A DNA stretch of 64,000 bases from Massilia varians (lineage in GTDB: Bacteria; Pseudomonadota; Gammaproteobacteria; Burkholderiales; Burkholderiaceae_D), in contig NZ_AP026966.1 in NCBI RefSeq assembly GCF_027923905.1, forward strand, positions 434,001 through 498,000, given 5' to 3'. Shown piece after piece: positions 1 through 64,000 of the stretch (positions are counted from its first letter, which is position 1; each line of letters starts with the position of its first letter). The notes below the pieces were generated by a model. The model saw only the letters and a program-made list of their open reading frames with translations, was not told where the DNA came from and searched no databases. The translations under genes were made by a program, and so were the position numbers.

Positions 1-47
1 CAGTCCCGGCTGCGGCAAGACGCGTCCATCCCGCCAGGAGAGTACAC

Positions 48-779
48 ATGTTCGACACCGTCACGACAGAATCGGTCAGTCCTGGCAGCATTGCTGACAA
101 CGGGGAAGATGCGTACGCGGCGAGCATTGTCGATGTCACCATCAATGAAAGCGTATTCGGCATCCGTGCCGCCGACGTCGACGAACAGCGCAGTTCCGCC
201 AGTATGCTCATCAGCAAGATGTATGCATGGCGCGGCTATAGCGGCAACCATCAGATCGGCAATGACCCGAACCGGATTACCCTGACCGCTTCGAACAAGA
301 GTGGCGTCATCGGTACACTCAGCCTCAACCTCGATTCCGAAGTCGGCCTGCTCTCCGACCAGGTATTCCGGGACCATATCGATCCCTACCGTGCCCAAGG
401 CAAGGTGTGCGAGATTATCAAGCTGGCCTTCGATCCGTCGGTCAAGTCCAAGGCCGTGTTGGCATCGCTGTTCCACGTGGCCTTCATCTACGCCAGGGAC
501 TTGCACAAGTGCAGTGATATTTTCATTGAAGTCAATCCGCGCCACCGCCGCTTTTATGAAGCGATGCTCGACTTCAAGGTGGAGTGCGAGTCGCGGCCGA
601 ATCCGCGCGTCGACGCGCCGGCGGTCTTGTTGCGGGGGCATATCGCCCACGGTACCCAGCGCATTGCCGAGGTGGCGGGAAAGGGCGACCACGCGGTCGG
701 CGACCGCTCGCTGTTTCCCTACTTTTTTTCGCCGCGCGAAGAGGCCGGTATCATCGGGCGCCTGAAACGCATCGGCTGA
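48..779 (+). CDS. FeeM-type N-acyl amino acid synthase (GNAT-like)
   Basis: This 243-residue protein resembles the FeeM/NasY catalytic core, a GNAT-like fold related to acyl-homoserine lactone synthases that joins a long-chain acyl group from acyl-ACP to an amino acid. Visible family features are the RSSASMLISKMYAWRGY segment near residues 48-64, a central strand/loop with EIIKLAFDPS, the FIEVNPRHRRFYEAMLDFK block near residues 160-180, and a C-terminal LFPYFFSPREE motif. It has no signal peptide or membrane segment. The start follows an AGGAG box seven bases upstream. A second copy lies at 3577-4242 on the other strand and shares the NPRHRRFYE and PYFFSPREE motifs. Family linkage to PEP-CTERM/exosortase loci is known; the acyl and amino acid substrates cannot be read from sequence. 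Confidence 0.8.
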   Translation: MFDTVTTESVSPGSIADNGEDAYAASIVDVTINESVFGIRAADVDEQRSSASMLISKMYAWRGYSGNHQIGNDPNRITLTASNKSGVIGTLSLNLDSEVGLLSDQVFRDHIDPYRAQGKVCEIIKLAFDPSVKSKAVLASLFHVAFIYARDLHKCSDIFIEVNPRHRRFYEAMLDFKVECESRPNPRVDAPAVLLRGHIAHGTQRIAEVAGKGDHAVGDRSLFPYFFSPREEAGIIGRLKRIG

Positions 780-908
780 ACCCTGCCCCCTCTGGGTGGG
801 CTAGTTGAACAACAATCCCTCCCCGGCAGACATCTGCAGCTTGCTCCCAAGTGCAGAAACTCCTATATTCACTTTCTTCTTTTCACCATCTCACAGCAAG
901 GAATGCCC

Positions 909-1592
909 ATGACGATCGGTAAAACCCGGGATGAAATCGCCGAAGCCTATTCATCCGAGCCGTGGTGGTACGACATCCGCGGTTTCTTCATCCTCACGTT
1001 TGCCTATAACAGCACGATCGGCACCCAGATGCGTTTCTTCGGCCCGAACTTCGGCCCCGACCATCTGGAGGTTGCCTGCGGTACGGGCACGCTGCTGGAA
1101 ATGATCCTCAACTGGCGCTGCCGCCGCAAGCTGCCGAAGGTGAACGTGGTCGGCATCGATTATGCGCCATCGATGCTGGCTGGCGCTAAAAAGCGCTTCG
1201 CCAAGGATCCGCAAGTAAAGGTGCAGCACGCCGATGCGGCCGACCTGCCTTTCCCGGAGAACCACTTCGATACGGCCAACATCGCCAATTCGATCCACTG
1301 CTTCCCGACCGTCGACGGCGCCCTGCGCGACATTCTGCGCGTGCTCAAGCCGGGCGGGACGCTGGCGGCCAACGTGCTGCTGTATCCGAGCGGCTTCGCA
1401 CCGCTGCGTTGGGCCGCGCAGAAGATCAATGATTGGGGGATCAAAAAAGGCATCCTGTATAGCCCTTTCCATGTGGAAGAGATCCGTGCCAAAGTCCTCG
1501 ACGCTGGATACCAGATTGCTAGTGAATTTAACTCAGGAAATACTTGGAACGTGGTGTTACGCAAGCCTATGCAGAACCCTTCCGCTAGGTAA
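909..1592 (+). CDS. Class I SAM-dependent methyltransferase
   Basis: A 227-residue methyltransferase of the Methyltransf_11/25 type. Motif I is EVACGTGTLLEM, the acidic post-I strand is NVVGIDYAPSML, and HADAADLPFPENHFD followed by the VLKPGGTL strand completes the fold. An upstream ATG at 903 directly abuts the AAGGA box, so the ATG at 909, six bases after the box, is preferred. The substrate is not evident. A hydrophobic stretch near residues 20-35 (FFILTFAYN) and the lipid-like neighbourhood (N-acyl amino acid synthase upstream) would suit a lipid or quinone-like acceptor, but that is inference. Confidence 0.85.
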   Translation: MTIGKTRDEIAEAYSSEPWWYDIRGFFILTFAYNSTIGTQMRFFGPNFGPDHLEVACGTGTLLEMILNWRCRRKLPKVNVVGIDYAPSMLAGAKKRFAKDPQVKVQHADAADLPFPENHFDTANIANSIHCFPTVDGALRDILRVLKPGGTLAANVLLYPSGFAPLRWAAQKINDWGIKKGILYSPFHVEEIRAKVLDAGYQIASEFNSGNTWNVVLRKPMQNPSAR

Positions 1593-1679
1593 CATTTTGT
1601 TGTCGAGATTTTTTACAATGCTATTTTTTTTTAACAAATGAAAATGCTAAGTAATTGATTTTAAATAATTTTTATTAAC

Positions 1680-1695
1680 TGGCACGGAGCTTGCT
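1680..1695 (+). promoter_or_regulatory. Sigma-54 (RpoN) promoter of the PEP-CTERM gene
   Basis: TGGCACG-GAGC-TTGCT matches the -24/-12 consensus (TGGCACG-N4-TTGCW) at every fixed position. It lies about 50 bases upstream of the PEP-CTERM start inside a strikingly AT-rich intergenic stretch (1593-1690) that could bind an activator and IHF. PEP-CTERM systems are commonly controlled by the PrsK/PrsR two-component pair acting with RpoN, which fits. Confidence 0.85.
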
Positions 1696-1741
1696 TAAGC
1701 CTGAGTGTGTAGCACGAACCCCTACAATCAGGAGAACCAAG

Positions 1742-2542
1742 ATGAAAGTAGTCTCGAAGACCATTATTGCTTGCTCGATCGCAGCCGTTTCACTGTTTGG
1801 TACCGCTGCAAAGGCTGACAACTTCAATCCGTTCACCGTCAACTATGACGGCCGCGAGTTCACTGCAGACAAGATCACCGGTAACTACAACGAAATTGCT
1901 ACCTTCAATCAAGACGGCACCTTCAATGTTTCGCTGGTATGGAACGCGGGCCAGTTCGTCGACAATAACGGCACAACCCCGGTGGTCAAAACTGGCCTGA
2001 ATAACGATTACGGCATCTATGCTCTGTACAGCGCTTCGGGCACCTATGGTGTCGAAGACGGTAAGAACGTGTTCCGTTTCACGGAAGGCAGCGGCAACCT
2101 TTCGATGTACCTCGACGTTAACCTGGACACCACCTTCACTATGCCGGGCAGTGGTGCCGGCCCGGTCGCCACCGGCGCGGCAGGTGACGACCTGCTGCTG
2201 GCTTCGGGCGACCCGCTGTCGGGATACGGTGTGCTGGATCCGACCTTGCCGACCTGCGGCCCTGATGGCATCAACTGCGGCAGCTTCGGTGCCACCTCGA
2301 CCTTTAGCCTGGCCGGCTTCGGCCCGCAATTCTTTGTCGTGCCGCGTCCGTTCTATACCTTGTCGTTCCAGTCGGGCCAGCTGAACAACTTCGAAATCGG
2401 CGGTACCCAGGAAATCAATGGTTCGCTGGACGTGGTCTTCCGCGCACCTGGCCAAGTGCCTGAACCAGCCTCGCTGGGTCTGCTGGGTCTGGGCCTGCTG
2501 GGCCTGGGTGCAGCCCGCCGTCGCAAGCAGGTCAAGAAGTAA
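1742..2542 (+). CDS. PEP-CTERM sorting domain exported protein
   Basis: A 266-residue secreted protein. The N-terminus (MKVVSKTIIACSIAAVS, then TAAKA before D) is a Sec signal peptide. The C-terminus carries VPEPASLGLLGLGLLGLG followed by an RRRK cluster: the PEP-CTERM tripartite signal recognised by exosortase, residues about 239-266. The middle is a beta-rich, Thr/Asn/Gly-rich domain with no catalytic motif I recognise, typical of these extracellular matrix or floc-associated proteins. The start is set by AGGAG eight bases upstream; a longer reading frame from 1691 would overlap the sigma-54 -12 element and is rejected. It is followed by a strong bidirectional terminator and faces the ThiF-like gene. 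Confidence 0.9.
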   Translation: MKVVSKTIIACSIAAVSLFGTAAKADNFNPFTVNYDGREFTADKITGNYNEIATFNQDGTFNVSLVWNAGQFVDNNGTTPVVKTGLNNDYGIYALYSASGTYGVEDGKNVFRFTEGSGNLSMYLDVNLDTTFTMPGSGAGPVATGAAGDDLLLASGDPLSGYGVLDPTLPTCGPDGINCGSFGATSTFSLAGFGPQFFVVPRPFYTLSFQSGQLNNFEIGGTQEINGSLDVVFRAPGQVPEPASLGLLGLGLLGLGAARRRKQVKK

Positions 2543-2573
2543 TGACGGGTGACCTGGCTTGCCAGGTCCGGCC

Positions 2574-2608
2574 AAAAAAAATCCACTGCCTTGGCAGTGG
2601 ATTTTTTT
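2574..2608. terminator. Bidirectional rho-independent terminator
   Basis: A perfect 10-bp stem (ATCCACTGCC / GGCAGTGGAT, two-base loop) is flanked by seven A on the left and seven T on the right, so it can stop transcription from the PEP-CTERM gene on the plus strand and from the ThiF-like gene on the minus strand. Confidence 0.9.
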
Positions 2609-2627
2609 CAGCTTTCGATTCTGTGTA

Positions 2628-3491
2628 CTACTTGCCTGCAAACTGACGTTTGCCGATCGCAATCGCCAGCTTCTGGATTGGATGGGAGTTGCCGCTCGGG
2701 CGCCAAGTCCGCTTGAGCTTGTTGCGGTAGGCATCGAATTGCATTCCCCAGGGCGCCGCCAATACCTTGCCGCGGCCGAGCAGAATCTTCAGCGCTTCTG
2801 TTCCAACGATGCCGGCGCACAATTGGCAGGCCATGAAGGTCGAGGGGCCACGCTGCTCGTCGAAGTTCACCGCTTCCGGCATCACGAGATAGGGGCGGTG
2901 CAGCCCGGCCGGCGCCAGGCCGATGGCGAAACGGATCGCCTTGTCGATGTCCGGCAAGTCGCCCCACTGGAAATATTCCTCGAAGGTCATCCCTCCCGGC
3001 ATGAAGTTCAGCAGGGCCGCGCCCATGCCCAGCGGCGCCGCGGTGGTCGCCGGCACGCCCAGCTGCGCGCACCTTGCGAAAGTCTGGCGGCGCACGTCGA
3101 AGGCAAAGAAATCGAGGCCGTCGACATACAGGTCGGCATCGCCCAGGAAATCGTCGAGATTACCCGCATCCACGCCGTCCGGGAATATCCGGATCTCGAC
3201 CTCGGGATTGATGTCGAGCGCCATGCGCTCCAGTACTTCCGCTTTCGGCTGCCCCAACGTGGACATCATCGCGCCTACCTGGCGGTTGAAATTCGGAATA
3301 TCGAAACGATCGAAATCGGCGATATTGAATTTCGAAATACCGAGACGCGTCAAGGTCAGCAGATGAACGCCGCCGACGCCGCCGATGCCGGCGATCGCCA
3401 CGCGCTTGTTGCGCAATCGTTGTTGTTCTTCGGGGGTGATCCAGCCAATATTGCGCGCAAAAGCCTGCTCGTAGCGAAACGGATTTTTCAT
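2628..3491 (-). CDS. ThiF/MoeB/HesA-family E1-like adenylyltransferase
   Basis: A 287-residue E1-like protein. It has the nucleotide loop GIGGVGG (residues 35-41), the acidic strand IADFDRFD (59-64), the NFNRQ arginine motif (67-71), the lysine of GQPKAE (83) and D124/D127, so the ATP-dependent adenylation residues look intact. It lacks the two CxxC zinc pairs of MoeB/ThiF; only one C-x-x-C (ACQLC) is present near residue 220. No ubiquitin-like carrier gene is adjacent. It follows the second FeeM-like gene by 85 bases on the same strand, so the two are probably co-transcribed. A biosynthetic role activating a carboxyl group is plausible but unproven. No clear Shine-Dalgarno box precedes the start. 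Confidence 0.8.
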   Translation of the reverse strand: MKNPFRYEQAFARNIGWITPEEQQRLRNKRVAIAGIGGVGGVHLLTLTRLGISKFNIADFDRFDIPNFNRQVGAMMSTLGQPKAEVLERMALDINPEVEIRIFPDGVDAGNLDDFLGDADLYVDGLDFFAFDVRRQTFARCAQLGVPATTAAPLGMGAALLNFMPGGMTFEEYFQWGDLPDIDKAIRFAIGLAPAGLHRPYLVMPEAVNFDEQRGPSTFMACQLCAGIVGTEALKILLGRGKVLAAPWGMQFDAYRNKLKRTWRPSGNSHPIQKLAIAIGKRQFAGK

Positions 3492-3576
3492 CGTAGGATG
3501 GGAGTAGTTGACGGAAAGCGCCGCTGCCGCGCATGCGCGTGATCGGCCTTATCGATACAGGTACCGCTATATTGCG

Positions 3577-4242
3577 CTATGGGGAAATGTGGTGCTCATC
3601 CATGCGCAACAGGCGGTTGATAATACCGCGTTCCTCGCGGGGGGAAAAGAAGTAGGGGTAGAGCGAGCGTTCCGCGCTGCCGGCGGGAGTGTCGAAGGTT
3701 CCGCCCAGGCGTTCGACCTGTTCGGTCACGTAATCGAGGCTCAGGTGCATCAGGTAGGCCGGGGCATTCACGCGCGGATTGATTTTCAAATCGCCTTGCT
3801 GGCGGAAGCCGAGCATGCGCTCGTAAAAGCGGCGATGGCGCGGATTGATTTCGATGACGACGTCGGTGCAGTCGTACAGGTCGCGCGCATAAATGAGCGC
3901 CAAATGAAATACGTTCGCCAAGGGAACTCTCGACCGCTCCGAGAGGTCAAACGCTAACTTGGTGCATTCACACAGCCGTGCGCCACGCGCGCGATGCTCG
4001 TCAAGAATGTCCTTGAACAATTCGTCGGCCATCAGGCCGAGCTCCGAATCGATACCGATGGTCACCGTGCCGACCACTTCACCTTTGTCGGTGGCGGTCA
4101 GGGTGACACGGTTATGCTCGTCGAGGACATGGCGCGAACCAGTATACCCGCGACGGGCATACATGCGTTTTACAAGCATGCTGGCCGAATTTCGGCCCTC
4201 AGCAGTATCCGGTAGACGAATTCCGTACGAATCGTCGTTCAC
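3577..4242 (-). CDS. FeeM-type N-acyl amino acid synthase (second copy)
   Basis: A 221-residue paralogue of the protein at 48-779, sharing the NSASMLVKRMYARRGY, CTKLAFDLS, NPRHRRFYERMLGF and LYPYFFSPREE blocks. It begins with GTG, placed eight bases after a GAGGAT box. It lacks the roughly 25-residue N-terminal leader of the first copy. Function as for that family: transfer of an acyl chain to an amino acid amine, substrate unknown. It heads a two-gene unit with the ThiF-like gene. The two copies have diverged enough to suggest different substrates rather than a recent duplication. Confidence 0.78.
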   Translation of the reverse strand: MNDDSYGIRLPDTAEGRNSASMLVKRMYARRGYTGSRHVLDEHNRVTLTATDKGEVVGTVTIGIDSELGLMADELFKDILDEHRARGARLCECTKLAFDLSERSRVPLANVFHLALIYARDLYDCTDVVIEINPRHRRFYERMLGFRQQGDLKINPRVNAPAYLMHLSLDYVTEQVERLGGTFDTPAGSAERSLYPYFFSPREERGIINRLLRMDEHHISP

Positions 4243-4537
4243 GATAAACCATCCTCGAAAGTAGAGGCTGCCATAGTATCGCGACTGACATATATCGCGC
4301 GTTCGCTAGGGAAGCAGCCAATGAAACCTGGGCCGATGAGGAACAAGACAGCGCCATCGCATGCCTTTATGCAGACATGCGATGGTTCAGGAGAGCCCGA
4401 GATGGTTGGTATGCCACGTCCTTGCATTGAGGCGTGGCTTATATCGGTCCTGCCCCGTTTCCGTTGAGCGGGGCGGTTCCGCCGCACCATCGGCGCAGCG
4501 GAACCGGAACCAGTTTGATATCAATATATTATCAAAC
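4243..4537. other. Intergenic region with two inverted repeats
   Basis: No gene is supported here. It holds a perfect 10-bp inverted repeat (CCATCGCATG at 4354-4363 and CATGCGATGG at 4376-4385, 12-base loop) and a 9-bp inverted repeat (CGGTTCCGC at 4474-4482 and GCGGAACCG at 4498-4506). The second could act as the prsT terminator, although its T-run is poor. The promoter of the second FeeM-like gene should lie in the 4243-4340 part. Confidence 0.6.
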
Positions 4538-7315
4538 TTACAGGGTCTTGAGCAATGCGCGCGCGGCATCAATTTCATTGAAAGGCGTATTCTGGGCGAG
4601 CGCCTTGTCGATTTCCTTGCGGGCGCCCTGCTTGTCGCCCGATTTATGCAACGCGACTCCCAGGTGATAGCGGATGTCCGGTGCGTTCGGCGCCTTCTCG
4701 ACCGCCTTTTGCAGCAGCGGCAGGGCACGCGCGGTGTCTCCTTTTTCCACCAGCAGCCAGCCGAGGGTATCCATGATGCCTGGATGGTCGCCTGCCAGCT
4801 TGAAGGCTTGTTCCGCCGTCGCCAAGGCGCGTGGATCTTTTTCCTGCTGATAGGCCCAGGCCAGGTTGTTCAAGACTTGTGCATTGTTCGGCGCGGCCTT
4901 GAGCGCGCGCTCGAGCACCGGAATCGCCTGCTTGAATTCCTTGTTGCCGAGATTGATTTCCGCCACCATCAAGGCGACGCGCACGTCGTTCGGATGCTTG
5001 TTCAGCCATTGCGTGCCGCGCGCGCTGGCTTCCTTGCCCTTGCCGGCCATGTTCATTGCCTGCATCGTCTTGAGCAGCAGGCCTGGCGAATTGGACAGCG
5101 ACTGGGCCTTCTCGTAGGCCGCCACGGCTTGCGCCGGTTTCTTTTGCGCCAGCATCACGTCGCCTTCCAGCATATAGCCGGCTGGGGACTTGGGCTCGCG
5201 TTGCTGCAGCTCGCGCGTAACCTGCAGTGCCTCGTCAGGACGGCCGGCGCGCAGTGCCATGTCGATCTGGGCCAGGCGGGCCGGGACGAAATTTGGCTCC
5301 AGCTCGATGGCGCGCTTGAGGTGGGTGGCGGCCGAGGCTTCGTTCTTCATGGCCGTGTACACGCCGGCCAGGCGCAGCTGCGCCAGCGCCGACTTCGGCA
5401 TGACGTTCACCAGCTTGCCATAGGTTTCGAGGGCGCCTGCCGTGTCCTTGGTCGCCATTTGCGCCTGGCCCATCATTTCGAGCAGGCCGCCATGCGTCGG
5501 ATTGGCGGGTTGCAGCTTGCGCGCCAGGGTCAGGGCCTTCTGTGCCTGGTTGGTGCGGACATAGTGCATGCCCAGGTTGAGGGCCGGCGCCACCGCTTCC
5601 GGATTGGCGTTACTGGCCTTTTCGAGCCAGCTCGTGACCTCGTCCGGACGGTTCTGCACCAAGGCCAGCTCGGCCAGCGCCGTCATCGCGTCGACGTTGT
5701 TCTTGTCCTTTTCCAGCACTTTCAGGAAACGTCCCTTGGCCGCGTCGGGCTGCTTTGCCTGCAGGTCCAGGCGTGCCAGGTTGGCGGTCGCAGGCAGGAA
5801 GGCAGGCTGCAGCGCCACCGCCTTGTCCCAGGCGGCGCGTGCGTTGGCCAGGTCTCCCTTGGCCAGGTAGACCTGGCCTTTCAGGTTCTGTACCTGCGGG
5901 CTGTCAGGCTGCTGTTTTTCCAGGGAGGCGATGGCCTGCAAGGCCTTGTCGAACTGCTTCAGGCCCATGTGCGTCTGGACCAGGGCGATACTGGCTTCCG
6001 CCGATTTCGGGTCGAGCGTGGCGGCCAGTTCCAGTTCCTTCAGACCGCGCGCCTGGTCGCCCTGGGCCAATTTCGAGATGCCCAGCGAAGTGCGCACGCC
6101 CGCCGCCTTGGGCGCCAGTTCGGCCGCTTTTTCCAGGTAGCCGCTGGCCTTGCTGAAATCGCGTACCTGCATGTAGGACTGGCCGGCCAGGGCCAGCAGT
6201 TGCGCATCCTGGGTGCCATCCTTCAGTACCGGCGCCAGCGCCGCGGCCGCATCGGCCGGCTGGCTGCTCTTGAGCAGGGTCTGGGCCAGCAGCTTGCGTG
6301 CATAGACATTGTCTGGATTGCTCTCGAGATACTTGCGCAGGTGCTGTTCAGCCTGCTGTACGGCACCAAGATTCATCTCGGAAGCGCCCGCCAGCAGCAG
6401 GGTCGGCATATGTTCCGGCGCCACTTTCAGGATCTTTTGCAGCGATTCCTGGGCGACGGCATACTTACCTTGGGAGAATTCGTACAGGGCGCGCACATAG
6501 ACCACCAGCAGGTTGCCTGGCGCTGCTTTCTCGGCGCCTTCCACGGCAAGCTTAGCGGCTGGGAACTTGCCTCGACCGATCTCAACGTAGGCCTTTTCGA
6601 TATAGGCATCGCGGTCGTTCGGCTTGAGCTTGAGGGCTTCGTCATAGGCCGCAATGGCCTCGTCGGCCTTGTTGCTCATGCGCAGCATACTGCCCTGCGC
6701 CATCCAGACGTCGGGATTCTTCGGGTCCTTGGCCAGCGCCTCGGCCAGCAGGCGCTCCGCGCCCGCGCGGTCATTGTTCAGCATGGCATAGCGCGCCAGG
6801 CCGAGGAAGGCAGCGCCCAGGTTCGGATCGATGGCCAGCGCAGCCTCGAACGCGGCCTTGGCTTCGTCCGGCTTGCCGGTGACAAGCAAGGCGTCGCCAC
6901 GCAGAGCCAGCAGCGGCGCCGAGCCCTTGGCCTGGTCGGCAGAAATGTCGTCCAGCAATTCCTTGGCACGGCCCTGCAGCATATTGGCCTTGCCCAGCAG
7001 CGGCAGGACTCGTCCGGCATCGGCGCCGAGGGAACGGGCCTTGCGCAGTTCCTTGTCCGCCGAGACGGCGTCGCCCACTTCCAGGTGCAGCATGCCCAGC
7101 TGGATACGGGCTTCGGCGTCTTCGGGGCTCTTGGCCACCGCGTTCTTCAGCTGGATCATCGCCGCCTTGACGTCGCCCTTCTGTTGATACTGCTTGGCTT
7201 CGGCCAGCAGTGTCTCGGTCGACTGGTTATTGCTGCAGGCGGACAAACCCGCCATCAGGAAGGCGCTGGAAAGAAGTGCGGCGGAAAGCTTGAGCTTGGA
7301 GGCGTGGCGCGGCAT
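4538..7315 (-). CDS. prsT: PEP-CTERM system TPR lipoprotein PrsT
   Basis: A 925-residue lipoprotein made almost wholly of tetratricopeptide repeats. The start chosen is ATG at 7315 after AAGGA; it gives a signal peptide ending in the lipobox LSAC (residues 22-25). The length and the opening segment (TETLLAEAKQYQQKGDVKAAMIQLKNAV, quoted here in parts: TETLLAEAKQY, then KGDVKAAMIQLKNAV) are as expected for PrsT of XrtA/PEP-CTERM systems, where it is encoded with exosortase and EPS genes. Here the rest of the exosortase operon is not in the window, although PEP-CTERM and FeeM genes are nearby. The probable role is an outer-membrane-anchored scaffold in protein sorting or EPS export. Confidence 0.88.
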   Translation of the reverse strand: MPRHASKLKLSAALLSSAFLMAGLSACSNNQSTETLLAEAKQYQQKGDVKAAMIQLKNAVAKSPEDAEARIQLGMLHLEVGDAVSADKELRKARSLGADAGRVLPLLGKANMLQGRAKELLDDISADQAKGSAPLLALRGDALLVTGKPDEAKAAFEAALAIDPNLGAAFLGLARYAMLNNDRAGAERLLAEALAKDPKNPDVWMAQGSMLRMSNKADEAIAAYDEALKLKPNDRDAYIEKAYVEIGRGKFPAAKLAVEGAEKAAPGNLLVVYVRALYEFSQGKYAVAQESLQKILKVAPEHMPTLLLAGASEMNLGAVQQAEQHLRKYLESNPDNVYARKLLAQTLLKSSQPADAAAALAPVLKDGTQDAQLLALAGQSYMQVRDFSKASGYLEKAAELAPKAAGVRTSLGISKLAQGDQARGLKELELAATLDPKSAEASIALVQTHMGLKQFDKALQAIASLEKQQPDSPQVQNLKGQVYLAKGDLANARAAWDKAVALQPAFLPATANLARLDLQAKQPDAAKGRFLKVLEKDKNNVDAMTALAELALVQNRPDEVTSWLEKASNANPEAVAPALNLGMHYVRTNQAQKALTLARKLQPANPTHGGLLEMMGQAQMATKDTAGALETYGKLVNVMPKSALAQLRLAGVYTAMKNEASAATHLKRAIELEPNFVPARLAQIDMALRAGRPDEALQVTRELQQREPKSPAGYMLEGDVMLAQKKPAQAVAAYEKAQSLSNSPGLLLKTMQAMNMAGKGKEASARGTQWLNKHPNDVRVALMVAEINLGNKEFKQAIPVLERALKAAPNNAQVLNNLAWAYQQEKDPRALATAEQAFKLAGDHPGIMDTLGWLLVEKGDTARALPLLQKAVEKAPNAPDIRYHLGVALHKSGDKQGARKEIDKALAQNTPFNEIDAARALLKTL

Positions 7316-7485
7316 AGGAATTCCTTGAGGGTTGTCTGGCATTCGCATGTTGGTGCGAAGAATTAACTCGACAACAATAATACATGATGGAATCCTGTGC
7401 CAACGCAACATGGATGATACATTGTTGCAAAAGATTTCTGATTGTTGCTCTCAAAAAATTTAGTGTTGGGCGGGTGCTACAAGCC

Positions 7486-7800
7486 TTATTCTGGCGCGTT
7501 TCCTTTGCGCAAACGACCCAGCAATTCCTCGACATCGTCACCCACGGGAAGACCATGACGGCGCAGCAGCTGGACATGCAGCACCAGGTTCTCGAGCACC
7601 AGCTTGGCCGATACGGCCAATAGGGTCATCAAGCGGTCTTCGGTGCTGAAATTTTCCATCGCGGCCGCCATTTCGCACAGGTGGGTGGCCACCAGGGTGC
7701 GCAGCTCGTCCTCGGGAAAGGGAAGGTCGGCGAAGTCGATCGGATCTTCCTGTTCGACTTCGGCCATCAGGGCGGCAAGTTGCTCGGGCTGGATCGGCAT
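7486..7800 (-). CDS. Small acidic hypothetical protein
   Basis: A 104-residue cytoplasmic protein starting with MPIQPEQLAALMAEV after a GGAG box. It is helical by appearance, with an acidic first half (EQEDPIDFADLPFPEDEL) and a long amphipathic helix (MAAAMENFSTEDRLMTLLAVSAKLVLENL). No motif recognised. A longer frame to 7896 lacks a ribosome-binding site and runs into the promoter of the next gene remnant. It lies between prsT and the MoaD/BNR scar. Confidence 0.6.
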   Translation of the reverse strand: MPIQPEQLAALMAEVEQEDPIDFADLPFPEDELRTLVATHLCEMAAAMENFSTEDRLMTLLAVSAKLVLENLVLHVQLLRRHGLPVGDDVEELLGRLRKGNAPE

Positions 7801-7932
7801 GCATGAACTCCATGAATGGTCGTCAGTCCATTCTAGGGCAGGCGCGGATGCGGGGCTAACGGGATTGGACAGGTGCGATGCTGGCCGGACAGGCATAGAA
7901 TGCTATTTCACATTAGAAATGACGGGCGGGCG

Positions 7933-8017
7933 ATGGCACGGCTGTTCTTCACCCAGCAACTGGCGCGCTTTACCAGCGTGCCCCAGATCGAGACCTCGGC
8001 AGGCGCATTGCGTGCTG
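7933..8017 (+). pseudogene. 5' remnant of a MoaD/ThiS-family gene
   Basis: The frame from ATG 7933 encodes MARLFFTQQLARFTSVP and continues to SAGALRAA. This matches the beginning of MoaD/ThiS-like sulfur-carrier proteins that often sit just upstream of a BNR-repeat gene. After about residue 28 similarity stops and the sequence continues in another frame as the BNR-repeat gene. The remaining two thirds, including the C-terminal Gly-Gly, are absent. I read this as one side of a deletion junction at about 8017-8020. Confidence 0.6.
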
Positions 8018-8887
8018 CCCGCCCCAAGCTACCCGCCCAATCCGGAGACGTCGGACGACAAGACCGACTGGAACAACCGCATGGTCTGGGCGCTGGAGGC
8101 GGGCCACGCCAGCCAGCCCGGCCAGCTGTGGGCGGGCACGCTGCCCGGCGGCCTGTTCGTCTCGCGCGACCACGGCGATTCCTGGCAACTGGTGCGTCCG
8201 CTGTGGGACGTGCCGCAGCGGGCCAACTGGTTCGGCGGCGGCTACGACGTGCCCGGCATCCACAGCATCAGCGTCGACCCGCGCGACGCCAGGCAGCTCC
8301 TGGTCGGCGTCTCCTGCGGCGGCGCCTGGCGCAGCGAGGACGGGGGCGCCAGCTGGGCCGTCAGTTCGACCGGCATGCGCGCCGACTACATGCCGCCCGA
8401 GATGAACGAGAACGAGGAAGTCCAGGACCCGCACCGCATCGTGCGTTGTGCGGGGCAGCCGGACATGCTCTGGTGCCAGCACCACAACGGCATATGGCGC
8501 TCGCTGGATGGCGGGCGGCGCTGGCAGGAGATCACGGCGGCGCCGCTGCCGCGCTTCGGCTTCGCGGTAGCGGCCCATCCGATGGACGGCAACACGGTTT
8601 GGTTCGTCCCGCTGGAGGCGGACCAGCGCCGCATCCCGGTCGGCGCCGCCATGGCGGTGCTGCGCACGCGCGACGGCGGCAGGAGCTTCGAGGTGCTGCG
8701 CCATGGCCTGCCGCAAGAGCATTGCTACGACCTGGTGTACCGCCACGGGCTGGCGGTGAGCAGCGACGGCCATACCCTCCTGATGGGATCGACGACGGGC
8801 GGGGTGTGGATCTCGGAAAACGGCGGCGACAGCTGGCGGACCCTGTCCGCCACGCTGCCGCCGGTGTATGCGGTGACGTTTGGCTGA
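8018..8887 (+). pseudogene. 5'-truncated BNR/sialidase-like repeat protein gene
   Basis: About 289 codons encode the C-terminal two thirds of a WD40/BNR-like beta-propeller protein of the exo-alpha-sialidase-like family: LWAGTLPGGLFVSRDHGDSW, GGAWRSEDGGASW, GIWRSLDGGRRW and GVWISENGGDSW are four Asp-box repeats. Family members normally begin with a first blade of about 100 residues ahead of the PAYPPxPE segment; here the sequence starts at PAPSYPPNPE, directly after the MoaD remnant in another frame. The frame stays open upstream to 7604 but that part antiparallels the neighbouring gene and shows no homology. Probably non-functional. Confidence 0.65.
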
Positions 8888-8957
8888 GCGTTGCTTGTAA
8901 CGCCGCCGTCGATACTTCGGAAGGCGGCGACGTTACGACACGCAGATTCGACTACTT

Positions 8958-10037
8958 TTACTCTTCCTGCGGTAGATGCATCGCTACGGTTGCACGCAGC
9001 TTGTCTGCAAATCCGTAGAGGTCGTCAATTTCATTCAGGACGAACTTTTCTTCCGACTTGTCCGTACCGAAAATTCCGACTGCTAGCTTTTGCGTGTTAT
9101 TGAAGCGCAGTCGGCAAACAGGCTTTCGATTGTTGTCGTCCAGTAGAATCGCGCAATAGCTCAGATTGTCACGCATCACGATGCGCCTCGGGCTAACGAC
9201 GTCACGCAGAATCGATCGGACAATGTGAAGTCCTTCGATTTCCTCAGCGGTCGTAACGATTTCCGGCTCGTCATCCGTGCGGGGGATGATCGGTGCTGCG
9301 TTCTCTTCAACGAACGGAAACTCTGCAGCCATTGCACCCTTCAGGCGGACATTGATACGTTCGGCAAGGAGTTGCTCAAAAGCACGCTTCGTGATTTGTG
9401 TGAACTGGTCTTTGAGGGTCGGTGTAAAGCGGCGGCCGCCGAGCAAGTCGCTGGACAGCAAACGAACAAATTCGTCTGGAGGATTGGACACCCACTCTGC
9501 CAGCCGCTCTTGAATCGCACGTGTGTACTTCAGGTCGCTAGCAGTGTTAAGGATCGTATCGACATCAAAAGTGGTCTTCGCGAACTTCTTGAGCTCCTCC
9601 ACGTCCCGTTCCTTGAAGTCGAGGATGTCGAATTCAAAGAATGGCGTGTCATCCATCTTGTTTGGTTGCTCGAGGTCGGTAAAGAACTTGTATTTCAGTC
9701 CGTTAGTCAGCACACCAAAGCGCGATTCCGTCACGTGGAAATATCTGAATAGTTGACCTGCGTGGTTGATATGGAGATCGGCACCACACTTCTTACACTC
9801 GAATAGCATGATTGGATCGCCATCGCGGAGGATCGCGTAGTCGACCTTTTCTCCCTTCTTTGTGCCGATGTCAGCGACCAGCTCGGGTGTCACCTCGGTT
9901 GGATCGAAGACGTTGTAGCCGAGAAGCTGGATAAAGGGCATGACCATAGCGTTCTTGGTCGCTTCTTCTGTCTGAATCAGGGACTTGGTACTCTGGATTC
10001 GCGTTGCAAGTGTTCGCAGCTGGTCGATCAGGTCCAC
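8958..10037 (-). CDS. Solitary type I restriction HsdR N-terminal-domain protein
   Basis: A 359-residue protein. Residues 1-150 form an HsdR_N nuclease domain of the PD-(D/E)xK superfamily: E25, D66 in KVDYAI and E80-x-K82 in FECKK are in place. The second half is an uncharacterised C-terminal domain ending in VAMHLPQEE. The helicase domains of true HsdR are missing, as are hsdM and hsdS. It starts with GTG after GAAGGAG. The GC content is visibly lower than that of the flanking genes and the upstream 150 bases are AT-rich, consistent with horizontal acquisition. It may be a stand-alone nuclease with a defence or prophage origin; function unknown. Confidence 0.75.
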   Translation of the reverse strand: MDLIDQLRTLATRIQSTKSLIQTEEATKNAMVMPFIQLLGYNVFDPTEVTPELVADIGTKKGEKVDYAILRDGDPIMLFECKKCGADLHINHAGQLFRYFHVTESRFGVLTNGLKYKFFTDLEQPNKMDDTPFFEFDILDFKERDVEELKKFAKTTFDVDTILNTASDLKYTRAIQERLAEWVSNPPDEFVRLLSSDLLGGRRFTPTLKDQFTQITKRAFEQLLAERINVRLKGAMAAEFPFVEENAAPIIPRTDDEPEIVTTAEEIEGLHIVRSILRDVVSPRRIVMRDNLSYCAILLDDNNRKPVCRLRFNNTQKLAVGIFGTDKSEEKFVLNEIDDLYGFADKLRATVAMHLPQEE

Positions 10038-10191
10038 GGTAAAGCTCCTTCGCTAGGCATGTGTGCTTGAGAAACGATTACTTATGGCAACCAACTTTAT
10101 GTTGCGCTCGTTTTAGTTTTATTTCAACAAGTAAATGCCTGCGCTATTTTTGACCTGATGTTCCCGTTAAAAGAACGCGACAGCACAAAAT

Positions 10192-10223
10192 GAAAAAGGC
10201 TAGCCCGGGATCGAGCTAGCCTC
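10192..10223 (-). terminator. Rho-independent terminator after icmF
   Basis: On the minus strand, an 8-bp stem AGGCTAGC / GCTAGCCT with a 10-base loop is followed by TTTTT, about 35 bases after the icmF stop codon. Confidence 0.85.
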
Positions 10224-10258
10224 TCATGAATACCAAGCGTGGCCTTAGTATCCGGGTC

Positions 10259-13200
10259 TTACATATTGCGGCGATACTGCCCGCCAACCTCGAACAGCGC
10301 CGTCGTGATCTGGCCCAGCGAGCAGACGCGCACGGCGTCCATCAGCTTGGCGAACACGTTCTCGTTGTCGATCGCGGCCTGCTGCAGCGCGGCCAGGGCG
10401 GCGGGGGCCTTGTCCGCATTGCGTGCGTGGAAGGCTTCCAGGCGGGTCAGCTGCGACTGCTTTTCGTCGTCGGTCGATCGCGCCAGTTCGATCGTCGCCG
10501 GGGCACCGGCGCCGTTCGGGTTGCGGAAGGTGTTCACGCCGATGATCGGCAGCGAGCCGTCGTGCTTCTTGTGCTCGTACAGCATCGACTCTTCCTGGAT
10601 CTTGCCGCGCTGGTAGCCGGTTTCCATCGCGCCCAGCACGCCGCCGCGCTCGGCGATGCGCTCGAACTCCTGCATCACCTGCTCTTCGACCAGGTCGGTC
10701 AGCTCGTCGATGATGAAGGCGCCCTGGTTCGGGTTTTCGTTCTTCGCCAGGCCCCATTCGCGGTTGATGATCAGCTGGATCGCCAGTGCGCGACGGACCG
10801 ATTCGTCGGTCGGCGTGGTGATCGCTTCGTCGTAGGCATTGGTATGCAGCGAGTTGCAGTTGTCGTAGATCGCGATCAAGGCCTGCAGCGTGGTGCGGAT
10901 GTCGTTGAAGTCGATCTCCTGCGCGTGCAGCGAGCGACCCGACGTCTGGATGTGGTACTTGAGCTTCTGGCTGCGCTCGTTGGCGCCGTACTTGTCGCGC
11001 ATCGCGACGGCCCAGATACGGCGCGCCACGCGGCCCAGCACCGTGTATTCCGGATCCATGCCGTTTGAGAAGAAGAAGGACAGGTTCGGGGCGAAGTCGT
11101 CGATGTGCATGCCGCGCGCCAGGTAGGCTTCGACAAAGGTGAAACCGTTCGACAGCGTGAAGGCCAGCTGCGAGATCGGGTTCGCGCCCGCTTCGGCGAT
11201 GTGGTAGCCCGAGATCGACACCGAATAGAAGTTGCGCACCTGGTGGTGGACGAAATATTCCTGGATGTCGCCCATCACCTTCAACGAGAACTCGGTGGAG
11301 AAGATGCAGGTGTTCTGGCCCTGGTCTTCCTTCAGGATGTCGGCCTGCACGGTGCCGCGCACGTTCATCAGGACCCAGTCCTTGATCTTTTGCGCTTCGT
11401 CGTCGGTCGGCTGGCGATGGTTGTCCGCCACGAACTTGTCGATCTGCTGGTCGATGGCGGTGTTCATGAACATCGCCAGGATCGTCGGAGCTGGGCCGTT
11501 GATGGTCATCGAGACCGAGGTCGACGGGCTGCACAAATCAAAACCGTCGTACAGCACCTTCATGTCGTCCAGGGTCGCGATCGACACGCCCGAGTTGCCG
11601 ACCTTGCCGTAGATGTCCGGACGGATGGCCGGGTCGGCGCCGTACAGGGTCACCGAATCAAAAGCGGTCGACAGCCGTTTTGCATCCATGCCGGTCGACA
11701 CGAGCTTGAAGCGTTTGTTGGTGCGGAAGGCGTCGCCTTCGCCCGCGAACATGCGGGTCGGGTCTTCGCCTTCGCGTTTGAACGCGAACACGCCCGCCGT
11801 GTAAGGGAAGGAACCCGGCACGTTTTCCAGCATCAGGAAGCGCAGGATCTCGCCGTGGTCCTCGAACTTGGGCAGCGCGACCTTGCGGATCGGGTTGCCC
11901 GACAGGGTCTTCTGCACCAGGCGGGTGCGGATTTCCTTGTCGCGGATTTTCACGACGTAGTCGTCGCCCGCGTAGGCGGCCTGCATGTCCGGCCACATGG
12001 CCAGCAGCTTCTTCGCGCCGCCTTCCATGGCGTTGTCACGCTCGGTGATCAGGTCGTCCAATACCACGTCGCGGTTGGCAGCGGCCAGCATGCGCTTGGT
12101 TTCGCTCAGCTGCTGGCGCTCGCGCGCCAGTTGCACCTGCTTCTTGACGTTGCGGTGGTAGCCGCGCACGGTGTCGGCGATCTCGGCCAGATAACGGGCG
12201 CGCGCCGGCGGGACGATCACGTTCTTGCCGCTCGAGTACTTTTGCGACGGTGCGGCCAGTTTGCTGGGTTCCACCTGCAGGCCCAGCTCGGCCAGCTTCG
12301 GCAGCAGGCCGTGGTACAGGGCGGTGACGCCGTCATCGTTGAAGCGCGAGGCCTGGGTGCCGTACACCGGCATGTCGTCCGGCTGGCGGCTCCACAGCTC
12401 GCGGTTGCGCTGGTACTGTTTAGCAACGTCGCGCAGTGCGTCCTGGGCGCCCTTGCGGTCGAATTTATTAATGGCGATGAAGTCCGCGAAGTCGAGCATG
12501 TCGATTTTCTCGAGCTGCGAGGCGGCGCCGAATTCCGGGGTCATCACGTACATCGAGGTGTCGACGTGCGGCACCATGGCGGCGTCGCCCTGGCCGATGC
12601 CCGAAGTCTCCACGATCACCAGGTCGAAGCCGGCCACCTTGCAGGCCGCGATCACGCCAGGGAGGGCCTGCGAGATCTCGGAACCGGCTTCGCGCGTGGC
12701 GAGCGAGCGCATGAACACGCGCGCCTGGCCGTTCCACGGGTTGATCGCGTTCATGCGGATGCGGTCGCCCAGCAGAGCGCCGCCCGACTTGCGGCGCGAC
12801 GGATCGATTGAGATGACGGCGATGTTGAGGCGGTCGCCCTGGTCGAGGCGGATGCGGCGGATCAGTTCATCGGTCAGCGAGGATTTGCCCGCGCCGCCGG
12901 TGCCGGTAATGCCGAGGACCGGCGCCTTGACGCTGTCGGCCGCTTCCATGATCTGCTTGCGCAGGGCTTCGTCGGCCTTGCCGTTTTCCAGCGCGGTGAT
13001 CAGCTGGGCCAGCGGGCGGTGGCGCGCAGCGATGTCGCCCTGCTGCAGTGCGTCCAGCGAGGTCGGGGCGTAGGACGACAGATCGACGTCGCAGCTTTCC
13101 AGCATCCAGCGGATCATGCCGACCAGGCCCATGCGCTGACCGTCTTCCGGGCTGAAGATGCGGGTGACGCCGTAGGCGTGCAGTTCTTCGATCTCGCTCG

Positions 13201-13546
13201 GGACGATCACACCGCCGCCGCCGCCGAACACCTTGATGTGGGCGCCGCCGCGCTGGCGCAGCAGGTCGATCATGTACTTGAAGTATTCGACGTGGCCGCC
13301 CTGGTAGCTCGAAATGGCGATGCCTTGCACGTCTTCGCTGAGCGCCGCGGTGACGACTTCGTCGACCGAGCGGTTGTGGCCGAGGTGGATCACTTCGGCG
13401 CCGTTCGACTGCAGGATGCGGCGCATGATGTTGATCGAGGCGTCATGGCCGTCGAACAGGGATGCGGCGGTGACGAAGCGCACCTTGTTGGCCAGCTTCG
13501 GCTGCTCCGGCAGGTCGAGTTTCGCGGCGGGGGTGATGTCGTTCAT
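10259..13546 (-). CDS. icmF: Fused isobutyryl-CoA mutase IcmF
   Basis: A 1095-residue adenosylcobalamin enzyme interconverting isobutyryl-CoA and n-butyryl-CoA (and possibly pivalyl/isovaleryl-CoA). The fused order is visible: a B12-binding domain at the N-terminus ([16 protein letters not shown] with the cobalamin-ligating histidine, then VFGGGGGV), a central G-protein chaperone domain of the MeaB/MeaI type (Walker [17 protein letters not shown]), then the mutase barrel to the C-terminus. The length equals that of known IcmF. The start is ATG 13546 after AAGGA; a longer frame has no ribosome-binding site. It has its own LiuR-like operator and a terminator, so it is probably monocistronic and induced with branched-chain amino acid or acyl-CoA catabolism. 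Confidence 0.93.
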
Positions 13547-13588
13547 TGGATGGGTCCTTGGAGTTCGGGAGGACAGGGGTATCTCGGT

Positions 13589-13617
13589 ACGGTATATGAC
13601 GTTAACGTTAACGTCAA
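13589..13617 (-). promoter_or_regulatory. icmF promoter with LiuR-like 20-bp palindrome
   Basis: TGACGTTAACGTTAACGTCA at 13597-13616 is a perfect palindrome. It overlaps a candidate minus-strand -35 (TTGACG, 13612-13617) and fills the 17-base spacer to TACCGT (13589-13594). It resembles the binding site of LiuR, the MerR-family regulator of branched-chain amino acid degradation (TTTACGTTTACGTAAA type). The regulator gene itself is not in the window. Confidence 0.6.
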
Positions 13618-13638
13618 GCCGGGCACAGGGCATGTGAC

Positions 13639-13660
13639 GGGGTGGACCGAAGTCCACCCC
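13639..13660 (-). terminator. Stable UUCG hairpin after the oxidoreductase gene
   Basis: A perfect 9-bp stem GGGGTGGAC / GTCCACCCC closes a TTCG tetraloop on the minus strand, nine bases after the stop codon at 13669. No T-run follows, so it may stabilise the mRNA 3' end or act with Rho rather than terminate alone. Confidence 0.55.
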
Positions 13661-13668
13661 CAGAAGCA

Positions 13669-16600
13669 TCAGGCGGCGCGGCGTTTGATGTTGCCGGAGA
13701 GCAGCTCAGCCTTGCGCGCACGGAACTCGGCCACGGCTTTTTCCTTCACATGGCCGAAGCCGCGGATCTGTTCCGGCAGCGAGGCCAGTTCGACCGCATC
13801 GGCATGGTTGGATGCGTCCAGCTTGGCCACCAGGGCTTCCACCATGTCGCGGTACTCCACGATCAGGGCGCGTTCCATTTTGCGCTCCGCGGTCTTGCCG
13901 AAGACGTCGAAGGCGCCGCCACGCAGGCCCTTCATCTTCGCCAGCAGCTTGAAGGCGCCGAACATCCACGAGCCGTAGTGCGCCTTGACCATGTGGCCCT
14001 TGGCGTCCTTCTTGGCAAACATCGGCGGCGCCAGGTTGAACTTGAGCGAGAAGTCGCCCTCGAACTGGGTCTTGAGCTGCTCGACGAAGCAGCCATCGGT
14101 GTACAGGCGCGCCACTTCGTACTCGTCCTTGTAGGCCATCAGCTTGGCGTAGTTCTTCGCCACCGCCATCGACAGCTTGTTGCCCAGGCCCTTCGCGGTC
14201 TCAAGCTCGCGCACGCGTTTCACCAGGTCTTCATAAACGGCCGCATAGGCGGCGTCCTGGTAGCCGGTCAGGTGCTCGACGCGCTTCTTGATCACGCTGT
14301 CCAGGCTTTGCGGCATCTGCACCACGATCGCCTGTGCGGGAATGGCCTGCTGTTCGACGCGCTTGAAGTCCACGGCGGCGCGGCGGCCCCACAGGAAGCT
14401 CATCTTGTTGGACGCGACCGCCACGCCGTTCAGTTCGATCGCGCGCAGCAGGGCGGCTTCGCTCAGCGGGATGCGGCCTTTCTGCCAGGCGTAACCCATC
14501 AGGAACAGGTTTGTCGCGATCGAGTCGCCCATCAGCGCGGTCGCCAGCTTGGTGGCATCGACGAAATCGACACCCGATTCACCGCCCACGGCTTCCAGGA
14601 TCAGCGCGCGCACGTCGCTGGACGGGAATTCCCAGTCACGCTGCTGGGCAAAGGTGCCGGTCGGCTGCTCGTGCAGGTTGACGATGGCGAGCGTGCGGCC
14701 CGGACGCATCTTGGACACCGCATCGGCGGCGCCGGTGGTCAGGATGTCGCAGCCCAGGATAAGGTCCGCTTCGCCGGTGGCGATGCGCTGGGCGCGCAGA
14801 CGGTCCGGGGTGGCGGCGATCTTCACGTGCGAGGTCACCGAGCCGTTCTTCTGGCTCATGCCGGTCATGTCCAGCACCGAGGCGCCCTTGCCTTCGAGGT
14901 GGGCGGCCATGCCCATCAGTGCGCCGACGGTGATCACGCCGGTGCCGCCGATGCCGTTGATCAGGATGTTGTACGGATGCTCGACGCTCGGCAGCTTCGG
15001 TTCCGGCAGGGCGCCCCAGCCGTCTTCGCTGCCGCTTTTCGATACGCCGGTCTTGCTCTTCTTGAGCGCGCCGCCTTCGACGGTAACAAAACTAGGGCAG
15101 AAGCCTTTCGCGCACGAGTAATCCTTGTTGCACGAGGACTGGTCGATCTGGCGCTTGCGGCCGAATTCGGTTTCCTTCGGCAGGATCGAGACGCAGTTCG
15201 ACTGGATACCGCAGTCGCCGCAGCCTTCGCACACCGCTTCGTTGATCACCATGCGCTGGTTCGGGTCGGGGAACTCGCCTTTCTTGCGGCGGCGGCGCTT
15301 CTCGGCGGCGCAGGTCTGGTCGTAGATGATGACCGTCACGCCCGGCAGCTCGCGCAGTTCGCGCTGGACGTCGTCCATCTGCTTGCGGTCGTGCAGGGTG
15401 ACCATGGCCGGCAGGTTGGAGCGGTCCGCGTAGCGCGACAGGTCTTCGGTCACGAGGGCGATGCGTTTCACGCCTTCGGCCGCCATCTGCTGGGCGATCA
15501 TCGGCACCGAGGTCTGGCCGTCCACCGGCTGGCCGCCGGTCATCGCGACCGCGTCGTTGTACAGGATTTTATAGGTGATGTTCACCTTGGCCGCCACCGC
15601 CGCGCGGATCGCCAGGTAGCCCGAGTGGAAATAGGTGCCGTCGCCCAGGTTCTGGAACACGTGCGGTACCTTGGAGAACGCGGCCTGGCCGATCCAGGGC
15701 GTGCCTTCGCCGCCCATGTGGGTGGTGAGCTTGTTCATCTCCGGGTAGATCGAGGTCGCCATCACGTGGCAGCCGATGCCGGCCAGCGCGAAGGAACCGT
15801 CCGGCACCTTGGTCGAGGTGTTGTGCGGGCAGCCGGAGCAGTAGAAGGCCGGGCGGAAGGGCGTGGTGATCGCCTTGGCAAGCACGGCGTCCTTGGCTTC
15901 CAGGAAGGCCAGGCGCGCCTTGATCAGGTCACGGGTGGTCTCATCGTGCACCAGGCGCGCGATGCGGCCGGCGATCACGCGCGCCACCTGGGCCACCGAG
16001 AAGTCGGCCTTGGGCGGCAGCAACCAGTCGCCGCGCGGCGCCACCCATTCGCCCTTGTCGTCGAACTTGCCGACGATGTGCGGGCGCACGTCGTCGCGCC
16101 AGTTGTACAGCTGTTCCTTCAGCTGGTATTCGACGACCTGGCGCTTCTCTTCGACCACCAGGATCTCTTCCAGGCCCTGCGCGAATTCGCGCACGCCTTC
16201 CGGTTCCAGCGGCCAGATCATCGCCACCTTGTACAGGCGCAGGCCGACCTTCTCGGCCATCGCTTCGTCGATGCCCAGTTCTTCCAGCGCTTCCAGCACG
16301 TCCAGGTAGGACTTGCCCGAGGCGATGATGCCCAGCTTGGCGTTCGGGCTGTCGATGGTGGTGCGGTTCAGCTTGTTTTCTCTGGCGTAGGCCAGGGCCG
16401 CGTAGATCTTGTAGTCCTGCATCAGCGCTTCCTGGGCACGCGCCTGCTGGCCCAGCGGGACGGAGGACAGCTTGGTATTCAGGCCGCCTTCCGGCATCAC
16501 GAAGTCTTTCGGGTACTTGACCTCGACGCGGAAGGGGTTGGCGTCGACCGAGGCGCTCGATTCGACCGTGTCGGCCAGGGCCTTGAAGGCCACCGCGCAG

Positions 16601-17226
16601 CCCGAGTAGCGCGACATGGCCCAGCCATGCAAGCCCAGGTCCAGGTATTCCTGCACGTTGCAGGGGTAGAGCACCGGGATCATGCAGGCCGAGAAGATAT
16701 GGTCGGACTGGTGCGGCAGGGTCGAGGAGTAGGCGCCGTGGTCGTCGCCTGCCACCAGCAGCACGCCGCCGTGTTTCGCGGTGCCGGCATGGTTCATGTG
16801 CTTGAAGACGTCGCCGCAGCGGTCCACGCCCGGGCCCTTGCCGTACCACATGGCGAATACGCCGTCGTACTTGGCCGGGCCGATCAGGTCGACGGTCTGG
16901 GTGCCCCAGACGGCGGTGGCGGCCAGGTCTTCGTTCACGCCGGGGACGAACTGCACCTGGTTGGCTTCCAGGTGGCCCTTGGCCTTCCACAGGGTCTCGT
17001 CGAGGCCGCCGAGCGGCGAACCGCGGTAGCCGGACACGAAGCCGGCGGTGTTCAGGCCGGCGGCGGCGTCGCGCTCGCGCTGCATCATCGGCAGGCGCAC
17101 CAGGGCCTGGATGCCGGACAGGAAGATGTTGCCGGTCCTGGCGGTGTATTTGTCGTCGAGGGTGACGGTATTCAGGCGGGACGAATAGTCCGGCGTCGCC
17201 GCTTGTGGCGTGACGGTATCAGGCAT
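13669..17226 (-). CDS. Indolepyruvate ferredoxin oxidoreductase-family protein (fused alpha/beta/gamma)
   Basis: A 1185-residue fused 2-oxoacid:ferredoxin oxidoreductase. The N-terminal pyrimidine-type TPP domain is at 1-400, then a TPP-binding domain with the [12 protein letters not shown] and HMGGEGTPW segments, a cysteine-rich 4Fe-4S block ([13 protein letters not shown], later [11 protein letters not shown], residues about 640-690), and the gamma domain with [12 protein letters not shown] near 730. The protein oxidatively decarboxylates aryl or branched 2-oxoacids to acyl-CoA with ferredoxin as acceptor. The ATG at 17226 follows GGAG; an upstream TTG is rejected. Location beside icmF suggests a role in amino acid breakdown. 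The exact substrate is not determinable; related proteobacterial fused enzymes have been linked to indolepyruvate/phenylpyruvate. Confidence 0.88.
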
Positions 17227-17409
17227 GGGTGTCTCCAAGATCGTGAATCGGGTGTTCCGGGCTGGCTGCCGGGTAGGCAGGGCGGATGGAACGGGGTCGC
17301 GGTAGCGACAGGAGTGCTAGGGCACTTTTATTCGCGTGGAGTGTAGGCAGTTGGCCGCGCCAGGGCCAATAGGAAATGCGGATGGGGGTATAAGAAAATC
17401 TGATGACCG

Positions 17410-18342
17410 TTATGTGGTCAAGCGCGCACCCGGCCAGGCGCCGCGTTCGCACAGGTCTTCGGTCACTTCGCGCACCAGCTTCGCGATGGCCGCTGCCGCA
17501 TTCGTCAGCGGGATATTCCGCGAGGCGCACAGGGTCACGCGGCGCGTCACCGCCGGCTCGCCCACCGGCCAGGCCGCCATCGCGCCGCGTTCGATGTCGG
17601 CCAGCAGCGGCGCGACCGGCAGAAGGGTGGCGCCCAGGTCGGCCAGCAGGGCGGAGCGCAGGATGGCGATCGAATTAATTTCCAGGATCGTGCCGAGCGC
17701 CAGGCCGGCCCCCTGCGCCGCCTGCTCGACCAGCGGCCGCACGCCGTGCTGGCGCGCCGGCAGGATCAGGGTGCTGGCCAGGGCTTCACGCAGGCTCAGC
17801 TTGTCCGTCACGGGCGCGAAATCCGAGCCGGCCCGGCAGATGAACATCAGGTCTTCCTCGACCAGCGCCGTCGCGGTGAAATGCCCGGCCGGGGCCTGGT
17901 CGAACAACACCGCCAGGTTCAGGCGGCCCGACTTGAGCTGTTCGGTGAGGCTGCCCGAGATTTCTTCGGTCAGCTGCAGGGTGATTTCCGGGTACCTGGC
18001 GCGGGTGGCCTTCAGGAGCGGCAGGGCCAGGGCGCCCGAAATACTGTGCGGCAGGCCGAGCGACACGCTGCCCGAAGGGCGTGTGGTCGACTGGACCACC
18101 GCCGCGCGGGCATCGGCCACCTGCTTGAGGATGGCCTGGGCGTGCTCATAGAAGATCTTCCCGGCGTCGGTGCTGACCACGCCATGGGCCGAGCGATGCA
18201 GCAGTTGCGCCCCCAGTTCCTCTTCGAGCTGGCGCAGCTGCTGGGTCAGGGCCGGCTGTGCCACGTGCAGGACCAGCGCGGCGCGCGACAGCGAGCCATG
18301 GTCGACGATGGCGACAAAATACCGGAATTGACGAAGTTCCAT
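17410..18342 (-). CDS. LysR-family regulator, Nac-like
   Basis: A 310-residue LysR transcription factor. The N-terminal winged HTH (MELRQFRYFVAIVDHGSLSR, VLHVAQPALTQQLRQLEEEL) closely resembles the nitrogen assimilation control protein Nac, and the GKIFYEHAQAILKQ linker helix follows. The effector-binding domain runs to about residue 295. It lies just upstream of and in the same direction as the oxidoreductase gene, separated by 184 bases, and is divergent from the HD-GYP gene. Its target and effector are unknown; regulation of the neighbouring amino-acid-catabolic enzyme is possible. Confidence 0.88.
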   Translation of the reverse strand: MELRQFRYFVAIVDHGSLSRAALVLHVAQPALTQQLRQLEEELGAQLLHRSAHGVVSTDAGKIFYEHAQAILKQVADARAAVVQSTTRPSGSVSLGLPHSISGALALPLLKATRARYPEITLQLTEEISGSLTEQLKSGRLNLAVLFDQAPAGHFTATALVEEDLMFICRAGSDFAPVTDKLSLREALASTLILPARQHGVRPLVEQAAQGAGLALGTILEINSIAILRSALLADLGATLLPVAPLLADIERGAMAAWPVGEPAVTRRVTLCASRNIPLTNAAAAIAKLVREVTEDLCERGAWPGARLTT

Positions 18343-18451
18343 CTATTAAGGATGTGTTTGGTAAGCAACAATCAATGCTTCTGTGTAACAGAATTGTTAT
18401 ACTGCACTGCGGCCGACTGGCGCCGACATTATTACAGAGCAGAGTAGTGAC

Positions 18452-19678
18452 ATGTTGAAAAAGGTGGATGCTTCACAGCTGAAGGTCGGGATGTTCATCC
18501 ACGATCTCGATTGCGGCTGGATGGACCATCCCTTCATGCGTAACCGTTTCGTGCTGACCACTGAGGACGAAATCCTCAAGATTCGCAATGCGCGGATCCA
18601 CGGCGTCGTCATCGATTGCAGCAAGGGCCTGGACGTGGACGATGCGCCGACCCTGGCGCAGGCCGACGCCGCCACGGAAGCGGAGGTGACGGCCATCGCG
18701 ACCAAGCCGCTGATCGTCACCCGCGTTTCGCTGGGCGAAGAGCTGGCCCGCGCCGCCAACATCCGCAGACAGGCCGCCGGCCTGGTGCGCACCGTGATGG
18801 CCGACGCCCGCCTGGGCAAGGCCGTGGAGCTGGACAAGGTGGGGCCGGTCGTGGAGAGCGTGACCGAATCGATCCTGCGTAATTCCGGCGCGCTGCTCGG
18901 CCTCCTGCGCATCAAGAACAAGGACGACTACACCTTCCTGCATTCGGTCAGCGTGTGCGCGCTGCTGGTCGCGTTCTGCCGTTCGCGCAAGATGGACGAG
19001 GAAACGATCTACCAGGCCGGCCTGGGCGGACTGCTGCACGACACCGGCAAGGCGCTGGTGCCGGACAGCATCCTGAACAAGCAGGGCCGCCTGAGCGACG
19101 AGGAATACGGCATCATCAAGCGCCACCCGCGCGACGGCTACGACATCCTGGTCAAGACCCCGGAGATCGGCCCGATCCCGCTCGACATCACGCTGCACCA
19201 CCACGAGCGGCGCGATGGCAGCGGCTATCCGGACCAGCAGGCCGAGGGCGCGATCAGCGAACTGGCACAGATGGCGGCGATCGTCGACGTCTACGACGCC
19301 ATCACCTCGGACCGCTGCTACCACAAGGGCATGCCGGCGGCCGAAGCGCTGCGCAAGATCTACGAATGGAGCAAGTTCCACTTCAGCCCGACGCTGGCCC
19401 AGGAATTCATGCGCTGCGTCGGCATCTACCCGGTCGGCACCCTGGTGCTGCTCGAATCCGGCCGCCTGGGCGTGGTGATCGAGCCGCACGAAACCAGCCT
19501 GCTCACGCCGAAGGTCAACGTCTTCTTCAGCACCAAGAGCCAGGGCTACATCAAGCCGCAGACCCTCGACCTGTCCAAGCCGCTCGGATTTGGCGGCGGC
19601 GACAAGATCCTGCGCCACGAGTCGGCCGAGAAGTGGAAGGTCGATCCGCTGCGCTTCATGCACATCGCCGACTCCTGA
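18452..19678 (+). CDS. HD-GYP cyclic-di-GMP phosphodiesterase with DUF3391
   Basis: A 408-residue protein with an N-terminal DUF3391 domain (VDASQLKVGMFIHDLDCGWMDHPF, given in parts: LKVGMFIHDLDCGW, residues 9-22) and an HD-GYP domain at about 165-330. Catalytic motifs are present: HSVSVCALL, LLHDTGKALVP with the HD pair, HPRDGYDIL, LHHHERRDGSGYP and DVYDAITSDRCY. It hydrolyses c-di-GMP to pGpG/GMP in the cytosol and would lower c-di-GMP. A GGDEF cyclase lies 0.9 kb downstream on the opposite strand. The start ATG at 18452 follows a weak AGAGTAG box. Confidence 0.92.
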   Translation: MLKKVDASQLKVGMFIHDLDCGWMDHPFMRNRFVLTTEDEILKIRNARIHGVVIDCSKGLDVDDAPTLAQADAATEAEVTAIATKPLIVTRVSLGEELARAANIRRQAAGLVRTVMADARLGKAVELDKVGPVVESVTESILRNSGALLGLLRIKNKDDYTFLHSVSVCALLVAFCRSRKMDEETIYQAGLGGLLHDTGKALVPDSILNKQGRLSDEEYGIIKRHPRDGYDILVKTPEIGPIPLDITLHHHERRDGSGYPDQQAEGAISELAQMAAIVDVYDAITSDRCYHKGMPAAEALRKIYEWSKFHFSPTLAQEFMRCVGIYPVGTLVLLESGRLGVVIEPHETSLLTPKVNVFFSTKSQGYIKPQTLDLSKPLGFGGGDKILRHESAEKWKVDPLRFMHIADS

Positions 19679-19688
19679 ACGCCGGCGC

Positions 19689-19865
19689 CTACAGCCCGCC
19701 CGCGCAGCGCAGCGTCGTCCCGGTGACGTAGGACACTAGCGCCTGCGCCGCCGCTTCGTCATGGCGGTAGTTGACCGCCACCGCATGGCCCCTGGCCGCG
19801 GCCTGCCTGGCGATGGCGGCACCGATGCCGCGTCCGGCGCCCGTCACGATCAGTACCCTGCTCAT
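19689..19865 (-). pseudogene. Internally deleted short-chain dehydrogenase (SDR) remnant
   Basis: The 58-codon frame joins the first 45 or so residues of an SDR (VLIVTGAGRGIGAAIARQAA, then AVNYRHDEAAAQALV) directly to the extreme C-terminus of an SDR (SYVTGTTLRCAGGL). The catalytic Ser-Tyr-Lys region and about 180 residues are missing, with the frame kept. The start ATG 19865 has an AGGAG box. This is a deletion scar; a 58-residue product could still be made but not work as a dehydrogenase. Confidence 0.7.
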
Positions 19866-19938
19866 CCCGGACACTCCTGTTGTAGCGGCAGGCGAGTGCC
19901 TGCATACTCTTCACAGACTATACCAAGCGAGGAAGGCC

Positions 19939-20544
19939 ATGCACCCACCCATCGAATACTGGTTCGAGTTCGGCAGCAACTACAGCTACCTGTCGACCAT
20001 GCGCATCGAGGCGCTCGCCCGTAACGCCTGCGTGCCGCTGCACTGGAAGCCCTTCCTGCTCGGGCCGATCTTCCGTGAACTCGGCTGGCAAAGCTCGCCC
20101 TTCGTCGAGCAGAAGGAGAAGGGCGAGTACGTCTGGCGCGACATGGCGCGCCGGGCCGCGAAATACGGCCTTCCTTTCACCAGGCCCTCGTCCTTTCCAC
20201 GCCGGGCCCTGCTGCCGATGCGGGTCGCGCTGCTCGGCGCGCGGCAGCCCTGGATGGGTGAATACTGCCGCCGTGTCATGCTGCGCAACTGGTCCGATGA
20301 CGCCGACATCGACGACGCCGCCACCGTGCTGGCGGCGCTGGAGGGACTGGTGGCCGACCCAGGGGCAGTCCTGCGCGAGGCGGAAGGGGAGGCCAACAAG
20401 GCCGCGCTGCGTGCCCAGACCGAGACCGCGCGCCGCCTGGGGCTCTTCGGTGCGCCGAGCTTCATCGTGCAGGGAGAGCTGTTCTGGGGCGACGATCGCC
20501 TCGAAGACGCCCTCGCATTCGCGCAGGGCGTACCGACGCCCTAG
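19939..20544 (+). CDS. DsbA-family / 2-hydroxychromene-2-carboxylate isomerase-like protein
   Basis: A 201-residue thioredoxin-fold protein of the DSBA-like/HCCA isomerase family (kappa-class GST-like). It begins IEYWFEFGSNYSYLS, where the Ser/Asn in FxFGSxYSY replaces the CxxC of disulfide oxidases, so glutathione-dependent isomerase chemistry is more likely than disulfide exchange. LGLFGAPSFIVQGELFWGDDRL near the C-terminus is the conserved cis-Pro loop and end helix. No signal peptide. The start follows GAGGAAGG. Its 3' end overlaps the convergent GGDEF gene by four bases. Confidence 0.85.
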   Translation: MHPPIEYWFEFGSNYSYLSTMRIEALARNACVPLHWKPFLLGPIFRELGWQSSPFVEQKEKGEYVWRDMARRAAKYGLPFTRPSSFPRRALLPMRVALLGARQPWMGEYCRRVMLRNWSDDADIDDAATVLAALEGLVADPGAVLREAEGEANKAALRAQTETARRLGLFGAPSFIVQGELFWGDDRLEDALAFAQGVPTP

Positions 20545-21578
20545 AAGAACTCGGCGGTGTCGTTGGTGGCGATGGTCTGCAGCAGGCCGTTCGCCACCAG
20601 TTCCTCGTAGTGACAGGCGCGGTTGCGGCCGTTGGTCTTGGCGAAGTACAGGGCCTGGTCCGCGTGACCCAGGGTCACGACCGGCGAATCGGTGGCGCCG
20701 ATGCTGGTGAAGCCGACGCTCACCGTGACGCGGCCTACCTGCGGGAACACGTGCGCTTCGACGTTGGTGCGGAAGCGGTCGATGATCTTGCGGGCATTCT
20801 CCAGCGTGGTCGAGCGCAGCAGCACCACGAACTCCTCGCCGCCGAAGCGGAACACGCGGTCCTGCGAACGGAACGAGGATTGCAGCAGGTTCGCGACCAG
20901 GATCAGCACTTCGTCGCCGTACAGGTGGCCGAAGCGGTCGTTCACCAGCTTGAAATGGTCGACGTCGACCACGGCCAGCCACTGCTTTTCCTCGGCACCG
21001 TGCTGGCGCCGCTCCGGCTGGCCCGGCACCAGGGGTTCGCTGTCGCCGCTGTGCAGCATGCGCGCCAGCTGGTCGTCGAAGGTCTTGCGGTTCAGAAGGC
21101 CGGTAAGCGAGTCGCGCTCGCTGTAGTCGAGCAGGTTCTGGAAGTTGCGGTAGACGCTGACGATCCCGCTGATCGTATGGATCGATTCGGCGGTGAAGCC
21201 TTGCGCGTGCACGATCTCGAGGCAGGTATCGGCCTTGTCGCCGAACCAGATCGGCAGCCACAGGCGGCGCAGGCCGTCGCTGCCTACGCCCTCGGCGCGC
21301 GAATCATGGTGTTCGAGGCAGTGCGCCAGTTCGGGAAAGGCCGCGAGCGGCTCGCCCGGGCTGCCGCCGTCGTGCTGCTCTTCCGGGCAGGCGACGCCGC
21401 CGGCGCGGATGCAGGCGCGCGAGCGAACGAATCGCTGGCCGCAGACCGTCGCAATGCTCAAGACGCGGGTCTGCAGCGCGCCCGCCAGTTCCTGTACCGC
21501 CGAAATCACGGAGATGTCGAGCATCGTGTGATCGCGGTGGCCAGTCATGTCCACCATGTGTCGCAGCAGGGAATCCAT
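20541..21578 (-). CDS. GGDEF diguanylate cyclase
   Basis: A 345-residue protein starting MDSLLRHMVDMTGHRD. An N-terminal 150-residue sensor region, perhaps GAF-like, is followed by a GGDEF domain: DSLTGLLNRKTFDD, VVDVDHFKLVNDRFGHLYGD and the active-site signature FGGEEF. RSQD lies five residues before GGEEF and is an intact allosteric I-site (RxxD), so product inhibition by c-di-GMP is expected. It makes c-di-GMP from two GTP. An upstream in-frame extension to 21884 has no recognisable domain and is rejected. Confidence 0.92.
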   Translation of the reverse strand: MDSLLRHMVDMTGHRDHTMLDISVISAVQELAGALQTRVLSIATVCGQRFVRSRACIRAGGVACPEEQHDGGSPGEPLAAFPELAHCLEHHDSRAEGVGSDGLRRLWLPIWFGDKADTCLEIVHAQGFTAESIHTISGIVSVYRNFQNLLDYSERDSLTGLLNRKTFDDQLARMLHSGDSEPLVPGQPERRQHGAEEKQWLAVVDVDHFKLVNDRFGHLYGDEVLILVANLLQSSFRSQDRVFRFGGEEFVVLLRSTTLENARKIIDRFRTNVEAHVFPQVGRVTVSVGFTSIGATDSPVVTLGHADQALYFAKTNGRNRACHYEELVANGLLQTIATNDTAEFF

Positions 21579-21953
21579 GTCGGTTTTTTCAGAAACGCAG
21601 AGAAACTGAGTCACGCAAGAGCACGGCCGGGTTGGTACTACGGCTGCCGCTTTTTTAGGCGGGCAAGAGAAACAGCATAAAGTGTTTTTGTATAGGAGGC
21701 AACTATTCTTAACAATATTTATCTTTTTGATGCGAGGAAAGCGATGAAGACGGAGGTTCGCTTGTGGATGCGCAAGTCGCTGAGGAAATAGAGATTTCCA
21801 CACGGCAAACTTGCCGGGCATCAACTTGCCGTGGGCACTATTCGGTACAGTGAACTCACTGACAGACGCAGTCGGAAGCAGCACAAGACGGGGCCCCGTC
21901 TGTCAGTAAGACTCGGTAGTAGAAGTCCTCTCAACCACTAGAAGGAGTTTGTC
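21579..21953. other. Intergenic region: flp pilin leader with nested inverted repeats
   Basis: No gene supported. Positions 21640-21730 are AT-rich. AACTTGCCG occurs twice as a direct repeat around 21807-21831. Upstream of the pilin, ACTGACAGACG (21858-21868) is complementary to CGTCTGTCAGT (21897-21907), and within the same stretch AGACGGGGCCCCGTCT (21886-21901) is a perfect palindrome; the two pairings exclude each other. Confidence 0.55.
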
Positions 21954-22142
21954 ATGAGCACCATTACCTCCGCCATCAAGAACTTCATTGCTGACGAAGA
22001 AGGTGTGACCGCGATCGAGTATGGTCTGATCGCAGCCCTGATCGGTGTCGCCATCGCGGCAACCGCCGCCACCGTCGGCACCGATATCAAAGCGGCGTTC
22101 GAGTATATCGCCCAGCAGCTGCCCGATAACCCGGGCCAGTAA
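21954..22142 (+). CDS. flp: Flp-family type IVb pilin
   Basis: A 62-residue prepilin, the major subunit of the tad/Flp fimbria. After the short leader it has the type IVb hallmark: DEEGVTAIEYGLIAALIGVAI, with the processing site G/VTAIEYGLIA and the Glu at position +5 of the mature pilin, then one hydrophobic helix. It is cut and methylated by the CpaA peptidase encoded next. The start follows AAGGAG. A strong terminator directly after it should make the pilin mRNA more abundant than that of the assembly genes. Confidence 0.95.
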   Translation: MSTITSAIKNFIADEEGVTAIEYGLIAALIGVAIAATAATVGTDIKAAFEYIAQQLPDNPGQ

Positions 22143-22150
22143 TCTCGGTC

Positions 22151-22188
22151 GCCCCCCGGAGCCAAAAGCCCCGGGGGGCTTTTTTTTT
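22151..22188 (+). terminator. Rho-independent terminator/attenuator after flp
   Basis: A 9-bp GC stem GCCCCCCGG / CCGGGGGGC with an 11-base loop is followed by nine T. It lies between flp and cpaA. Confidence 0.9.
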
Positions 22189-22204
22189 CGAAGAGGAGCA
22201 CATC

Positions 22205-22726
22205 ATGCCTGTCGCAGCCTACCTCGACACGCTGCTGTTGCTGCTGGTGGTGGCCGCAGCGATCAATGACCTCTCCACCCGCCGCATTCCCAACCTGTTG
22301 CTGCTGAGCGGACTGGCCGGCGCACTGGCCCTGCACGCGCTGTCGCCAGACCCCGGTCCGGCACTGCTCGATGCGCTCAAGGGTGCGCTGACCGGTCTGC
22401 TGGTCTTCCTGCCCTTCTATCTGGCCCGCGGCATGGCGGCCGGGGACGTCAAGATGATGGCCACGGTCGGCGCCTTCATCGGCCCGGGGCCCGCCTTGTA
22501 CGTCGCCATCCTGGCCTGGTGCGCGGGCGGAGCGATGGCGCTCGCTTTCCTCATTTATCGCCGCCAGCTCGGACTGGCGCTGACCAACATGTGGAGCATC
22601 GTCAGGCCAGCACTGCTGAGGCTACCCGCAGTGCCCGTGGAGGCGCGTGCAAGCACCGGTTCGATGCCGTATGGCTTGGCGATTGCGGCCGGCACAATTT
22701 ATCTGTTGACAGGCCGTTACGCTTGA
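22205..22726 (+). CDS. cpaA: Prepilin peptidase CpaA/TadV
   Basis: A 173-residue integral membrane aspartic peptidase of the A24 family with four to six hydrophobic segments. The two catalytic aspartates are in AAAINDLSTRRIPN (Asp with the following RRIPN) and in ARGMAAGDVKMMATVG (GDVK motif). It processes Flp prepilin at the inner membrane. The start follows GAGGAG. It is the second gene of the tad cluster. Confidence 0.93.
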   Translation: MPVAAYLDTLLLLLVVAAAINDLSTRRIPNLLLLSGLAGALALHALSPDPGPALLDALKGALTGLLVFLPFYLARGMAAGDVKMMATVGAFIGPGPALYVAILAWCAGGAMALAFLIYRRQLGLALTNMWSIVRPALLRLPAVPVEARASTGSMPYGLAIAAGTIYLLTGRYA

Positions 22727-22838
22727 CTTTTCCATCTAGTCATCTTCCTTGGCGGACATCAAGCGCGAGGAAATGGTCGATGGCTAGAATCAATTTAACA
22801 AATGTAAGAAATATCCGGATCTAGCAGGAGGTTTCCCC

Positions 22839-24224
22839 ATGGAAGCGTTATCGGCGTCTACGCCAGCCGTCCCCTGCGGGCATCCGGCAGCGGCATCCCA
22901 CGACGCATTCGAGAGCGAGCGCGTGCCGGTTCTGCCGCGCCAGCCGCGCACCCTACGCGACACCGGCCTCGAGCCGCGCTTCGTCACCGCCCTGGTGGTC
23001 AAGGCCATGCATGCGAGCGGCAAGACCGCACTGTCGGTCCTCACCGGCCGCCTGCACCTGTCGATCGGCGTGGTGCGCGAAGTGCTCCAGGGTTTGGTCG
23101 CCGAGCAGCAGGCCGAAGTGGCGTGGTGCGGGGAGTCCGATATCGACGTGCATTACCAGTTGACCGCCTTCGGCCAGCGCGCGGCCGCGGAATACCTGGC
23201 GGAGTCGCGCTATGTCGGCCCGGCTCCGGTAACGCTCGACGCCTACCGCACCGTGGTGCAGCACCAGTCCTTGCGCCAGCCCGACAGCCTGCGCATCACG
23301 CCCGCCGGGCTGCAGGCTGCGCTGGCGGACGACAGCATCGAGCCCGCGGTGCGCGAACTGCTGGGCGCCGCACTGCATTCGCAGCGCCCGATGATGCTGT
23401 ACGGCCCGACCGGCAGCGGCAAGACCACGCTGGCCCGCAAGCTAATGCGCCTGCACCAGGACCCGGTGGCCGTGCCTCATGCGGTGCTGGTCAAGCACGA
23501 GATCGTGCGGATCCACGATCCGTCCCTGCATCCGGCGCCGCTTCAATCCCGTATGCTGGAAGACCGGCGTAGCGGCGACGCGCGCTGGGCGCTGTGTCAG
23601 CGCCCGCTGGTGCATACCGGGGCCGAACTGGCGCGCGACATGCTCGAGCTGCACCGCGATGCCCCCAGTGGCGTCTTGCGCGCGCCGCCGCACCTGCTGG
23701 CCAACAACGGATTGCTGATCCTCGACGATATCGGACGCCAGCGCGTGCCGGCCGACGATGTGCTGTATCGCCTGCTCGGCGCGCTCGAGCGCGGCACCGA
23801 CGACGTCGCCATGCCTGGCGGCGCAACCCATGCGCTGCCCTTCGACGTGTCGCTGGTGCTGGCCACCAGCCTGGTCCCGGAGTCGGTGCTGGACGAGTCC
23901 TGCCTGCGCCGCATCGGTTACCGGATTCCGGTCGGCCCGCTGTCCGAGATGGCTTACCGTGCGCTGTTGCGACGCCAGTGCCTGCTGCTCGGCATCGACG
24001 CCGACGAAGGCGCGATCGACTACCTGATCAATGAATTGCACCGCCGTACCCGGCGTCCGCTACTGGCAGCCTTGCCGCACGAGCTGCTCGGCCGGATCGC
24101 CGATTTCGCCGGCTTTGCCGGCCGCGTTCCGCGTGTCGACGTGGATAGCGTGGCCCAGGCCTGGAGCAGCCTGTTCGGCGCCATGGCGGCGCTGGAATCA
24201 AGCAACCTGGGAGAAATCCAATGA
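22839..24224 (+). CDS. AAA-type ATPase of unknown role in the tad locus
   Basis: A 461-residue protein. Residues 50-130 look like a winged-helix region (TALVVKAMHASGKTALSVL, LHLSIGVVREVLQGLV). The ATPase core has Walker [14 protein letters not shown] (about 187-199) and Walker B GLLILDDIG (about 288-296), with a C-terminal helical lid ending in a serine-rich tail. It is soluble. It is not CpaF, which is separate at 28219, nor CpaE. A strong AGGAGG box precedes the start and its last codons overlap cpaB by four bases (ATGA), so it belongs to the operon. It could be a regulatory or assembly ATPase; no known tad gene name fits. Confidence 0.75.
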   Translation: MEALSASTPAVPCGHPAAASHDAFESERVPVLPRQPRTLRDTGLEPRFVTALVVKAMHASGKTALSVLTGRLHLSIGVVREVLQGLVAEQQAEVAWCGESDIDVHYQLTAFGQRAAAEYLAESRYVGPAPVTLDAYRTVVQHQSLRQPDSLRITPAGLQAALADDSIEPAVRELLGAALHSQRPMMLYGPTGSGKTTLARKLMRLHQDPVAVPHAVLVKHEIVRIHDPSLHPAPLQSRMLEDRRSGDARWALCQRPLVHTGAELARDMLELHRDAPSGVLRAPPHLLANNGLLILDDIGRQRVPADDVLYRLLGALERGTDDVAMPGGATHALPFDVSLVLATSLVPESVLDESCLRRIGYRIPVGPLSEMAYRALLRRQCLLLGIDADEGAIDYLINELHRRTRRPLLAALPHELLGRIADFAGFAGRVPRVDVDSVAQAWSSLFGAMAALESSNLGEIQ

Positions 24225-25084
24225 AGAACAAGCGTGCCGTGATCGTGATGGCGCTCGCGATCCTGTTCGGTCTTGCCGCCGTGGTGCTGGCCTCGCGTTG
24301 GCTCCTGACACAACCTTCGGCAAGCGCCAGCCACATCGTCGTGGCGGCGACAGACATCAACATCGGACAGCGTTTGACGCCCGAGATGCTCAAGCTGGTC
24401 GAATGGCCGGCCGACAGCGTGCCGAAAGGCGCGTTCAAGGACCCGCAGAAGCTCGGCGGCCGGGTGCTCAAGAGCAGCATCCTGCTTGGCGAGCCGCTGA
24501 GCGAAGCCAAGCTGGCGCCGGTGGGCACCCTGGGCGGCCTGTCGGCCCTGATCACCGAGGGCAAGCGCGCCATCACGGTGCGTGTGAACGACGTGATCGG
24601 CGTGGCCGGCTTCGCGCTGCCCGGCAACTACGTGGACATCATCGTCAGCACCGAGACCGACGCGCAGCCGCAGACCGGGACAGGCCGTGACCGCACCATC
24701 TCCAAGATCGTGCTGGAACGGATCCTGGTGCTGGCCGTGGCCCAGGAAGTCAACCGGGACGAGACCAAGCCGAAGGTCGTGAACGCCGTCACGCTGGAAG
24801 TGACGCCCGACCAGGCCGAGAAGCTCGACCTGGCGCGCAGCGTCGGCACGCTGTCGCTGGCGCTGCGCAACCAGGTCGACCCCGCCCCGGCCGACACCGT
24901 TGGCGCCACCAAGGACAACCTGCTGCCGAAAGCGGAATTCCCGTTGCGGCCGGTGGCGATGCCGGTGCGGGCGCCTCGGCCGCGTACACAGGCCCCGCGG
25001 CCCCCGCAGGCCGCTCCGGCGCCGGCCCCGCGTGACTGCGTCAAGGTCATCAACGGCCTGCATGCCTCGCAGGAATGCTTCTGA
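24221..25084 (+). CDS. cpaB: Flp pilus assembly protein CpaB/RcpC
   Basis: A 287-residue periplasmic protein with an N-terminal membrane anchor (VIVMALAILFGLAAVVLASRW) and an SAF/CpaB domain (HIVVAATDINIGQRLTPEML, then GEPLSEAKL; AITVRVNDVIGVAGFALPGNYVDII given in part: VGVAGFALPGNYVDI-like). It probably helps the secretin CpaC form and gates the outer-membrane channel. The C-terminus is proline/alanine rich and ends with a small cysteine-bearing segment (DCVKVINGLHASQECF), likely forming a disulfide. The start overlaps the upstream ATPase stop. Confidence 0.92.
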   Translation: MKNKRAVIVMALAILFGLAAVVLASRWLLTQPSASASHIVVAATDINIGQRLTPEMLKLVEWPADSVPKGAFKDPQKLGGRVLKSSILLGEPLSEAKLAPVGTLGGLSALITEGKRAITVRVNDVIGVAGFALPGNYVDIIVSTETDAQPQTGTGRDRTISKIVLERILVLAVAQEVNRDETKPKVVNAVTLEVTPDQAEKLDLARSVGTLSLALRNQVDPAPADTVGATKDNLLPKAEFPLRPVAMPVRAPRPRTQAPRPPQAAPAPAPRDCVKVINGLHASQECF

Positions 25085-25110
25085 CCCCTTACCGACTCGG
25101 GATGCTTGCC

Positions 25111-26679
25111 ATGAACAGACGCTTCTACTTCGCACCGCTCGCGGCAGGCCTGGCGCTCGCCACCGCCATGCCGGCCCACGCGGACCTCGCAGCCTCCAAG
25201 ACTGCCAAACCAGCCGATGCCGCCGCCAAACCGCTCGCGGCCGGCGCCAGGCCCGCCGCCGCAGCCGGCGGCTGTACCGGCGAAGCGGCGCGGCCCGCCA
25301 CCTTGACGCTCAACATGGGCAAATCGACCATGCTGCGCCTGCCCGAACGGGTCGTCCACCGCAGCGTCGGCAATCCTGCCGTGGTGCAGGCCATGCTGGT
25401 GGCGCCGGACACGCTCTACATCGCCGGCGTCGACGTGGGCAGCACCAATATGATCGTGCAGGGGAAAAGTGGCCTGTGCAGCGTGGTGGACATCGTCGTC
25501 GCGATGGACCCGGTCGCGCTGCAGGCGACCTTGGCCGCCGCCATGCCCGAGGAGAAAGACATCCGTGTGCTTGCGGCCGCGGATTCGCTGGTGTTGACCG
25601 GCACCGTCAGCGACACCGGGGCGATCGCCCGTGCGATGGAACTGGCCAGCGCCTACGTGCGGCGCCCGGTGCGCGCGGTGACGGCCGTCGCCGAGAACAA
25701 TGCCACCGACGGCGTGATCGCCGTCGGCAACGGCAACGCCAGCGGGAGCTCGTCTTCCGCCGCGACGCGGGTGGTCAACCTTCTCAGCGTCAGCGCGCCG
25801 CAGCAGGTGCAGCTCGAAGTGAAGATTGCCGAGGTGTCGAAGACGCTGCTCGAGCGGCTCGAAGCCAGCACCCGCATCAGCTTCGGCGGCGGCAGCTGGA
25901 CCAGCACCCTGGTGTCGAATTTCCTCAGCGGCCGCGTGTTCCCTGGCGATGAGGCGTTTCAGACCAGGGGTGGGCGGCATGGGCGGCTGCTGGCCGACGC
26001 CAGCAAGCAGGACAGCCTGGTGCGCGTGCTGGCCGAGCCGAACGTGCTGGCCATCAGCGGCCAGGAAGGCAGCTTCCTGGCCGGCGGCAAGTTCTACATC
26101 CCGGTGGCCCAGGACAACAACAGGATCACGCTCGAAGAAAAGGAGTTCGGCGTCGGCCTGCGCTTCACCCCGACCGTGTTGTCGGGCGGCCGCATCAACC
26201 TGAAGGTGGCGCCCGAGGTATCGGAGCTGTCGCGCGAAGGGATCGGCATCAGCGCCGCCGGCATTACCGGCAACGCGATCCTGCCGCTGGTGACCACCCG
26301 CCGCGCCAGCACCACCGTGCAGCTGTACGACGGCCAGAGCTTCGCCATCGGCGGGCTGGTGCGGAACAACCTGGTGGCCAACCTGGACGGCTTGCCGATG
26401 CTGAGCGAAGTGCCGGTGCTGGGCGCCCTGTTCCGCAGCACCGACTACCAGCAGGACCGCACCGAACTGGTGTTCGTGATCACCGCGCGCCTGGTCAAGC
26501 CGATTCCGGGCGCCGGCTACGAGCTGCCGACCGACAAGGTGGGCATCCCTTCGCGCGGCAGGGTGCTGCTTGGCGGCCAGCTCGAAGGCGCCGCGCCGGC
26601 CGTGAGCACCGCCGCCGCATCCACCCCGCAGGTGCCGGCGCCCGCGGCGCAGACCGCCGGCGGCTTCGAACTCAAATAG
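25111..26679 (+). CDS. cpaC: Type II/III secretin CpaC/RcpA of the tad pilus
   Basis: A 522-residue outer-membrane secretin. A signal peptide (LAAGLALATAMPAHA) is followed by an Ala-rich linker, an N1-like domain with STMLRLPERVVHRSVGNP, a BON-type/secretin N region and the secretin domain at about 260-470, with EPNVLAISGQEGSFLAGG, VGLRFTPTVLSGGRINLKV and the end strand GLVRNNLVANLDGLP. It forms the multimeric pore for the Flp pilus. The ATG at 25111 is preferred to two upstream in-frame ATGs that lie within or against the cpaB stop. Confidence 0.92.
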   Translation: MNRRFYFAPLAAGLALATAMPAHADLAASKTAKPADAAAKPLAAGARPAAAAGGCTGEAARPATLTLNMGKSTMLRLPERVVHRSVGNPAVVQAMLVAPDTLYIAGVDVGSTNMIVQGKSGLCSVVDIVVAMDPVALQATLAAAMPEEKDIRVLAAADSLVLTGTVSDTGAIARAMELASAYVRRPVRAVTAVAENNATDGVIAVGNGNASGSSSSAATRVVNLLSVSAPQQVQLEVKIAEVSKTLLERLEASTRISFGGGSWTSTLVSNFLSGRVFPGDEAFQTRGGRHGRLLADASKQDSLVRVLAEPNVLAISGQEGSFLAGGKFYIPVAQDNNRITLEEKEFGVGLRFTPTVLSGGRINLKVAPEVSELSREGIGISAAGITGNAILPLVTTRRASTTVQLYDGQSFAIGGLVRNNLVANLDGLPMLSEVPVLGALFRSTDYQQDRTELVFVITARLVKPIPGAGYELPTDKVGIPSRGRVLLGGQLEGAAPAVSTAAASTPQVPAPAAQTAGGFELK

Positions 26680-26688
26680 GAGGCTAGC

Positions 26689-26967
26689 GTGAACATGACG
26701 AAGCGATTGATGGCACTGGCGCTGCTCGGCGCCTGCCTGCAGGGCTGCGCACAGACCAGCCCCCGGTTCGACCGGGAGTTCGGCAGCGCCACGCGCGCCA
26801 ACCTGGCCGCCCAGGTGCTGGACCCGGCGGCGGCGGCCAACAGGAATCCCGCCACCGGCATCGACGGACGCGCGGCCAAGGGAGCGCATGACCGTTACCA
26901 GCGCAGCTTCGCCCAGCCTGAAAGCCCGCCGCCGTCCTTCTTCATCAACACCGGCGGCGGACGTTGA
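26689..26967 (+). CDS. Small tad-locus lipoprotein
   Basis: A 92-residue lipoprotein with the lipobox LQGC (residues 17-20). The mature part has FGSATRANLAAQVLDPAAA, GIDGRAAKGAHDRYQRSF, a pattern found in small pilus assembly proteins between the secretin and CpaE genes of other beta-proteobacterial tad loci. It probably works as a pilotin-like or CpaD/RcpB-like outer-membrane partner of CpaC. GTG 26689 lies five bases after a perfect AGGAGG; ATG 26695 is the alternative. Confidence 0.75.
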   Translation: MNMTKRLMALALLGACLQGCAQTSPRFDREFGSATRANLAAQVLDPAAAANRNPATGIDGRAAKGAHDRYQRSFAQPESPPPSFFINTGGGR

Positions 26968-27013
26968 GCGCCTTCCATTCAACCCGAACCGATGTGCCAG
27001 CAACGAGGAAGCC

Positions 27014-28189
27014 ATGAAAGCGCTACTCATCAGCCGCGACAGCCAGCTTTATGCGGAAATCGCCTCCCAGGGCGCCGCCCGCGTGCCGCCGCTGAACCTT
27101 GGGTCGATCCGCGCCAGCCTGCGCGAGGCGCTCGACCGGCCCGAGGTCGATCCACCCCAGCTGGTTATCGTCGACGCGACCGACACCGAGCCTTCCGAAG
27201 CCGCGCTGCTCGAACGCCTTGGCCGTCAGTATCCGGAAGCGCACCTGATGCTGATGACCGACCAGCACCAGCCGGACCTCCTGATCCGCGCCATGCGCGC
27301 CGGCGTGCGCGAGGTGCTGCAACTGCCGCTGGTGCACCGCGCCTTCCACGAGTCGATGGACCGCATCTCGGCGGCGGCCGGCGTCTCGGCCCTGCGTGAC
27401 GGCAAGGTCCTCGCCTTCATCGCCTGCAAGGGCGGCAGCGGCGCCACCTTCATCTCGACCAATTTCGGCTATGCGCTGGCCACGCTGGCCGCCAAGAAGG
27501 TGCTGTTGATCGACCTGCACAGCCAGTTCGGCGATGCTGCGCTGTATGTGTCCGACCAGAAGCCGTCGATGACCCTGTCCGACGTCTGCGCGCAGATCGG
27601 ACGCGTGGATGGCCAGTTCCTGGAAAACTGCGTGGTGCACGTCACCCCTGGCTTCGGCGTGCTGGCGGCGGCCGACGACCCGGCCCATGCCAGGGAAGCC
27701 AAGCCGGAGCACATCGACACCATCCTGCGCGTCGCGCGTCAGCACTACGACTATGTGCTGCTCGACGTCGGCCGCCAGATCGACGCGGTGTCGTTGCGGG
27801 CGCTCGACGTCACCGACACCATCTACCCGGTGCTGCAGCTGGCGCTGCCCGATATCCGCGACGCGCGCCGGCTGCTCGACATCTTCCGCTCGCTCGGCTA
27901 CGTGCTGGACAACATCCGCCTGATCGTCAACCGCTACGAAAAGGGCGGCAAGCTGCGCCTGCAGGACCTGCACGGGGCGCTCGGCTGTGAAGTGGTGCAT
28001 ACCTTCCCCAATGATTACGTCGCCGTCACCGATTCGGTCAACCAGGGCGTGCCGGTGCTGCAGCTGTCGCGCTCGAGCGCCGCGGCGCGCAGCCTGGCCG
28101 ACATGGTCGAGCTGGTGACCGACCGCCGCGTCCAGGAAAGCAAGGGTCTGTTCGACCGCCTGTTCGGACGCAGCGATTCCGAAGACTGA
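27014..28189 (+). CDS. cpaE: Pilus assembly ATPase-like protein CpaE/TadZ
   Basis: A 391-residue protein. The N-terminal receiver-like domain (KALLISRDSQLYAEIASQ ... LVIVDATDTEPSE) is followed by a ParA/MinD-type domain with a deviant Walker A CKGGSGATFISTNFG (about 141-155) and VLLIDLHSQFGDAALYV as the A'/B region. It localises the Tad machinery at the pole or membrane. The ATG at 27014 follows GAGGAA; upstream in-frame codons overlap the lipoprotein gene and are rejected. Confidence 0.92.
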   Translation: MKALLISRDSQLYAEIASQGAARVPPLNLGSIRASLREALDRPEVDPPQLVIVDATDTEPSEAALLERLGRQYPEAHLMLMTDQHQPDLLIRAMRAGVREVLQLPLVHRAFHESMDRISAAAGVSALRDGKVLAFIACKGGSGATFISTNFGYALATLAAKKVLLIDLHSQFGDAALYVSDQKPSMTLSDVCAQIGRVDGQFLENCVVHVTPGFGVLAAADDPAHAREAKPEHIDTILRVARQHYDYVLLDVGRQIDAVSLRALDVTDTIYPVLQLALPDIRDARRLLDIFRSLGYVLDNIRLIVNRYEKGGKLRLQDLHGALGCEVVHTFPNDYVAVTDSVNQGVPVLQLSRSSAAARSLADMVELVTDRRVQESKGLFDRLFGRSDSED

Positions 28190-28218
28190 ACGAAACCAAG
28201 GACGAAAAGGAGCCTCTG

Positions 28219-29565
28219 ATGTCCCTACGCGAACGCCTTGCGAGCTCCAGCCAGGAACGCCAGCCCGGCGTGGCGGTGCCGGAGGCTGCCAACCACGCCT
28301 ACCAGGAGCTCAAGAAACTGATGCACCAGATGATCCTGGACCGCATCGACCTCGAACGCCTGAAGCGCCTGACCGCCGAGCAGTTCAAGCACGAACTGGC
28401 GCTGCTGATCCAGCGCATCATCGAGGAAGAGCGCATCGTGCTGAACCAGCACGAGCGCCACCATCTGGTGCTCGACATCCAGCACGAGATGCTCGGTTTC
28501 GGCCCGCTCGAACCGCTGCTGAACGACCCGACCGTCTCCGACATCCTGGTCAACACCGCCAGCAAGGTGTATGTCGAGCGGCGCGGCAAGCTCGAACTCA
28601 CCGACATCAGCTTCCACGACAATGCCCACCTGATGAAGATCATCGAGAAGATCGTCTCGCGCGTGGGTCGCCGCGTGGACGAGTCGAGCCCGATGGTCGA
28701 CGCGCGCCTGCCGGACGGCTCGCGCGTCAACGCGATCATCCCGCCGCTGGCGGTGGACGGGCCGCTGCTGTCGATCCGCCGCTTCGGCGCCACGCCGCTG
28801 ACGGTGCAGAACCTGCTCGACTACAAGAGCATGACGCCGCCCATGATCAAGGTGCTGGAAAGCCTGGGTGTGGCCAAGGTGAACATCCTGATCTCGGGCG
28901 GCACCGGCAGCGGCAAGACCACGCTGCTGAACCTGATCTCCGGCTTCATCCCGGCCAGCGAGCGCATCGTCACGATCGAGGACGCGGCCGAGCTGCAGCT
29001 GCGCCAGCCGCACGTGGTGCGTCTCGAGACCCGTCCTCCCAACATCGAAGGCAAGGGCGAGGTGACCCAGCGCGCGCTGGTGCGCAACGCGCTGCGCATG
29101 CGCCCCGACCGCATCATCCTGGGCGAGGTGCGCGGCGCCGAAGCCCTCGACATGCTGCAGGCGATGAACACCGGCCACGAAGGCTCGCTGGCGACGATCC
29201 ACTCGAATACCCCGCGCGATGCGCTGTCGCGGCTGGAGAACATGGTCAGCATGGCGGGCGTGAACCTGACCGCGCGCGCGATCCGCCAGCAGATCGTCTC
29301 GGCCGTGACGGTGGTGGTGCAGGCTTCGCGCCTGACCGACGGTACGCGCAAGGTGGTCAGCCTGCAGGAAATCACCGGCATGGAAGGCGACATCATTTCG
29401 ATGCAGGAGATCTTCCGCTTCGAGCAGCTCGGGGTCGAGGCCGACGGCAAAGTGCGCGGCCGCTTCAGCGCCACCGGGGTCCGTCCGCGTTTCGCCGACC
29501 GCCTGAAGATGTTTGGCGTGCCGGTGCCGGAGGATTCCTTCGACCCCGACCGGATCTTCGACTGA
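28219..29565 (+). CDS. cpaF: Tad secretion ATPase CpaF/TadA
   Basis: A 448-residue hexameric ATPase of the type II/IV secretion family that powers Flp pilus extension. The N-terminal helical part is followed by [21 protein letters not shown] (in two parts: FGPLEPLL and [10 protein letters not shown]), Walker [15 protein letters not shown] (about 224-237), the Asp box [10 protein letters not shown], Walker [18 protein letters not shown] and the His box [18 protein letters not shown]. All catalytic motifs are intact. It starts after AAGGAG. Confidence 0.95.
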
Positions 29566-29574
29566 GGAGGCGGC

Positions 29575-30552
29575 ATGGACGCGCTGTTCTACGCATTCGT
29601 GGTATTCCTGTTCGCGGCCTCGGTCCTCGCGATCGAGGGCACCTATCTGTGGTGGATGGGCACGCACGGCACGGCGGCGCGGCGCATCGCCCGCCGGCTG
29701 CAGGTCATGTCCGGCTCACCGGGGCGCAGCGGCGAGAGGATCTCGATCCTCAAGCAGCGGCCCTACAGCCGCAACCCCTCGTTCGACAGGCTCCTGCACC
29801 GGATCCCGCTGGCGCACCGGATCGATGCGCTGCTGGTGCAGTCCGGCGCCGGCACCACCGTGGGCCAGTTCCTGGCCTGGTCGCTCGGCTGCATGGCGGC
29901 GTTCGGCCTGCTGTCGCTCGGCCTGTCGCTGCCTGCGCCGCTGCGCATGGTGGCGGCCGTGTTCGGGCTGTGCGTGCCGTGGATCCTGCTGCGCCGCGCG
30001 CGCCAGCGCCGGCTGCGGCGCATCGAGCAGCAGCTGCCCGACGCCGCCGACTTCATCGCACGCGCCCTGCGCGCCGGCCACTCCTTCACCAACGTGCTCC
30101 AGATCGTCGGCAACGAGCTGCCGGAGCCGCTCAGCGGCGAGTTCCGCATCGCGCGCGAGGAAATCAACTATGGCGTGCCGATGAACGAAGCGCTGCACGG
30201 GATGGCTGCCCGCATCCCGCTGACCGACCTGCGCTACCTGATCATCGCGGTGCTGATCCAGCGCGAATCGGGCGGCAACCTGGCCGAGATCCTGGGGAAC
30301 ATCAGCCAGATCATCCGCGCCCGCCTGAAGCTGGTGGCGCACGTGCGCGTGCTGTCGGCGGAAGGGCGGATGTCGGCCTGGATCCTGAGCTTGCTGCCGT
30401 TCGCGGTGCTCTGCCTGATGCTGCTGACCAACGCGAAGTACGTCAGCGTCCTCTGGACCGACCCGATGGGCCAGCGCATGCTCTGGAGCTGCGTGGTCCT
30501 GCTCGTGATCGGGGTGATCTGGCTGCGCAACATCATCCGTATCCGTATCTGA
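29575..30552 (+). CDS. tadB: Tad inner-membrane platform protein TadB
   Basis: A 325-residue type II secretion F-domain protein with an N-terminal anchor, two central hydrophobic segments, the GspF-like cytosolic helical domain ([23 protein letters not shown], in parts [15 protein letters not shown] and [27 protein letters not shown]) and two C-terminal membrane helices. With TadC it forms the platform beneath the ATPase. GAGGAGG precedes the start, nine bases after cpaF. Confidence 0.93.
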
Positions 30553-30586
30553 TTCCGGCCCGCGCTGGCGTTTTCCAGAGGTGACC

Positions 30587-31528
30587 ATGACATCTTCCCA
30601 GTTGACCTTCCTGCTCGTCGTCCTGTGCGTCGTCCTCGGCCTGGCCTGGCTCGGACTGGTCCTGTTCGCGCCGCTGGCCCTGCGCGAGCGCCTGCGGAAG
30701 TTCCTCGGCACCGCGGAGCAGAGCCAGCTCGACGCCGGCGGCGGCTGGGTCGAGCGCGTCGCCAGCGTGGCCAAGCCGCTGACCAAGCTGTCGATCCCCG
30801 AGGAGGGCTGGGAGAAGTCGACGCTGCGCACGCGCTTCATGAATGCCGGCTGGCGCAACCCATTCGCCCCGACGCTGTATTTCGCATCGAAGACCTGCCT
30901 GGCGCTGCTGCTGCCGACGGTGGTGGCGCCATTCGCGCTGATCTACGGCACCGCGCTCAACGGCGGGCGCCTGCTGGCGCTGCTGCTGGTGGCGGCCTCG
31001 CTCGGCTACTACCTGCCGAACATCGTCCTGGAGCGCATCGTGCAGCGCCGCCGCCGCGATATCTTCGAGACCATCCCCGACGCACTGGACCTGCTGACGG
31101 TCTGCGTCGAAGCCGGCCTGAGCCTGGAGCGCGCGCTGGTCAAGGTGGCGGGCGAAATCCACATCAAGAGCGTCGTGCTGGCACAGGAACTGCAGCTCGT
31201 GCTGATGGAAATGCGCGCCGGCTTCAGCAAGGAGAGGGCGCTGCGCAACTTCGCCCTGCGTTCGGGCGTCGAGGACGTCGACACCCTGGTGGCCATGCTG
31301 ATCCAGTCCGAACGCTTCGGCACCAGCGTCGCCGACTCGCTGCGGGTCCAGTCCGACAACCTGCGCCACAAGCGGCGCATGCTGGCCGAGGAGTGCGCCG
31401 CCAAGATCGGCCTGAAGCTGCTGTTCCCCCTGATTTTCTGCATTTTCCCGATGCTGATGGTGGTGCTGCTCGGTCCTGCCGGGATCCAGATCTCGCAGAC
31501 CCTGCGGGCACTGCCCGGCGCGCACTGA
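30587..31528 (+). CDS. tadC: Tad inner-membrane platform protein TadC
   Basis: A 313-residue protein of the same F-domain family as TadB. It has an N-terminal anchor (FLLVVLCVVLGLAWLGLVLF), a pair of central helices, IPDALDLLTVCVEAGLSLERAL in the F domain (shown in part: PDALDLLTVCVEAGLSLE), RFGTSVADSLRVQSD and a C-terminal helix (LLFPLIFCIFPMLMVVLLG). The ATG at 30587 sits six bases after CAGAGG; the GTG at 30581 abuts that box. Confidence 0.93.
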   Translation: MTSSQLTFLLVVLCVVLGLAWLGLVLFAPLALRERLRKFLGTAEQSQLDAGGGWVERVASVAKPLTKLSIPEEGWEKSTLRTRFMNAGWRNPFAPTLYFASKTCLALLLPTVVAPFALIYGTALNGGRLLALLLVAASLGYYLPNIVLERIVQRRRRDIFETIPDALDLLTVCVEAGLSLERALVKVAGEIHIKSVVLAQELQLVLMEMRAGFSKERALRNFALRSGVEDVDTLVAMLIQSERFGTSVADSLRVQSDNLRHKRRMLAEECAAKIGLKLLFPLIFCIFPMLMVVLLGPAGIQISQTLRALPGAH

Positions 31529-31545
31529 ACACGAAGGAGTTCGAC

Positions 31546-32655
31546 ATGCCACACCTCACCCTTATCGCACGCCTGGTGCTGCTCTGTGCCGGCGTCACCC
31601 TGGCGGCCTGCGCACCGATCGGCGGCCGCCCGGTCTTCGACCGAACCGTATCGGCAGCGGACGACGCCTACCTTGCCGGCCGCAACCACCACCTTGCGCG
31701 CCGCTACGACGAAGCGCGTGCCGCCTACCAGGCTGCGCTCCAGGCTGCCCCAGGGCACGTGAATGCCCGCAACGGGCTGGCGACGCTGTACGCGGAGCAG
31801 CGCGAGTTCGCCACCGCGATCGCGCTGTGGCGTGCACTGACCGAATCGCTGACCCTGTCGTCCGGTCCCGGCAAGGCCTACCTGTTCAGCAACCTCGGGC
31901 ATGCCCATTTCCTCAACGCCGAGTACGACGATGCGCTGGTCGCGCTCGAGAAGGCCTGCCTGCTCGACCCGCTCAACCACCGTTCCTGGCAGCTGCTCGG
32001 CGAAACCTTGCGCAAGCTCGGACAGGAAGAGCGCGCGCAGCAGATGCTGAGCCAGGCCGAGGCCTTGCTCGCCCACGACCTGCGCGCCGACTATGCCGCT
32101 GCCGGCAGCCCGCCCCGGGTTGCGGCGATCGAGCGCGCGCTTAAGACGCCGGCGCGCGAGAAGGCGGGCTGGAGCCAGGTGCAGCTGGTTGCCGGTGCGG
32201 ATGGCATGCTGGAGCTGCGGCGCGGCCCGACACCGGCAAGCCCGTCCGCGCCGGCGCGGCTGCCGGAACCGGCCCCGGGGCCACCCGCGCCGGCGGGGAA
32301 CGCTCCGCTCATCGCACTGGTAGAGATGCGCAATGGAAATGGCGTGTCAGGCATGGCGCGCTCGCTGGCACGCCAGGTCGATACCAAGGGACTGAAAGTG
32401 ACGCGCCTGTCGCACCAGAAGGGCTTCGGCGTGCGCCAGACCCGCATCGAATACGAGGCGGCCTACCGCGAGGCTGCCGAACGCCTGGCCAATCGCTTCG
32501 GCGGCGCGCAGCTGCAGGAGGTGGCGAGCTGCGCCCCCGCCAACCTTCGCGTGGTGCTCGGGCGCGACCTGGCCCGCCGCGGGTTTGCCCTGCGCCCGAC
32601 GGTCCCGGCCGGGAATGCGGCAGCACCGGTACTGGCATTGAACAAACCTGACTGA
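31546..32655 (+). CDS. tadD: TadD-like TPR lipoprotein with LytR C-terminal domain
   Basis: A 369-residue lipoprotein (lipobox LAAC, residues 18-21). Residues 35-190 are TPR repeats as in TadD; after a Pro/Ala-rich linker (about 230-255), residues 258-350 form a LytR_C-type domain (IALVEMRNGNGVSGMARSLA, TRIEYEAAYREAAERLA, NLRVVLGRDLARRG). It should act in the periplasm as a pilotin/assembly scaffold. The start follows AAGGAG. It is the last gene of the visible tad run. Confidence 0.85.
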   Translation: MPHLTLIARLVLLCAGVTLAACAPIGGRPVFDRTVSAADDAYLAGRNHHLARRYDEARAAYQAALQAAPGHVNARNGLATLYAEQREFATAIALWRALTESLTLSSGPGKAYLFSNLGHAHFLNAEYDDALVALEKACLLDPLNHRSWQLLGETLRKLGQEERAQQMLSQAEALLAHDLRADYAAAGSPPRVAAIERALKTPAREKAGWSQVQLVAGADGMLELRRGPTPASPSAPARLPEPAPGPPAPAGNAPLIALVEMRNGNGVSGMARSLARQVDTKGLKVTRLSHQKGFGVRQTRIEYEAAYREAAERLANRFGGAQLQEVASCAPANLRVVLGRDLARRGFALRPTVPAGNAAAPVLALNKPD

Positions 32656-32747
32656 AAAAAGGTCCGTTTGCACGTTTGGCCAGCATCAAACGTCGACCAA
32701 GGGTACCCGTGAGAATGGGCTGGTCTGCCTTCTCTCGGGAGCCCTCC

Positions 32748-33074
32748 ATGAACCTTTCCTACCGCATTCATCTGATCCTGCTCGGCCTGCTGCTGGCAAT
32801 CCTCAGTGCCTGCGCGCCGTCCGGCACGCACCGCGGCACCGGCGAATACATCGACGACGCCGCCATCACCACCCGGGTCAAGACCGCTTTCGCCACCGAT
32901 TCCCAAGTCAAGGCGACCGAGGTCCAGGTCGAGACCTACAAGGGAACGGTGCAGCTCAGCGGTTTTGTCGATTCGGCCGAGAGCGCCGCGCGCGCGGCAC
33001 AGCTCGCCCGGGAAGTGCCGGGCGTAAAGGAAGTGCGGAATAGCATGGTGGTCAGGCAGCGCATGCGCGAGTAG
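32748..33074 (+). CDS. BON-domain lipoprotein
   Basis: A 108-residue protein with a lipobox (LSAC, residues 19-22) and a single BON domain (YIDDAAITTRVKTAFATDSQ, VQVETYKGTVQLSGFVDS, AREVPGVKEVRNSMVV), the hallmark of OsmY/periplasmic lipid-binding proteins. It probably helps maintain the envelope under stress. GGGAG precedes the ATG. Separate from the tad operon by 92 bases; convergent with the next gene. Confidence 0.88.
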   Translation: MNLSYRIHLILLGLLLAILSACAPSGTHRGTGEYIDDAAITTRVKTAFATDSQVKATEVQVETYKGTVQLSGFVDSAESAARAAQLAREVPGVKEVRNSMVVRQRMRE

Positions 33075-33091
33075 GGCTGTTCGCGCAGTGC

Positions 33092-33859
33092 TTACCGCCA
33101 GCTGACCTTGCCGATGCCGTTGGTGTTGGCATTGCGGGTCGCCGGGTTGCCATAGACGGTGGCCGAACCCAGGCCGCTCAGGTCGATCTCGGCCGCACGG
33201 GTCGCGTGCACCGTCGCGCCGCCGAGGCCGGTCATGTCGAGGTCGACCGATTCGGCGCGCAGACCCTGCGCTTCCAGGCTGCCGACACCGGCCAGCTTGG
33301 CGCGCAGCAGTTTGCTCTCGCCATTGACACTGATGCGGCCGGCGCCACGCAGGTTGAGGTCAACGCGCTCGGCGCTTACGCCGTTCAGGGCGAGTCCGCC
33401 GACGCCGCCCAGGCGGGCGTCGATATTGCGGTAATTGCTGTTCATGGTGACCGATCCGGCGCCGTCGAGCGCGACCTGGATGGCATTGCCCGAGAAGCCG
33501 GTGACGGTCGATGTGCCCACGCCCTGCGAGGTAAACTCGGCGAGATTGGGCACGGTCAGTTCGGCGCGCAGCTTCTCGCTCATGTCGCCACGGCGGGTAT
33601 TGAAGGATTCGGTACCGATTTCCAGCGTGTCGCCGCGCTGGGCGGTGGTGATGCGCTGCACGTAGCGGCGGTCGCCCGAGACGACCAGCGAGGGTGTATT
33701 GCCCTGGCGCAGGACGAGGTCGACGATGCCATCCAGTTTTACCTTGGTGACTCTGGCATCGACACTGCGATTTTCACGCACGAGCTCGTCGGCGATGACG
33801 GGGCTGGCGACCAGTGCGAGCGTGGCGGCGACGGCGGCGGCACTCAACAGTTTTTTCAT
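33092..33859 (-). CDS. Head GIN domain (DUF2807) secreted protein
   Basis: A 255-residue exported protein with a signal peptide (LLSAAAVAATLALVASPVIA). The body is a right-handed beta-helix-like DUF2807/auto-adhesin domain made of repeating strands such as VDLVLRQGN, VALDGAGSVTMN, LNLRGAGRISVNGE, ISVNGESKLLRAKLAGVGS and SVDLDMTGLGGATV. It is probably an envelope adhesin; substrate unknown. The start at 33859 follows GGAGAA. A stop-to-stop gap of 17 bases separates it from the convergent BON gene. Confidence 0.85.
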   Translation of the reverse strand: MKKLLSAAAVAATLALVASPVIADELVRENRSVDARVTKVKLDGIVDLVLRQGNTPSLVVSGDRRYVQRITTAQRGDTLEIGTESFNTRRGDMSEKLRAELTVPNLAEFTSQGVGTSTVTGFSGNAIQVALDGAGSVTMNSNYRNIDARLGGVGGLALNGVSAERVDLNLRGAGRISVNGESKLLRAKLAGVGSLEAQGLRAESVDLDMTGLGGATVHATRAAEIDLSGLGSATVYGNPATRNANTNGIGKVSWR

Positions 33860-34027
33860 GCTTGTTCTCCGGTAGGTTGTCGATGGAGGCACTATAGGCC
33901 GCTCTCGTGACGATACCGAGCCGATTGCGATGAATTGCGCAAACCACGGTCTGGAGCGTAAAAAAGCCGGCATGGCGCGACCGGACTGCCTGGCACTGCG
34001 GCAGCAAGCTGCCCGGCGGACAGGTAG

Positions 34028-34843
34028 CTACCGTGCCGGCGTGGCGCGCCGGTAGACGCGCACATAATCCACCAGCATGCGCTGGGGCAGGACCGTGCTG
34101 CTGTCCGGATTGCCCGGCCAGGCGCCGCCGACGGCCAGGTTCAGGAGCACGAAGAAGGGATGCTCGATTACCCATTCTCCCTTGACCAGGTTCGGCCGCG
34201 CCGTATGGTAGTGGATGCCGTCGCGGTACCAGCGAATCTCGCCACGCTCCCATTCCACTGCGAACACGTAGAAATCGTCGGCAAAGATGCCGCTCGCCAG
34301 GGTCGCGTGCGTGGTGAAGGCCTTGGCACCCGAATAACCGGGACCGTGCAGCGTGCCGTGCACGTTCGACGGCTCCTTGCCGATGATCTCCATGATGTCG
34401 ATCTCGCCGCTGCGCGGCCAGCCCACCTGCCCGATGTCCGCGCCCAGCATCCAGAACGCCGGTTAGATGCCCTGGCCCTGCGGCACCTTGATGCGTGCCT
34501 CGAAGCGGCCATGCATCTGCTCCATCAGGCCGGCGGTCTTGATGCGCGCCGAGGTGTAATCGTTGCCGCCATGGCGTTCCCGGCGCGCCTCGATGACGAG
34601 CATGCCATCTTCCACCCGGACGTTCTCGGGACGGCCGGTGTAATGCTGCAGCTCCTGGTTGCCCCAGCCGTGGCCGCCGGTCTCCGCCACCCATTTCGCG
34701 CGGTCGAGCTGGCTGCCATCGAATTCGTCGCTCCATGCCAGCGTCCAGCCGGCAGGCGCGTGCGCGGAGGTGGAAGCGCAGCCGGCGCTAGCCAGCGCAA
34801 GCAGCGTGGACAGGGTGGCGGCGAGCAGGCGGATCGGTTTCAT
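34028..34843 (-). pseudogene. GH16 beta-glucanase lipoprotein with an in-frame stop
   Basis: The 271-codon gene encodes a family 16 endo-beta-1,3(4)-glucanase: signal/lipobox (LALASAGC), WTLAWSDEFDGSQLD, HGWGNQELQHY, ARIKTAGLMEQMHGRFEARIK, then SGEIDIMEIIGKEP, with the catalytic ExDxxE motif, and GGAWPGNPDSSTVLPQRM near the end. Frame continuity is broken only by TAA at 34463-34465, in the segment that reads GQGI-stop-PAFWMLG. Family members have GxW/IWPAFWML here, so Trp (TGG) is replaced. The active-site half would be lost. Either a real nonsense allele or an assembly error. Same strand and directly downstream of the deacetylase gene, under its LacI-type operator. Confidence 0.8.
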
Positions 34844-34859
34844 GGGTTTCCTTGTGGCT

Positions 34860-35765
34860 TCAAGGCGCCGCCGGCGGACGGGCCTGCTGCTGCCTGACGT
34901 GTTGCATGATGTTGATGAAGGTATCGGTCCAGACCAGCCGGCGATGCTCCGCCAGGAAGCGCAGCAGCTCCTCGTGGGCCTGCGCGGACACGCCGAGGTA
35001 GTCGCCGCCGATACCGTGGAAGGTGAAGTTGACCATGGTGCCGCGCCCGATCGCTTCCTTGACGATGGCAATCAGCTCCGCGCCGCTGCTGCCGCTAGGT
35101 GTCGCCACCGGCACCGCGAGCGGATCGAGGCTGCGCATCGCGTCGATGACGCCGCTGCCGCCCGTGACCTTGATCGCGACGAAGGCGGCGCGCACCGCGG
35201 GCAGGTAATCGCGCCCGCCGGCCTGGGTGTCGCCGCAGGGCAGCGTGAACGTGCGCTCCCGGCGTCCGTCGATCGCCGCCAGCATGGTATTGGCCAGCAG
35301 GACCTGGTCGCGCATCTGTTCCACGCTGACCGTGTCGAGGTCGCGGTGCGGCTCGACCCAGTCGCGTCCGGGCTTGCTGCGCGCGCACTGGTGAAACAGG
35401 CTGTGGTTGCCGAGTTCGTGCCCGGCCCGCGCGGCGGCGCGCCACCCCTCCATGCGCCGCGCCACCGCCGGATTGGACAGGGTCAGGTAGAAGCTTCCCT
35501 TCAGGCCGAGCCTGTCGAGGGCGGGCAGGGCATGGTCGAGCTGGGAATCGAGGGCATCGTCGTAGGCCAGGCTGACGGCGGCCCGCGCGCCGTGCGGCCA
35601 GGCGAAGCCGGGATGGATGTCGGCCGCCCCGGCGGCAGGCATGCCGGCATGGAGTCCCGCGACCAGGGCGCATACGAGCAGGCACCGGCGCCTTTTCCTC
35701 TGCTTCAGCAGGCCAGTCCGCCCCGCGCTGCCTGTCGCCTCGGGCGCGTAGTCGCTTCGCTCCAT
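34860..35765 (-). CDS. Polysaccharide deacetylase (NodB-fold, CE4-like)
   Basis: A 301-residue exported protein with a signal-anchor (CLLVCALVAGLHAGMPAAGAA). The NodB domain motifs are AAVSLAYDDALDSQ (MT1, Asp pair) and GHELGNHSLFHQC (MT2, the metal-binding HxxxH), followed by PCGDTQAGGRDYL and VNFTFHGIGGDYLGV. Acts on acylated carbohydrate or peptide chains; substrate unknown. Two in-frame starts exist; ATG 35765 has AAGG six bases before it. Leads the operon with the GH16 gene from a promoter at 35816-35845. Confidence 0.85.
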   Translation of the reverse strand: MERSDYAPEATGSAGRTGLLKQRKRRRCLLVCALVAGLHAGMPAAGAADIHPGFAWPHGARAAVSLAYDDALDSQLDHALPALDRLGLKGSFYLTLSNPAVARRMEGWRAAARAGHELGNHSLFHQCARSKPGRDWVEPHRDLDTVSVEQMRDQVLLANTMLAAIDGRRERTFTLPCGDTQAGGRDYLPAVRAAFVAIKVTGGSGVIDAMRSLDPLAVPVATPSGSSGAELIAIVKEAIGRGTMVNFTFHGIGGDYLGVSAQAHEELLRFLAEHRRLVWTDTFINIMQHVRQQQARPPAAP

Positions 35766-35788
35766 CGCCATCCTTTTTCGCCGATATT

Positions 35789-35802
35789 TGGAAACGTTAC
35801 CA
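35789..35802 (-). promoter_or_regulatory. LacI-type operator of the deacetylase-GH16 operon
   Basis: TGGTAACGTTTCCA on the minus strand, centred on the CG. It begins about seven bases downstream of the predicted start point of the promoter 35816-35845 and repeats exactly in front of the ABC binding-protein gene at 57728-57741. Confidence 0.75.
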
Positions 35803-35815
35803 GAATGTCAACCCG

Positions 35816-35845
35816 ACTATAGCACTGTAGATTTTTCAGTGTCAA
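35816..35845 (-). promoter_or_regulatory. Sigma-70 promoter of the deacetylase-GH16 operon
   Basis: Minus-strand TTGACA (35840-35845), 18-base spacer and TATAGT (35816-35821). The -35 is a perfect match. Same design as the ABC transporter promoter at 57755-57783, including the following TCGGG. Confidence 0.75.
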
Positions 35846-35956
35846 TTGCATCGCATCGGGCAAGATAGATCCGAACGGCGGCCGGGCTTCGCTCCTAAGC
35901 ATGGGCAATGTTGCAAATCAGCCGCAGTTCGCCTCATATCCACAAGAAATATTCCG

Positions 35957-35985
35957 TTGACAATTTTTTTTGCTAAGCCTAATAT
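35957..35985 (+). promoter_or_regulatory. Sigma-70 promoter of the TonB receptor gene
   Basis: TTGACA (35957-35962), 17-base spacer, TAATAT (35980-35985). The LacI-type operator at 35997-36016 follows immediately over the start point and leader, a standard repressible layout. Confidence 0.7.
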
Positions 35986-35996
35986 TCAAACAAGGT

Positions 35997-36016
35997 ATAT
36001 GGAAACGTTTCCATAT
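35997..36016 (+). promoter_or_regulatory. LacI-type operator of the TonB receptor gene
   Basis: ATATGGAAACGTTTCCATAT is a perfect 20-bp palindrome with the CG-centred core typical of LacI/GalR operators. It lies just downstream of the promoter at 35957-35985. Confidence 0.8.
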
Positions 36017-36312
36017 CTCTCACGTGATGACAGATGAACGAGCGCAGCGCGTATCGCTTTACCCGCTACCTGGCAGCGAGGACATCGGCACTGGCCGCAT
36101 GTCCTCGCTGTGCCGTCTGGTGGCAGGACGCGCCCTGCGGCCAGCACCGGCGCCCGGGGGGCGCCGCGGCGAGGATGTGCCCAGCGATAGGGACGGCAGC
36201 AGGGGCGACAGCAAGGACCGCCGGCGGCGCGCAGCCTGGATTGCGCCGGCACAGGTAGTGGAGACACCGTTGGATTGGGTGACGGTCATTTTAAAAAGAA
36301 CAGGAGAGCACC

Positions 36313-39300
36313 ATGTATTACCCCAAGGCTAAGCAGACATTGATGAGCCTGGCAGTCGCCAGCGCATGCGCGGCATTCATTCCGGCGCATGCCCAGGAAG
36401 CCGCCTCGACCCCCGGGGTTGCCAGCACCACCGCCGCGACCACCGACCCGGCAGCCCTGACCCCTCAGGAAGCCAGCACCCCATCCTCGCCGGCCGGCGT
36501 CCAGACCGTCGTCGTGACCGGCCTGCGCGCCAGCCTCGAATCCTCGATGGCCCTCAAGCGCAACGCGCAGGGCTTCGTCGACGGCATCGTCGCCGAAGAC
36601 ATCGGCAAGTTCCCCGACACCAACCTGGCCGAATCCTTGCAGCGCATCAGCGGCGTGTCGATCGACCGCAGCATCGGCGAAGGCTCGAAAGTCACCGTGC
36701 GCGGCGTCGGTCCCGACTTCAACCTGGTGCTGCTCAACGGCCGCCAGATGCCGACCTCGAACCTGGGCGACCGTCCGGGGCGCGCCTACGACTTCGCCAA
36801 CATCGCTTCCGAAGCGATCTCGCAGCTGCAGGTCTACAAGTCGGCCCGCGCCGAGACCCCGACCGGCGGCATCGGCGCCACCATCAACGTGCTGACCGCG
36901 CGTCCGCTGGCGCGTCCCGGCCTGCAGGCTAGCATCGGCGTCAAGGGCGTGCATGACCGCTCGGCCGAGAACCTGCCGGCAGACGTCAAGCGCGGCGGCA
37001 GCCTCACCCCGGAAGTGTCTGGCATCTACAGCAATACCTCGGCCGACGGCCGCTTCGGCATCGGCCTGTCGGCCAGCTACCAGGAACGCAACCTGGGCTA
37101 CAACGTGGCGTCCGTCGGCAACGGCTGGAAGGGCCCGTTCCGCGGCGACGAGAACAACTGGGGCACGATTCCCCAGCCAGGCACCGATGGTTCGGACCGC
37201 ATCACCAATCGTCCCGACCCGAGCGACCTGTACCAGGTTCCGCAGAACATGAACTACGCCATGAGCGGCATCCAGCGCCAGCGCACCAACGGCCAGCTGG
37301 TGTTCCAGTTCGCGCCGACCAAGGCTTTGACTACCACCCTCGACTATACGTACTCGGAAAACAAGATCCAGACCCGCCGCCAGGACGTGTCGGCCTGGTT
37401 CAACTTCGGCCCGTCCAGCAGCACCTGGACCGACGGCCCGGTCGCCGCGCCGCTGGTCTACACCGAACTGATCCCGACCAACAACAGCGACATCGCGATG
37501 GGCGGCGCCGACTTCGCCACCAAGACCCAGAACAAGTCGCTCGGCTTCAATGCCGCATGGCGCGTCAACAGCGACCTGCGTTTCGAGCTCGACGCCCACA
37601 AGTCGACCGCCGAATCCAAGCCCGACAGCCCCTGGGGCTCGTCCAACACCCTGGGCACCTCGAGCTTCAGCCGCGGCGACACCAGCGTCGACTTCTCGCA
37701 GGACCTGCCGGTCCTGAGCATCAAGGGCGCCGACTTCCAGCGCGCACCGCAGCAGGTCACCGGCTCGGTGTTCGAGAACGGCTACGTGAAGAGCGAAGTC
37801 AAGCAGGTCCAGACCCACGGCAGCTGGAAGATGCTGGAAGCCTCGGAGCTGAAGTTTGGCCTGGGCCATACCGACGTCAACAACCGTTCGGCCTTCTCGG
37901 TGCAGCAGCGCGACACCTGGGGCGGCGCCACCGTGGCGTCGGACTACCCGGCCAGCTACTTCCACCAGGAGAGCCTGCGCCAGTACTTCGACAACATCGA
38001 CGGCCACGACAACCCGAACCTGTTCAACACCTTCTACACCTTTGACTTCAACCAGCTGCGCGAGCTGGCCGCCAAGGCGTCCGGCCTGCCGGAGCTGTAC
38101 CGTCCGAAGACCGTCTACGACACCGACCAGCGCACCCGCGAGAAGTCCAAGAGCCTGTACCTGCAGTTCAACACTGACTGGGACTTCGCCATGCCGGTGC
38201 ACACCTCGGTCGGGGTGCGCTACGAGAAGACCGACATCACCTCGACCGCGCTGGTGCCGATCGCCACCCAGATCAGCTGGGTCTCGCAAAACGAATTCCC
38301 GGTGGCCTTCGGCGCACCGAACTTCACCACCCTGACCGGCAAGTACAAGCACGTGCTGCCGAGCTTCGACGCCGACATCGACCTGCGCTCGGACATGAAG
38401 GGCCGCTTCAGCTACGGCGAAACCATCGGCCGCGCACGCTATGACCAGCTGACCGGCGGCCAGGTGCTCGATACCCTGGCCCGTGTCGAGGGCGGCACCG
38501 GACGCCAGGGCAACCCGGGCCTGCTGCCGGTCAAGTCGAAGAACATCGACCTGGCCTGGGAGTGGTACTACAACAAGTCGAGCTTCGTCTCGCTCGGTCA
38601 CTTCCGCAAGCGCCTGGAGAATTACGCCGGCCAGTCGCAGGTCGTCGCCCAGCCCTTCAACCTGCGTACCCCCGTGGGCGGCACCTACTGGAATGCGGCG
38701 CTGGCGAACGGCTGCTCGAACGCGGACACCACCTGCATCCGCAACTACATCTTCCGCAACTTCGCCGGCCAGCCGGGCGTGACGCGCGGTGCGGACGACG
38801 CCTCGGGCAACGCCACCGGCACCATCGTCGGCCAGCCGAACGACCCGGTCGCCAACTTCAAGATCACCAGCTACTCGAACCAGAAGCAGGCGCGCCTGCG
38901 TGGCCTCGAGCTGAACGTGCAGCACATGTTCGGCAGCTCGGGCTTCGGCATCCAGGCCAACTACACCAAGGTGGATTCGGGCCTGCAGTACGATAATTCG
39001 AGCATCGGCGAGCAGTTCGCGCTGGTCGGCCTGAGCGACTCGGCCAACCTGGTGGGCATCTTCGAGAACGACAAGTGGAACGTGCGCGCGGCCTACAACT
39101 GGCGCGACAAGTTCCTGTCGTCGACCTTCGACGGCGCCGGCCCGAACCCGAACTACGTCGAGGCCTACGGCCAGCTGGACCTGAGCATCGGCTACAACGT
39201 GAGCAAGAACATCAGCGTCCAGTTCGAGGGCATCAACCTGACCGACGAGATCCGCCGCGTGCATGGCCGTAACGAACGCCAGGCGCTGTACGTGGAGCAG

Positions 39301-39342
39301 TCCGGTCCGCGCTACATGCTGTCGGCCCGTTACAAGTTCTAA
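36313..39342 (+). CDS. TonB-dependent receptor (Caulobacter-type, carbohydrate uptake)
   Basis: A 1009-residue outer-membrane receptor. A signal peptide ending PAHAQ is followed by an Ala/Thr/Pro-rich linker and QTVVVTGLRASLESS, a TonB-box-like element leading into the plug (FVDGIVAEDIGKFPDTNLAE, VTVRGVGPDFNLVLLNGRQM). The rest is a 22-strand barrel ending in an aromatic residue (YKF). Plug signatures fit the TIGR01782 group that imports oligosaccharides. Expression is controlled by the LacI-type operator upstream. AGGAGAG precedes the start. Likely ligand: beta-glucan oligosaccharides, from the surrounding GH16/GH1/GH3 genes. Confidence 0.92.
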   Translation: MYYPKAKQTLMSLAVASACAAFIPAHAQEAASTPGVASTTAATTDPAALTPQEASTPSSPAGVQTVVVTGLRASLESSMALKRNAQGFVDGIVAEDIGKFPDTNLAESLQRISGVSIDRSIGEGSKVTVRGVGPDFNLVLLNGRQMPTSNLGDRPGRAYDFANIASEAISQLQVYKSARAETPTGGIGATINVLTARPLARPGLQASIGVKGVHDRSAENLPADVKRGGSLTPEVSGIYSNTSADGRFGIGLSASYQERNLGYNVASVGNGWKGPFRGDENNWGTIPQPGTDGSDRITNRPDPSDLYQVPQNMNYAMSGIQRQRTNGQLVFQFAPTKALTTTLDYTYSENKIQTRRQDVSAWFNFGPSSSTWTDGPVAAPLVYTELIPTNNSDIAMGGADFATKTQNKSLGFNAAWRVNSDLRFELDAHKSTAESKPDSPWGSSNTLGTSSFSRGDTSVDFSQDLPVLSIKGADFQRAPQQVTGSVFENGYVKSEVKQVQTHGSWKMLEASELKFGLGHTDVNNRSAFSVQQRDTWGGATVASDYPASYFHQESLRQYFDNIDGHDNPNLFNTFYTFDFNQLRELAAKASGLPELYRPKTVYDTDQRTREKSKSLYLQFNTDWDFAMPVHTSVGVRYEKTDITSTALVPIATQISWVSQNEFPVAFGAPNFTTLTGKYKHVLPSFDADIDLRSDMKGRFSYGETIGRARYDQLTGGQVLDTLARVEGGTGRQGNPGLLPVKSKNIDLAWEWYYNKSSFVSLGHFRKRLENYAGQSQVVAQPFNLRTPVGGTYWNAALANGCSNADTTCIRNYIFRNFAGQPGVTRGADDASGNATGTIVGQPNDPVANFKITSYSNQKQARLRGLELNVQHMFGSSGFGIQANYTKVDSGLQYDNSSIGEQFALVGLSDSANLVGIFENDKWNVRAAYNWRDKFLSSTFDGAGPNPNYVEAYGQLDLSIGYNVSKNISVQFEGINLTDEIRRVHGRNERQALYVEQSGPRYMLSARYKF

Positions 39343-39363
39343 ACCGCGGAAATGGAAAACCGG

Positions 39364-39389
39364 CGGACCCTGGCATCTGCCATGGTCCG
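39364..39389 (+). other. Intergenic hairpin after the TonB receptor gene
   Basis: CGGACC-C-TGG and CCA-T-GGTCCG pair around a short loop, 22 bases past the receptor stop. There is no clear T-run. It may reduce, not stop, read-through into the halogenase genes. Confidence 0.45.
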
Positions 39390-39443
39390 CTGCGTGCATT
39401 TTCAGGGTAGACTTGCCCGAATTAGTTTTTATTGAAAACAAAT

Positions 39444-41018
39444 ATGGCGAGCACCACCATCAGGCATGTCGTCATCGTGGGCGGCGGCTCGGCCGGCTGG
39501 CTGAGCGCCGCCGTCCTGGCATCGGGCTTCCAGGCGCTGGAGCATGGTGGCCTGCGCGTGACGCTGATCGAATCGCCCGATGTGCCGACCATCGGCGTGG
39601 GCGAGGGCACCTGGCCGACCATGCGCGACACCCTGCGCGCCGCCTGCCTGTCCGAGTCCAGCTTTTTCCGCGAATGCGACGCCGCCTTCAAGCAGGGCTC
39701 GCGCTTCAACCGCTGGGTCGATGGCGGCGATCGGGACTACTATTTCCACCCCTTCGTGCTGCCCCAGGGCTGGGGCGAGGCCGACATGGCCGGCCGCTGG
39801 CTCGAACGCCATACCGACATTCCCTTCGCCGACCTGGTGACATACCAGCCGCACCTGTGCGTGCACGGGCGCGCGCCCAAGCAGGCCGCCACGCCGGAAT
39901 TCGCGGCGGTGGCCAACTACGGCTACCACCTGGACGCCGGCAAGTTCGGCCTCTTTTTAAAGAAGCACTGCCTCGAACGCCTGGGTGTCCATTTTGTGGC
40001 GGACCACGTCACCGGCATCCTCTCACACGACAATGGCGACATCGCCGCCCTGCACACCAAGGCGCACGGCGCGCTGGCGGGCGACCTGTTCGTGGACTGC
40101 ACCGGCATGCAGTCGCTGCTGCTCGGGAAGCACTACGGCGTGCCCTTCATCCCGCAGCGCGGCGTCCTGTTCAACGACAGCGCGCTGGCGGTGCAGGTGC
40201 CTTACCCGGCGGAGAATGATCCGATCGCCTCGCAGACCACCTCCACCGCCCAGGAAGCCGGCTGGATCTGGGACATCGGCCTGCCGACCCGGCGCGGCAT
40301 CGGCCACGTGTATTCGAGCGCGCACACGAGCGACGAGCAGGCCGAACGCGCGCTGCGCGCCTACATCCGCGCCACCGGCGGCCCCGAAGAGATCGCGACG
40401 CCGCGCAAGCTGTCCTTCGAACCAGGCTACCGCGAGCGCTTCTGGCACCGCAACTGCGTCGCCATTGGCTTGTCCGCCGGCTTCATCGAGCCCCTGGAAG
40501 CCTCGGCGCTGGCCATGGTCGAGTTATCGAGCGCGATGCTGCTCGACGAGATGCCGGTCACGCGCGCGCAGATGGAGATCAGCGCGCGGCGCTTCAACGA
40601 GACCTTCACCTACCGCTGGGAGCGGGTGATCGACTTCCTGAAGCTGCACTACGTCCTGAGCCGCCGCGAGGGCACGATGGATCCGCATGGCTACTGGCGC
40701 GACAACCGGCGCGAGGAGACCATCCCGCAGCGCCTCGCCGACCTGCTGGCGCTGTGGCGCCACCGTCCGCCCTCGCGCTACGACTTCAACCGCATCCAGG
40801 AAGTCTTCCCGGCGGCCAGCTACCAGTATATTTTGTACGGGATGGGCTTCCTCCCGGAACCCGCCCAGGCCCGGCGCGAACGGATCGGGGAGGGCAATGG
40901 CGCCATGGCGGATGGCTTCTTGCGCCAGGCCGCCGACCTGACGCGCCGGATGCTGCCGGCGCTGCCGGACAACCGCGCGCTCATCGCGCACATCGTGCGC
41001 CATGGCTTGCCCACCTGA
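39444..41018 (+). CDS. Tryptophan 7-halogenase-family flavoprotein (first)
   Basis: A 524-residue FAD-dependent protein of the flavin-dependent halogenase superfamily: VVIVGGGSAGWLSAAVLASG at the N-terminus, VPTIGVGEGTWPTM, ECDAAFKQGSRFNRW (with the conserved Lys position), and the halogenase WxWxIP-like motif as GWIWDIGLPTRRG, where Asp-Ile-Gly-Leu-Pro deviates. GLSAGFIEPLEASALAM is the C-terminal FAD segment. Members of this family in TonB-receptor loci have no demonstrated halogenase substrate. No good ribosome-binding site is visible; a TTG at 39432 is the alternative start. Confidence 0.88.
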   Translation: MASTTIRHVVIVGGGSAGWLSAAVLASGFQALEHGGLRVTLIESPDVPTIGVGEGTWPTMRDTLRAACLSESSFFRECDAAFKQGSRFNRWVDGGDRDYYFHPFVLPQGWGEADMAGRWLERHTDIPFADLVTYQPHLCVHGRAPKQAATPEFAAVANYGYHLDAGKFGLFLKKHCLERLGVHFVADHVTGILSHDNGDIAALHTKAHGALAGDLFVDCTGMQSLLLGKHYGVPFIPQRGVLFNDSALAVQVPYPAENDPIASQTTSTAQEAGWIWDIGLPTRRGIGHVYSSAHTSDEQAERALRAYIRATGGPEEIATPRKLSFEPGYRERFWHRNCVAIGLSAGFIEPLEASALAMVELSSAMLLDEMPVTRAQMEISARRFNETFTYRWERVIDFLKLHYVLSRREGTMDPHGYWRDNRREETIPQRLADLLALWRHRPPSRYDFNRIQEVFPAASYQYILYGMGFLPEPAQARRERIGEGNGAMADGFLRQAADLTRRMLPALPDNRALIAHIVRHGLPT

Positions 41019-41055
41019 CCAGACAACGACAACGAGAAAGTGAAAGAGACATCCC

Positions 41056-41766
41056 ATGGCCAAGCCAGTACTGCTGAATAACATCGACCACAAGGACCTG
41101 CGCATCATTACCCGTCACGGCCGCGGCCTGGACGACAGCCACGCCTACGTGCAGACCTTCGCCGGCGAGTTCCGCCTCCTGCAAGCCCATTACCCGATCA
41201 TCTTCCGCAAGCAGAGCGAAGCCCATCCCTACGAGCCGGTCGCCCTGTTCGGTTTCGAGACCGACGAGAACCTGTTCCTGGAAGACGAGCGCTGGGACGC
41301 GCCCACGCTGCCGCTGCTGGTGGAGCGCCTGCCTTTCCTGATCGGCCGCGAAGGCGACGAACTGATGATCCACATCGACGTCGACAGCCCGCGCATCAGC
41401 ACCACGGAGGGCGAGCCGATCTTCCTGCCGCACGGCGGCATGAGCCCCTACCTCGAGCACGTCAATTCGATGCTGCTGACCATCCATGAAGGCATGGGTT
41501 CTAATGCAGCGTTCATCGAAGCGCTGGAAAAGCACGAACTGCTCGAAGGTTTCGCGCTCGACATCACCCTCGACGACGGCTCGCAGAACCGCCTGGCCGG
41601 CTTCTTCACCGTCAATGAGGAGCGCCTGGCCGCGCTGGACGGCGCGGCGCTCGACAGCCTGCACAAGGCCGGCTGGCTGTCCGCCATCTACTTCCAGATC
41701 GCGTCGCTGTCGAACTTCCGCGCGCTGATCGACCGCAAGAATGCCCGCCGTGCTGCCCGCGCCTAA
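41056..41766 (+). CDS. SapC-family protein
   Basis: A 236-residue protein matching the SapC family (LNNIDHKDLRI at the start, YPIIFRKQSEAHPYEPVALFG, FLEDERWDAPTLPLLVERLPFLI in part, and LAGFFTVNEERLAALDG). Homologues are encoded in the same four-gene module (halogenase, SapC, cupin, halogenase) beside TonB receptors in Caulobacter, Xanthomonas and Massilia. Its biochemical role is unknown; the name comes from an S-layer/peptide-resistance annotation that does not explain this context. Soluble, no signal peptide. The 3' end overlaps the cupin gene by 26 bases. Confidence 0.85.
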   Translation: MAKPVLLNNIDHKDLRIITRHGRGLDDSHAYVQTFAGEFRLLQAHYPIIFRKQSEAHPYEPVALFGFETDENLFLEDERWDAPTLPLLVERLPFLIGREGDELMIHIDVDSPRISTTEGEPIFLPHGGMSPYLEHVNSMLLTIHEGMGSNAAFIEALEKHELLEGFALDITLDDGSQNRLAGFFTVNEERLAALDGAALDSLHKAGWLSAIYFQIASLSNFRALIDRKNARRAARA

Positions 41767-42763
41767 AGCCATTCGCGAACTCGCCGGCCTGACGCCGCGC
41801 GACCTCGGCCCCGGCATTCTCGCATCCACCGAGCCGATCGTGCTGCGCGGCCTGGTCGCGGCCTGGCCCATGGTCCAGGCCGCGCGCCGCTCGGCGCTCG
41901 AGGCCGACGCCTACCTGCGCCGCTTCTATCAAGACGCCACCGTCAACGCGATGCTCGGCCCGCCCGAGATCGATGGCCGCTTCTTCTACAACGAGGCGAT
42001 GGACGGCTTCAACTTCGCCCCGGTGCGTGTGCGCCTGGACAAGGTGCTGGCCGAGCTGGAACGCTACCGCGGCGCCGCCAACCCGCCGGCGATCTACGTC
42101 GGCTCGACCACCATCGACACCTGCCTGCCCGGTTTCCACGACGAGAACCGCATCGACCTGGGCGGACGCGATGCGCTCGGTTCGATCTGGATCGGCAACC
42201 GCACCCGCATCGCCGCCCACTACGACCTGCCGGACAACCTGGCCTGCGTGGTGGCCGGACGGCGCCGCTTCACCCTGTTCCCGCCCAGCCAGGTCGAGAA
42301 CCTGTACATCGGCCCGCTCGACCTGACGCCGGCCGGCCAGGCCATCAGCCTGGTCGACTTCGTCAAGCCCGACCTGGCGCGCTTCCCGCGCTTCGCCACC
42401 GCGATGGAACATGCGCTGGCGGTCGAACTGGACCCGGGCGACGCGCTGTTCATCCCCAGCATGTGGTGGCACCACATCCAGGCGCTGGAAGACTTCAACG
42501 TGCTGGTGAATTACTGGTGGCGCCAGTCCCCCGACTACATGGACACGCCGATGAACGCGATGATGCACGCCTTGATGAGCGTGCGCGACCTGCCTTTGGC
42601 ACAGCGCAAGGCCTGGGCCGTGCTGTTCCGCCATTACGTGTTCGAGGCGGACGACGAGACCGTGGCCCACATCCCGCCGCATGCGCGCCGCGCCCTGGGT
42701 CCGATGGATGCCGACAGCGTGCGCAGCATCCGCGCCCAACTACTGAAAAGAATGAATCGCTGA
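41741..42763 (+). CDS. JmjC/cupin-like protein (cupin_8)
   Basis: A 340-residue protein with a cupin_8/JmjC-like fold: PIVLRGLVAAWPMVQAA at the start, HYDLPDNLACVVAGRRRFTLFPP containing the HxD iron-binding pair, and FIPSMWWHHIQALEDFNVLVNYWW with the distal His. The pattern predicts a 2-oxoglutarate/Fe(II)-type oxygenase, though the target is unknown. Its ATG lies inside the sapC gene, giving translational coupling; the halogenase gene follows 10 bases later. Confidence 0.85.
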   Translation: MPAVLPAPKAIRELAGLTPRDLGPGILASTEPIVLRGLVAAWPMVQAARRSALEADAYLRRFYQDATVNAMLGPPEIDGRFFYNEAMDGFNFAPVRVRLDKVLAELERYRGAANPPAIYVGSTTIDTCLPGFHDENRIDLGGRDALGSIWIGNRTRIAAHYDLPDNLACVVAGRRRFTLFPPSQVENLYIGPLDLTPAGQAISLVDFVKPDLARFPRFATAMEHALAVELDPGDALFIPSMWWHHIQALEDFNVLVNYWWRQSPDYMDTPMNAMMHALMSVRDLPLAQRKAWAVLFRHYVFEADDETVAHIPPHARRALGPMDADSVRSIRAQLLKRMNR

Positions 42764-42773
42764 GGAGGGAGAC

Positions 42774-44291
42774 ATGGAACAAGGACTGAACGGCATCGGC
42801 AAGCCGGTGCGGCGCGTCGTCATCGCGGGCGGCGGCACCGCCGGCTGGATGGCGGCCGCCTGCATCTCGAAGGTGCTGGGCAAGCGCCTCGACATCAAGC
42901 TGGTCGAGTCCGACGAGATCGGCACCGTGGGCGTGGGCGAGGCGACCATCCCGACCCTGCTGAACTTCCACAATCTCCTCGAGATCAACGAGCAGGAGTT
43001 CATGGCCGAGACCAAGGCCACCTTCAAGCTCGGGATCAGCTTCGAGAACTGGCGCAACGTGAACGAGGACTATATCCACTCGTTCGGCCTGACCGGCACC
43101 GACCACTGGACCGCCGGCTTCCAGCACTTCTGGCACAAGGGCCGCGAGCGCGGGCTGGCCGGCGACTACGGCGACTACTGCCTGGAGCTGCGCGCCGCGC
43201 AGGAGAACAAGTTCGCCCATCTGCCGCAGAATGGCAGGAACTTCGGCATGAACTACGCCTACCACCTCGATGCGAGCGCCTATGCGCGCTACCTGCGCAG
43301 GTTCAGCGAGCGCTTCGGCGTGCAGCGCATCGAAGGCAAGATCGTCGACGTGAGCACCAGCGCATTGAGCGGACAGGTGCGTTCGATCGCGCTCGATTCG
43401 GGCGCGGACATCGAGGGCGACCTGTTCATCGACTGCACCGGTTTTCGCGCGCTGCTGATCGGGCAGGCGCTCGGCGTCGGGTATGAAAACTGGTCGCAAT
43501 GGCTGTTCAACGACAGCGCGGCCGCGCTGCAGACCAGCTCGGTGGGCGATGCGGTCCCGCTCACGCGCTCGATCGCCCATCCCTTCGGCTGGCAATGGCG
43601 CATTCCGCTGCAGCACCGCGTCGGCAACGGCATCGTGTTCTCGAGCCGCTACGTGGAAGAGGGCGCGGCGATTCAAGCGCTGCTGGGGAATGTCGAAGGC
43701 GAGGCCCTGATGAAGCCGCGCGTGATTCGGTTCACGCCGGGCCAGCGGCGCCAGGTCTGGAAGAACAACGTGGTCGCGGTCGGCCTGTCGAGCGGCTTCC
43801 TCGAGCCGATCGAGTCGACCAGCATCCACCTGATCCAGCGCAGCATCATCCGCCTAATGCAGATGTTCCCGACCAGCGGCATCGTCCAGAGCGACGTCGA
43901 CGAGTTCAACCGCCAGGCCTGGGAAGAAGTGGAGAAGATCCGCGACTTCATCATCCTGCACTACAAGGTCAACAACCGGATCGATGCACCTTACTGGGAG
44001 GACGCGCGCAACATGGAAGTGCCGGCCTCGCTCCAGCACCGCATCGACCTGTTCCGCGAGACCGGGCGCGTGTTCCGCGTCGCGAACGAGCTGTTCGCCG
44101 AGAACTCGTGGACCCAGGTGATGCTGGGGCAGGGCATCATGCCTTACCGGCACCACCAGTCGGCCGACCTGATGGGCGACGAGGAGCTGTCGCACTTCCT
44201 CGGTGCGATCAAGGGGCAGATCGACCGCACCGTGGCCGGCCTGCCCTCGCACCAGTCCTACGTGGAGCGTTACTGCGCGACGCCAAAGTAG
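42774..44291 (+). CDS. Tryptophan halogenase-family flavoprotein (second)
   Basis: A 505-residue paralogue of the protein at 39444-41018. FAD loop VVIAGGGTAGWMAAACISK, then GTVGVGEATIPTLLNFH, KATFKLGISFENW with the conserved lysine, the complete halogenase motif HPFGWQWRIPLQHRVGNG, and GLSSGFLEPIESTSIHLI. The WxWxIP motif is intact here, in contrast to the first copy, so this one is the better candidate for a real flavin-dependent halogenase. GAGGAGGGAGAC precedes the start. It ends the four-gene module. Confidence 0.9.
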   Translation: MEQGLNGIGKPVRRVVIAGGGTAGWMAAACISKVLGKRLDIKLVESDEIGTVGVGEATIPTLLNFHNLLEINEQEFMAETKATFKLGISFENWRNVNEDYIHSFGLTGTDHWTAGFQHFWHKGRERGLAGDYGDYCLELRAAQENKFAHLPQNGRNFGMNYAYHLDASAYARYLRRFSERFGVQRIEGKIVDVSTSALSGQVRSIALDSGADIEGDLFIDCTGFRALLIGQALGVGYENWSQWLFNDSAAALQTSSVGDAVPLTRSIAHPFGWQWRIPLQHRVGNGIVFSSRYVEEGAAIQALLGNVEGEALMKPRVIRFTPGQRRQVWKNNVVAVGLSSGFLEPIESTSIHLIQRSIIRLMQMFPTSGIVQSDVDEFNRQAWEEVEKIRDFIILHYKVNNRIDAPYWEDARNMEVPASLQHRIDLFRETGRVFRVANELFAENSWTQVMLGQGIMPYRHHQSADLMGDEELSHFLGAIKGQIDRTVAGLPSHQSYVERYCATPK

Positions 44292-44301
44292 GACGGAAGG
44301 G

Positions 44302-44475
44302 CTACCAGCCGTGCTCCAGCACGTGCAGCCAGGTGCCCGCGCTGACTGCCAGGGCGATGCAGGCCGCGCTCCCGAGGATGCCGGCATCGCGCCGGTTGCG
44401 CGACCTGAACTCGCGCCATGCAACCCAGGCAAGGCACATGCCGATCAGGCCATTCGAGACCAGCATGGCGCTCAT
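44302..44475 (-). CDS. Small membrane protein downstream of a nuoA-like gene
   Basis: A 57-residue hydrophobic protein (MSAMLVSNGLIGMCLAWVAWRE, then SRNRRDAGILGSAACIALAVSAG) predicted to have two membrane helices linked by a basic loop. A GAGGTG box precedes the ATG at 44475. It lies 13 bases after the nuoA-like stop and so is probably the third gene of that operon. No family recognised. Confidence 0.6.
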   Translation of the reverse strand: MSAMLVSNGLIGMCLAWVAWREFRSRNRRDAGILGSAACIALAVSAGTWLHVLEHGW

Positions 44476-44488
44476 GTCGTGCACCTCC

Positions 44489-44848
44489 TCAGTCCCATTC
44501 CATCGCTCCTTTCTTCCATTCGTAGGCAAAGCCCACCGTCAGCAGGCCCAGGAAGACCATCACAGCCCAGAATCCGACGCTCTCGAGTTCCATCAGGGCC
44601 GCGGCCCAGGGGAACAGGAACACCACTTCCAGATCGAACAGGATGAACAGGATCGCGACCAGGTAGTAGCGCACGTCGAACTTCATCCGTGCGTCGCTGA
44701 AGGCTTCGAAGCCGCATTCGTAGGCCGACAGCTTTTGCGCGTCTGGCCGGTGCGGCCCGAGCGTGCGGCCCAGCAATTGCGGCACGACGCCCACGGCAAT
44801 GCCGATGAGCATGAAAAGCAGGACGGGCAAGTATTCAGAAATATCCAT
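44489..44848 (-). CDS. nuoA: NADH-quinone oxidoreductase subunit A (NuoA-like, stand-alone)
   Basis: A 119-residue protein with three membrane helices and the family signature [53 protein letters not shown]. This is subunit A of complex I. It is not next to other nuo genes, only to a SugE transporter and a small membrane protein. Because complex I nuoA is normally first of 14 genes, this may be a second, specialised copy. Confidence 0.85.
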
Positions 44849-44858
44849 GATCGCTCAT

Positions 44859-45176
44859 TCAGTGTGAAACCATCTTCAGGCCGACGATGCCGGCGCCAAT
44901 CATTGCGATGCACAGCAGCCGTGCCGGCGAGGCCGATTCGCCCAGCAGCACGATGCCGATGATCGCGGTGCCGATCGCACCGATCCCGGTCCATACCGCA
45001 TAGGCGGTGCCGACCGGCAGGGTCTTCAGCGCGTGCGACAGCAGGCCGAAGCTGACCGCCATCGCCAGCAGCGTGCCGACTGACGGCCACAGGCGGCTAA
45101 AGCCTTCCGTGTACTTCAGGCCGATCGCCCAGCCAATCTCGAACAGGCCCGCGACGACGAGTATCGCCCACACCAT
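44859..45176 (-). CDS. sugE: SMR-family transporter SugE/Gdx-like
   Basis: A 105-residue small multidrug resistance protein with four membrane helices. The conserved Glu is in [23 protein letters not shown] (shown in part: [16 protein letters not shown]), and the [12 protein letters not shown] loop is characteristic of the Gdx/SugE subgroup that exports guanidinium rather than quaternary cations. It functions as an antiparallel dimer. First gene of the cluster; the LysR gene is divergent. No guanidine riboswitch was found in the 94-base upstream gap. Confidence 0.88.
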
Positions 45177-45221
45177 GATTGTTGCCTTCGCAGTAAGTTA
45201 ACGGGACCAGGCGCAGTGTAT

Positions 45222-45236
45222 ATCTCAAAACTAGAT
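45222..45236. promoter_or_regulatory. Candidate LysR box between sugE and the LysR gene
   Basis: ATCT-N7-AGAT, an interrupted palindrome that fits the T-N11-A pattern of LysR-type regulators, placed in the divergent gap. A single site of this type can arise by chance. Confidence 0.4.
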
Positions 45237-45270
45237 GGAAAAAGTCAGTAGCTATCAGTAAAATTGAAAG

Positions 45271-46200
45271 ATGGCTTTCGATCTCGACAACCTGCGTGTC
45301 TTCCTGGCGGCGGTGGACCACGGTTCCTTCTCAGCCGCCGCCCGTGCCCTGGGGCGGGTGCCCTCCGCCGTCAGCATGGCGATCGCCAACCTGGAGGCCG
45401 AACTCGATTTGCAGCTGTTCGACCGCCAGGGCCGCGAGCCGCGTCCCACCGCGCATGCCGCCGTGCTGCTGCCGCAGGCGCGCCTGCTGGTGGAACAGCT
45501 GCAGCGCCTGAACGGCCACGCGCTCGAGCTGAACCGGGGGCTGGAAACCTCGCTGACGATCGCCCTGGTGCCGGAACTGCTGGCGGCTGCGCCCTGGAGC
45601 GAAGCGCTGCGCCGGCTGGCCCTGGATTACCCCCTGCTGAAGGTCGAAGTGCTCACCGCGCCCCAGGCCGACGCGCTGGCCATGCTGCAGAGCGGGCGCG
45701 CCGACCTTGCGCTGGTCTACGAGCGCTATGGGCGCCAAACGGACGAGGCGTTCGAAGAGGTGGCCGAGGAAAGGCTGGTGGCCGTGGTCGCACCCGGCCA
45801 TCCCCTGTGCGAACGCATGGGCCGGGAAGCGATCCGCGACGAAGACCTGCTGGCCGAGCGCCAGGTCTTGATCGCGGGGCGCGATACCGAGTACGTCGAC
45901 AAGCGCATCGCCATCGCGCGCCTGCAGTGGCGCACCGATAACCCGGCCGCGGCGCTGGCGCTGGTGAAGGCGGGGCTCGGCTGGGCATGGCTGCCCTCCG
46001 GCCTGGTGCGCGAGCTCCTGGAGCACGGCGATCTGGTCGAGATCCCGACCGCGAACTTCACCAATGTGCTGCGCTTTTTCGTGGACATCATCTGGAACAA
46101 CCAGCGCCCGCCGGGCCTGGCGGGGCAGCGCTTCATCGCCCTGATGGAAGCGCTGCGCGACGACGAAAAAAATGCCCGCTCATCGAGCGGGCATGGCTAG
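45271..46200 (+). CDS. LysR-family transcriptional regulator
   Basis: A 309-residue regulator: winged HTH LDNLRVFLAAVDHGSFSAAA RALGRVPSAVSMAIANLEAE (in parts), and an effector domain with VAPGHPLCERMGREAIRDEDL. Divergently placed from sugE-nuoA, which it most likely controls; the target is inferred from position only. Its final 29 bases contain the terminator of the opposite-strand glucose transporter operon. Confidence 0.9.
   Translation: MAFDLDNLRVFLAAVDHGSFSAAARALGRVPSAVSMAIANLEAELDLQLFDRQGREPRPTAHAAVLLPQARLLVEQLQRLNGHALELNRGLETSLTIALVPELLAAAPWSEALRRLALDYPLLKVEVLTAPQADALAMLQSGRADLALVYERYGRQTDEAFEEVAEERLVAVVAPGHPLCERMGREAIRDEDLLAERQVLIAGRDTEYVDKRIAIARLQWRTDNPAAALALVKAGLGWAWLPSGLVRELLEHGDLVEIPTANFTNVLRFFVDIIWNNQRPPGLAGQRFIALMEALRDDEKNARSSSGHG
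46166..46194 (-). terminator. Terminator of the GH1-GH3-glk-glcP operon
   Basis: Minus strand: ATGCCCGCT / AGCGGGCAT, a perfect 9-bp stem with a five-base loop, then six T. It lies inside the last codons of the convergent LysR gene. Confidence 0.85.
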
Positions 46201-46214
46201 GGGAGGGCCGGCGC

Positions 46215-47525
46215 TCAGGCTGCCGCCACCGGCTGCTTGTGCAGGTTCGCGTACTTCAGGCCGAAGTACAGGATGAACAGGTAGCACGTGGCCGGCACCA
46301 GGAAGGACGGCTGCAGGCCGATGGTGTCGGCGAACATGCCCTGCACGAAGGGCACGACGGCGCCGCCGACGATGGCCATGCACAGGATGCCCGAACCCTG
46401 GCCGGTGAACTTGCCCAGGCCGTGCAGCGCGAGGCTGAAGATGGTCGGGAACATGATCGAATTGAACAGGCCGACCGCGATGATCGCCCACATGGCCAGC
46501 TGGCCTTCGCCGAAGGTCGCCGCCAGCACCAGGAGGATCGAACCGAGGGCATTCACGGCCAGGGTCTTGCCCGGGCTAACGTAGCGCATCACGGCGAAGC
46601 CGATGAAGCGGCCCACCAGCGCGCCGCCCCAGTACAGGCTGACGTATTGCGCCGCATCCGCGTGGCTCAGGCCCGCGATGTTGACCTCGCCGAGGAAGTT
46701 GATCAGGAAGCTGCCGATGCTGACTTCCGCGCCCACGTACAGGAAGATCGCGACCGCGCCCAGCACCAGGTGGCGGTAGGCCATGGCGCCGCCCTTGCCG
46801 TCGACGGCCGGCTTGCCGTCGTCCGCATGGCTGATCCTGGGCAGCCTGGCCAGTGCGAACAGCACCGCCAGCAGCGCCAGCGCCGCGGCCAGGCCCAGGT
46901 ACGGGCCCTGCACCGCGGCCGCCTCGGCGGCCTTGTGCGCGGCCTGCTCGGCGGCCGGGAGCGCCGCCAGCTGCTCGGCGCTCAGCGCGACCGTGGACAG
47001 GATCAGGATGCCGCCCAGTGCTGGCGCGACCGTGGTGCCGAGCGAGTTGAAGGCCTGGGTGAGCGTGAGGCGGCTGGACGCGGTGCGCGCCGGTCCGAGC
47101 ACGGTCACGAAAGGATTGGCCGCCACCTGCAGGATCGTGATGCCGCTCGCCAGCACGAAGAAGGCGAACAGGAACAGGCCGTAGCCGCCCTTCGAGGCCG
47201 GGTAGAACAGGGCGCAGCCGGCGGCCGCGATCGTCAGGCCGGTGACGGCGCCGTTCTGGTAGCCGATCTTGCGGATCAATGCCCCGGCCGGCAACGACAC
47301 GATGAAGTAGGCGCCGAAGAAGCAGAACTGCACCAGCATCGCCTGCAGGTAGGTCAGGGTATAGATCGACTTCAGGTGCGGGATCAGGACGTCGTTGAGC
47401 GACGTGAGCAGGCCCCACATGAAGAACAGGATGGTGACGATGACGAGCGCGCCGGTGTGCGGGTTATGCTCGGACTCGAGCGCCTGCGCCGCCGCCGGCG
47501 GCTGGTTCTGGACGGTGTTCTGCAT
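46215..47525 (-). CDS. Glucose/galactose MFS transporter, FucP/GlcP-like
   Basis: A 436-residue 12-helix sugar:H+ symporter of the FHS/FucP family ([21 protein letters not shown] near the N-terminus, [21 protein letters not shown] with the FucP pattern, [19 protein letters not shown]). Located after glucokinase in the same operon, it should import glucose released by the GH1/GH3 enzymes. The start follows GGAG. Confidence 0.9.
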
Positions 47526-47536
47526 GGGGTCTCCGT

Positions 47537-48483
47537 TTATTGCAGGGTCGCGATATGGTCCGACAGCATCGCGGATACGCCGCGCAGCGCCGGGTACTGC
47601 TCGGTAATCAGGTAGGTCGGGATGCGGGCGAGGTAAGGACCGAGACGTCCCTTGTCCTCGAAGCGTGCGCGGAAAGCCGATTCGGTGAACAGTTTACCAA
47701 GCCTTGGCACGATGCCGCCACCAATATACATGCCGCCGGTCGCGCCCAGGGTCAGCGCGACGTTGCCCGCCACGCTCCCCAGCACCGCGCAGAAGATCCC
47801 GACCGTCTTGACGCAGTCGGCGCAACTGCCGTCGATCGCGGCCCTGGTGATGCCCGCGGCGTCAAGGCGCCGGCCGCTCGAGACCCGGTGGATCAGCTCC
47901 AGCCCCATGCCCGACAGCAGGCGCTCGGCCGACACGTGGCCGTATTCCGCCCACAGCGCTTCCAGGATCGCCACTTCCTCCTTCGTCGACGGCGCGAAGC
48001 TCACGTGGCCGCCTTCGCCGGCCAGGGCGATCCAGCGCTCGCCCGCTGGGATCACGCCCGATACGCCGAGGCCCGTGCCGGGGCCGATCAGGCCGATCGG
48101 CCGGTTCTGTAGTTCGATGCCGCCGCCGATGCGCTCGCGCCCCTCGGCCGCCAGGTGCGGCAGCGACATCGCCAGCGCGGCGAAGTCGTTCACCACCAGC
48201 AGGGTTTCCAGGCCTTGCCGGCGGCGCAGCTCCTCGATCGAGAAGCTCCAGTGGTGGTTGGTCATGCTGACCCGGTCTTCCTCGACCGGGTTGGCGATCG
48301 CCAGCGCCGCGTGGCGCACGCGCTCCACCGCCAGCCCGCGGCCGGCCGCCTGGCCGAGGTAGGCCCGCATGGCCTCGTCCAGGGTCGGATAATCGGCGCA
48401 GGCCAGCACTTCGACATCAATCACACCCGCGTCCGACTCCAGTGCGAAGCGGGCGTTGGTGCCGCCGATGTCGGCCAGCAGCT

Positions 48484-48487
<4 letters not shown>
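47537..48487 (-). CDS. glk: Glucokinase
   Basis: A 316-residue bacterial glucokinase (Glk family): [16 protein letters not shown] with the phosphate loop, [38 protein letters not shown] and [14 protein letters not shown]. It phosphorylates glucose for the Entner-Doudoroff/pentose pathways. The start overlaps the GH3 stop by four bases (ATGA), so it is translationally coupled. Confidence 0.95.
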
Positions 48488-50973
<2,486 letters not shown>

Positions 50974-51006
50974 GGGGTCGTCTCGCTGTCTTGTTGTGTG
51001 TTCGTC

Positions 51007-52377
51007 TTATTCGCCGCGCAGGAAGGAACGGTACCACTTGCCGCTGCCCTTCAGGCGGCGCTGCTGGCTTGCGTAATCGATGTAGGTGAGGCCGAAGCGC
51101 TTCAGGTAGCCTTCGGCCCATTCGAAGTTGTCGAGCAGGCTCCAGGCGAAGTAGCCCTTGACCGGCACGCCATCCTTGATGGCCGCGTTCAGGGCGGCCA
51201 GGTGGCGCATCAGGTAGTGGCGGCGCTCGACGTCGTCGATCTCGCCGTCCGCGCCCACTTCGTCGGCATAGCAGGAACCGTTTTCGGTGACGTACATCGG
51301 GCCCGGACGGTAGTCGTTCTCGATGCGCAGCAGGAGTTCGGCCAGGCCCTGCGGCGCCACTTCCCAGCCCATGTAGGTGGTCTCCACGCCGGGCGCGGGC
51401 GGCAGCACGCGCGCCGACAGCGGCCCATGGCCGGGGGCATGCTCGATGGTCTCGGGGAAGTAGTAGTTCACGCCGAGGAAGTCGGTTGGCACCGCGATGG
51501 CCTCGAGGTCGCCCGGCAGCACGACGGGGGCGGCGTCGCCGATCGTCTCCAGGATCGCCTGCGGGTAGCCGCGGCCGTAGAGCGGATCGAGGAACCAGCG
51601 GTAGCGCAGGCCGTCGTGGCGTTCGGTGGCGGCGATGTCCTCGAGCTGGCTGGAAGCGGGGCGCACCGGATGCAGGCTCAGGGCGAGTCCGGTCCTGGCA
51701 TGTGCGACGTTCGCGCGGATCAGCGGCACCGCCTTGCCGTGCGAGAGCAGCACGTGGTGCGCCACCTGCAGCGCGGTCTTGAAGTCGGTATTGCCCGGCG
51801 CGTGCCAGCCTTCGTAGTTGCCGATGATGGCCGTGCACCAGGGTTCGTTGTGGGTGATCCAGTGCTGCACGCGGTCGCCCAGGCGGCGCGTCACCGCATC
51901 GACGAACGCCAGGTAGGCGTCGACGGTGGCGCGGTTGTTCCAGCCGCCGCGGTCCTGCAGGTACTGCGGCAGGTCCCAGTGGTAGAGCGTGGCCCAGGGC
52001 TGCAGGCCGCGTTCTAGCATGCCGTCCACCAGGCGCGAATAAAAATCCAGGCCTTTCTCGTTCGGCTTGCCGCCCACTTCGGAAAAGATGCGCGGCCAGG
52101 CGATCGAGAAGCGGTAGGCGTTCAGTCCCATGTCGCGGCCGATGTCGAAGTCTTCCGGCCAACGGTGGTAGTGGTCGCAGGCGACCGATCCGTTGGAGCC
52201 GTCCTTGATGTTCCCCGGCGTGGCGGCGAAGCGGTCCCAGATCGATTCGACCCGGCCGTCTTCCCGGCCGGCGCCTTCGATCTGGTACGAGGAGGTGGCG
52301 CAGCCCCACAAGAAGTCGGGGGCGAAATCGCCGCGCGATGGGGCGCTCGGCTCGGGACGGGATGCTGTTGTCGTCAT
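51007..52377 (-). CDS. GH1 beta-glucosidase
   Basis: A 456-residue cytosolic beta-glucosidase. Markers: FLWGCATSSYQIEGA at the N-terminus, the acid/base motif HWITHNEPWCTAIIGNY and the nucleophile motif MYVTENGSC near residue 355, plus NFEWAEGYLKRFGL at the end. Hydrolyses beta-linked gluco-oligosaccharides such as cellobiose or laminaribiose. First gene of the GH1-GH3-glk-transporter operon and controlled by the operator at 52413-52428. Confidence 0.94.
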   Translation of the reverse strand: MTTTASRPEPSAPSRGDFAPDFLWGCATSSYQIEGAGREDGRVESIWDRFAATPGNIKDGSNGSVACDHYHRWPEDFDIGRDMGLNAYRFSIAWPRIFSEVGGKPNEKGLDFYSRLVDGMLERGLQPWATLYHWDLPQYLQDRGGWNNRATVDAYLAFVDAVTRRLGDRVQHWITHNEPWCTAIIGNYEGWHAPGNTDFKTALQVAHHVLLSHGKAVPLIRANVAHARTGLALSLHPVRPASSQLEDIAATERHDGLRYRWFLDPLYGRGYPQAILETIGDAAPVVLPGDLEAIAVPTDFLGVNYYFPETIEHAPGHGPLSARVLPPAPGVETTYMGWEVAPQGLAELLLRIENDYRPGPMYVTENGSCYADEVGADGEIDDVERRHYLMRHLAALNAAIKDGVPVKGYFAWSLLDNFEWAEGYLKRFGLTYIDYASQQRRLKGSGKWYRSFLRGE

Positions 52378-52405
52378 GGTCTGGTCTGTTTGAGCTTGTT
52401 ACGCT

Positions 52406-52434
52406 AGGATATTTGGAAAGCTTTCCAATTGCAA
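52406..52434 (-). promoter_or_regulatory. GH1 operon promoter with LacI-type operator in the spacer
   Basis: Minus-strand TTGCAA (52429-52434), 17-base spacer, TATCCT (52406-52411). The spacer contains TTGGAAAGCTTTCCAA (52413-52428), a perfect 16-bp palindrome of the LacI type whose centre is GC where the other three operators have CG. A bound repressor here would block RNA polymerase directly. Confidence 0.7.
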
Positions 52435-52437
52435 TCT

Positions 52438-52460
52438 AAAAAAAAGGCCGGCGGGCGGCC
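52438..52460 (-). terminator. Terminator after the LacI regulator gene
   Basis: Minus strand GGCCG-CCCGC-CGGCC then about eight T, four bases after the stop codon at 52464. Read-through would enter the GH1 promoter. Confidence 0.8.
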
Positions 52461-52463
52461 CTC

Positions 52464-53525
52464 TTATTTTTTTCTGCCGCGCGTGCGGCCGGCGGGGCTG
52501 TCGCCGCCCGAGCTCTCGCTCGGGCCCTTGGCCAGCGAGGCGCGCAGCGTCACGCTCACCGGGAAAGTGCGGGCCACCGGGCGCTGCAGGTCGTAGCAGC
52601 GGTTGAGCAGGGCGTTCAGGCCGTTGAGCGTCATCTCGCGCCAGGGCATGTGCACGGAGGTCAGGCGCGGGGCCGAGAACGCGGCGCTCGGGGTGTCGTC
52701 GTAGCCGATCACCGACAGGTCGCGCGGCACGCTGATGCCGGCTTCCTGGAAGTAGGCCAGCGCGCCCACCGCCATCTCGTCGTTGGCGCAGAACAGGGCG
52801 GTGCACCTGGTGCCGGAATCGACCAGCGCCTTGGCCGCCGACCAGCCGCCCTGGGGCGAGAAGTCGCTTTCCATCATCCAGACCTTCTTGGTGTCGATGC
52901 CCTGGGCTTGCAGCTCGCGCATGAAGCCGTCGATGCGGGCCACGTTGTCGGCCAGCGCCGCCGGGCCGGCAATCACGGCGATGTCGCGGTGCTTGTAGTC
53001 GAGCAGGGTGCGCGCGGCCAGGCGCCCGCCCAGCGCGTGGTCGACCGTGAAGCACTGCTCGGGGATCTGCTTGAATTCGTGGTTCAGTGCGACGATCTGC
53101 TTCTGCTTGCCGCCCAGGGCAGCGAGGTCCTCGTCGCTGAGGGCGCCGGTCATCATGACGATGCCGTCGCAGCCGCGTTCGATCAGGAACTCGATGCCCT
53201 CGATGGCCTGGCGCCGCGCGTCGCCCAGGCCGACGCCGAAGGCCACCACCATGTGCAGGCCGGCGGCGCGCAGCTCGGTGTCGATGATCTGCAGGATCGG
53301 GGTGTAGAAGGTGCCGCTCAGGACCGGGATGTAGACGCCCACCATGCGGCTGGTGCCGGACAGCAGGGCGCGCGCCGCGTGCGAGGGGCGAAAGCCCAGC
53401 TCGTCGATCGCCTTGCGCACGCGTTCCAGCGTGGCCGGCGACACCGAGCCCTTGCCGCTGACCACGCGCGAGGCGGTGCCGAGCCCGACGCCGGCGAGAC
53501 GCGCTACGTCCTTGATGGTTGCCAC
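52464..53525 (-). CDS. LacI/GalR-family repressor of the beta-glucan regulon
   Basis: A 353-residue regulator with an N-terminal HTH (IKDVARLAGVGLGTASRVVS, residues 4-23) and hinge helix (AARALLSGTSRMVGVYIPVL), a periplasmic-binding-protein-like effector domain, and a basic C-terminal tail (RTRGRKK). It begins with GTG after AGGGAT. It sits between the ABC importer operon and the GH1 operon and is the only LacI gene in the window, so it is the natural candidate for the four operators. Effector probably a short beta-glucoside or glucose, by analogy. Confidence 0.92.
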   Translation of the reverse strand: MATIKDVARLAGVGLGTASRVVSGKGSVSPATLERVRKAIDELGFRPSHAARALLSGTSRMVGVYIPVLSGTFYTPILQIIDTELRAAGLHMVVAFGVGLGDARRQAIEGIEFLIERGCDGIVMMTGALSDEDLAALGGKQKQIVALNHEFKQIPEQCFTVDHALGGRLAARTLLDYKHRDIAVIAGPAALADNVARIDGFMRELQAQGIDTKKVWMMESDFSPQGGWSAAKALVDSGTRCTALFCANDEMAVGALAYFQEAGISVPRDLSVIGYDDTPSAAFSAPRLTSVHMPWREMTLNGLNALLNRCYDLQRPVARTFPVSVTLRASLAKGPSESSGGDSPAGRTRGRKK

Positions 53526-53602
53526 TGAGGATCCCTATCCTGTTGTCTGGTTATACGAAAAACACTGAAGCATACTGCATTCATGTGACACTGGCACCTG
53601 TC

Positions 53603-54679
53603 TTAAAGGCGCCGGCCGCTGCTTGGGTCGAACAGCGAGACCCGCGCCGCGTCGACGTCGAAGCGCACCGTCTGCCCGCTTGCCAGCGGCCGCGGATCGT
53701 GCACGATGCTGGAAAGCTGGCGGCCGCCGCAGTCCAGCCAGACGACCTGGTGGTTGCCCATCGGTTCCACCAGCGTCACGCTGGCCTGGAGGGAGCCGTC
53801 CGGCACCAGGTGGATGTCTTCCGGCCGCACCGCCAGCGTCACCGTGCCAGGCGCGGCCACGCAGTCCGGCGCCAGGTTCAGGGCCAGCATGCCCGCAGTG
53901 AAGCGGCGCCTGGTCTTGTCCACCCCGTCCACTTCTTCCTCGAGCCGGCCGTCGACGAAGTTCATCGACGGCGCGCCGAGAAAACCCGCCACGAAGCGGT
54001 TGGCCGGACGCTCGTAGACCTCGCTTGGCGTGCCGATCTGCTGGATGCGGCCGCCTTCCATCACGACGATGCGGGTGGCCAGGGTCATCGCCTCGGCCTG
54101 GTCGTGGGTCACGTAGATCATGGTCGAGCCGAGCGCCGCGTGCAGCAGCTTGAGTTCGCGGCGCAGCTCGGCGCGCAGCTTGGCGTCCAGGTTCGAGAGC
54201 GGCTCGTCGAACAGGTAGACGCCGGCTTCGCGCACCAGGGCGCGGCCGATCGCCACGCGCTGGCGCTGGCCGCCGGAGAGCTGGGCCGGTTTACGGTCCA
54301 GCAGCGACTCCAGTTGCAGCATCTCGGCCGTCTTGCGCACCCGGCGTTCGATTTCCGCCTTGGGAGCGCCGGAAATACGCAGGCCGAAGGACATGTTCTT
54401 CTCGACCGTCATGGTCGGGTACAGCGCATAGGACTGGAACACCATGCCGATCCCGCGCTCGCTCGGGTCGGCATGGCTCATATCGACCCCGCCGATCTCG
54501 ATCGCGCCCTCGGCCAGGTCGATCAGGCCGGCGATGCTGTGCAACAGCGTGGACTTGCCGCAGCCCGAAGGGCCGAGCAGGACCAGGAACTCGCCCGGCT
54601 CGACCTGCAGGTCGAGGTCGCGGATGACCTGGTTGCTGCCGCGGGTGATGCACAGCTTGCGGAGGTGGACGTTCGACAT
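53603..54679 (-). CDS. ABC sugar importer ATPase (UgpC/MsmK-type)
   Basis: A 358-residue ATPase: Walker A LGPSGCGKSTLLHSIAG, signature LSGGQRQRVAIGRAL, Walker B VYLFDEPLSNLDA, the H-loop MIYVTHDQAEAMT, and a C-terminal OB/TOBE regulatory domain to residue 358. Works with two permeases and a binding protein encoded just upstream to import oligosaccharides of the CUT1 class. Follows permease 2 by 12 bases. Confidence 0.93.
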   Translation of the reverse strand: MSNVHLRKLCITRGSNQVIRDLDLQVEPGEFLVLLGPSGCGKSTLLHSIAGLIDLAEGAIEIGGVDMSHADPSERGIGMVFQSYALYPTMTVEKNMSFGLRISGAPKAEIERRVRKTAEMLQLESLLDRKPAQLSGGQRQRVAIGRALVREAGVYLFDEPLSNLDAKLRAELRRELKLLHAALGSTMIYVTHDQAEAMTLATRIVVMEGGRIQQIGTPSEVYERPANRFVAGFLGAPSMNFVDGRLEEEVDGVDKTRRRFTAGMLALNLAPDCVAAPGTVTLAVRPEDIHLVPDGSLQASVTLVEPMGNHQVVWLDCGGRQLSSIVHDPRPLASGQTVRFDVDAARVSLFDPSSGRRL

Positions 54680-54691
54680 GCTTGTTAGCCT

Positions 54692-55588
54692 TTAGCCTTT
54701 CACCGCGCCGGCGGCGATGCCGCGCACGAACCAGCGGCCCGAGATGAAATAGATCGCCAGCGGCACGCTTGCCGTCAGGATGGTCGCGGCCATGTTGACG
54801 TTGTACAGGCGGGTGCCAGTGGTGGTATTGATCACGTTATTCAGCTGCACCGTCATCGGCGCATTGTCGCGGCCCGCGAACACCAGGCCGAGGATGTAGT
54901 CGTTCCACACGCCGGTGACCTGCATGATGGCGGCGACCACCACGATGGGCAGCGACATCGGCAGCATCACCTGCAGGAAGATACGCCAGAAGCCGCCGCC
55001 GTCGATGCGCGCGGCCTGGAAAAGCTCGTGCGGCACCGAGGCATAGTAATTCCGGAACAGCAGGGTCATGATCGGCATGCCGAAGATGACGTGCACCAGC
55101 ACGATGGCCGGCAGCGAACCGAACACGCCGGCGCGCGCCATCATCCACACCAGCGGGTAGATCATCACCTGCACCGGAATGAAGGCGCCGGCCAGCAGCA
55201 CGCCGAACAGCACATTCGCGCCGCGCGGGCGCCAGAACGACAGCGCGTAGCCGTTGATGGCGCCCAGCAGGATCGGGATCACGGTGCTCGGCACCGCGAT
55301 CGCCACCGAATTCCAGAAGCCGCCGCTGACCTGGCTCCAGGCATTACGCCAGGGCTCGACGGTCACCAGGAGGGGCAGGGCGAACACGTTGCCATTGCGA
55401 ATCTCGTCCATCGACTTGAAGGAGGTGATGATCATGACGTACAGCGGCAGCAGGAAGTACAGCGCGGCGCTGAACAGGAAGGCGTAGACGCCGATGCGCG
55501 CCGGCGACAGGCGCCTGCGGCGCGCCGCCGTCTTCATCGATTCGCGTGGCAGCACGGGGACCGCTGGCTGCAGGACGGTATGGCTCAT
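54692..55588 (-). CDS. ABC sugar importer permease 2 (MalG-like)
   Basis: A 298-residue membrane protein with six helices. MSHTVLQPAVPVL starts it; the EAA-loop is VPHELFQAARIDGGGFWRIFLQVMLPMSLP (in parts: PHELFQAARIDGGGFWR). The C-terminus GRWFVRGIAAGAVKG is the typical MalG end. The ATG overlaps the preceding permease stop by four bases. Confidence 0.92.
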   Translation of the reverse strand: MSHTVLQPAVPVLPRESMKTAARRRRLSPARIGVYAFLFSAALYFLLPLYVMIITSFKSMDEIRNGNVFALPLLVTVEPWRNAWSQVSGGFWNSVAIAVPSTVIPILLGAINGYALSFWRPRGANVLFGVLLAGAFIPVQVMIYPLVWMMARAGVFGSLPAIVLVHVIFGMPIMTLLFRNYYASVPHELFQAARIDGGGFWRIFLQVMLPMSLPIVVVAAIMQVTGVWNDYILGLVFAGRDNAPMTVQLNNVINTTTGTRLYNVNMAATILTASVPLAIYFISGRWFVRGIAAGAVKG

Positions 55589-56424
55589 GCGCGTTGCCTC
55601 CGGCTGCGTGCATAGGCATACGGCGCCAGCAGGGCCAGCACCGGGATCAGGAGGGTGACGGCGCCGGCCGAGGCCAGGCCGATGTTCGAGCGCAGGAACA
55701 AATGGTCCATGATGAACTTGGCCGGCACCTCGCTGGCCGTGCCCGGTCCGCCGCCGGTCATGGCGACCACCGCGTCGTACAGCTTCACGACGGCGGTGCA
55801 CAGCAGCAGGAACACGGTGGCGATGGTGGGCCCCAGCATCGGCAGCACGATCTCTAGGTAAACCCGCCAGGCCGGGATGCCGTCCAGGCGCGCCGCCTTG
55901 TAGATTTCCGGATCGACGCCGCGCAGCCCGGCCAGCATCAGCGCCATCACCAGGCCCGAGGCCTGCCAGACGGCGGCGATGACGATGGTGTAGATGACCA
56001 TCTCCTGGTCGACGATCCAGTCGAGGCCCAAGCCGGCGCCAGGCGCCAGCATCCACTGCCACACCAGGCCGGTGGCGACGAAGGACATCGCATACGGGTA
56101 CAGGAAGACCGTACGCAGGAAGCCTTCGCCGCTGACGTTCTGGTCGATGAAGGCGGCCAGCAGGAAGCCGAGCACCATGCAGGCGACGATGAACAGCGCG
56201 CCGTACACGGCCAGGTTGTTCAGCGAGATCAGCCAGCGCTCGTTGTCGAACAGGCGCAGGTATTGCGCGGCGCCGATATAGGTATCCGACGGAAAGGTGC
56301 GCGAAGCGGTGAACGAGGTGCGCAGGGTCCACAGCGCCGCGCCGATGTAGGCGACCAGCACCGTCAGGGCCATCGGCAAGAGCGCAACGTGGGGACTGAA
56401 TCGATGGGCGCGCAGGGTCGGCAT
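55585..56424 (-). CDS. ABC sugar importer permease 1 (MalF-like)
   Basis: A 279-residue permease with six hydrophobic segments; start MPTLRAHRFSPHVALL. The EAA loop is RGVDPEIYKAARLDGIPAWRVYLEI (in part GVDPEIYKAARLDGIP). An alternative longer frame overlaps the binding-protein gene and is rejected. It follows the binding-protein stop by six bases. Confidence 0.92.
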   Translation of the reverse strand: MPTLRAHRFSPHVALLPMALTVLVAYIGAALWTLRTSFTASRTFPSDTYIGAAQYLRLFDNERWLISLNNLAVYGALFIVACMVLGFLLAAFIDQNVSGEGFLRTVFLYPYAMSFVATGLVWQWMLAPGAGLGLDWIVDQEMVIYTIVIAAVWQASGLVMALMLAGLRGVDPEIYKAARLDGIPAWRVYLEIVLPMLGPTIATVFLLLCTAVVKLYDAVVAMTGGGPGTASEVPAKFIMDHLFLRSNIGLASAGAVTLLIPVLALLAPYAYARSRRQRA

Positions 56425-56429
56425 GGCGG

Positions 56430-57693
56430 TCAGTATTTGAGGGCGTTGGCGATGCTCTTCTGGGCGCGTTCGACCGGCATGCCGGTGTTCCAGTAGGCGG
56501 TCAGGACGTCCTGCATGGCGCCGTTCTGGTCCGGCGTCAGGTAGACCTCGGTGACGCCGGCCTGGCGCGCGCGGTCCTTCATGATCTCGATGCCCTTCTG
56601 CGCGCACAGGTCGAGTTGCGCCGCATCGACGTCATGGCGCACGGGAATCGAGCCTTTCAGCTTGCTGAACGCCACCTGCAGGCCCGGTTGCGACACCACA
56701 TTGGCGAGCAGCTGCTGCGCCTTGACGGCCTGGCCCTGGTCGGTGCGCGGGAAAACGAACACGTCGCCCTGGATCAGGTAGGGCGTGGCCGCGCTGAAGC
56801 CGGCCATGCAGCCGTAGTGCCGGCCCGCGACCTGCTTTGCGTTGGTGAACTCGCCCTTGGCCCAGTCCCCCATCACCTGGAAGCCCGCCTTGCCACTGAT
56901 GACCAGGGCGGTGGCGTCGTTCCAGTTGCGCCCCGGCGCGCCGGCATCGACATAGGATTTCAGGCGCTTGAAGGCCGGCAGCACATCGCGGAACTGCGGC
57001 GAGAGCAGGGTGGCCTGGTCGCGGTCGCGCATGGCCTTGAGGTACAGCTCCTTGCCGCCCATGTTGGCCAGGATCGCCGAGAACAGCACGGTCTCCTGCC
57101 ACGACTGGCCGCCGTGGGCCAGGGGGATGAGGCCGGCGGCCTTGAGCTTGTCGAGCGCGGCGAAGAATTCAGGCATGCTGCCCGGCTCTTTTGCGATGCC
57201 GGCCTTCTGGAAGGCGGCCTTCGAATACCAGAACCAGGTCTGCATGTGGATGTTCAGCGGCACCGCGTAGTAGTGACCCTGCACCTTGATCACGTCGATG
57301 ATCGGGGGGGGGCAGCAGCCGGTCCCAGTTCTGGGCGCGCGCGAGGCCGTCGACGTTATTGAGCATCCCCGCTTCGATCACGTCGAGGAACTGCTTGGAG
57401 GTGTTGAACTGTGCCGCGGTGGGCGGATTGCCGCCGACGATGCGGTTGATGGTCACGGCGCGCGACTGGTCGCCGCCGGCGATCGCGGTGTCGATCCACA
57501 CGCCGCCGGCATCGCGGTAAGCCTGGGCGACCTGCTTGACCGCGGCCGATTCGCCGCCCGAGGTCCACCAGTGGATGACTTCGGCCCTGGGCGCGGCAGC
57601 CGCCGACGCGGCATGCGCCGGGGCGGCAGGCGTCATGGCGAGGCCGAACCATGCGCATGCGCAGGCTGTCGCCAGGGTGCGTGGTGTGAACAT
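56430..57693 (-). pseudogene. ABC sugar-binding protein, frameshifted at a G9 tract
   Basis: A CUT1-type extracellular solute-binding protein of about 420 residues split across two frames. The first part (from ATG 57693) has a signal peptide (TPAAPAHAAS) and EVIHWWTSGGESAAVKQVA; the second part encodes KVQGHYYAVPLNIHMQTWFW, QSWQETVLFSAILANMGG and the C-terminal lobe to the stop at 56430. The frame changes inside a run of nine G (57304-57312; C9 on the coding strand), where eight would keep the frame. Either phase variation, a mutation or a sequencing artefact. Downstream permease genes look intact. Confidence 0.82.
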
Positions 57694-57727
57694 CGTGTCT
57701 CCGTGTATGCCGTTATTGTGGGTAAGT

Positions 57728-57741
57728 TGGAAACGTTACCA
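57728..57741 (-). promoter_or_regulatory. LacI-type operator of the ABC importer operon
   Basis: TGGTAACGTTTCCA on the minus strand, identical to the site at 35789-35802. It lies about seven bases past the predicted start point of the promoter at 57755-57783. Confidence 0.78.
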
Positions 57742-57754
57742 TCGGCTTTGCCCG

Positions 57755-57783
57755 ACTATAGCACCGGGTGAAATCAGGGTCAA
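57755..57783 (-). promoter_or_regulatory. Sigma-70 promoter of the ABC importer operon
   Basis: Minus strand TTGACC (57778-57783), 17-base spacer, TATAGT (57755-57760), followed by TCGGG as at the deacetylase promoter. Confidence 0.72.
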
Positions 57784-57952
57784 ACAATATTGCTGATGGG
57801 ATTCTGGCACAGTTGCCGCTTCCGAGCACATGCTGGGCGGTCCGACCGGCCGAATGCTGGCGCCAGCATGATTTACTCAGCTGGACACACATGGTATGGT
57901 TTCCAGTTGCCGTTGCGTAACCCGCAACAACGAGAACACATGAGGAGACGCC

Positions 57953-59161
57953 ATGCATGCCATGGGCACCACCGAGATTTTCCTGATCGCAATGCTGATC
58001 ATCTTCAGCCTGCCTTACCTGATCTGGCGGCTGGGGAACACCGATTACTACGCGCCGCTGGTCGTGGTGCAGATCATCGCCGGTGTACTGCTGGGGCCGG
58101 GCGTCCTTGGCCGCGCTTATCCGGAATACTATGACTTCGTGTTCAACCCGCAAGTCATTGCGAGTCTGAACGGCGTGGCCTGGTGGGCCGTGATGATCTT
58201 CGTGATGCTGGCCGGGATCGAGCTCGATCTCAAGAAGGCATGGGAGCACCGGCGCGAGAGCGCCATCACGGCCGGGCTGGCACTGGGCACCCCGCTGCTG
58301 TTCGGCAGCGTGGCGGCGCTCGGCATGCTGGGCTACGCCGGCTGGGTCGGCCCCGCGGCGCGCGACTGGCAGTTCGTGCTCGGAGTAGGCATGGCCTGCG
58401 CCGTGACCGCGTTGCCGATCCTGATCCTGCTGATGGAAAAACTGGCGATCCTGCGCGAGCCGATCGGCCAGCGCATCCTGCGCTATGCCAGCCTGGACGA
58501 CATCGCGATCTGGGGCGTGCTGGCCCTGATCCTGCTGGACTGGGAGCGCGTCGGCCGCCAGCTCGGCTTCGTGCTGGCCTTCGCCGCCGCGACCTGGCTG
58601 TTCCGCCGCCTGATGCGCCGCCTGGAAGAGCGTGACCGCTGGTATGTGGCGCTGGTATGGCTGGTCATCTGCGCCTTCTCCGCCGACTGGGCCGGCCTGC
58701 ACTACATGGTCGGCGCCTTCCTGGCCGGGGCCGTCATGGATGCCAAATGGTTTGACCAGGAACGGCTCGATTTTCTGCGCCATAACGTGCTGCTGGTCCT
58801 GATGCCGGTGTTCTTCCTCAGCACCGGCCTGCGTACCAACTGGGCGGTAGGCGGTTCGGCCGTGTTCATCGCCGCCGCCGTCTTGCTGTTCGCCTCGGTA
58901 ACAGGCAAGCTGGTCGGTACTCACGTCGCGGGACGGGTGCTGAAATGGGGCGATGGCGAAGCGTCGATCATCGGCTGGCTCCTGCAGACCAAGGCGTTGA
59001 TCATGATCATCTTCGCCAATATCCTGCTCGACAAGGGCATCATTACCAGCGAAACCTTCACCGCCCTGCTGCTGATGGCGATCGGCAGCACCATGCTGAC
59101 CGTGCCCGTGGTGTATCCCAAGCTGCGGCGGGCGGCGGCGCTGGTGTGCAAAACCAGTTGA
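57953..59161 (+). CDS. CPA2-family cation:proton antiporter
   Basis: A 402-residue membrane protein with about 12 helices of the KefB/Na+:H+ exchanger type, without the C-terminal RCK domain of KefB/C. Recognisable segments: LPYLIWRLGNTDYYAPLVV, VIASLNGVAWWAVMIFVMLAGIELDLKKAW (in part MLAGIELDLKKAW), VGMACAVTALPILILLMEKL and LHYMVGAFLAGAVMDAKWF. Probably exchanges K+ or Na+ for protons. Start after AGGAGACGCC. Not linked to the sugar genes, divergent from them. Confidence 0.88.
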   Translation: MHAMGTTEIFLIAMLIIFSLPYLIWRLGNTDYYAPLVVVQIIAGVLLGPGVLGRAYPEYYDFVFNPQVIASLNGVAWWAVMIFVMLAGIELDLKKAWEHRRESAITAGLALGTPLLFGSVAALGMLGYAGWVGPAARDWQFVLGVGMACAVTALPILILLMEKLAILREPIGQRILRYASLDDIAIWGVLALILLDWERVGRQLGFVLAFAAATWLFRRLMRRLEERDRWYVALVWLVICAFSADWAGLHYMVGAFLAGAVMDAKWFDQERLDFLRHNVLLVLMPVFFLSTGLRTNWAVGGSAVFIAAAVLLFASVTGKLVGTHVAGRVLKWGDGEASIIGWLLQTKALIMIIFANILLDKGIITSETFTALLLMAIGSTMLTVPVVYPKLRRAAALVCKTS

Positions 59162-59319
59162 ATTTGGGGTTCAGGAACCAGGCTTCACTTTGCTCAGCCG
59201 CAAGCCGTTTGTCCCGGATCCATGCCGACAACCGACACGCTGGCTGGGCTGAGCTTGCGCAAGCGCCTTCGGGTGCCGCTTTCTAAGATGGCTTCATTGC
59301 TCCTGCAGAGGAGGGAGAA

Positions 59320-59820
59320 ATGGACCAATTCACGAAGCGCCAGGCGGCAAACGAAGCCGATCTGTCGCACCCGAATGTCGCCGCTTTCCTGAAGGCGATT
59401 GCCGCGGCAGAAGGCGGCGCCTACGATTTCAAATATGGCGCGCTGCGCGGCAGGACGAACGACCGCTGGCGCTTCAGCGACATGTCGACCCACCCTGGAG
59501 CGGGCATCGACGGCAAGTCCACCGCTGCCGGCATGTACCAGATCACGCGGCCGACCTGGCGTCACCACGGTGGCAAGCTGGGCTTGAAGGACTTCTCGCC
59601 GCGCACGCAGGACTTGATCGCGGTCGAGATCCTGCGCAGCCTGGACATTATCGATGCCATCAAACAGGGCGATATCGCGGACGTCATGCCCGAGGCGGCG
59701 CGCATCTGGGCCGCGCTGCCCACCGGACCGGGGCAGCGCAACCACTACCCGCCGCAACGCCACGTCAGCTTCGAGCGCTTCCTGTCCGCCTATCGCGACG
59801 CCGGCGGCAGCGTCGCCTGA
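59320..59820 (+). CDS. GH104 lysozyme-like peptidoglycan hydrolase
   Basis: A 166-residue protein resembling lambda endolysin R (GH104 lytic transglycosylase): AFLKAIAAAEGGAYDFKYGA with the catalytic Glu, then GIDGKSTAAGMYQITRPTW, DLIAVEILRSLDIID and NHYPPQRHVSFERFLSAYRDA. It has no signal peptide and no adjacent holin. Such genes also occur outside prophages; no other phage genes are near. GAGGAGGGAG precedes the start. Confidence 0.8.
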   Translation: MDQFTKRQAANEADLSHPNVAAFLKAIAAAEGGAYDFKYGALRGRTNDRWRFSDMSTHPGAGIDGKSTAAGMYQITRPTWRHHGGKLGLKDFSPRTQDLIAVEILRSLDIIDAIKQGDIADVMPEAARIWAALPTGPGQRNHYPPQRHVSFERFLSAYRDAGGSVA

Positions 59821-59835
59821 GCGGCCGCCGATCGC

Positions 59836-61410
59836 TCAGCCCTTGCGCTGGGCGAGCCCATGCAGCAAGGGGTGCAGCAGGTCGAAGTCGATCGGCTTGG
59901 TGATATGGTGGTCGAAGCCGGCCTCGAAGGCGCGTTCGCGGTCTTTCTGCTGGCCCCATCCGGTGGTGGCGATGAGCATGGCCTGCGCGCCGGCAGGCTG
60001 CTGGCGCATGCGGCGGGCCAGTTCGTAGCTGTTCATGTCCGGCAAGCCGATGTCCAGCAGGGCAGCAGCGGGCGCGAAGACAGGAAGCAGGTCTAGCGCC
60101 TCGGCAGCGCAATGGGCGACGCGGACTGCGCAGCCCGAGCATTCGAGCGCCATCGCCAGCATCTGGGCCGCATCCTCGTTGTCGTCCACCACCAGTACCC
60201 GGACCCTGGCTGCGAGCGCGCCGGACGGAGCAGCCCCTACCGGATGGACGGCCGCCGCCGACAGCGGCAGGCGCACGCTGAAGCTGCTGCCCTTGCCGGG
60301 ACCGGCGCTGTCTGCGGCGATGCTGCCGCCATGCAGTTCGACGATGCCGCGCACCAGGGCCAGGCCGATGCCGAGTCCGCCCCTGGAGCGTTCCAGCGCG
60401 GGCTCGAGCTGCGAAAACATGTCGAAGATATTGGCCAGCGCGTCGGCCGGGATACCGATGCCGTTGTCGCTCACCCGGATCTCGGCCATGCCGCCGTCGC
60501 AGGAAAGCTGGAGTTCGATCAGGCCGCCCTCGGGCGTGTACTTGGCCGCATTGGTGAGCAGGTTCAGGACGACCTGGGACAGGCGCGTCGGGTCGCCGTC
60601 CACGATGACCGGCGGCGGCGCAATCGACAGCCGCAGCGTATGGCCTGCCGCTTCCATGGTCGTGGCCAGGTCCTGGGCCGCGCCTGTCACCAGCGCGGAC
60701 AGTTCGACCGCGCTGCGGCGCAGCTGCATGCGCCCCTGCGTGATACGCGAGACTTCCATCAGGTCGTCCACCAGCCGTGTCAGGTGGCGCAGCTGCCGGT
60801 CGAAGGCCTGCAGCAGGCGGCCGTCGGCGCTGCGGGCGAACTTCAGCGTGAGCACGTCGAGCGCACTGCGCATGGGCGCCAGCGGATTGCGCAGCTCGTG
60901 CGACAGCGTCGCCAGGAATTCGTCCTTGCGCCGGTCGGCGGCCGACAGCTGGGCGTTGAGTTTCTTGAGTTCTTCCTCGGCGCTGCTGCGCGCCGCCAGC
61001 GCGGCTTCGGCCGTCTTGCGCGCCTCCAGCAGCTCGCGCTCGTAAGCCTTACGGTCGGACGCCTTGAACAAGGCCCAGTGATCGACCAGCCGGCCCCCCT
61101 CCTGCTGCCGTACGATATTGATCAGTACCGGGATGCGCTCTTGGGAGCGGGTGCGCAGGTCGACCTGGATCTCGGCCACCGAGCCCTGCACCTCGAGGAT
61201 GGGCTGGCAGTGCGTGTGATAGAACAGGCGCGCACCGACCGGCAACATGTCGCGCATGCGCATGGCGCCAGCCAGTTCCTCATGGGTGTAGCCGAGCCAG
61301 GTGCATGCCGTGTCGTTGGCGCGCAGAATGAGGCCGTCGGCCGCGGTGACGACGAGCGCGCAGGCCGCATGGTCGAACAGGAGTTCGCCCGGAAGAGGGT
61401 CTGCTGACAC
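59836..61410 (-). CDS. PAS hybrid sensor histidine kinase/response regulator
   Basis: A 524-residue hybrid kinase. A PAS domain (residues 10-110, LVVTAADGLILRANDTACTW), a coiled-coil (ELLEARKTAEAAL to KKLNAQLSAA), an HisKA domain with SHELRNPLAPMRSAL, an HATPase with NLLTNAAKYTPEGG, DNGIGIP and GGLGIGLALVRGIVELHGG, and a C-terminal receiver with VRVLVVDDNEDAAQ and LLDIGLPDM. It begins with GTG at 61410, five bases from the stop of the RsbQ-like gene, so it is translationally coupled. The receiver has no output domain. Signal likely from the RsbQ-like hydrolase. Confidence 0.88.
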   Translation of the reverse strand: MSADPLPGELLFDHAACALVVTAADGLILRANDTACTWLGYTHEELAGAMRMRDMLPVGARLFYHTHCQPILEVQGSVAEIQVDLRTRSQERIPVLINIVRQQEGGRLVDHWALFKASDRKAYERELLEARKTAEAALAARSSAEEELKKLNAQLSAADRRKDEFLATLSHELRNPLAPMRSALDVLTLKFARSADGRLLQAFDRQLRHLTRLVDDLMEVSRITQGRMQLRRSAVELSALVTGAAQDLATTMEAAGHTLRLSIAPPPVIVDGDPTRLSQVVLNLLTNAAKYTPEGGLIELQLSCDGGMAEIRVSDNGIGIPADALANIFDMFSQLEPALERSRGGLGIGLALVRGIVELHGGSIAADSAGPGKGSSFSVRLPLSAAAVHPVGAAPSGALAARVRVLVVDDNEDAAQMLAMALECSGCAVRVAHCAAEALDLLPVFAPAAALLDIGLPDMNSYELARRMRQQPAGAQAMLIATTGWGQQKDRERAFEAGFDHHITKPIDFDLLHPLLHGLAQRKG

Positions 61411-61415
61411 GGCAT

Positions 61416-62225
61416 TCAGCGCAGGGTTTGCGCGAGAAATTCGTCGATGGCGTTCGAGCTCGCGGTGGGGGCGCTCATGTGCGGGCAGTGGCCGACGTTT
61501 TCGATGATGTGCAGGGTGCTGGACGGCAGGTGCCGGTGCAAATACTGGCCGACGGCGACCGGCGCGACCAGGTCGTCGCTGCACTGCAGGATCAGGGCCG
61601 GGACGGTCGACTTCGGCACGTCGGCGCGGTGGTCGGACGTGAAGGTCACGCGGGCGAAGTGCTTGGCGATCTCGGGATCGTTGCGGCAGAAGCTGCTGGT
61701 CAGTTCATCGCGCAGCTTGGGTTGGTTGGGCGCGCCCATGATGGCCGGCGCCATGCTGCTCGACCAGCCGAGGTAATTCGCATCCATCGTCTCCAGCAGC
61801 TCGTCGATGTCCTCGTGGCTGAAGCCGCCGGTGTAGTCGCCGTCATTGATGTAGCACGGCGAGGGGCCCACCATCACTTGCGCCATGAACTTCTCCGGCG
61901 CCTTGATGGTGGCCAGCAGGCCGATCATGGTGCTGACCGAGTGCCCGACGAACACCACCGGACCGGTGGCGAAGGCATCGAGGATCTCGAGCAGGTCGTC
62001 GGCGTAGCCCTGCAGGCTGCCGTACTTGGCGCGGTCGTAGGCGGACAGGTCGGAGCCGCCGCTGCCGACCAGGTCGAAGGAGATGGTGCGGAAGCGGTTT
62101 TCGTAGGCCGGCGCGAGGAAGCGCCACATGGTCTGGTCGCAGCCGAATCCATGTGCAAACACCATGGTTGCTGAACCATTACCGGAAACACGGACATTGT
62201 TGCGAAGCTGGATGCGGGAGCTCAT
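61416..62225 (-). CDS. RsbQ/KAI2-like alpha/beta hydrolase
   Basis: A 269-residue alpha/beta hydrolase strongly resembling RsbQ of Bacillus subtilis: NNVRVSGNG, MVFAHGFGCDQTMWRFLAPA, FDLVGSGGSDLSAYD, FVGHSVSTMIGLLATI, MVGPSPCYINDGDYTGGF, NYLGWSSSMAP, FCRNDPEIAKHFARVTFTSD, LILQCSDDLVAP and VGHCPHMSAP. The triad is Ser96, Asp218 and His246. In Bacillus the protein activates the PAS phosphatase RsbP in response to energy stress; plant D14/KAI2 receptors are related. Here it precedes a PAS-histidine kinase. No signal peptide. Confidence 0.9.
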   Translation of the reverse strand: MSSRIQLRNNVRVSGNGSATMVFAHGFGCDQTMWRFLAPAYENRFRTISFDLVGSGGSDLSAYDRAKYGSLQGYADDLLEILDAFATGPVVFVGHSVSTMIGLLATIKAPEKFMAQVMVGPSPCYINDGDYTGGFSHEDIDELLETMDANYLGWSSSMAPAIMGAPNQPKLRDELTSSFCRNDPEIAKHFARVTFTSDHRADVPKSTVPALILQCSDDLVAPVAVGQYLHRHLPSSTLHIIENVGHCPHMSAPTASSNAIDEFLAQTLR

Positions 62226-62345
62226 CGGTGTCGACGGGAGGAGTTGAACTGAGCGATTATAGCCCTGTCATGTCGCGCAGGCCCGCACTTTTGACCCGGA
62301 ATTGTCCAGTTTTGGGCGACTGTTGTTTGCCTGGCGCCGGAAAAC

Positions 62346-62370
62346 AAAAAGCCCAGCCAAATGGCTGGGC
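62346..62370 (-). terminator. Terminator after tRNA-Thr
   Basis: Minus strand GCCCAGCC-ATTT-GGCTGGGC followed by TTTTTGTTTT, 18 bases past the tRNA CCA end. Confidence 0.9.
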
Positions 62371-62387
62371 TCAATGCTTGAGAATCA

Positions 62388-62463
62388 TGGTGCCGACTGC
62401 AGGACTCGAACCCGCCACCTGATGATTACAAATCAACTGCTCTACCTGATGAGCTAAGTCGGC
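62388..62463 (-). tRNA. tRNA-Thr (anticodon TGT)
   Basis: A 76-nt tRNA encoded with CCA. Acceptor stem GCCGACT / AGTCGGC, D arm GCTC...GAGC, anticodon loop TTTGTAA giving TGT (62428-62430), T arm GCGGGTTCGAGTCCTGC. It decodes ACA. The anticodon stem (GTTGA/TCATC) has one T-T mismatch at 28-42. Confidence 0.95.
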
Positions 62464-62488
62464 TTAATCTTGGAACAACGATTATACG

Positions 62489-62968
62489 CTATTTGATGCG
62501 CGTCAACGTCGGGCGTCCGCCCTTCTTGGGCGGCTCGTCGTCGCCGCCCGGTGCGGCAGTCGTCTCGACCGGCGCTTCCGTTCCCTTTGCCGGCACCGCC
62601 GACAAGGAAGGCGCCGCCGCTTCTTCAGCAGAAGGAGGGGCCGTCTCGGACGCGGTCACGTTCACCTCGAAGGCCATGCCCTGGCCGTTCTCGTTCGCGT
62701 AAATCGCCAGCACGTTCTGCACCGGAATGTACAGCTCGCGCGAGACGCCATTGAAGCGCGCGCGGAAGTGGATCGCGTCGTTGTCCATCTTCAGGCCCGA
62801 GGTGGCGCCATAGCTGATGTTCAGGATGATCTCGCCTTTGCGGACGTATTCCATCGGCACCGTCGTGGCGGCGTCGACCTTGACCGCGAGGTAGGGCGTG
62901 TAGCCGCTGTCCGTGCACCATTCGTAGATGGCGCGCAGCAGGTAGGGCTTGGTGGAAATCTCGGACAT
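62489..62968 (-). CDS. sspB: ClpXP specificity-enhancing factor SspB
   Basis: A 159-residue protein starting MSEISTKPYLLRAIYEWCTD, the SspB signature, followed by YTPYLAVKVDAATTVPMEYV and GEIILNISYGATSGLKMDND. The C-terminal part is a long flexible acidic/Pro tail ending in a short basic stretch, which in SspB carries the ClpX-binding motif (here GRPTLTRIK). It delivers ssrA-tagged substrates to ClpXP. Downstream of sspA, as usual. Confidence 0.93.
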   Translation of the reverse strand: MSEISTKPYLLRAIYEWCTDSGYTPYLAVKVDAATTVPMEYVRKGEIILNISYGATSGLKMDNDAIHFRARFNGVSRELYIPVQNVLAIYANENGQGMAFEVNVTASETAPPSAEEAAAPSLSAVPAKGTEAPVETTAAPGGDDEPPKKGGRPTLTRIK

Positions 62969-63096
62969 GGACGTGATAAAAAAAGCAAACCTATACACGC
63001 CAGTTTAGCGGATTCGCCCGGAAGGCGTCCGAAAACCAGCGTGTAGCGAATCGGGAGATACGCGATGCGGGCGCCAACACGCGCCCGCAACAAGCA

Positions 63097-63708
63097 TCAG
63101 CGGCGCATCACCTTCTCGGAAGGGGTCAGCGCCTCGATGTAGGCCGGACGCGAGAAGATGCGCTCGGCGTACTTCATCAGCGGAGCCGCGGTCTTCGACA
63201 GCTCGATGCCGTAGTGGTCCAGGCGCCAGAGCAGCGGGGCGATGGCGACGTCCAGCATCGAGAACTCGTCGCCCAGCATGTACTTGTTCTTCAGGAACAG
63301 CGGGGCCAGCGTGGTCAGGCGGTCGCGGATTTCCGCACGGGCCTTTTCCTGGCTCTTGTCGTTCGTCTTGTTGCGCTCGCTTTCCAGCGTGTGCACGTGG
63401 ACGAACAGTTCCTTCTCGAAGTTGAACAGCATCAGGCGGGCACGGGCGCGCATCAGCGGGTCGGCCGGCATCAGCTGCGGGTGCGGGAAGCGCTCGTCGA
63501 TGTATTCGTTGATGATGTTCGACTCATACAGGATCAGTTCGCGCTCGACCAGGATCGGCACCTGGCCATACGGGTTCATGGTCGAGATGTCTTCCGGCTT
63601 GTTGAACAGGTCGACGTCGCGCACCTCGAAGTCCATGCCCTTTTCGAACAGGACCAGGCGGCAGCGTTGGGAGAACGGGCACGTGGTGCCGGAGTAGAGA
63701 ACCATCAT
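63097..63708 (-). CDS. sspA: Stringent starvation protein A (GST fold)
   Basis: A 203-residue GST-fold protein. VLYSGTTCPFSQRCRLVLFE at the N-terminus is the thioredoxin-like half without a GSH-binding cysteine pattern; MNPYGQVPILVERELILYES and an all-helical second half follow, with LGDEFSMLDVAIAPLLWRLD. It binds RNA polymerase and influences stationary-phase/acid tolerance genes. Encoded between petC and sspB as in other beta-proteobacteria. GAGGAA lies upstream of the ATG. Confidence 0.94.
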   Translation of the reverse strand: MMVLYSGTTCPFSQRCRLVLFEKGMDFEVRDVDLFNKPEDISTMNPYGQVPILVERELILYESNIINEYIDERFPHPQLMPADPLMRARARLMLFNFEKELFVHVHTLESERNKTNDKSQEKARAEIRDRLTTLAPLFLKNKYMLGDEFSMLDVAIAPLLWRLDHYGIELSKTAAPLMKYAERIFSRPAYIEALTPSEKVMRR

Positions 63709-63761
63709 GGTTTGTAGTTCCTCAAGAAACAATGGGGTGAAGCGCTGTGCGGTTCACCCCG

Positions 63762-63797
63762 AAAAATGATTGCCCGTATTATAGCCAACCGGGCAAT
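63762..63797 (-). terminator. petC terminator candidate overlapping an sspA -10 element
   Basis: Minus strand ATTGCCCG / CGGGCAAT with a 13-base loop, then TCATTTTTC. The loop contains TATAAT (63778-63783), a perfect -10, but no clear -35 lies 16-18 bases before it (closest TTCGCT), so attenuation plus a weak sspA promoter is the likely reading. Confidence 0.5.
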
Positions 63798-63807
63798 GAA
63801 AGCGAAT

Positions 63808-64000
63808 TTACTTCACTTCTTTCCAGTAGGATTTGTTTAAAAGCCAAGCAAGGAAGGCAAATCCTGTCATGAACAACAACACGATAACGCCCAACTTCTT
63901 GCGCGTGTCTTGCGCTGGCTCAGCCATCCACACCAGATACGCAACCAGGTCGGCGGTGGCAGTGTCGAATTCCTGCGGGGTCATCGTGCCCGGTTGTACC
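63808..64000 (-). CDS. petC: Cytochrome c1 (petC), 3' end only
   Basis: The last 63 codons of cytochrome c1 of the bc1 complex, running off the window edge. It reads MTPQEFDTATADLVAYLVWM, AEPAQDTRKKLGVIVLLF, FAFLAWLLNKSYWKEVK and stop: the C-terminal membrane anchor. The heme site is outside the window. The order petC-sspA-sspB confirms the beta-proteobacterial context. Confidence 0.85.
   Translation of the reverse strand, partial: VQPGTMTPQEFDTATADLVAYLVWMAEPAQDTRKKLGVIVLLFMTGFAFLAWLLNKSYWKEVK

Follow-up and report, generated by a model that had tools for sequence, protein, structure and literature searches.

Four palindromes and a lacI-type gene in one window

The window analysed here, a 64,000-nt stretch of Massilia varians DNA, holds four palindromes upstream of genes for polysaccharide degradation and sugar uptake, together with a lacI-type gene. 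This arrangement raises the question of whether one local repressor controls these genes, and which substrate they serve. Re-reading of the window returned the four palindromes of the initial annotation with exact positions and letters. The sequence TGGTAACGTTTCCA occurs twice on the minus strand, at 57728-57741 (O1), 13 nt 3' of the -10 element of an ABC importer operon, and at 35789-35802 (O2), upstream of polysaccharide deacetylase and GH16 genes. O3 (ATATGGAAACGTTTCCATAT, 35997-36016; core TGGAAACGTTTCCA at 36000-36013, plus strand) precedes a TonB receptor operon and lies 211 bp from O2, and O4 (TTGGAAAGCTTTCCAA, 52413-52428, minus strand) is placed inside the -35/-10 spacer of a GH1 promoter. 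All are even palindromes, centred on CG at three of the four sites and on GC at O4.

The genome scan that the initial annotation had proposed found exact matches to the pattern TGGWAASSTTWCCA only at these four sites in 5,575,375 bases, and none to a reversed-pattern control; the four palindromes are thus far beyond chance. Allowing one mismatch added three sites, again with no control match. One of them, TGGTATGGTTTCCA (57892-57905, plus strand, one mismatch to the pattern), is probably a fifth, weaker operator that had been overlooked, so that the four sites stand but the regulon probably has five. It lies 164 bp from O1 and 47 bp upstream of a Na+/H+ exchanger gene, and has counterparts in three of ten relatives (G014, G030 and G045), where the spacing is 172-174 bp. 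The weak matches at 4784808 and 2514556 were left out as regulon members. At the gathering threshold, Rfam matched only a single tRNA in the whole window.

Promoter architecture

A sigma-70 promoter had been proposed at each site, and a consensus scan bears this out for the ABC (TTGACC-17-TATAGT, 57755-57783, minus strand, 10/12), deacetylase (TTGACA-18-TATAGT, 35816-35845, minus strand, 11/12) and TonB (TTGACA-17-TAATAT, 35957-35985, plus strand, 10/12) promoters. The GH1 promoter (TTGCAA-17-TATCCT) falls below consensus, with 8/12 by hand count; it escaped the scan, and the aligned sequences of G005, G010 and G008 do not preserve its -10. The common design ascribed to the two identical sites was recovered: both promoters carry GTGCTATAGTCGGG and a 13-nt gap between -10 and operator, with -35/-10 spacers of 18 (deacetylase) and 17 (ABC).

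Position by itself is no proof of repression, and the palindromes might be activator sites or LacI-like palindromes of another protein family. This reading is extremely improbable, since three of the four operators lie 13-14 bp 3' of the -10 and the fourth within the GH1 spacer, positions at which a bound protein would usually obstruct RNA polymerase, and since the presence of the sites follows that of the LacI gene across 62 genomes.

The LacI-type regulator

The lacI-type gene placed among the targets by the initial annotation (52464-53525, minus strand, 353 aa) was confirmed, with a GTG start and LacI (PF00356, 60.1 bits) and Peripla_BP (PF13377, 112 bits) domains, both above the Pfam cut-off. 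Its recognition-helix stretch, AGVGLGTASRVVSGKG, is conserved in close orthologs and differs from those of the three other LacI-type genes in the M. varians genome. The hinge ARALLSGT aligns with ARSLKVNH of PurR and has a leucine at what we take to be the position of the DNA-inserting leucine of the family. The E. coli Lac repressor tetramer relies on a C-terminal leucine-rich tetramerisation helix; the C-terminus of the present protein, GPSESSGGDSPAGRTRGRKK, has no such leucine repeat, which sets it apart from the Lac tetramer subtype.

Placed at the end of the ABC operon, lacI would limit its own level, and autoregulation via O1 is probable; no sigma-70-like promoter was detected in the malK-lacI interval. 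Between lacI and the GH1 promoter lies a terminator-like stem-loop (52441-52465, minus strand), whose stem and T run are also visible in 10 aligned relatives. This conservation is a stronger argument than the terminator scan of the region, which found three against 2.7 expected in shuffles.

Genes of the predicted regulon

The O2 operon comprises a polysaccharide deacetylase-like gene (34860-35771, minus strand, Pfam PF01522) and a GH16 gene (34028-34843, minus strand) with an in-frame TAA at 34463-34465; in all nine relatives found to have the gene, the GH16 frame is open. The frame at 33774-34736 (minus strand) had no Pfam match and was rejected as the GH16 gene. Downstream of O3, the TonB-dependent receptor, of the TonB-Xanth-Caul type (36313-39342, plus strand), is followed by genes assigned by Pfam as Trp_halogenase-like, SapC, Cupin_8 and again Trp_halogenase-like (39432-44291, plus strand).

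The O4 operon, on the minus strand, encodes a GH1 beta-glucosidase (51007-52377; Pfam, and NCBIfam TIGR03356 above cut-off), a GH3 enzyme with an ExoP-type C-terminal domain (48484-50973) whose nearest solved relative is an exo-1,3/1,4-beta-glucanase, a glucokinase (47537-48487; NCBIfam) and, at its end, an MFS transporter (46215-47525; Pfam) that had been overlooked. The ORF at 45987-47615 (plus strand) was taken as an opposite-strand shadow of the MFS gene. Ahead of lacI, the ABC operon (minus strand) encodes a sugar-binding protein (SBP, 56430-57693, with a frameshift at the C9 run 57304-57312), MalF-like (55585-56430) and MalG-like (54692-55570) permeases and a MalK-like ATPase (53603-54679). 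The matches of the SBP among solved structures include a 'glucose-binding protein', and the importer looks like a glucose-type rather than an oligosaccharide-type system.

The broken GH16 and SBP frames had also escaped the initial annotation. Since both genes are interrupted in the assembly, secreted cleavage and ABC import may fail in this strain. The proposal that the operators control genes for uptake, cleavage, import and phosphorylation is supported by the conserved sites beside these genes, and is qualified by the two interruptions.

Distribution of operators and regulator across the genus

The proposed comparison with relatives drew on 62 genomes of the genus, inferred to be Massilia, in which TGGWAASSTTWCCA matched 250 sites against three for the control. 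All 53 genomes that encode a LacI relative at 69% identity or more contain sites, and the nine that lack such a relative contain none, an agreement of 62/62 among lineages that are not independent. The GH1 ortholog is missing from the nine regulator-less genomes too (best matches of about 50% identity, or weak partial ones), so the co-occurrence partly reflects gain or loss of the whole locus. Many relatives carry a second LacI (62-72% identity), absent from the M. varians genome, which may share the sites where present; in G024, G047, G056 and G059 a relative of 69-72% identity was the only one found. Among 80 loci from a named collection, a site lies within about 10 kb in 21 of the 23 with a regulator at least 66% identical (the flanks of L126 and L133 contain none), against 2 of the 57 with a more distant regulator.

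Site places are known for 45 relatives (G002-G012, G014, G015, G017, G018, G020-G028, G030-G032, G034, G036-G040, G042-G048 and G050-G054, with G054 in part), and counts only for G055-G061. By our own reading, 21 of the 45 have exact sites at all four places; many have the TonB and GH1 sites alone, among them G004, G015, G018, G022 and G032. In alignments of 10-11 species, three of the four promoters show the -35, -10 and operator as islands of identical sequence, although the 10 aligned relatives were pre-selected as having regulator and sites, and operator invariance is partly by construction because only sites that fit the degenerate pattern exactly had been chosen. The four site classes of the alignment are distinguished by centre, symmetry and position, and its independent part is that each operator form adjoins the same gene in every relative.

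From the sites, their conservation, the genes and the co-occurrence, all seen in the sequence, we infer binding, the sign of control, the effector and the location of the enzymes as follows. The LacI protein encoded at 52464-53525 is very probably a local repressor of the ABC, deacetylase/GH16, TonB and GH1-GH3-glk-MFS promoters, and probably of the fifth site; it would limit its own synthesis and be released by a product of beta-1,3-glucan. It would bind the 14-bp palindrome TGG(A/T)AA-SS-TT(A/T)CCA (S = C or G), blocking initiation or escape 13-14 bp after the -10 at three promoters and covering the spacer at the GH1 promoter. Laminaribiose, gentiobiose or glucose, as breakdown products of beta-1,3-glucan, are candidate effectors. 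The pathway would start with secreted GH16, GH30 and GH5 enzymes, where present, followed by TonB uptake, continue with release of glucose by GH3 and/or GH1, and end with glucose-type ABC and MFS import and glucokinase.

Substrate of the regulon

Of 88 further sites in relatives, 82 lie on GH16-CBM56 (58), GH30 (12), GH5, GH3, GH1, TonB or SBP genes. Genes were assigned against a fixed panel of reference proteins, so that the six sites outside it may serve other enzymes; the GH16-CBM56, GH30 and GH5 references stem from the scored loci L096, L101 and L106 and a second TonB reference from L113, making these self-matches. A small number of the 88 belong, or may belong, to the main cluster (e.g. 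GH1 and GH3 at L211, TonB at L207 and L215), and since GH16-CBM56 loci were found via their operators, laminarinase genes without an operator are uncounted.

Many GH1 and GH3 enzymes act on cellobiose, the nearest solved structure to the GH3 enzyme is that of an exo-1,3/1,4-glucanase and one G006 site lies upstream of a GH5 gene from the Pfam family named Cellulase, all of which would fit a regulon for cellulose or cellobiose. Such a substrate is nonetheless unlikely, given that GH16 genes with CBM56, nearest to laminarinases, account for 58 of the 88 sites and GH30 for 12; the solved relatives of GH16 are likewise laminarinases. Sites, regulator and enzymes support the beta-glucan regulon of the initial annotation, narrowed to beta-1,3(1,6)-glucan.

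Operator centre and intragenic operators

Operator centres across the genus are CG, GC and GG/CC, whereas A/T-centred sites remain at control level (3 versus 5 in the control, 62 genomes). In a 2014 survey of the LacI family, 1251 of 1303 transcription factors were reported to have even palindromes, and 1173 a consensus centre of CG (PMC4052901), which makes GC an unusual centre by that account. As the GH1 site is also unlike the other three, the present LacI might act on CG-centred sites and another protein on the GC-centred GH1 site. Such a division is very unlikely, because G014, G042 and G048 hold both kinds of site (4, 6 and 4 sites, respectively) with a single LacI HTH gene, the ortholog of this regulator. 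Moreover, laminarinase promoters in relatives are centred on CG in 16/34 cases and on GG or CC in 18/34, and the GH1 site, GC in most listed relatives, is GG in G006 and G037.

Laminarinase genes of relatives often contain a second, intragenic operator within signal-peptide codons, a position reported for <1% of sites in the same survey (PMC4052901). Codons were tabulated for 32 stretches, five of which (GGT) are in-frame readings of the promoter operator. The remaining 27 use CCT for 19/20 Pro (2.9% elsewhere in the same frames), GCT for 7/7 Ala (3.1%) and AAA for 25/27 Lys (16.9%), letters that in exact intragenic sites are dictated by the pattern itself. Thirteen loci match the pattern exactly at the promoter but not within the gene; eight of them contain a W-K-P-F stretch, where Pro is CCT in six (L108, L196, L198, L203, L227 and L238) and CCG in the other two (L104 and L226), and Lys is AAA in 4/8.

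The spacings between laminarinase operators (n = 32, 11 using a partner with 1-2 mismatches) gave class-level phase P values of 0.32 (10 bp), 0.012 (10.5 bp), 0.004 (10.75 bp), 0.005 (11 bp) and 0.045 (11.5 bp), on only nine classes grouped post hoc and with the fifth-site spacing excluded. Relatedness inflates the individual-level Rayleigh values, which are also high at periods of 9-12 bp; only the class level favours 10.5-11 bp, and helical phasing is thus suggestive. Tentatively, one LacI-type repressor may tolerate CG, GC, GG and CC centres, reject A/T and rank its genes by a centre largely fixed for each target, and it may loop the promoter and signal-peptide operators of laminarinase genes, perhaps also the deacetylase-TonB pair, without a tetramerisation helix.

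Comparison with known regulons

Massilia is a genus of environmental bacteria, for which our literature search found no described laminarin regulator. The present analysis assigns it a predicted regulator, operator and pathway, and the motif has the specificity needed to identify beta-glucan enzymes in individual genomes. The 250 sites across the genus amount to a natural experiment on how far LacI-type proteins depend on CG at the operator centre, and on second operators within genes.

In Clostridium thermocellum, GlyR3 is described as a LacI-family autorepressor of celC-glyR3-licA that is released by laminaribiose and has one further site within a coding region (PMC5483248). It differs in its Gram-positive host and its operator, TGAACGCGCGTACA, and its intragenic site, in manB, is described as weak, in a different gene and with no partner promoter operator of manB (PMC5483248).

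With a LacI-type regulator and sites upstream of TonB receptor, beta-glucosidase and glucose uptake and kinase genes, the predicted Massilia regulon is similar to the BglR regulons described in Shewanella and Caulobacterales. In the latter, a different lineage likened here by its published description, LacI-type BglR1-3 are predicted on beta-glucoside operons and GluR on glycolytic genes including glk, with beta-glucosides and/or glucose as proposed effectors (PMC4052901). The 80 loci of the named collection include one from Shewanella, whose regulator is 32% identical and which has no such site. The Shewanella Bgl pathway, as reported, is likewise under a LacI-type local regulator (PMC2996990); relative to that account, Massilia differs in having a GH1-GH3-glk-MFS operon, lacI within the operon of an ABC importer, halogenase-like, SapC and cupin genes in the TonB operon and, among relatives, GH16-CBM56, GH30 and GH5 members.

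Predicted operators in the M. varians genome

The initial annotation placed four palindromes, at the promoters of a deacetylase/GH16 operon (35789-35802), a TonB receptor operon (35997-36016), a GH1 operon (52413-52428) and an ABC importer operon (57728-57741), under a single LacI-type regulator (lacI, 52464-53525). The window sequence confirmed all four letter for letter, and a scan of the 5,575,375-base contig with TGGWAASSTTWCCA matched these four places alone, with no matches for the reversed control pattern. Allowing one mismatch revealed three more places, one of which, TGGTATGGTTTCCA (57892-57905), is found just before a Na+/H+ exchanger gene and is separated from the ABC operator by 164 bp. 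In three genomes of the genus (G014, G030 and G045), a similar site was located at a spacing of 172-174 bp; it adjoins the exchanger gene in G014 and G045, not in G030. The exchanger is present and the site absent in G005 and G010, and no counterpart was found in G002, G008, G042, G048 or G054. The site at 57892-57905 probably represents a fifth operator, with a restricted distribution.

The operators identified have CG, GC or GG/CC centres; across 62 genomes of the genus, A/T-centred versions numbered 3, versus 5 for the reversed control. In the part consulted of a 2014 survey of LacI-family regulons (PMC4052901), the consensus centre is CG in 1173 transcription factors, different in 49 and degenerate in 29, counts indicating that tolerance of the centre is uncommon but described.

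Promoters and operon integrity

Each operon had been assigned a sigma-70 promoter. A consensus scan recovered those of the deacetylase (TTGACA-18-TATAGT), TonB (TTGACA-17-TAATAT) and ABC (TTGACC-17-TATAGT) operons, with 13, 14 and 13 bp, respectively, between -10 box and operator, and missed that of the GH1 operon, where TTGCAA-17-TATCCT was read by eye and the operator fills the spacer. From the deacetylase, GH1 and ABC promoters, the minus strand carries, respectively, deacetylase and GH16; GH1, GH3, glucokinase and an MFS transporter; and a sugar-binding protein, two permeases, an ATPase and lacI. A terminator-like stem and T run separates lacI from the GH1 promoter and, because the stretch from malK to lacI yielded no sigma-70-like promoter, the ABC promoter probably drives lacI. 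On the plus strand, the TonB receptor is followed by halogenase-like, SapC, Cupin_8 and halogenase-like genes; the two tryptophan-halogenase-like flavoproteins, SapC and Cupin_8 lie at 39432-44291, and a literature search found no paper in which three or more of the four gene terms occur together. The sole Rfam match in the window at the gathering threshold is a tRNA gene (62391-62463, minus strand).

In this assembly, two of the genes have broken reading frames. In the deacetylase operon, GH16 is split by an in-frame TAA (34463-34465, minus strand); its frame is open in all nine relatives where the gene was found, among ten examined. A run of nine Cs (57304-57312, minus strand) frameshifts the sugar-binding protein gene, the two parts of which share one frame in 10/10 relatives, as judged by offsets; the run is absent from the eight relatives printed at that position. 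The frameshift could reflect real loss or sequencing error, the C run making error possible.

Association between regulator and sites

Protein searches identified a LacI relative with at least 69% identity in 53 of the 62 genomes, four of which (G024, G047, G056 and G059) harbor it at 69-72% only, within the range of a second paralog. In the other nine, the best match reached E 5e-49, with at most 37% identity where a row was listed. The pattern search returned 250 sites (3 for the reversed control) in exactly those 53 genomes. The GH1 ortholog is also missing from the nine LacI-less genomes, so this co-occurrence arises in part because the locus is present or missing as a unit. More telling support comes from G014, G042 and G048, where lacI is the single LacI-type HTH gene genome-wide and 4, 6 and 4 sites are present. 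Among 80 loci from a named collection, exact sites flank 21 of the 23 regulators at least 66% identical (exceptions L126 and L133) and 2 of the 57 more distant ones (L149 and L150). The second paralog, which shares 62-72% identity and has almost the same recognition helix, occurs in L113, a G047 stretch where SBP, GH1 and TonB genes lie under the same motif, and in L109-L112, from four other genomes, with no exact site around it.

Comparison with relatives, as initially proposed, found the sites incompletely conserved over the genus, with exact sites in all four places in 21 of the 45 relatives listed (by coordinates); G004, G015, G018, G022 and G032, among others, have the TonB and GH1 sites only. 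When the window was aligned with its relatives (10 sequences at the deacetylase site, which is absent from G048, and 11 elsewhere), the 14-bp cores are invariant within each class amid drifting flanks, an invariance partly due to construction, since aligned sites were chosen by pattern. The -35 and -10 boxes form the other conserved islands, GH1 excepted. Independently of pattern choice, each operator form adjoins the same gene in every relative. At the deacetylase and ABC sites of aligned genomes, the asymmetric TGGTAACG|TTTCCA form faces its gene in the same orientation, which recurs at GH30 (12/12), at GH5 (1) and at a second gene for a binding protein (1) and is reversed at one TonB site.

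Predicted wider regulon and substrate

In 63 further stretches, 82 of 88 exact sites map to the starts of genes from assigned families: GH16-CBM56 (58), GH30 (12), GH3 (4), TonB (4), GH1 (2), GH5 (1) and binding protein (1). Four of the six unassigned sites (L099:9699, L208:2973, L232:3013 and L241:3015, in four genomes) precede what appears by eye to be one and the same small secreted protein, beginning MFANLLR and 206 aa long in L232 and L241. The nearest solved relatives of GH16-CBM56 are GH16 laminarinases and endo-beta-1,3-glucanases, and that of GH3 is an exo-1,3/1,4-beta-glucanase; the G042 binding protein is nearest to entries for the binding protein component of an ABC sugar transporter, followed by a glucose-binding protein. 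These relatives and the further-site families narrow the substrate of the proposed beta-glucan regulon to beta-1,3(1,6)-glucan, with glucose a likely imported sugar. No GH16-CBM56 gene was found in the window's genome, where the sole match, at 38% identity, is the broken GH16 gene next to the deacetylase.

A second operator in laminarinase genes

Exact promoter operators were observed at 34 of 37 GH16-CBM56 loci read, and exact operators within the first codons at 21 of these 34 and at the three remaining loci. Partner sites with 1-2 mismatches occupy the expected place at 11/37 loci (9 intragenic, 2 promoter); none was found at L205, L224, L234 or L235, and only one with 3 mismatches at L237. 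One such promoter and first-codon pair, an arrangement frequent among the relatives' laminarinase genes, spans L096:9345-9524, and the spacings may be helically phased. In frame, the intragenic operator reads W-K-(P/A)-F, and 27 intragenic stretches use CCT for Pro (19/20), GCT for Ala (7/7) and AAA for Lys (25/27), against 3%, 3% and 17% in the remainder of the frames, with exact matching itself fixing those codon letters; loci found by the promoter operator alone, a fairer sample, yielded CCT in 6/8 and AAA in 4/8. Operator spacings fall into classes of about 146, 154, 165.5, 170 and 178 bp in laminarinase genes and about 155, 166, 199 and 210 bp for the deacetylase-TonB pair (24 genomes). 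The nine classes (Rayleigh p 0.012 at 10.5 bp) suggest that DNA looping may occur; a Lac-type tetramer helix is absent from the regulator's C-terminus.

Relation to known systems

Together, these results uphold the reading of a LacI-controlled beta-glucan regulon, with the amendments described here, as a well-supported prediction of a kind already known. No Massilia laminarin regulator appeared among the papers listed by literature searches. As far as the consulted parts of the published accounts describe them, the closest known systems include the BglR pathway of Shewanella, BglR of the Caulobacterales and GlyR3 of C. thermocellum, which is released by laminaribiose.
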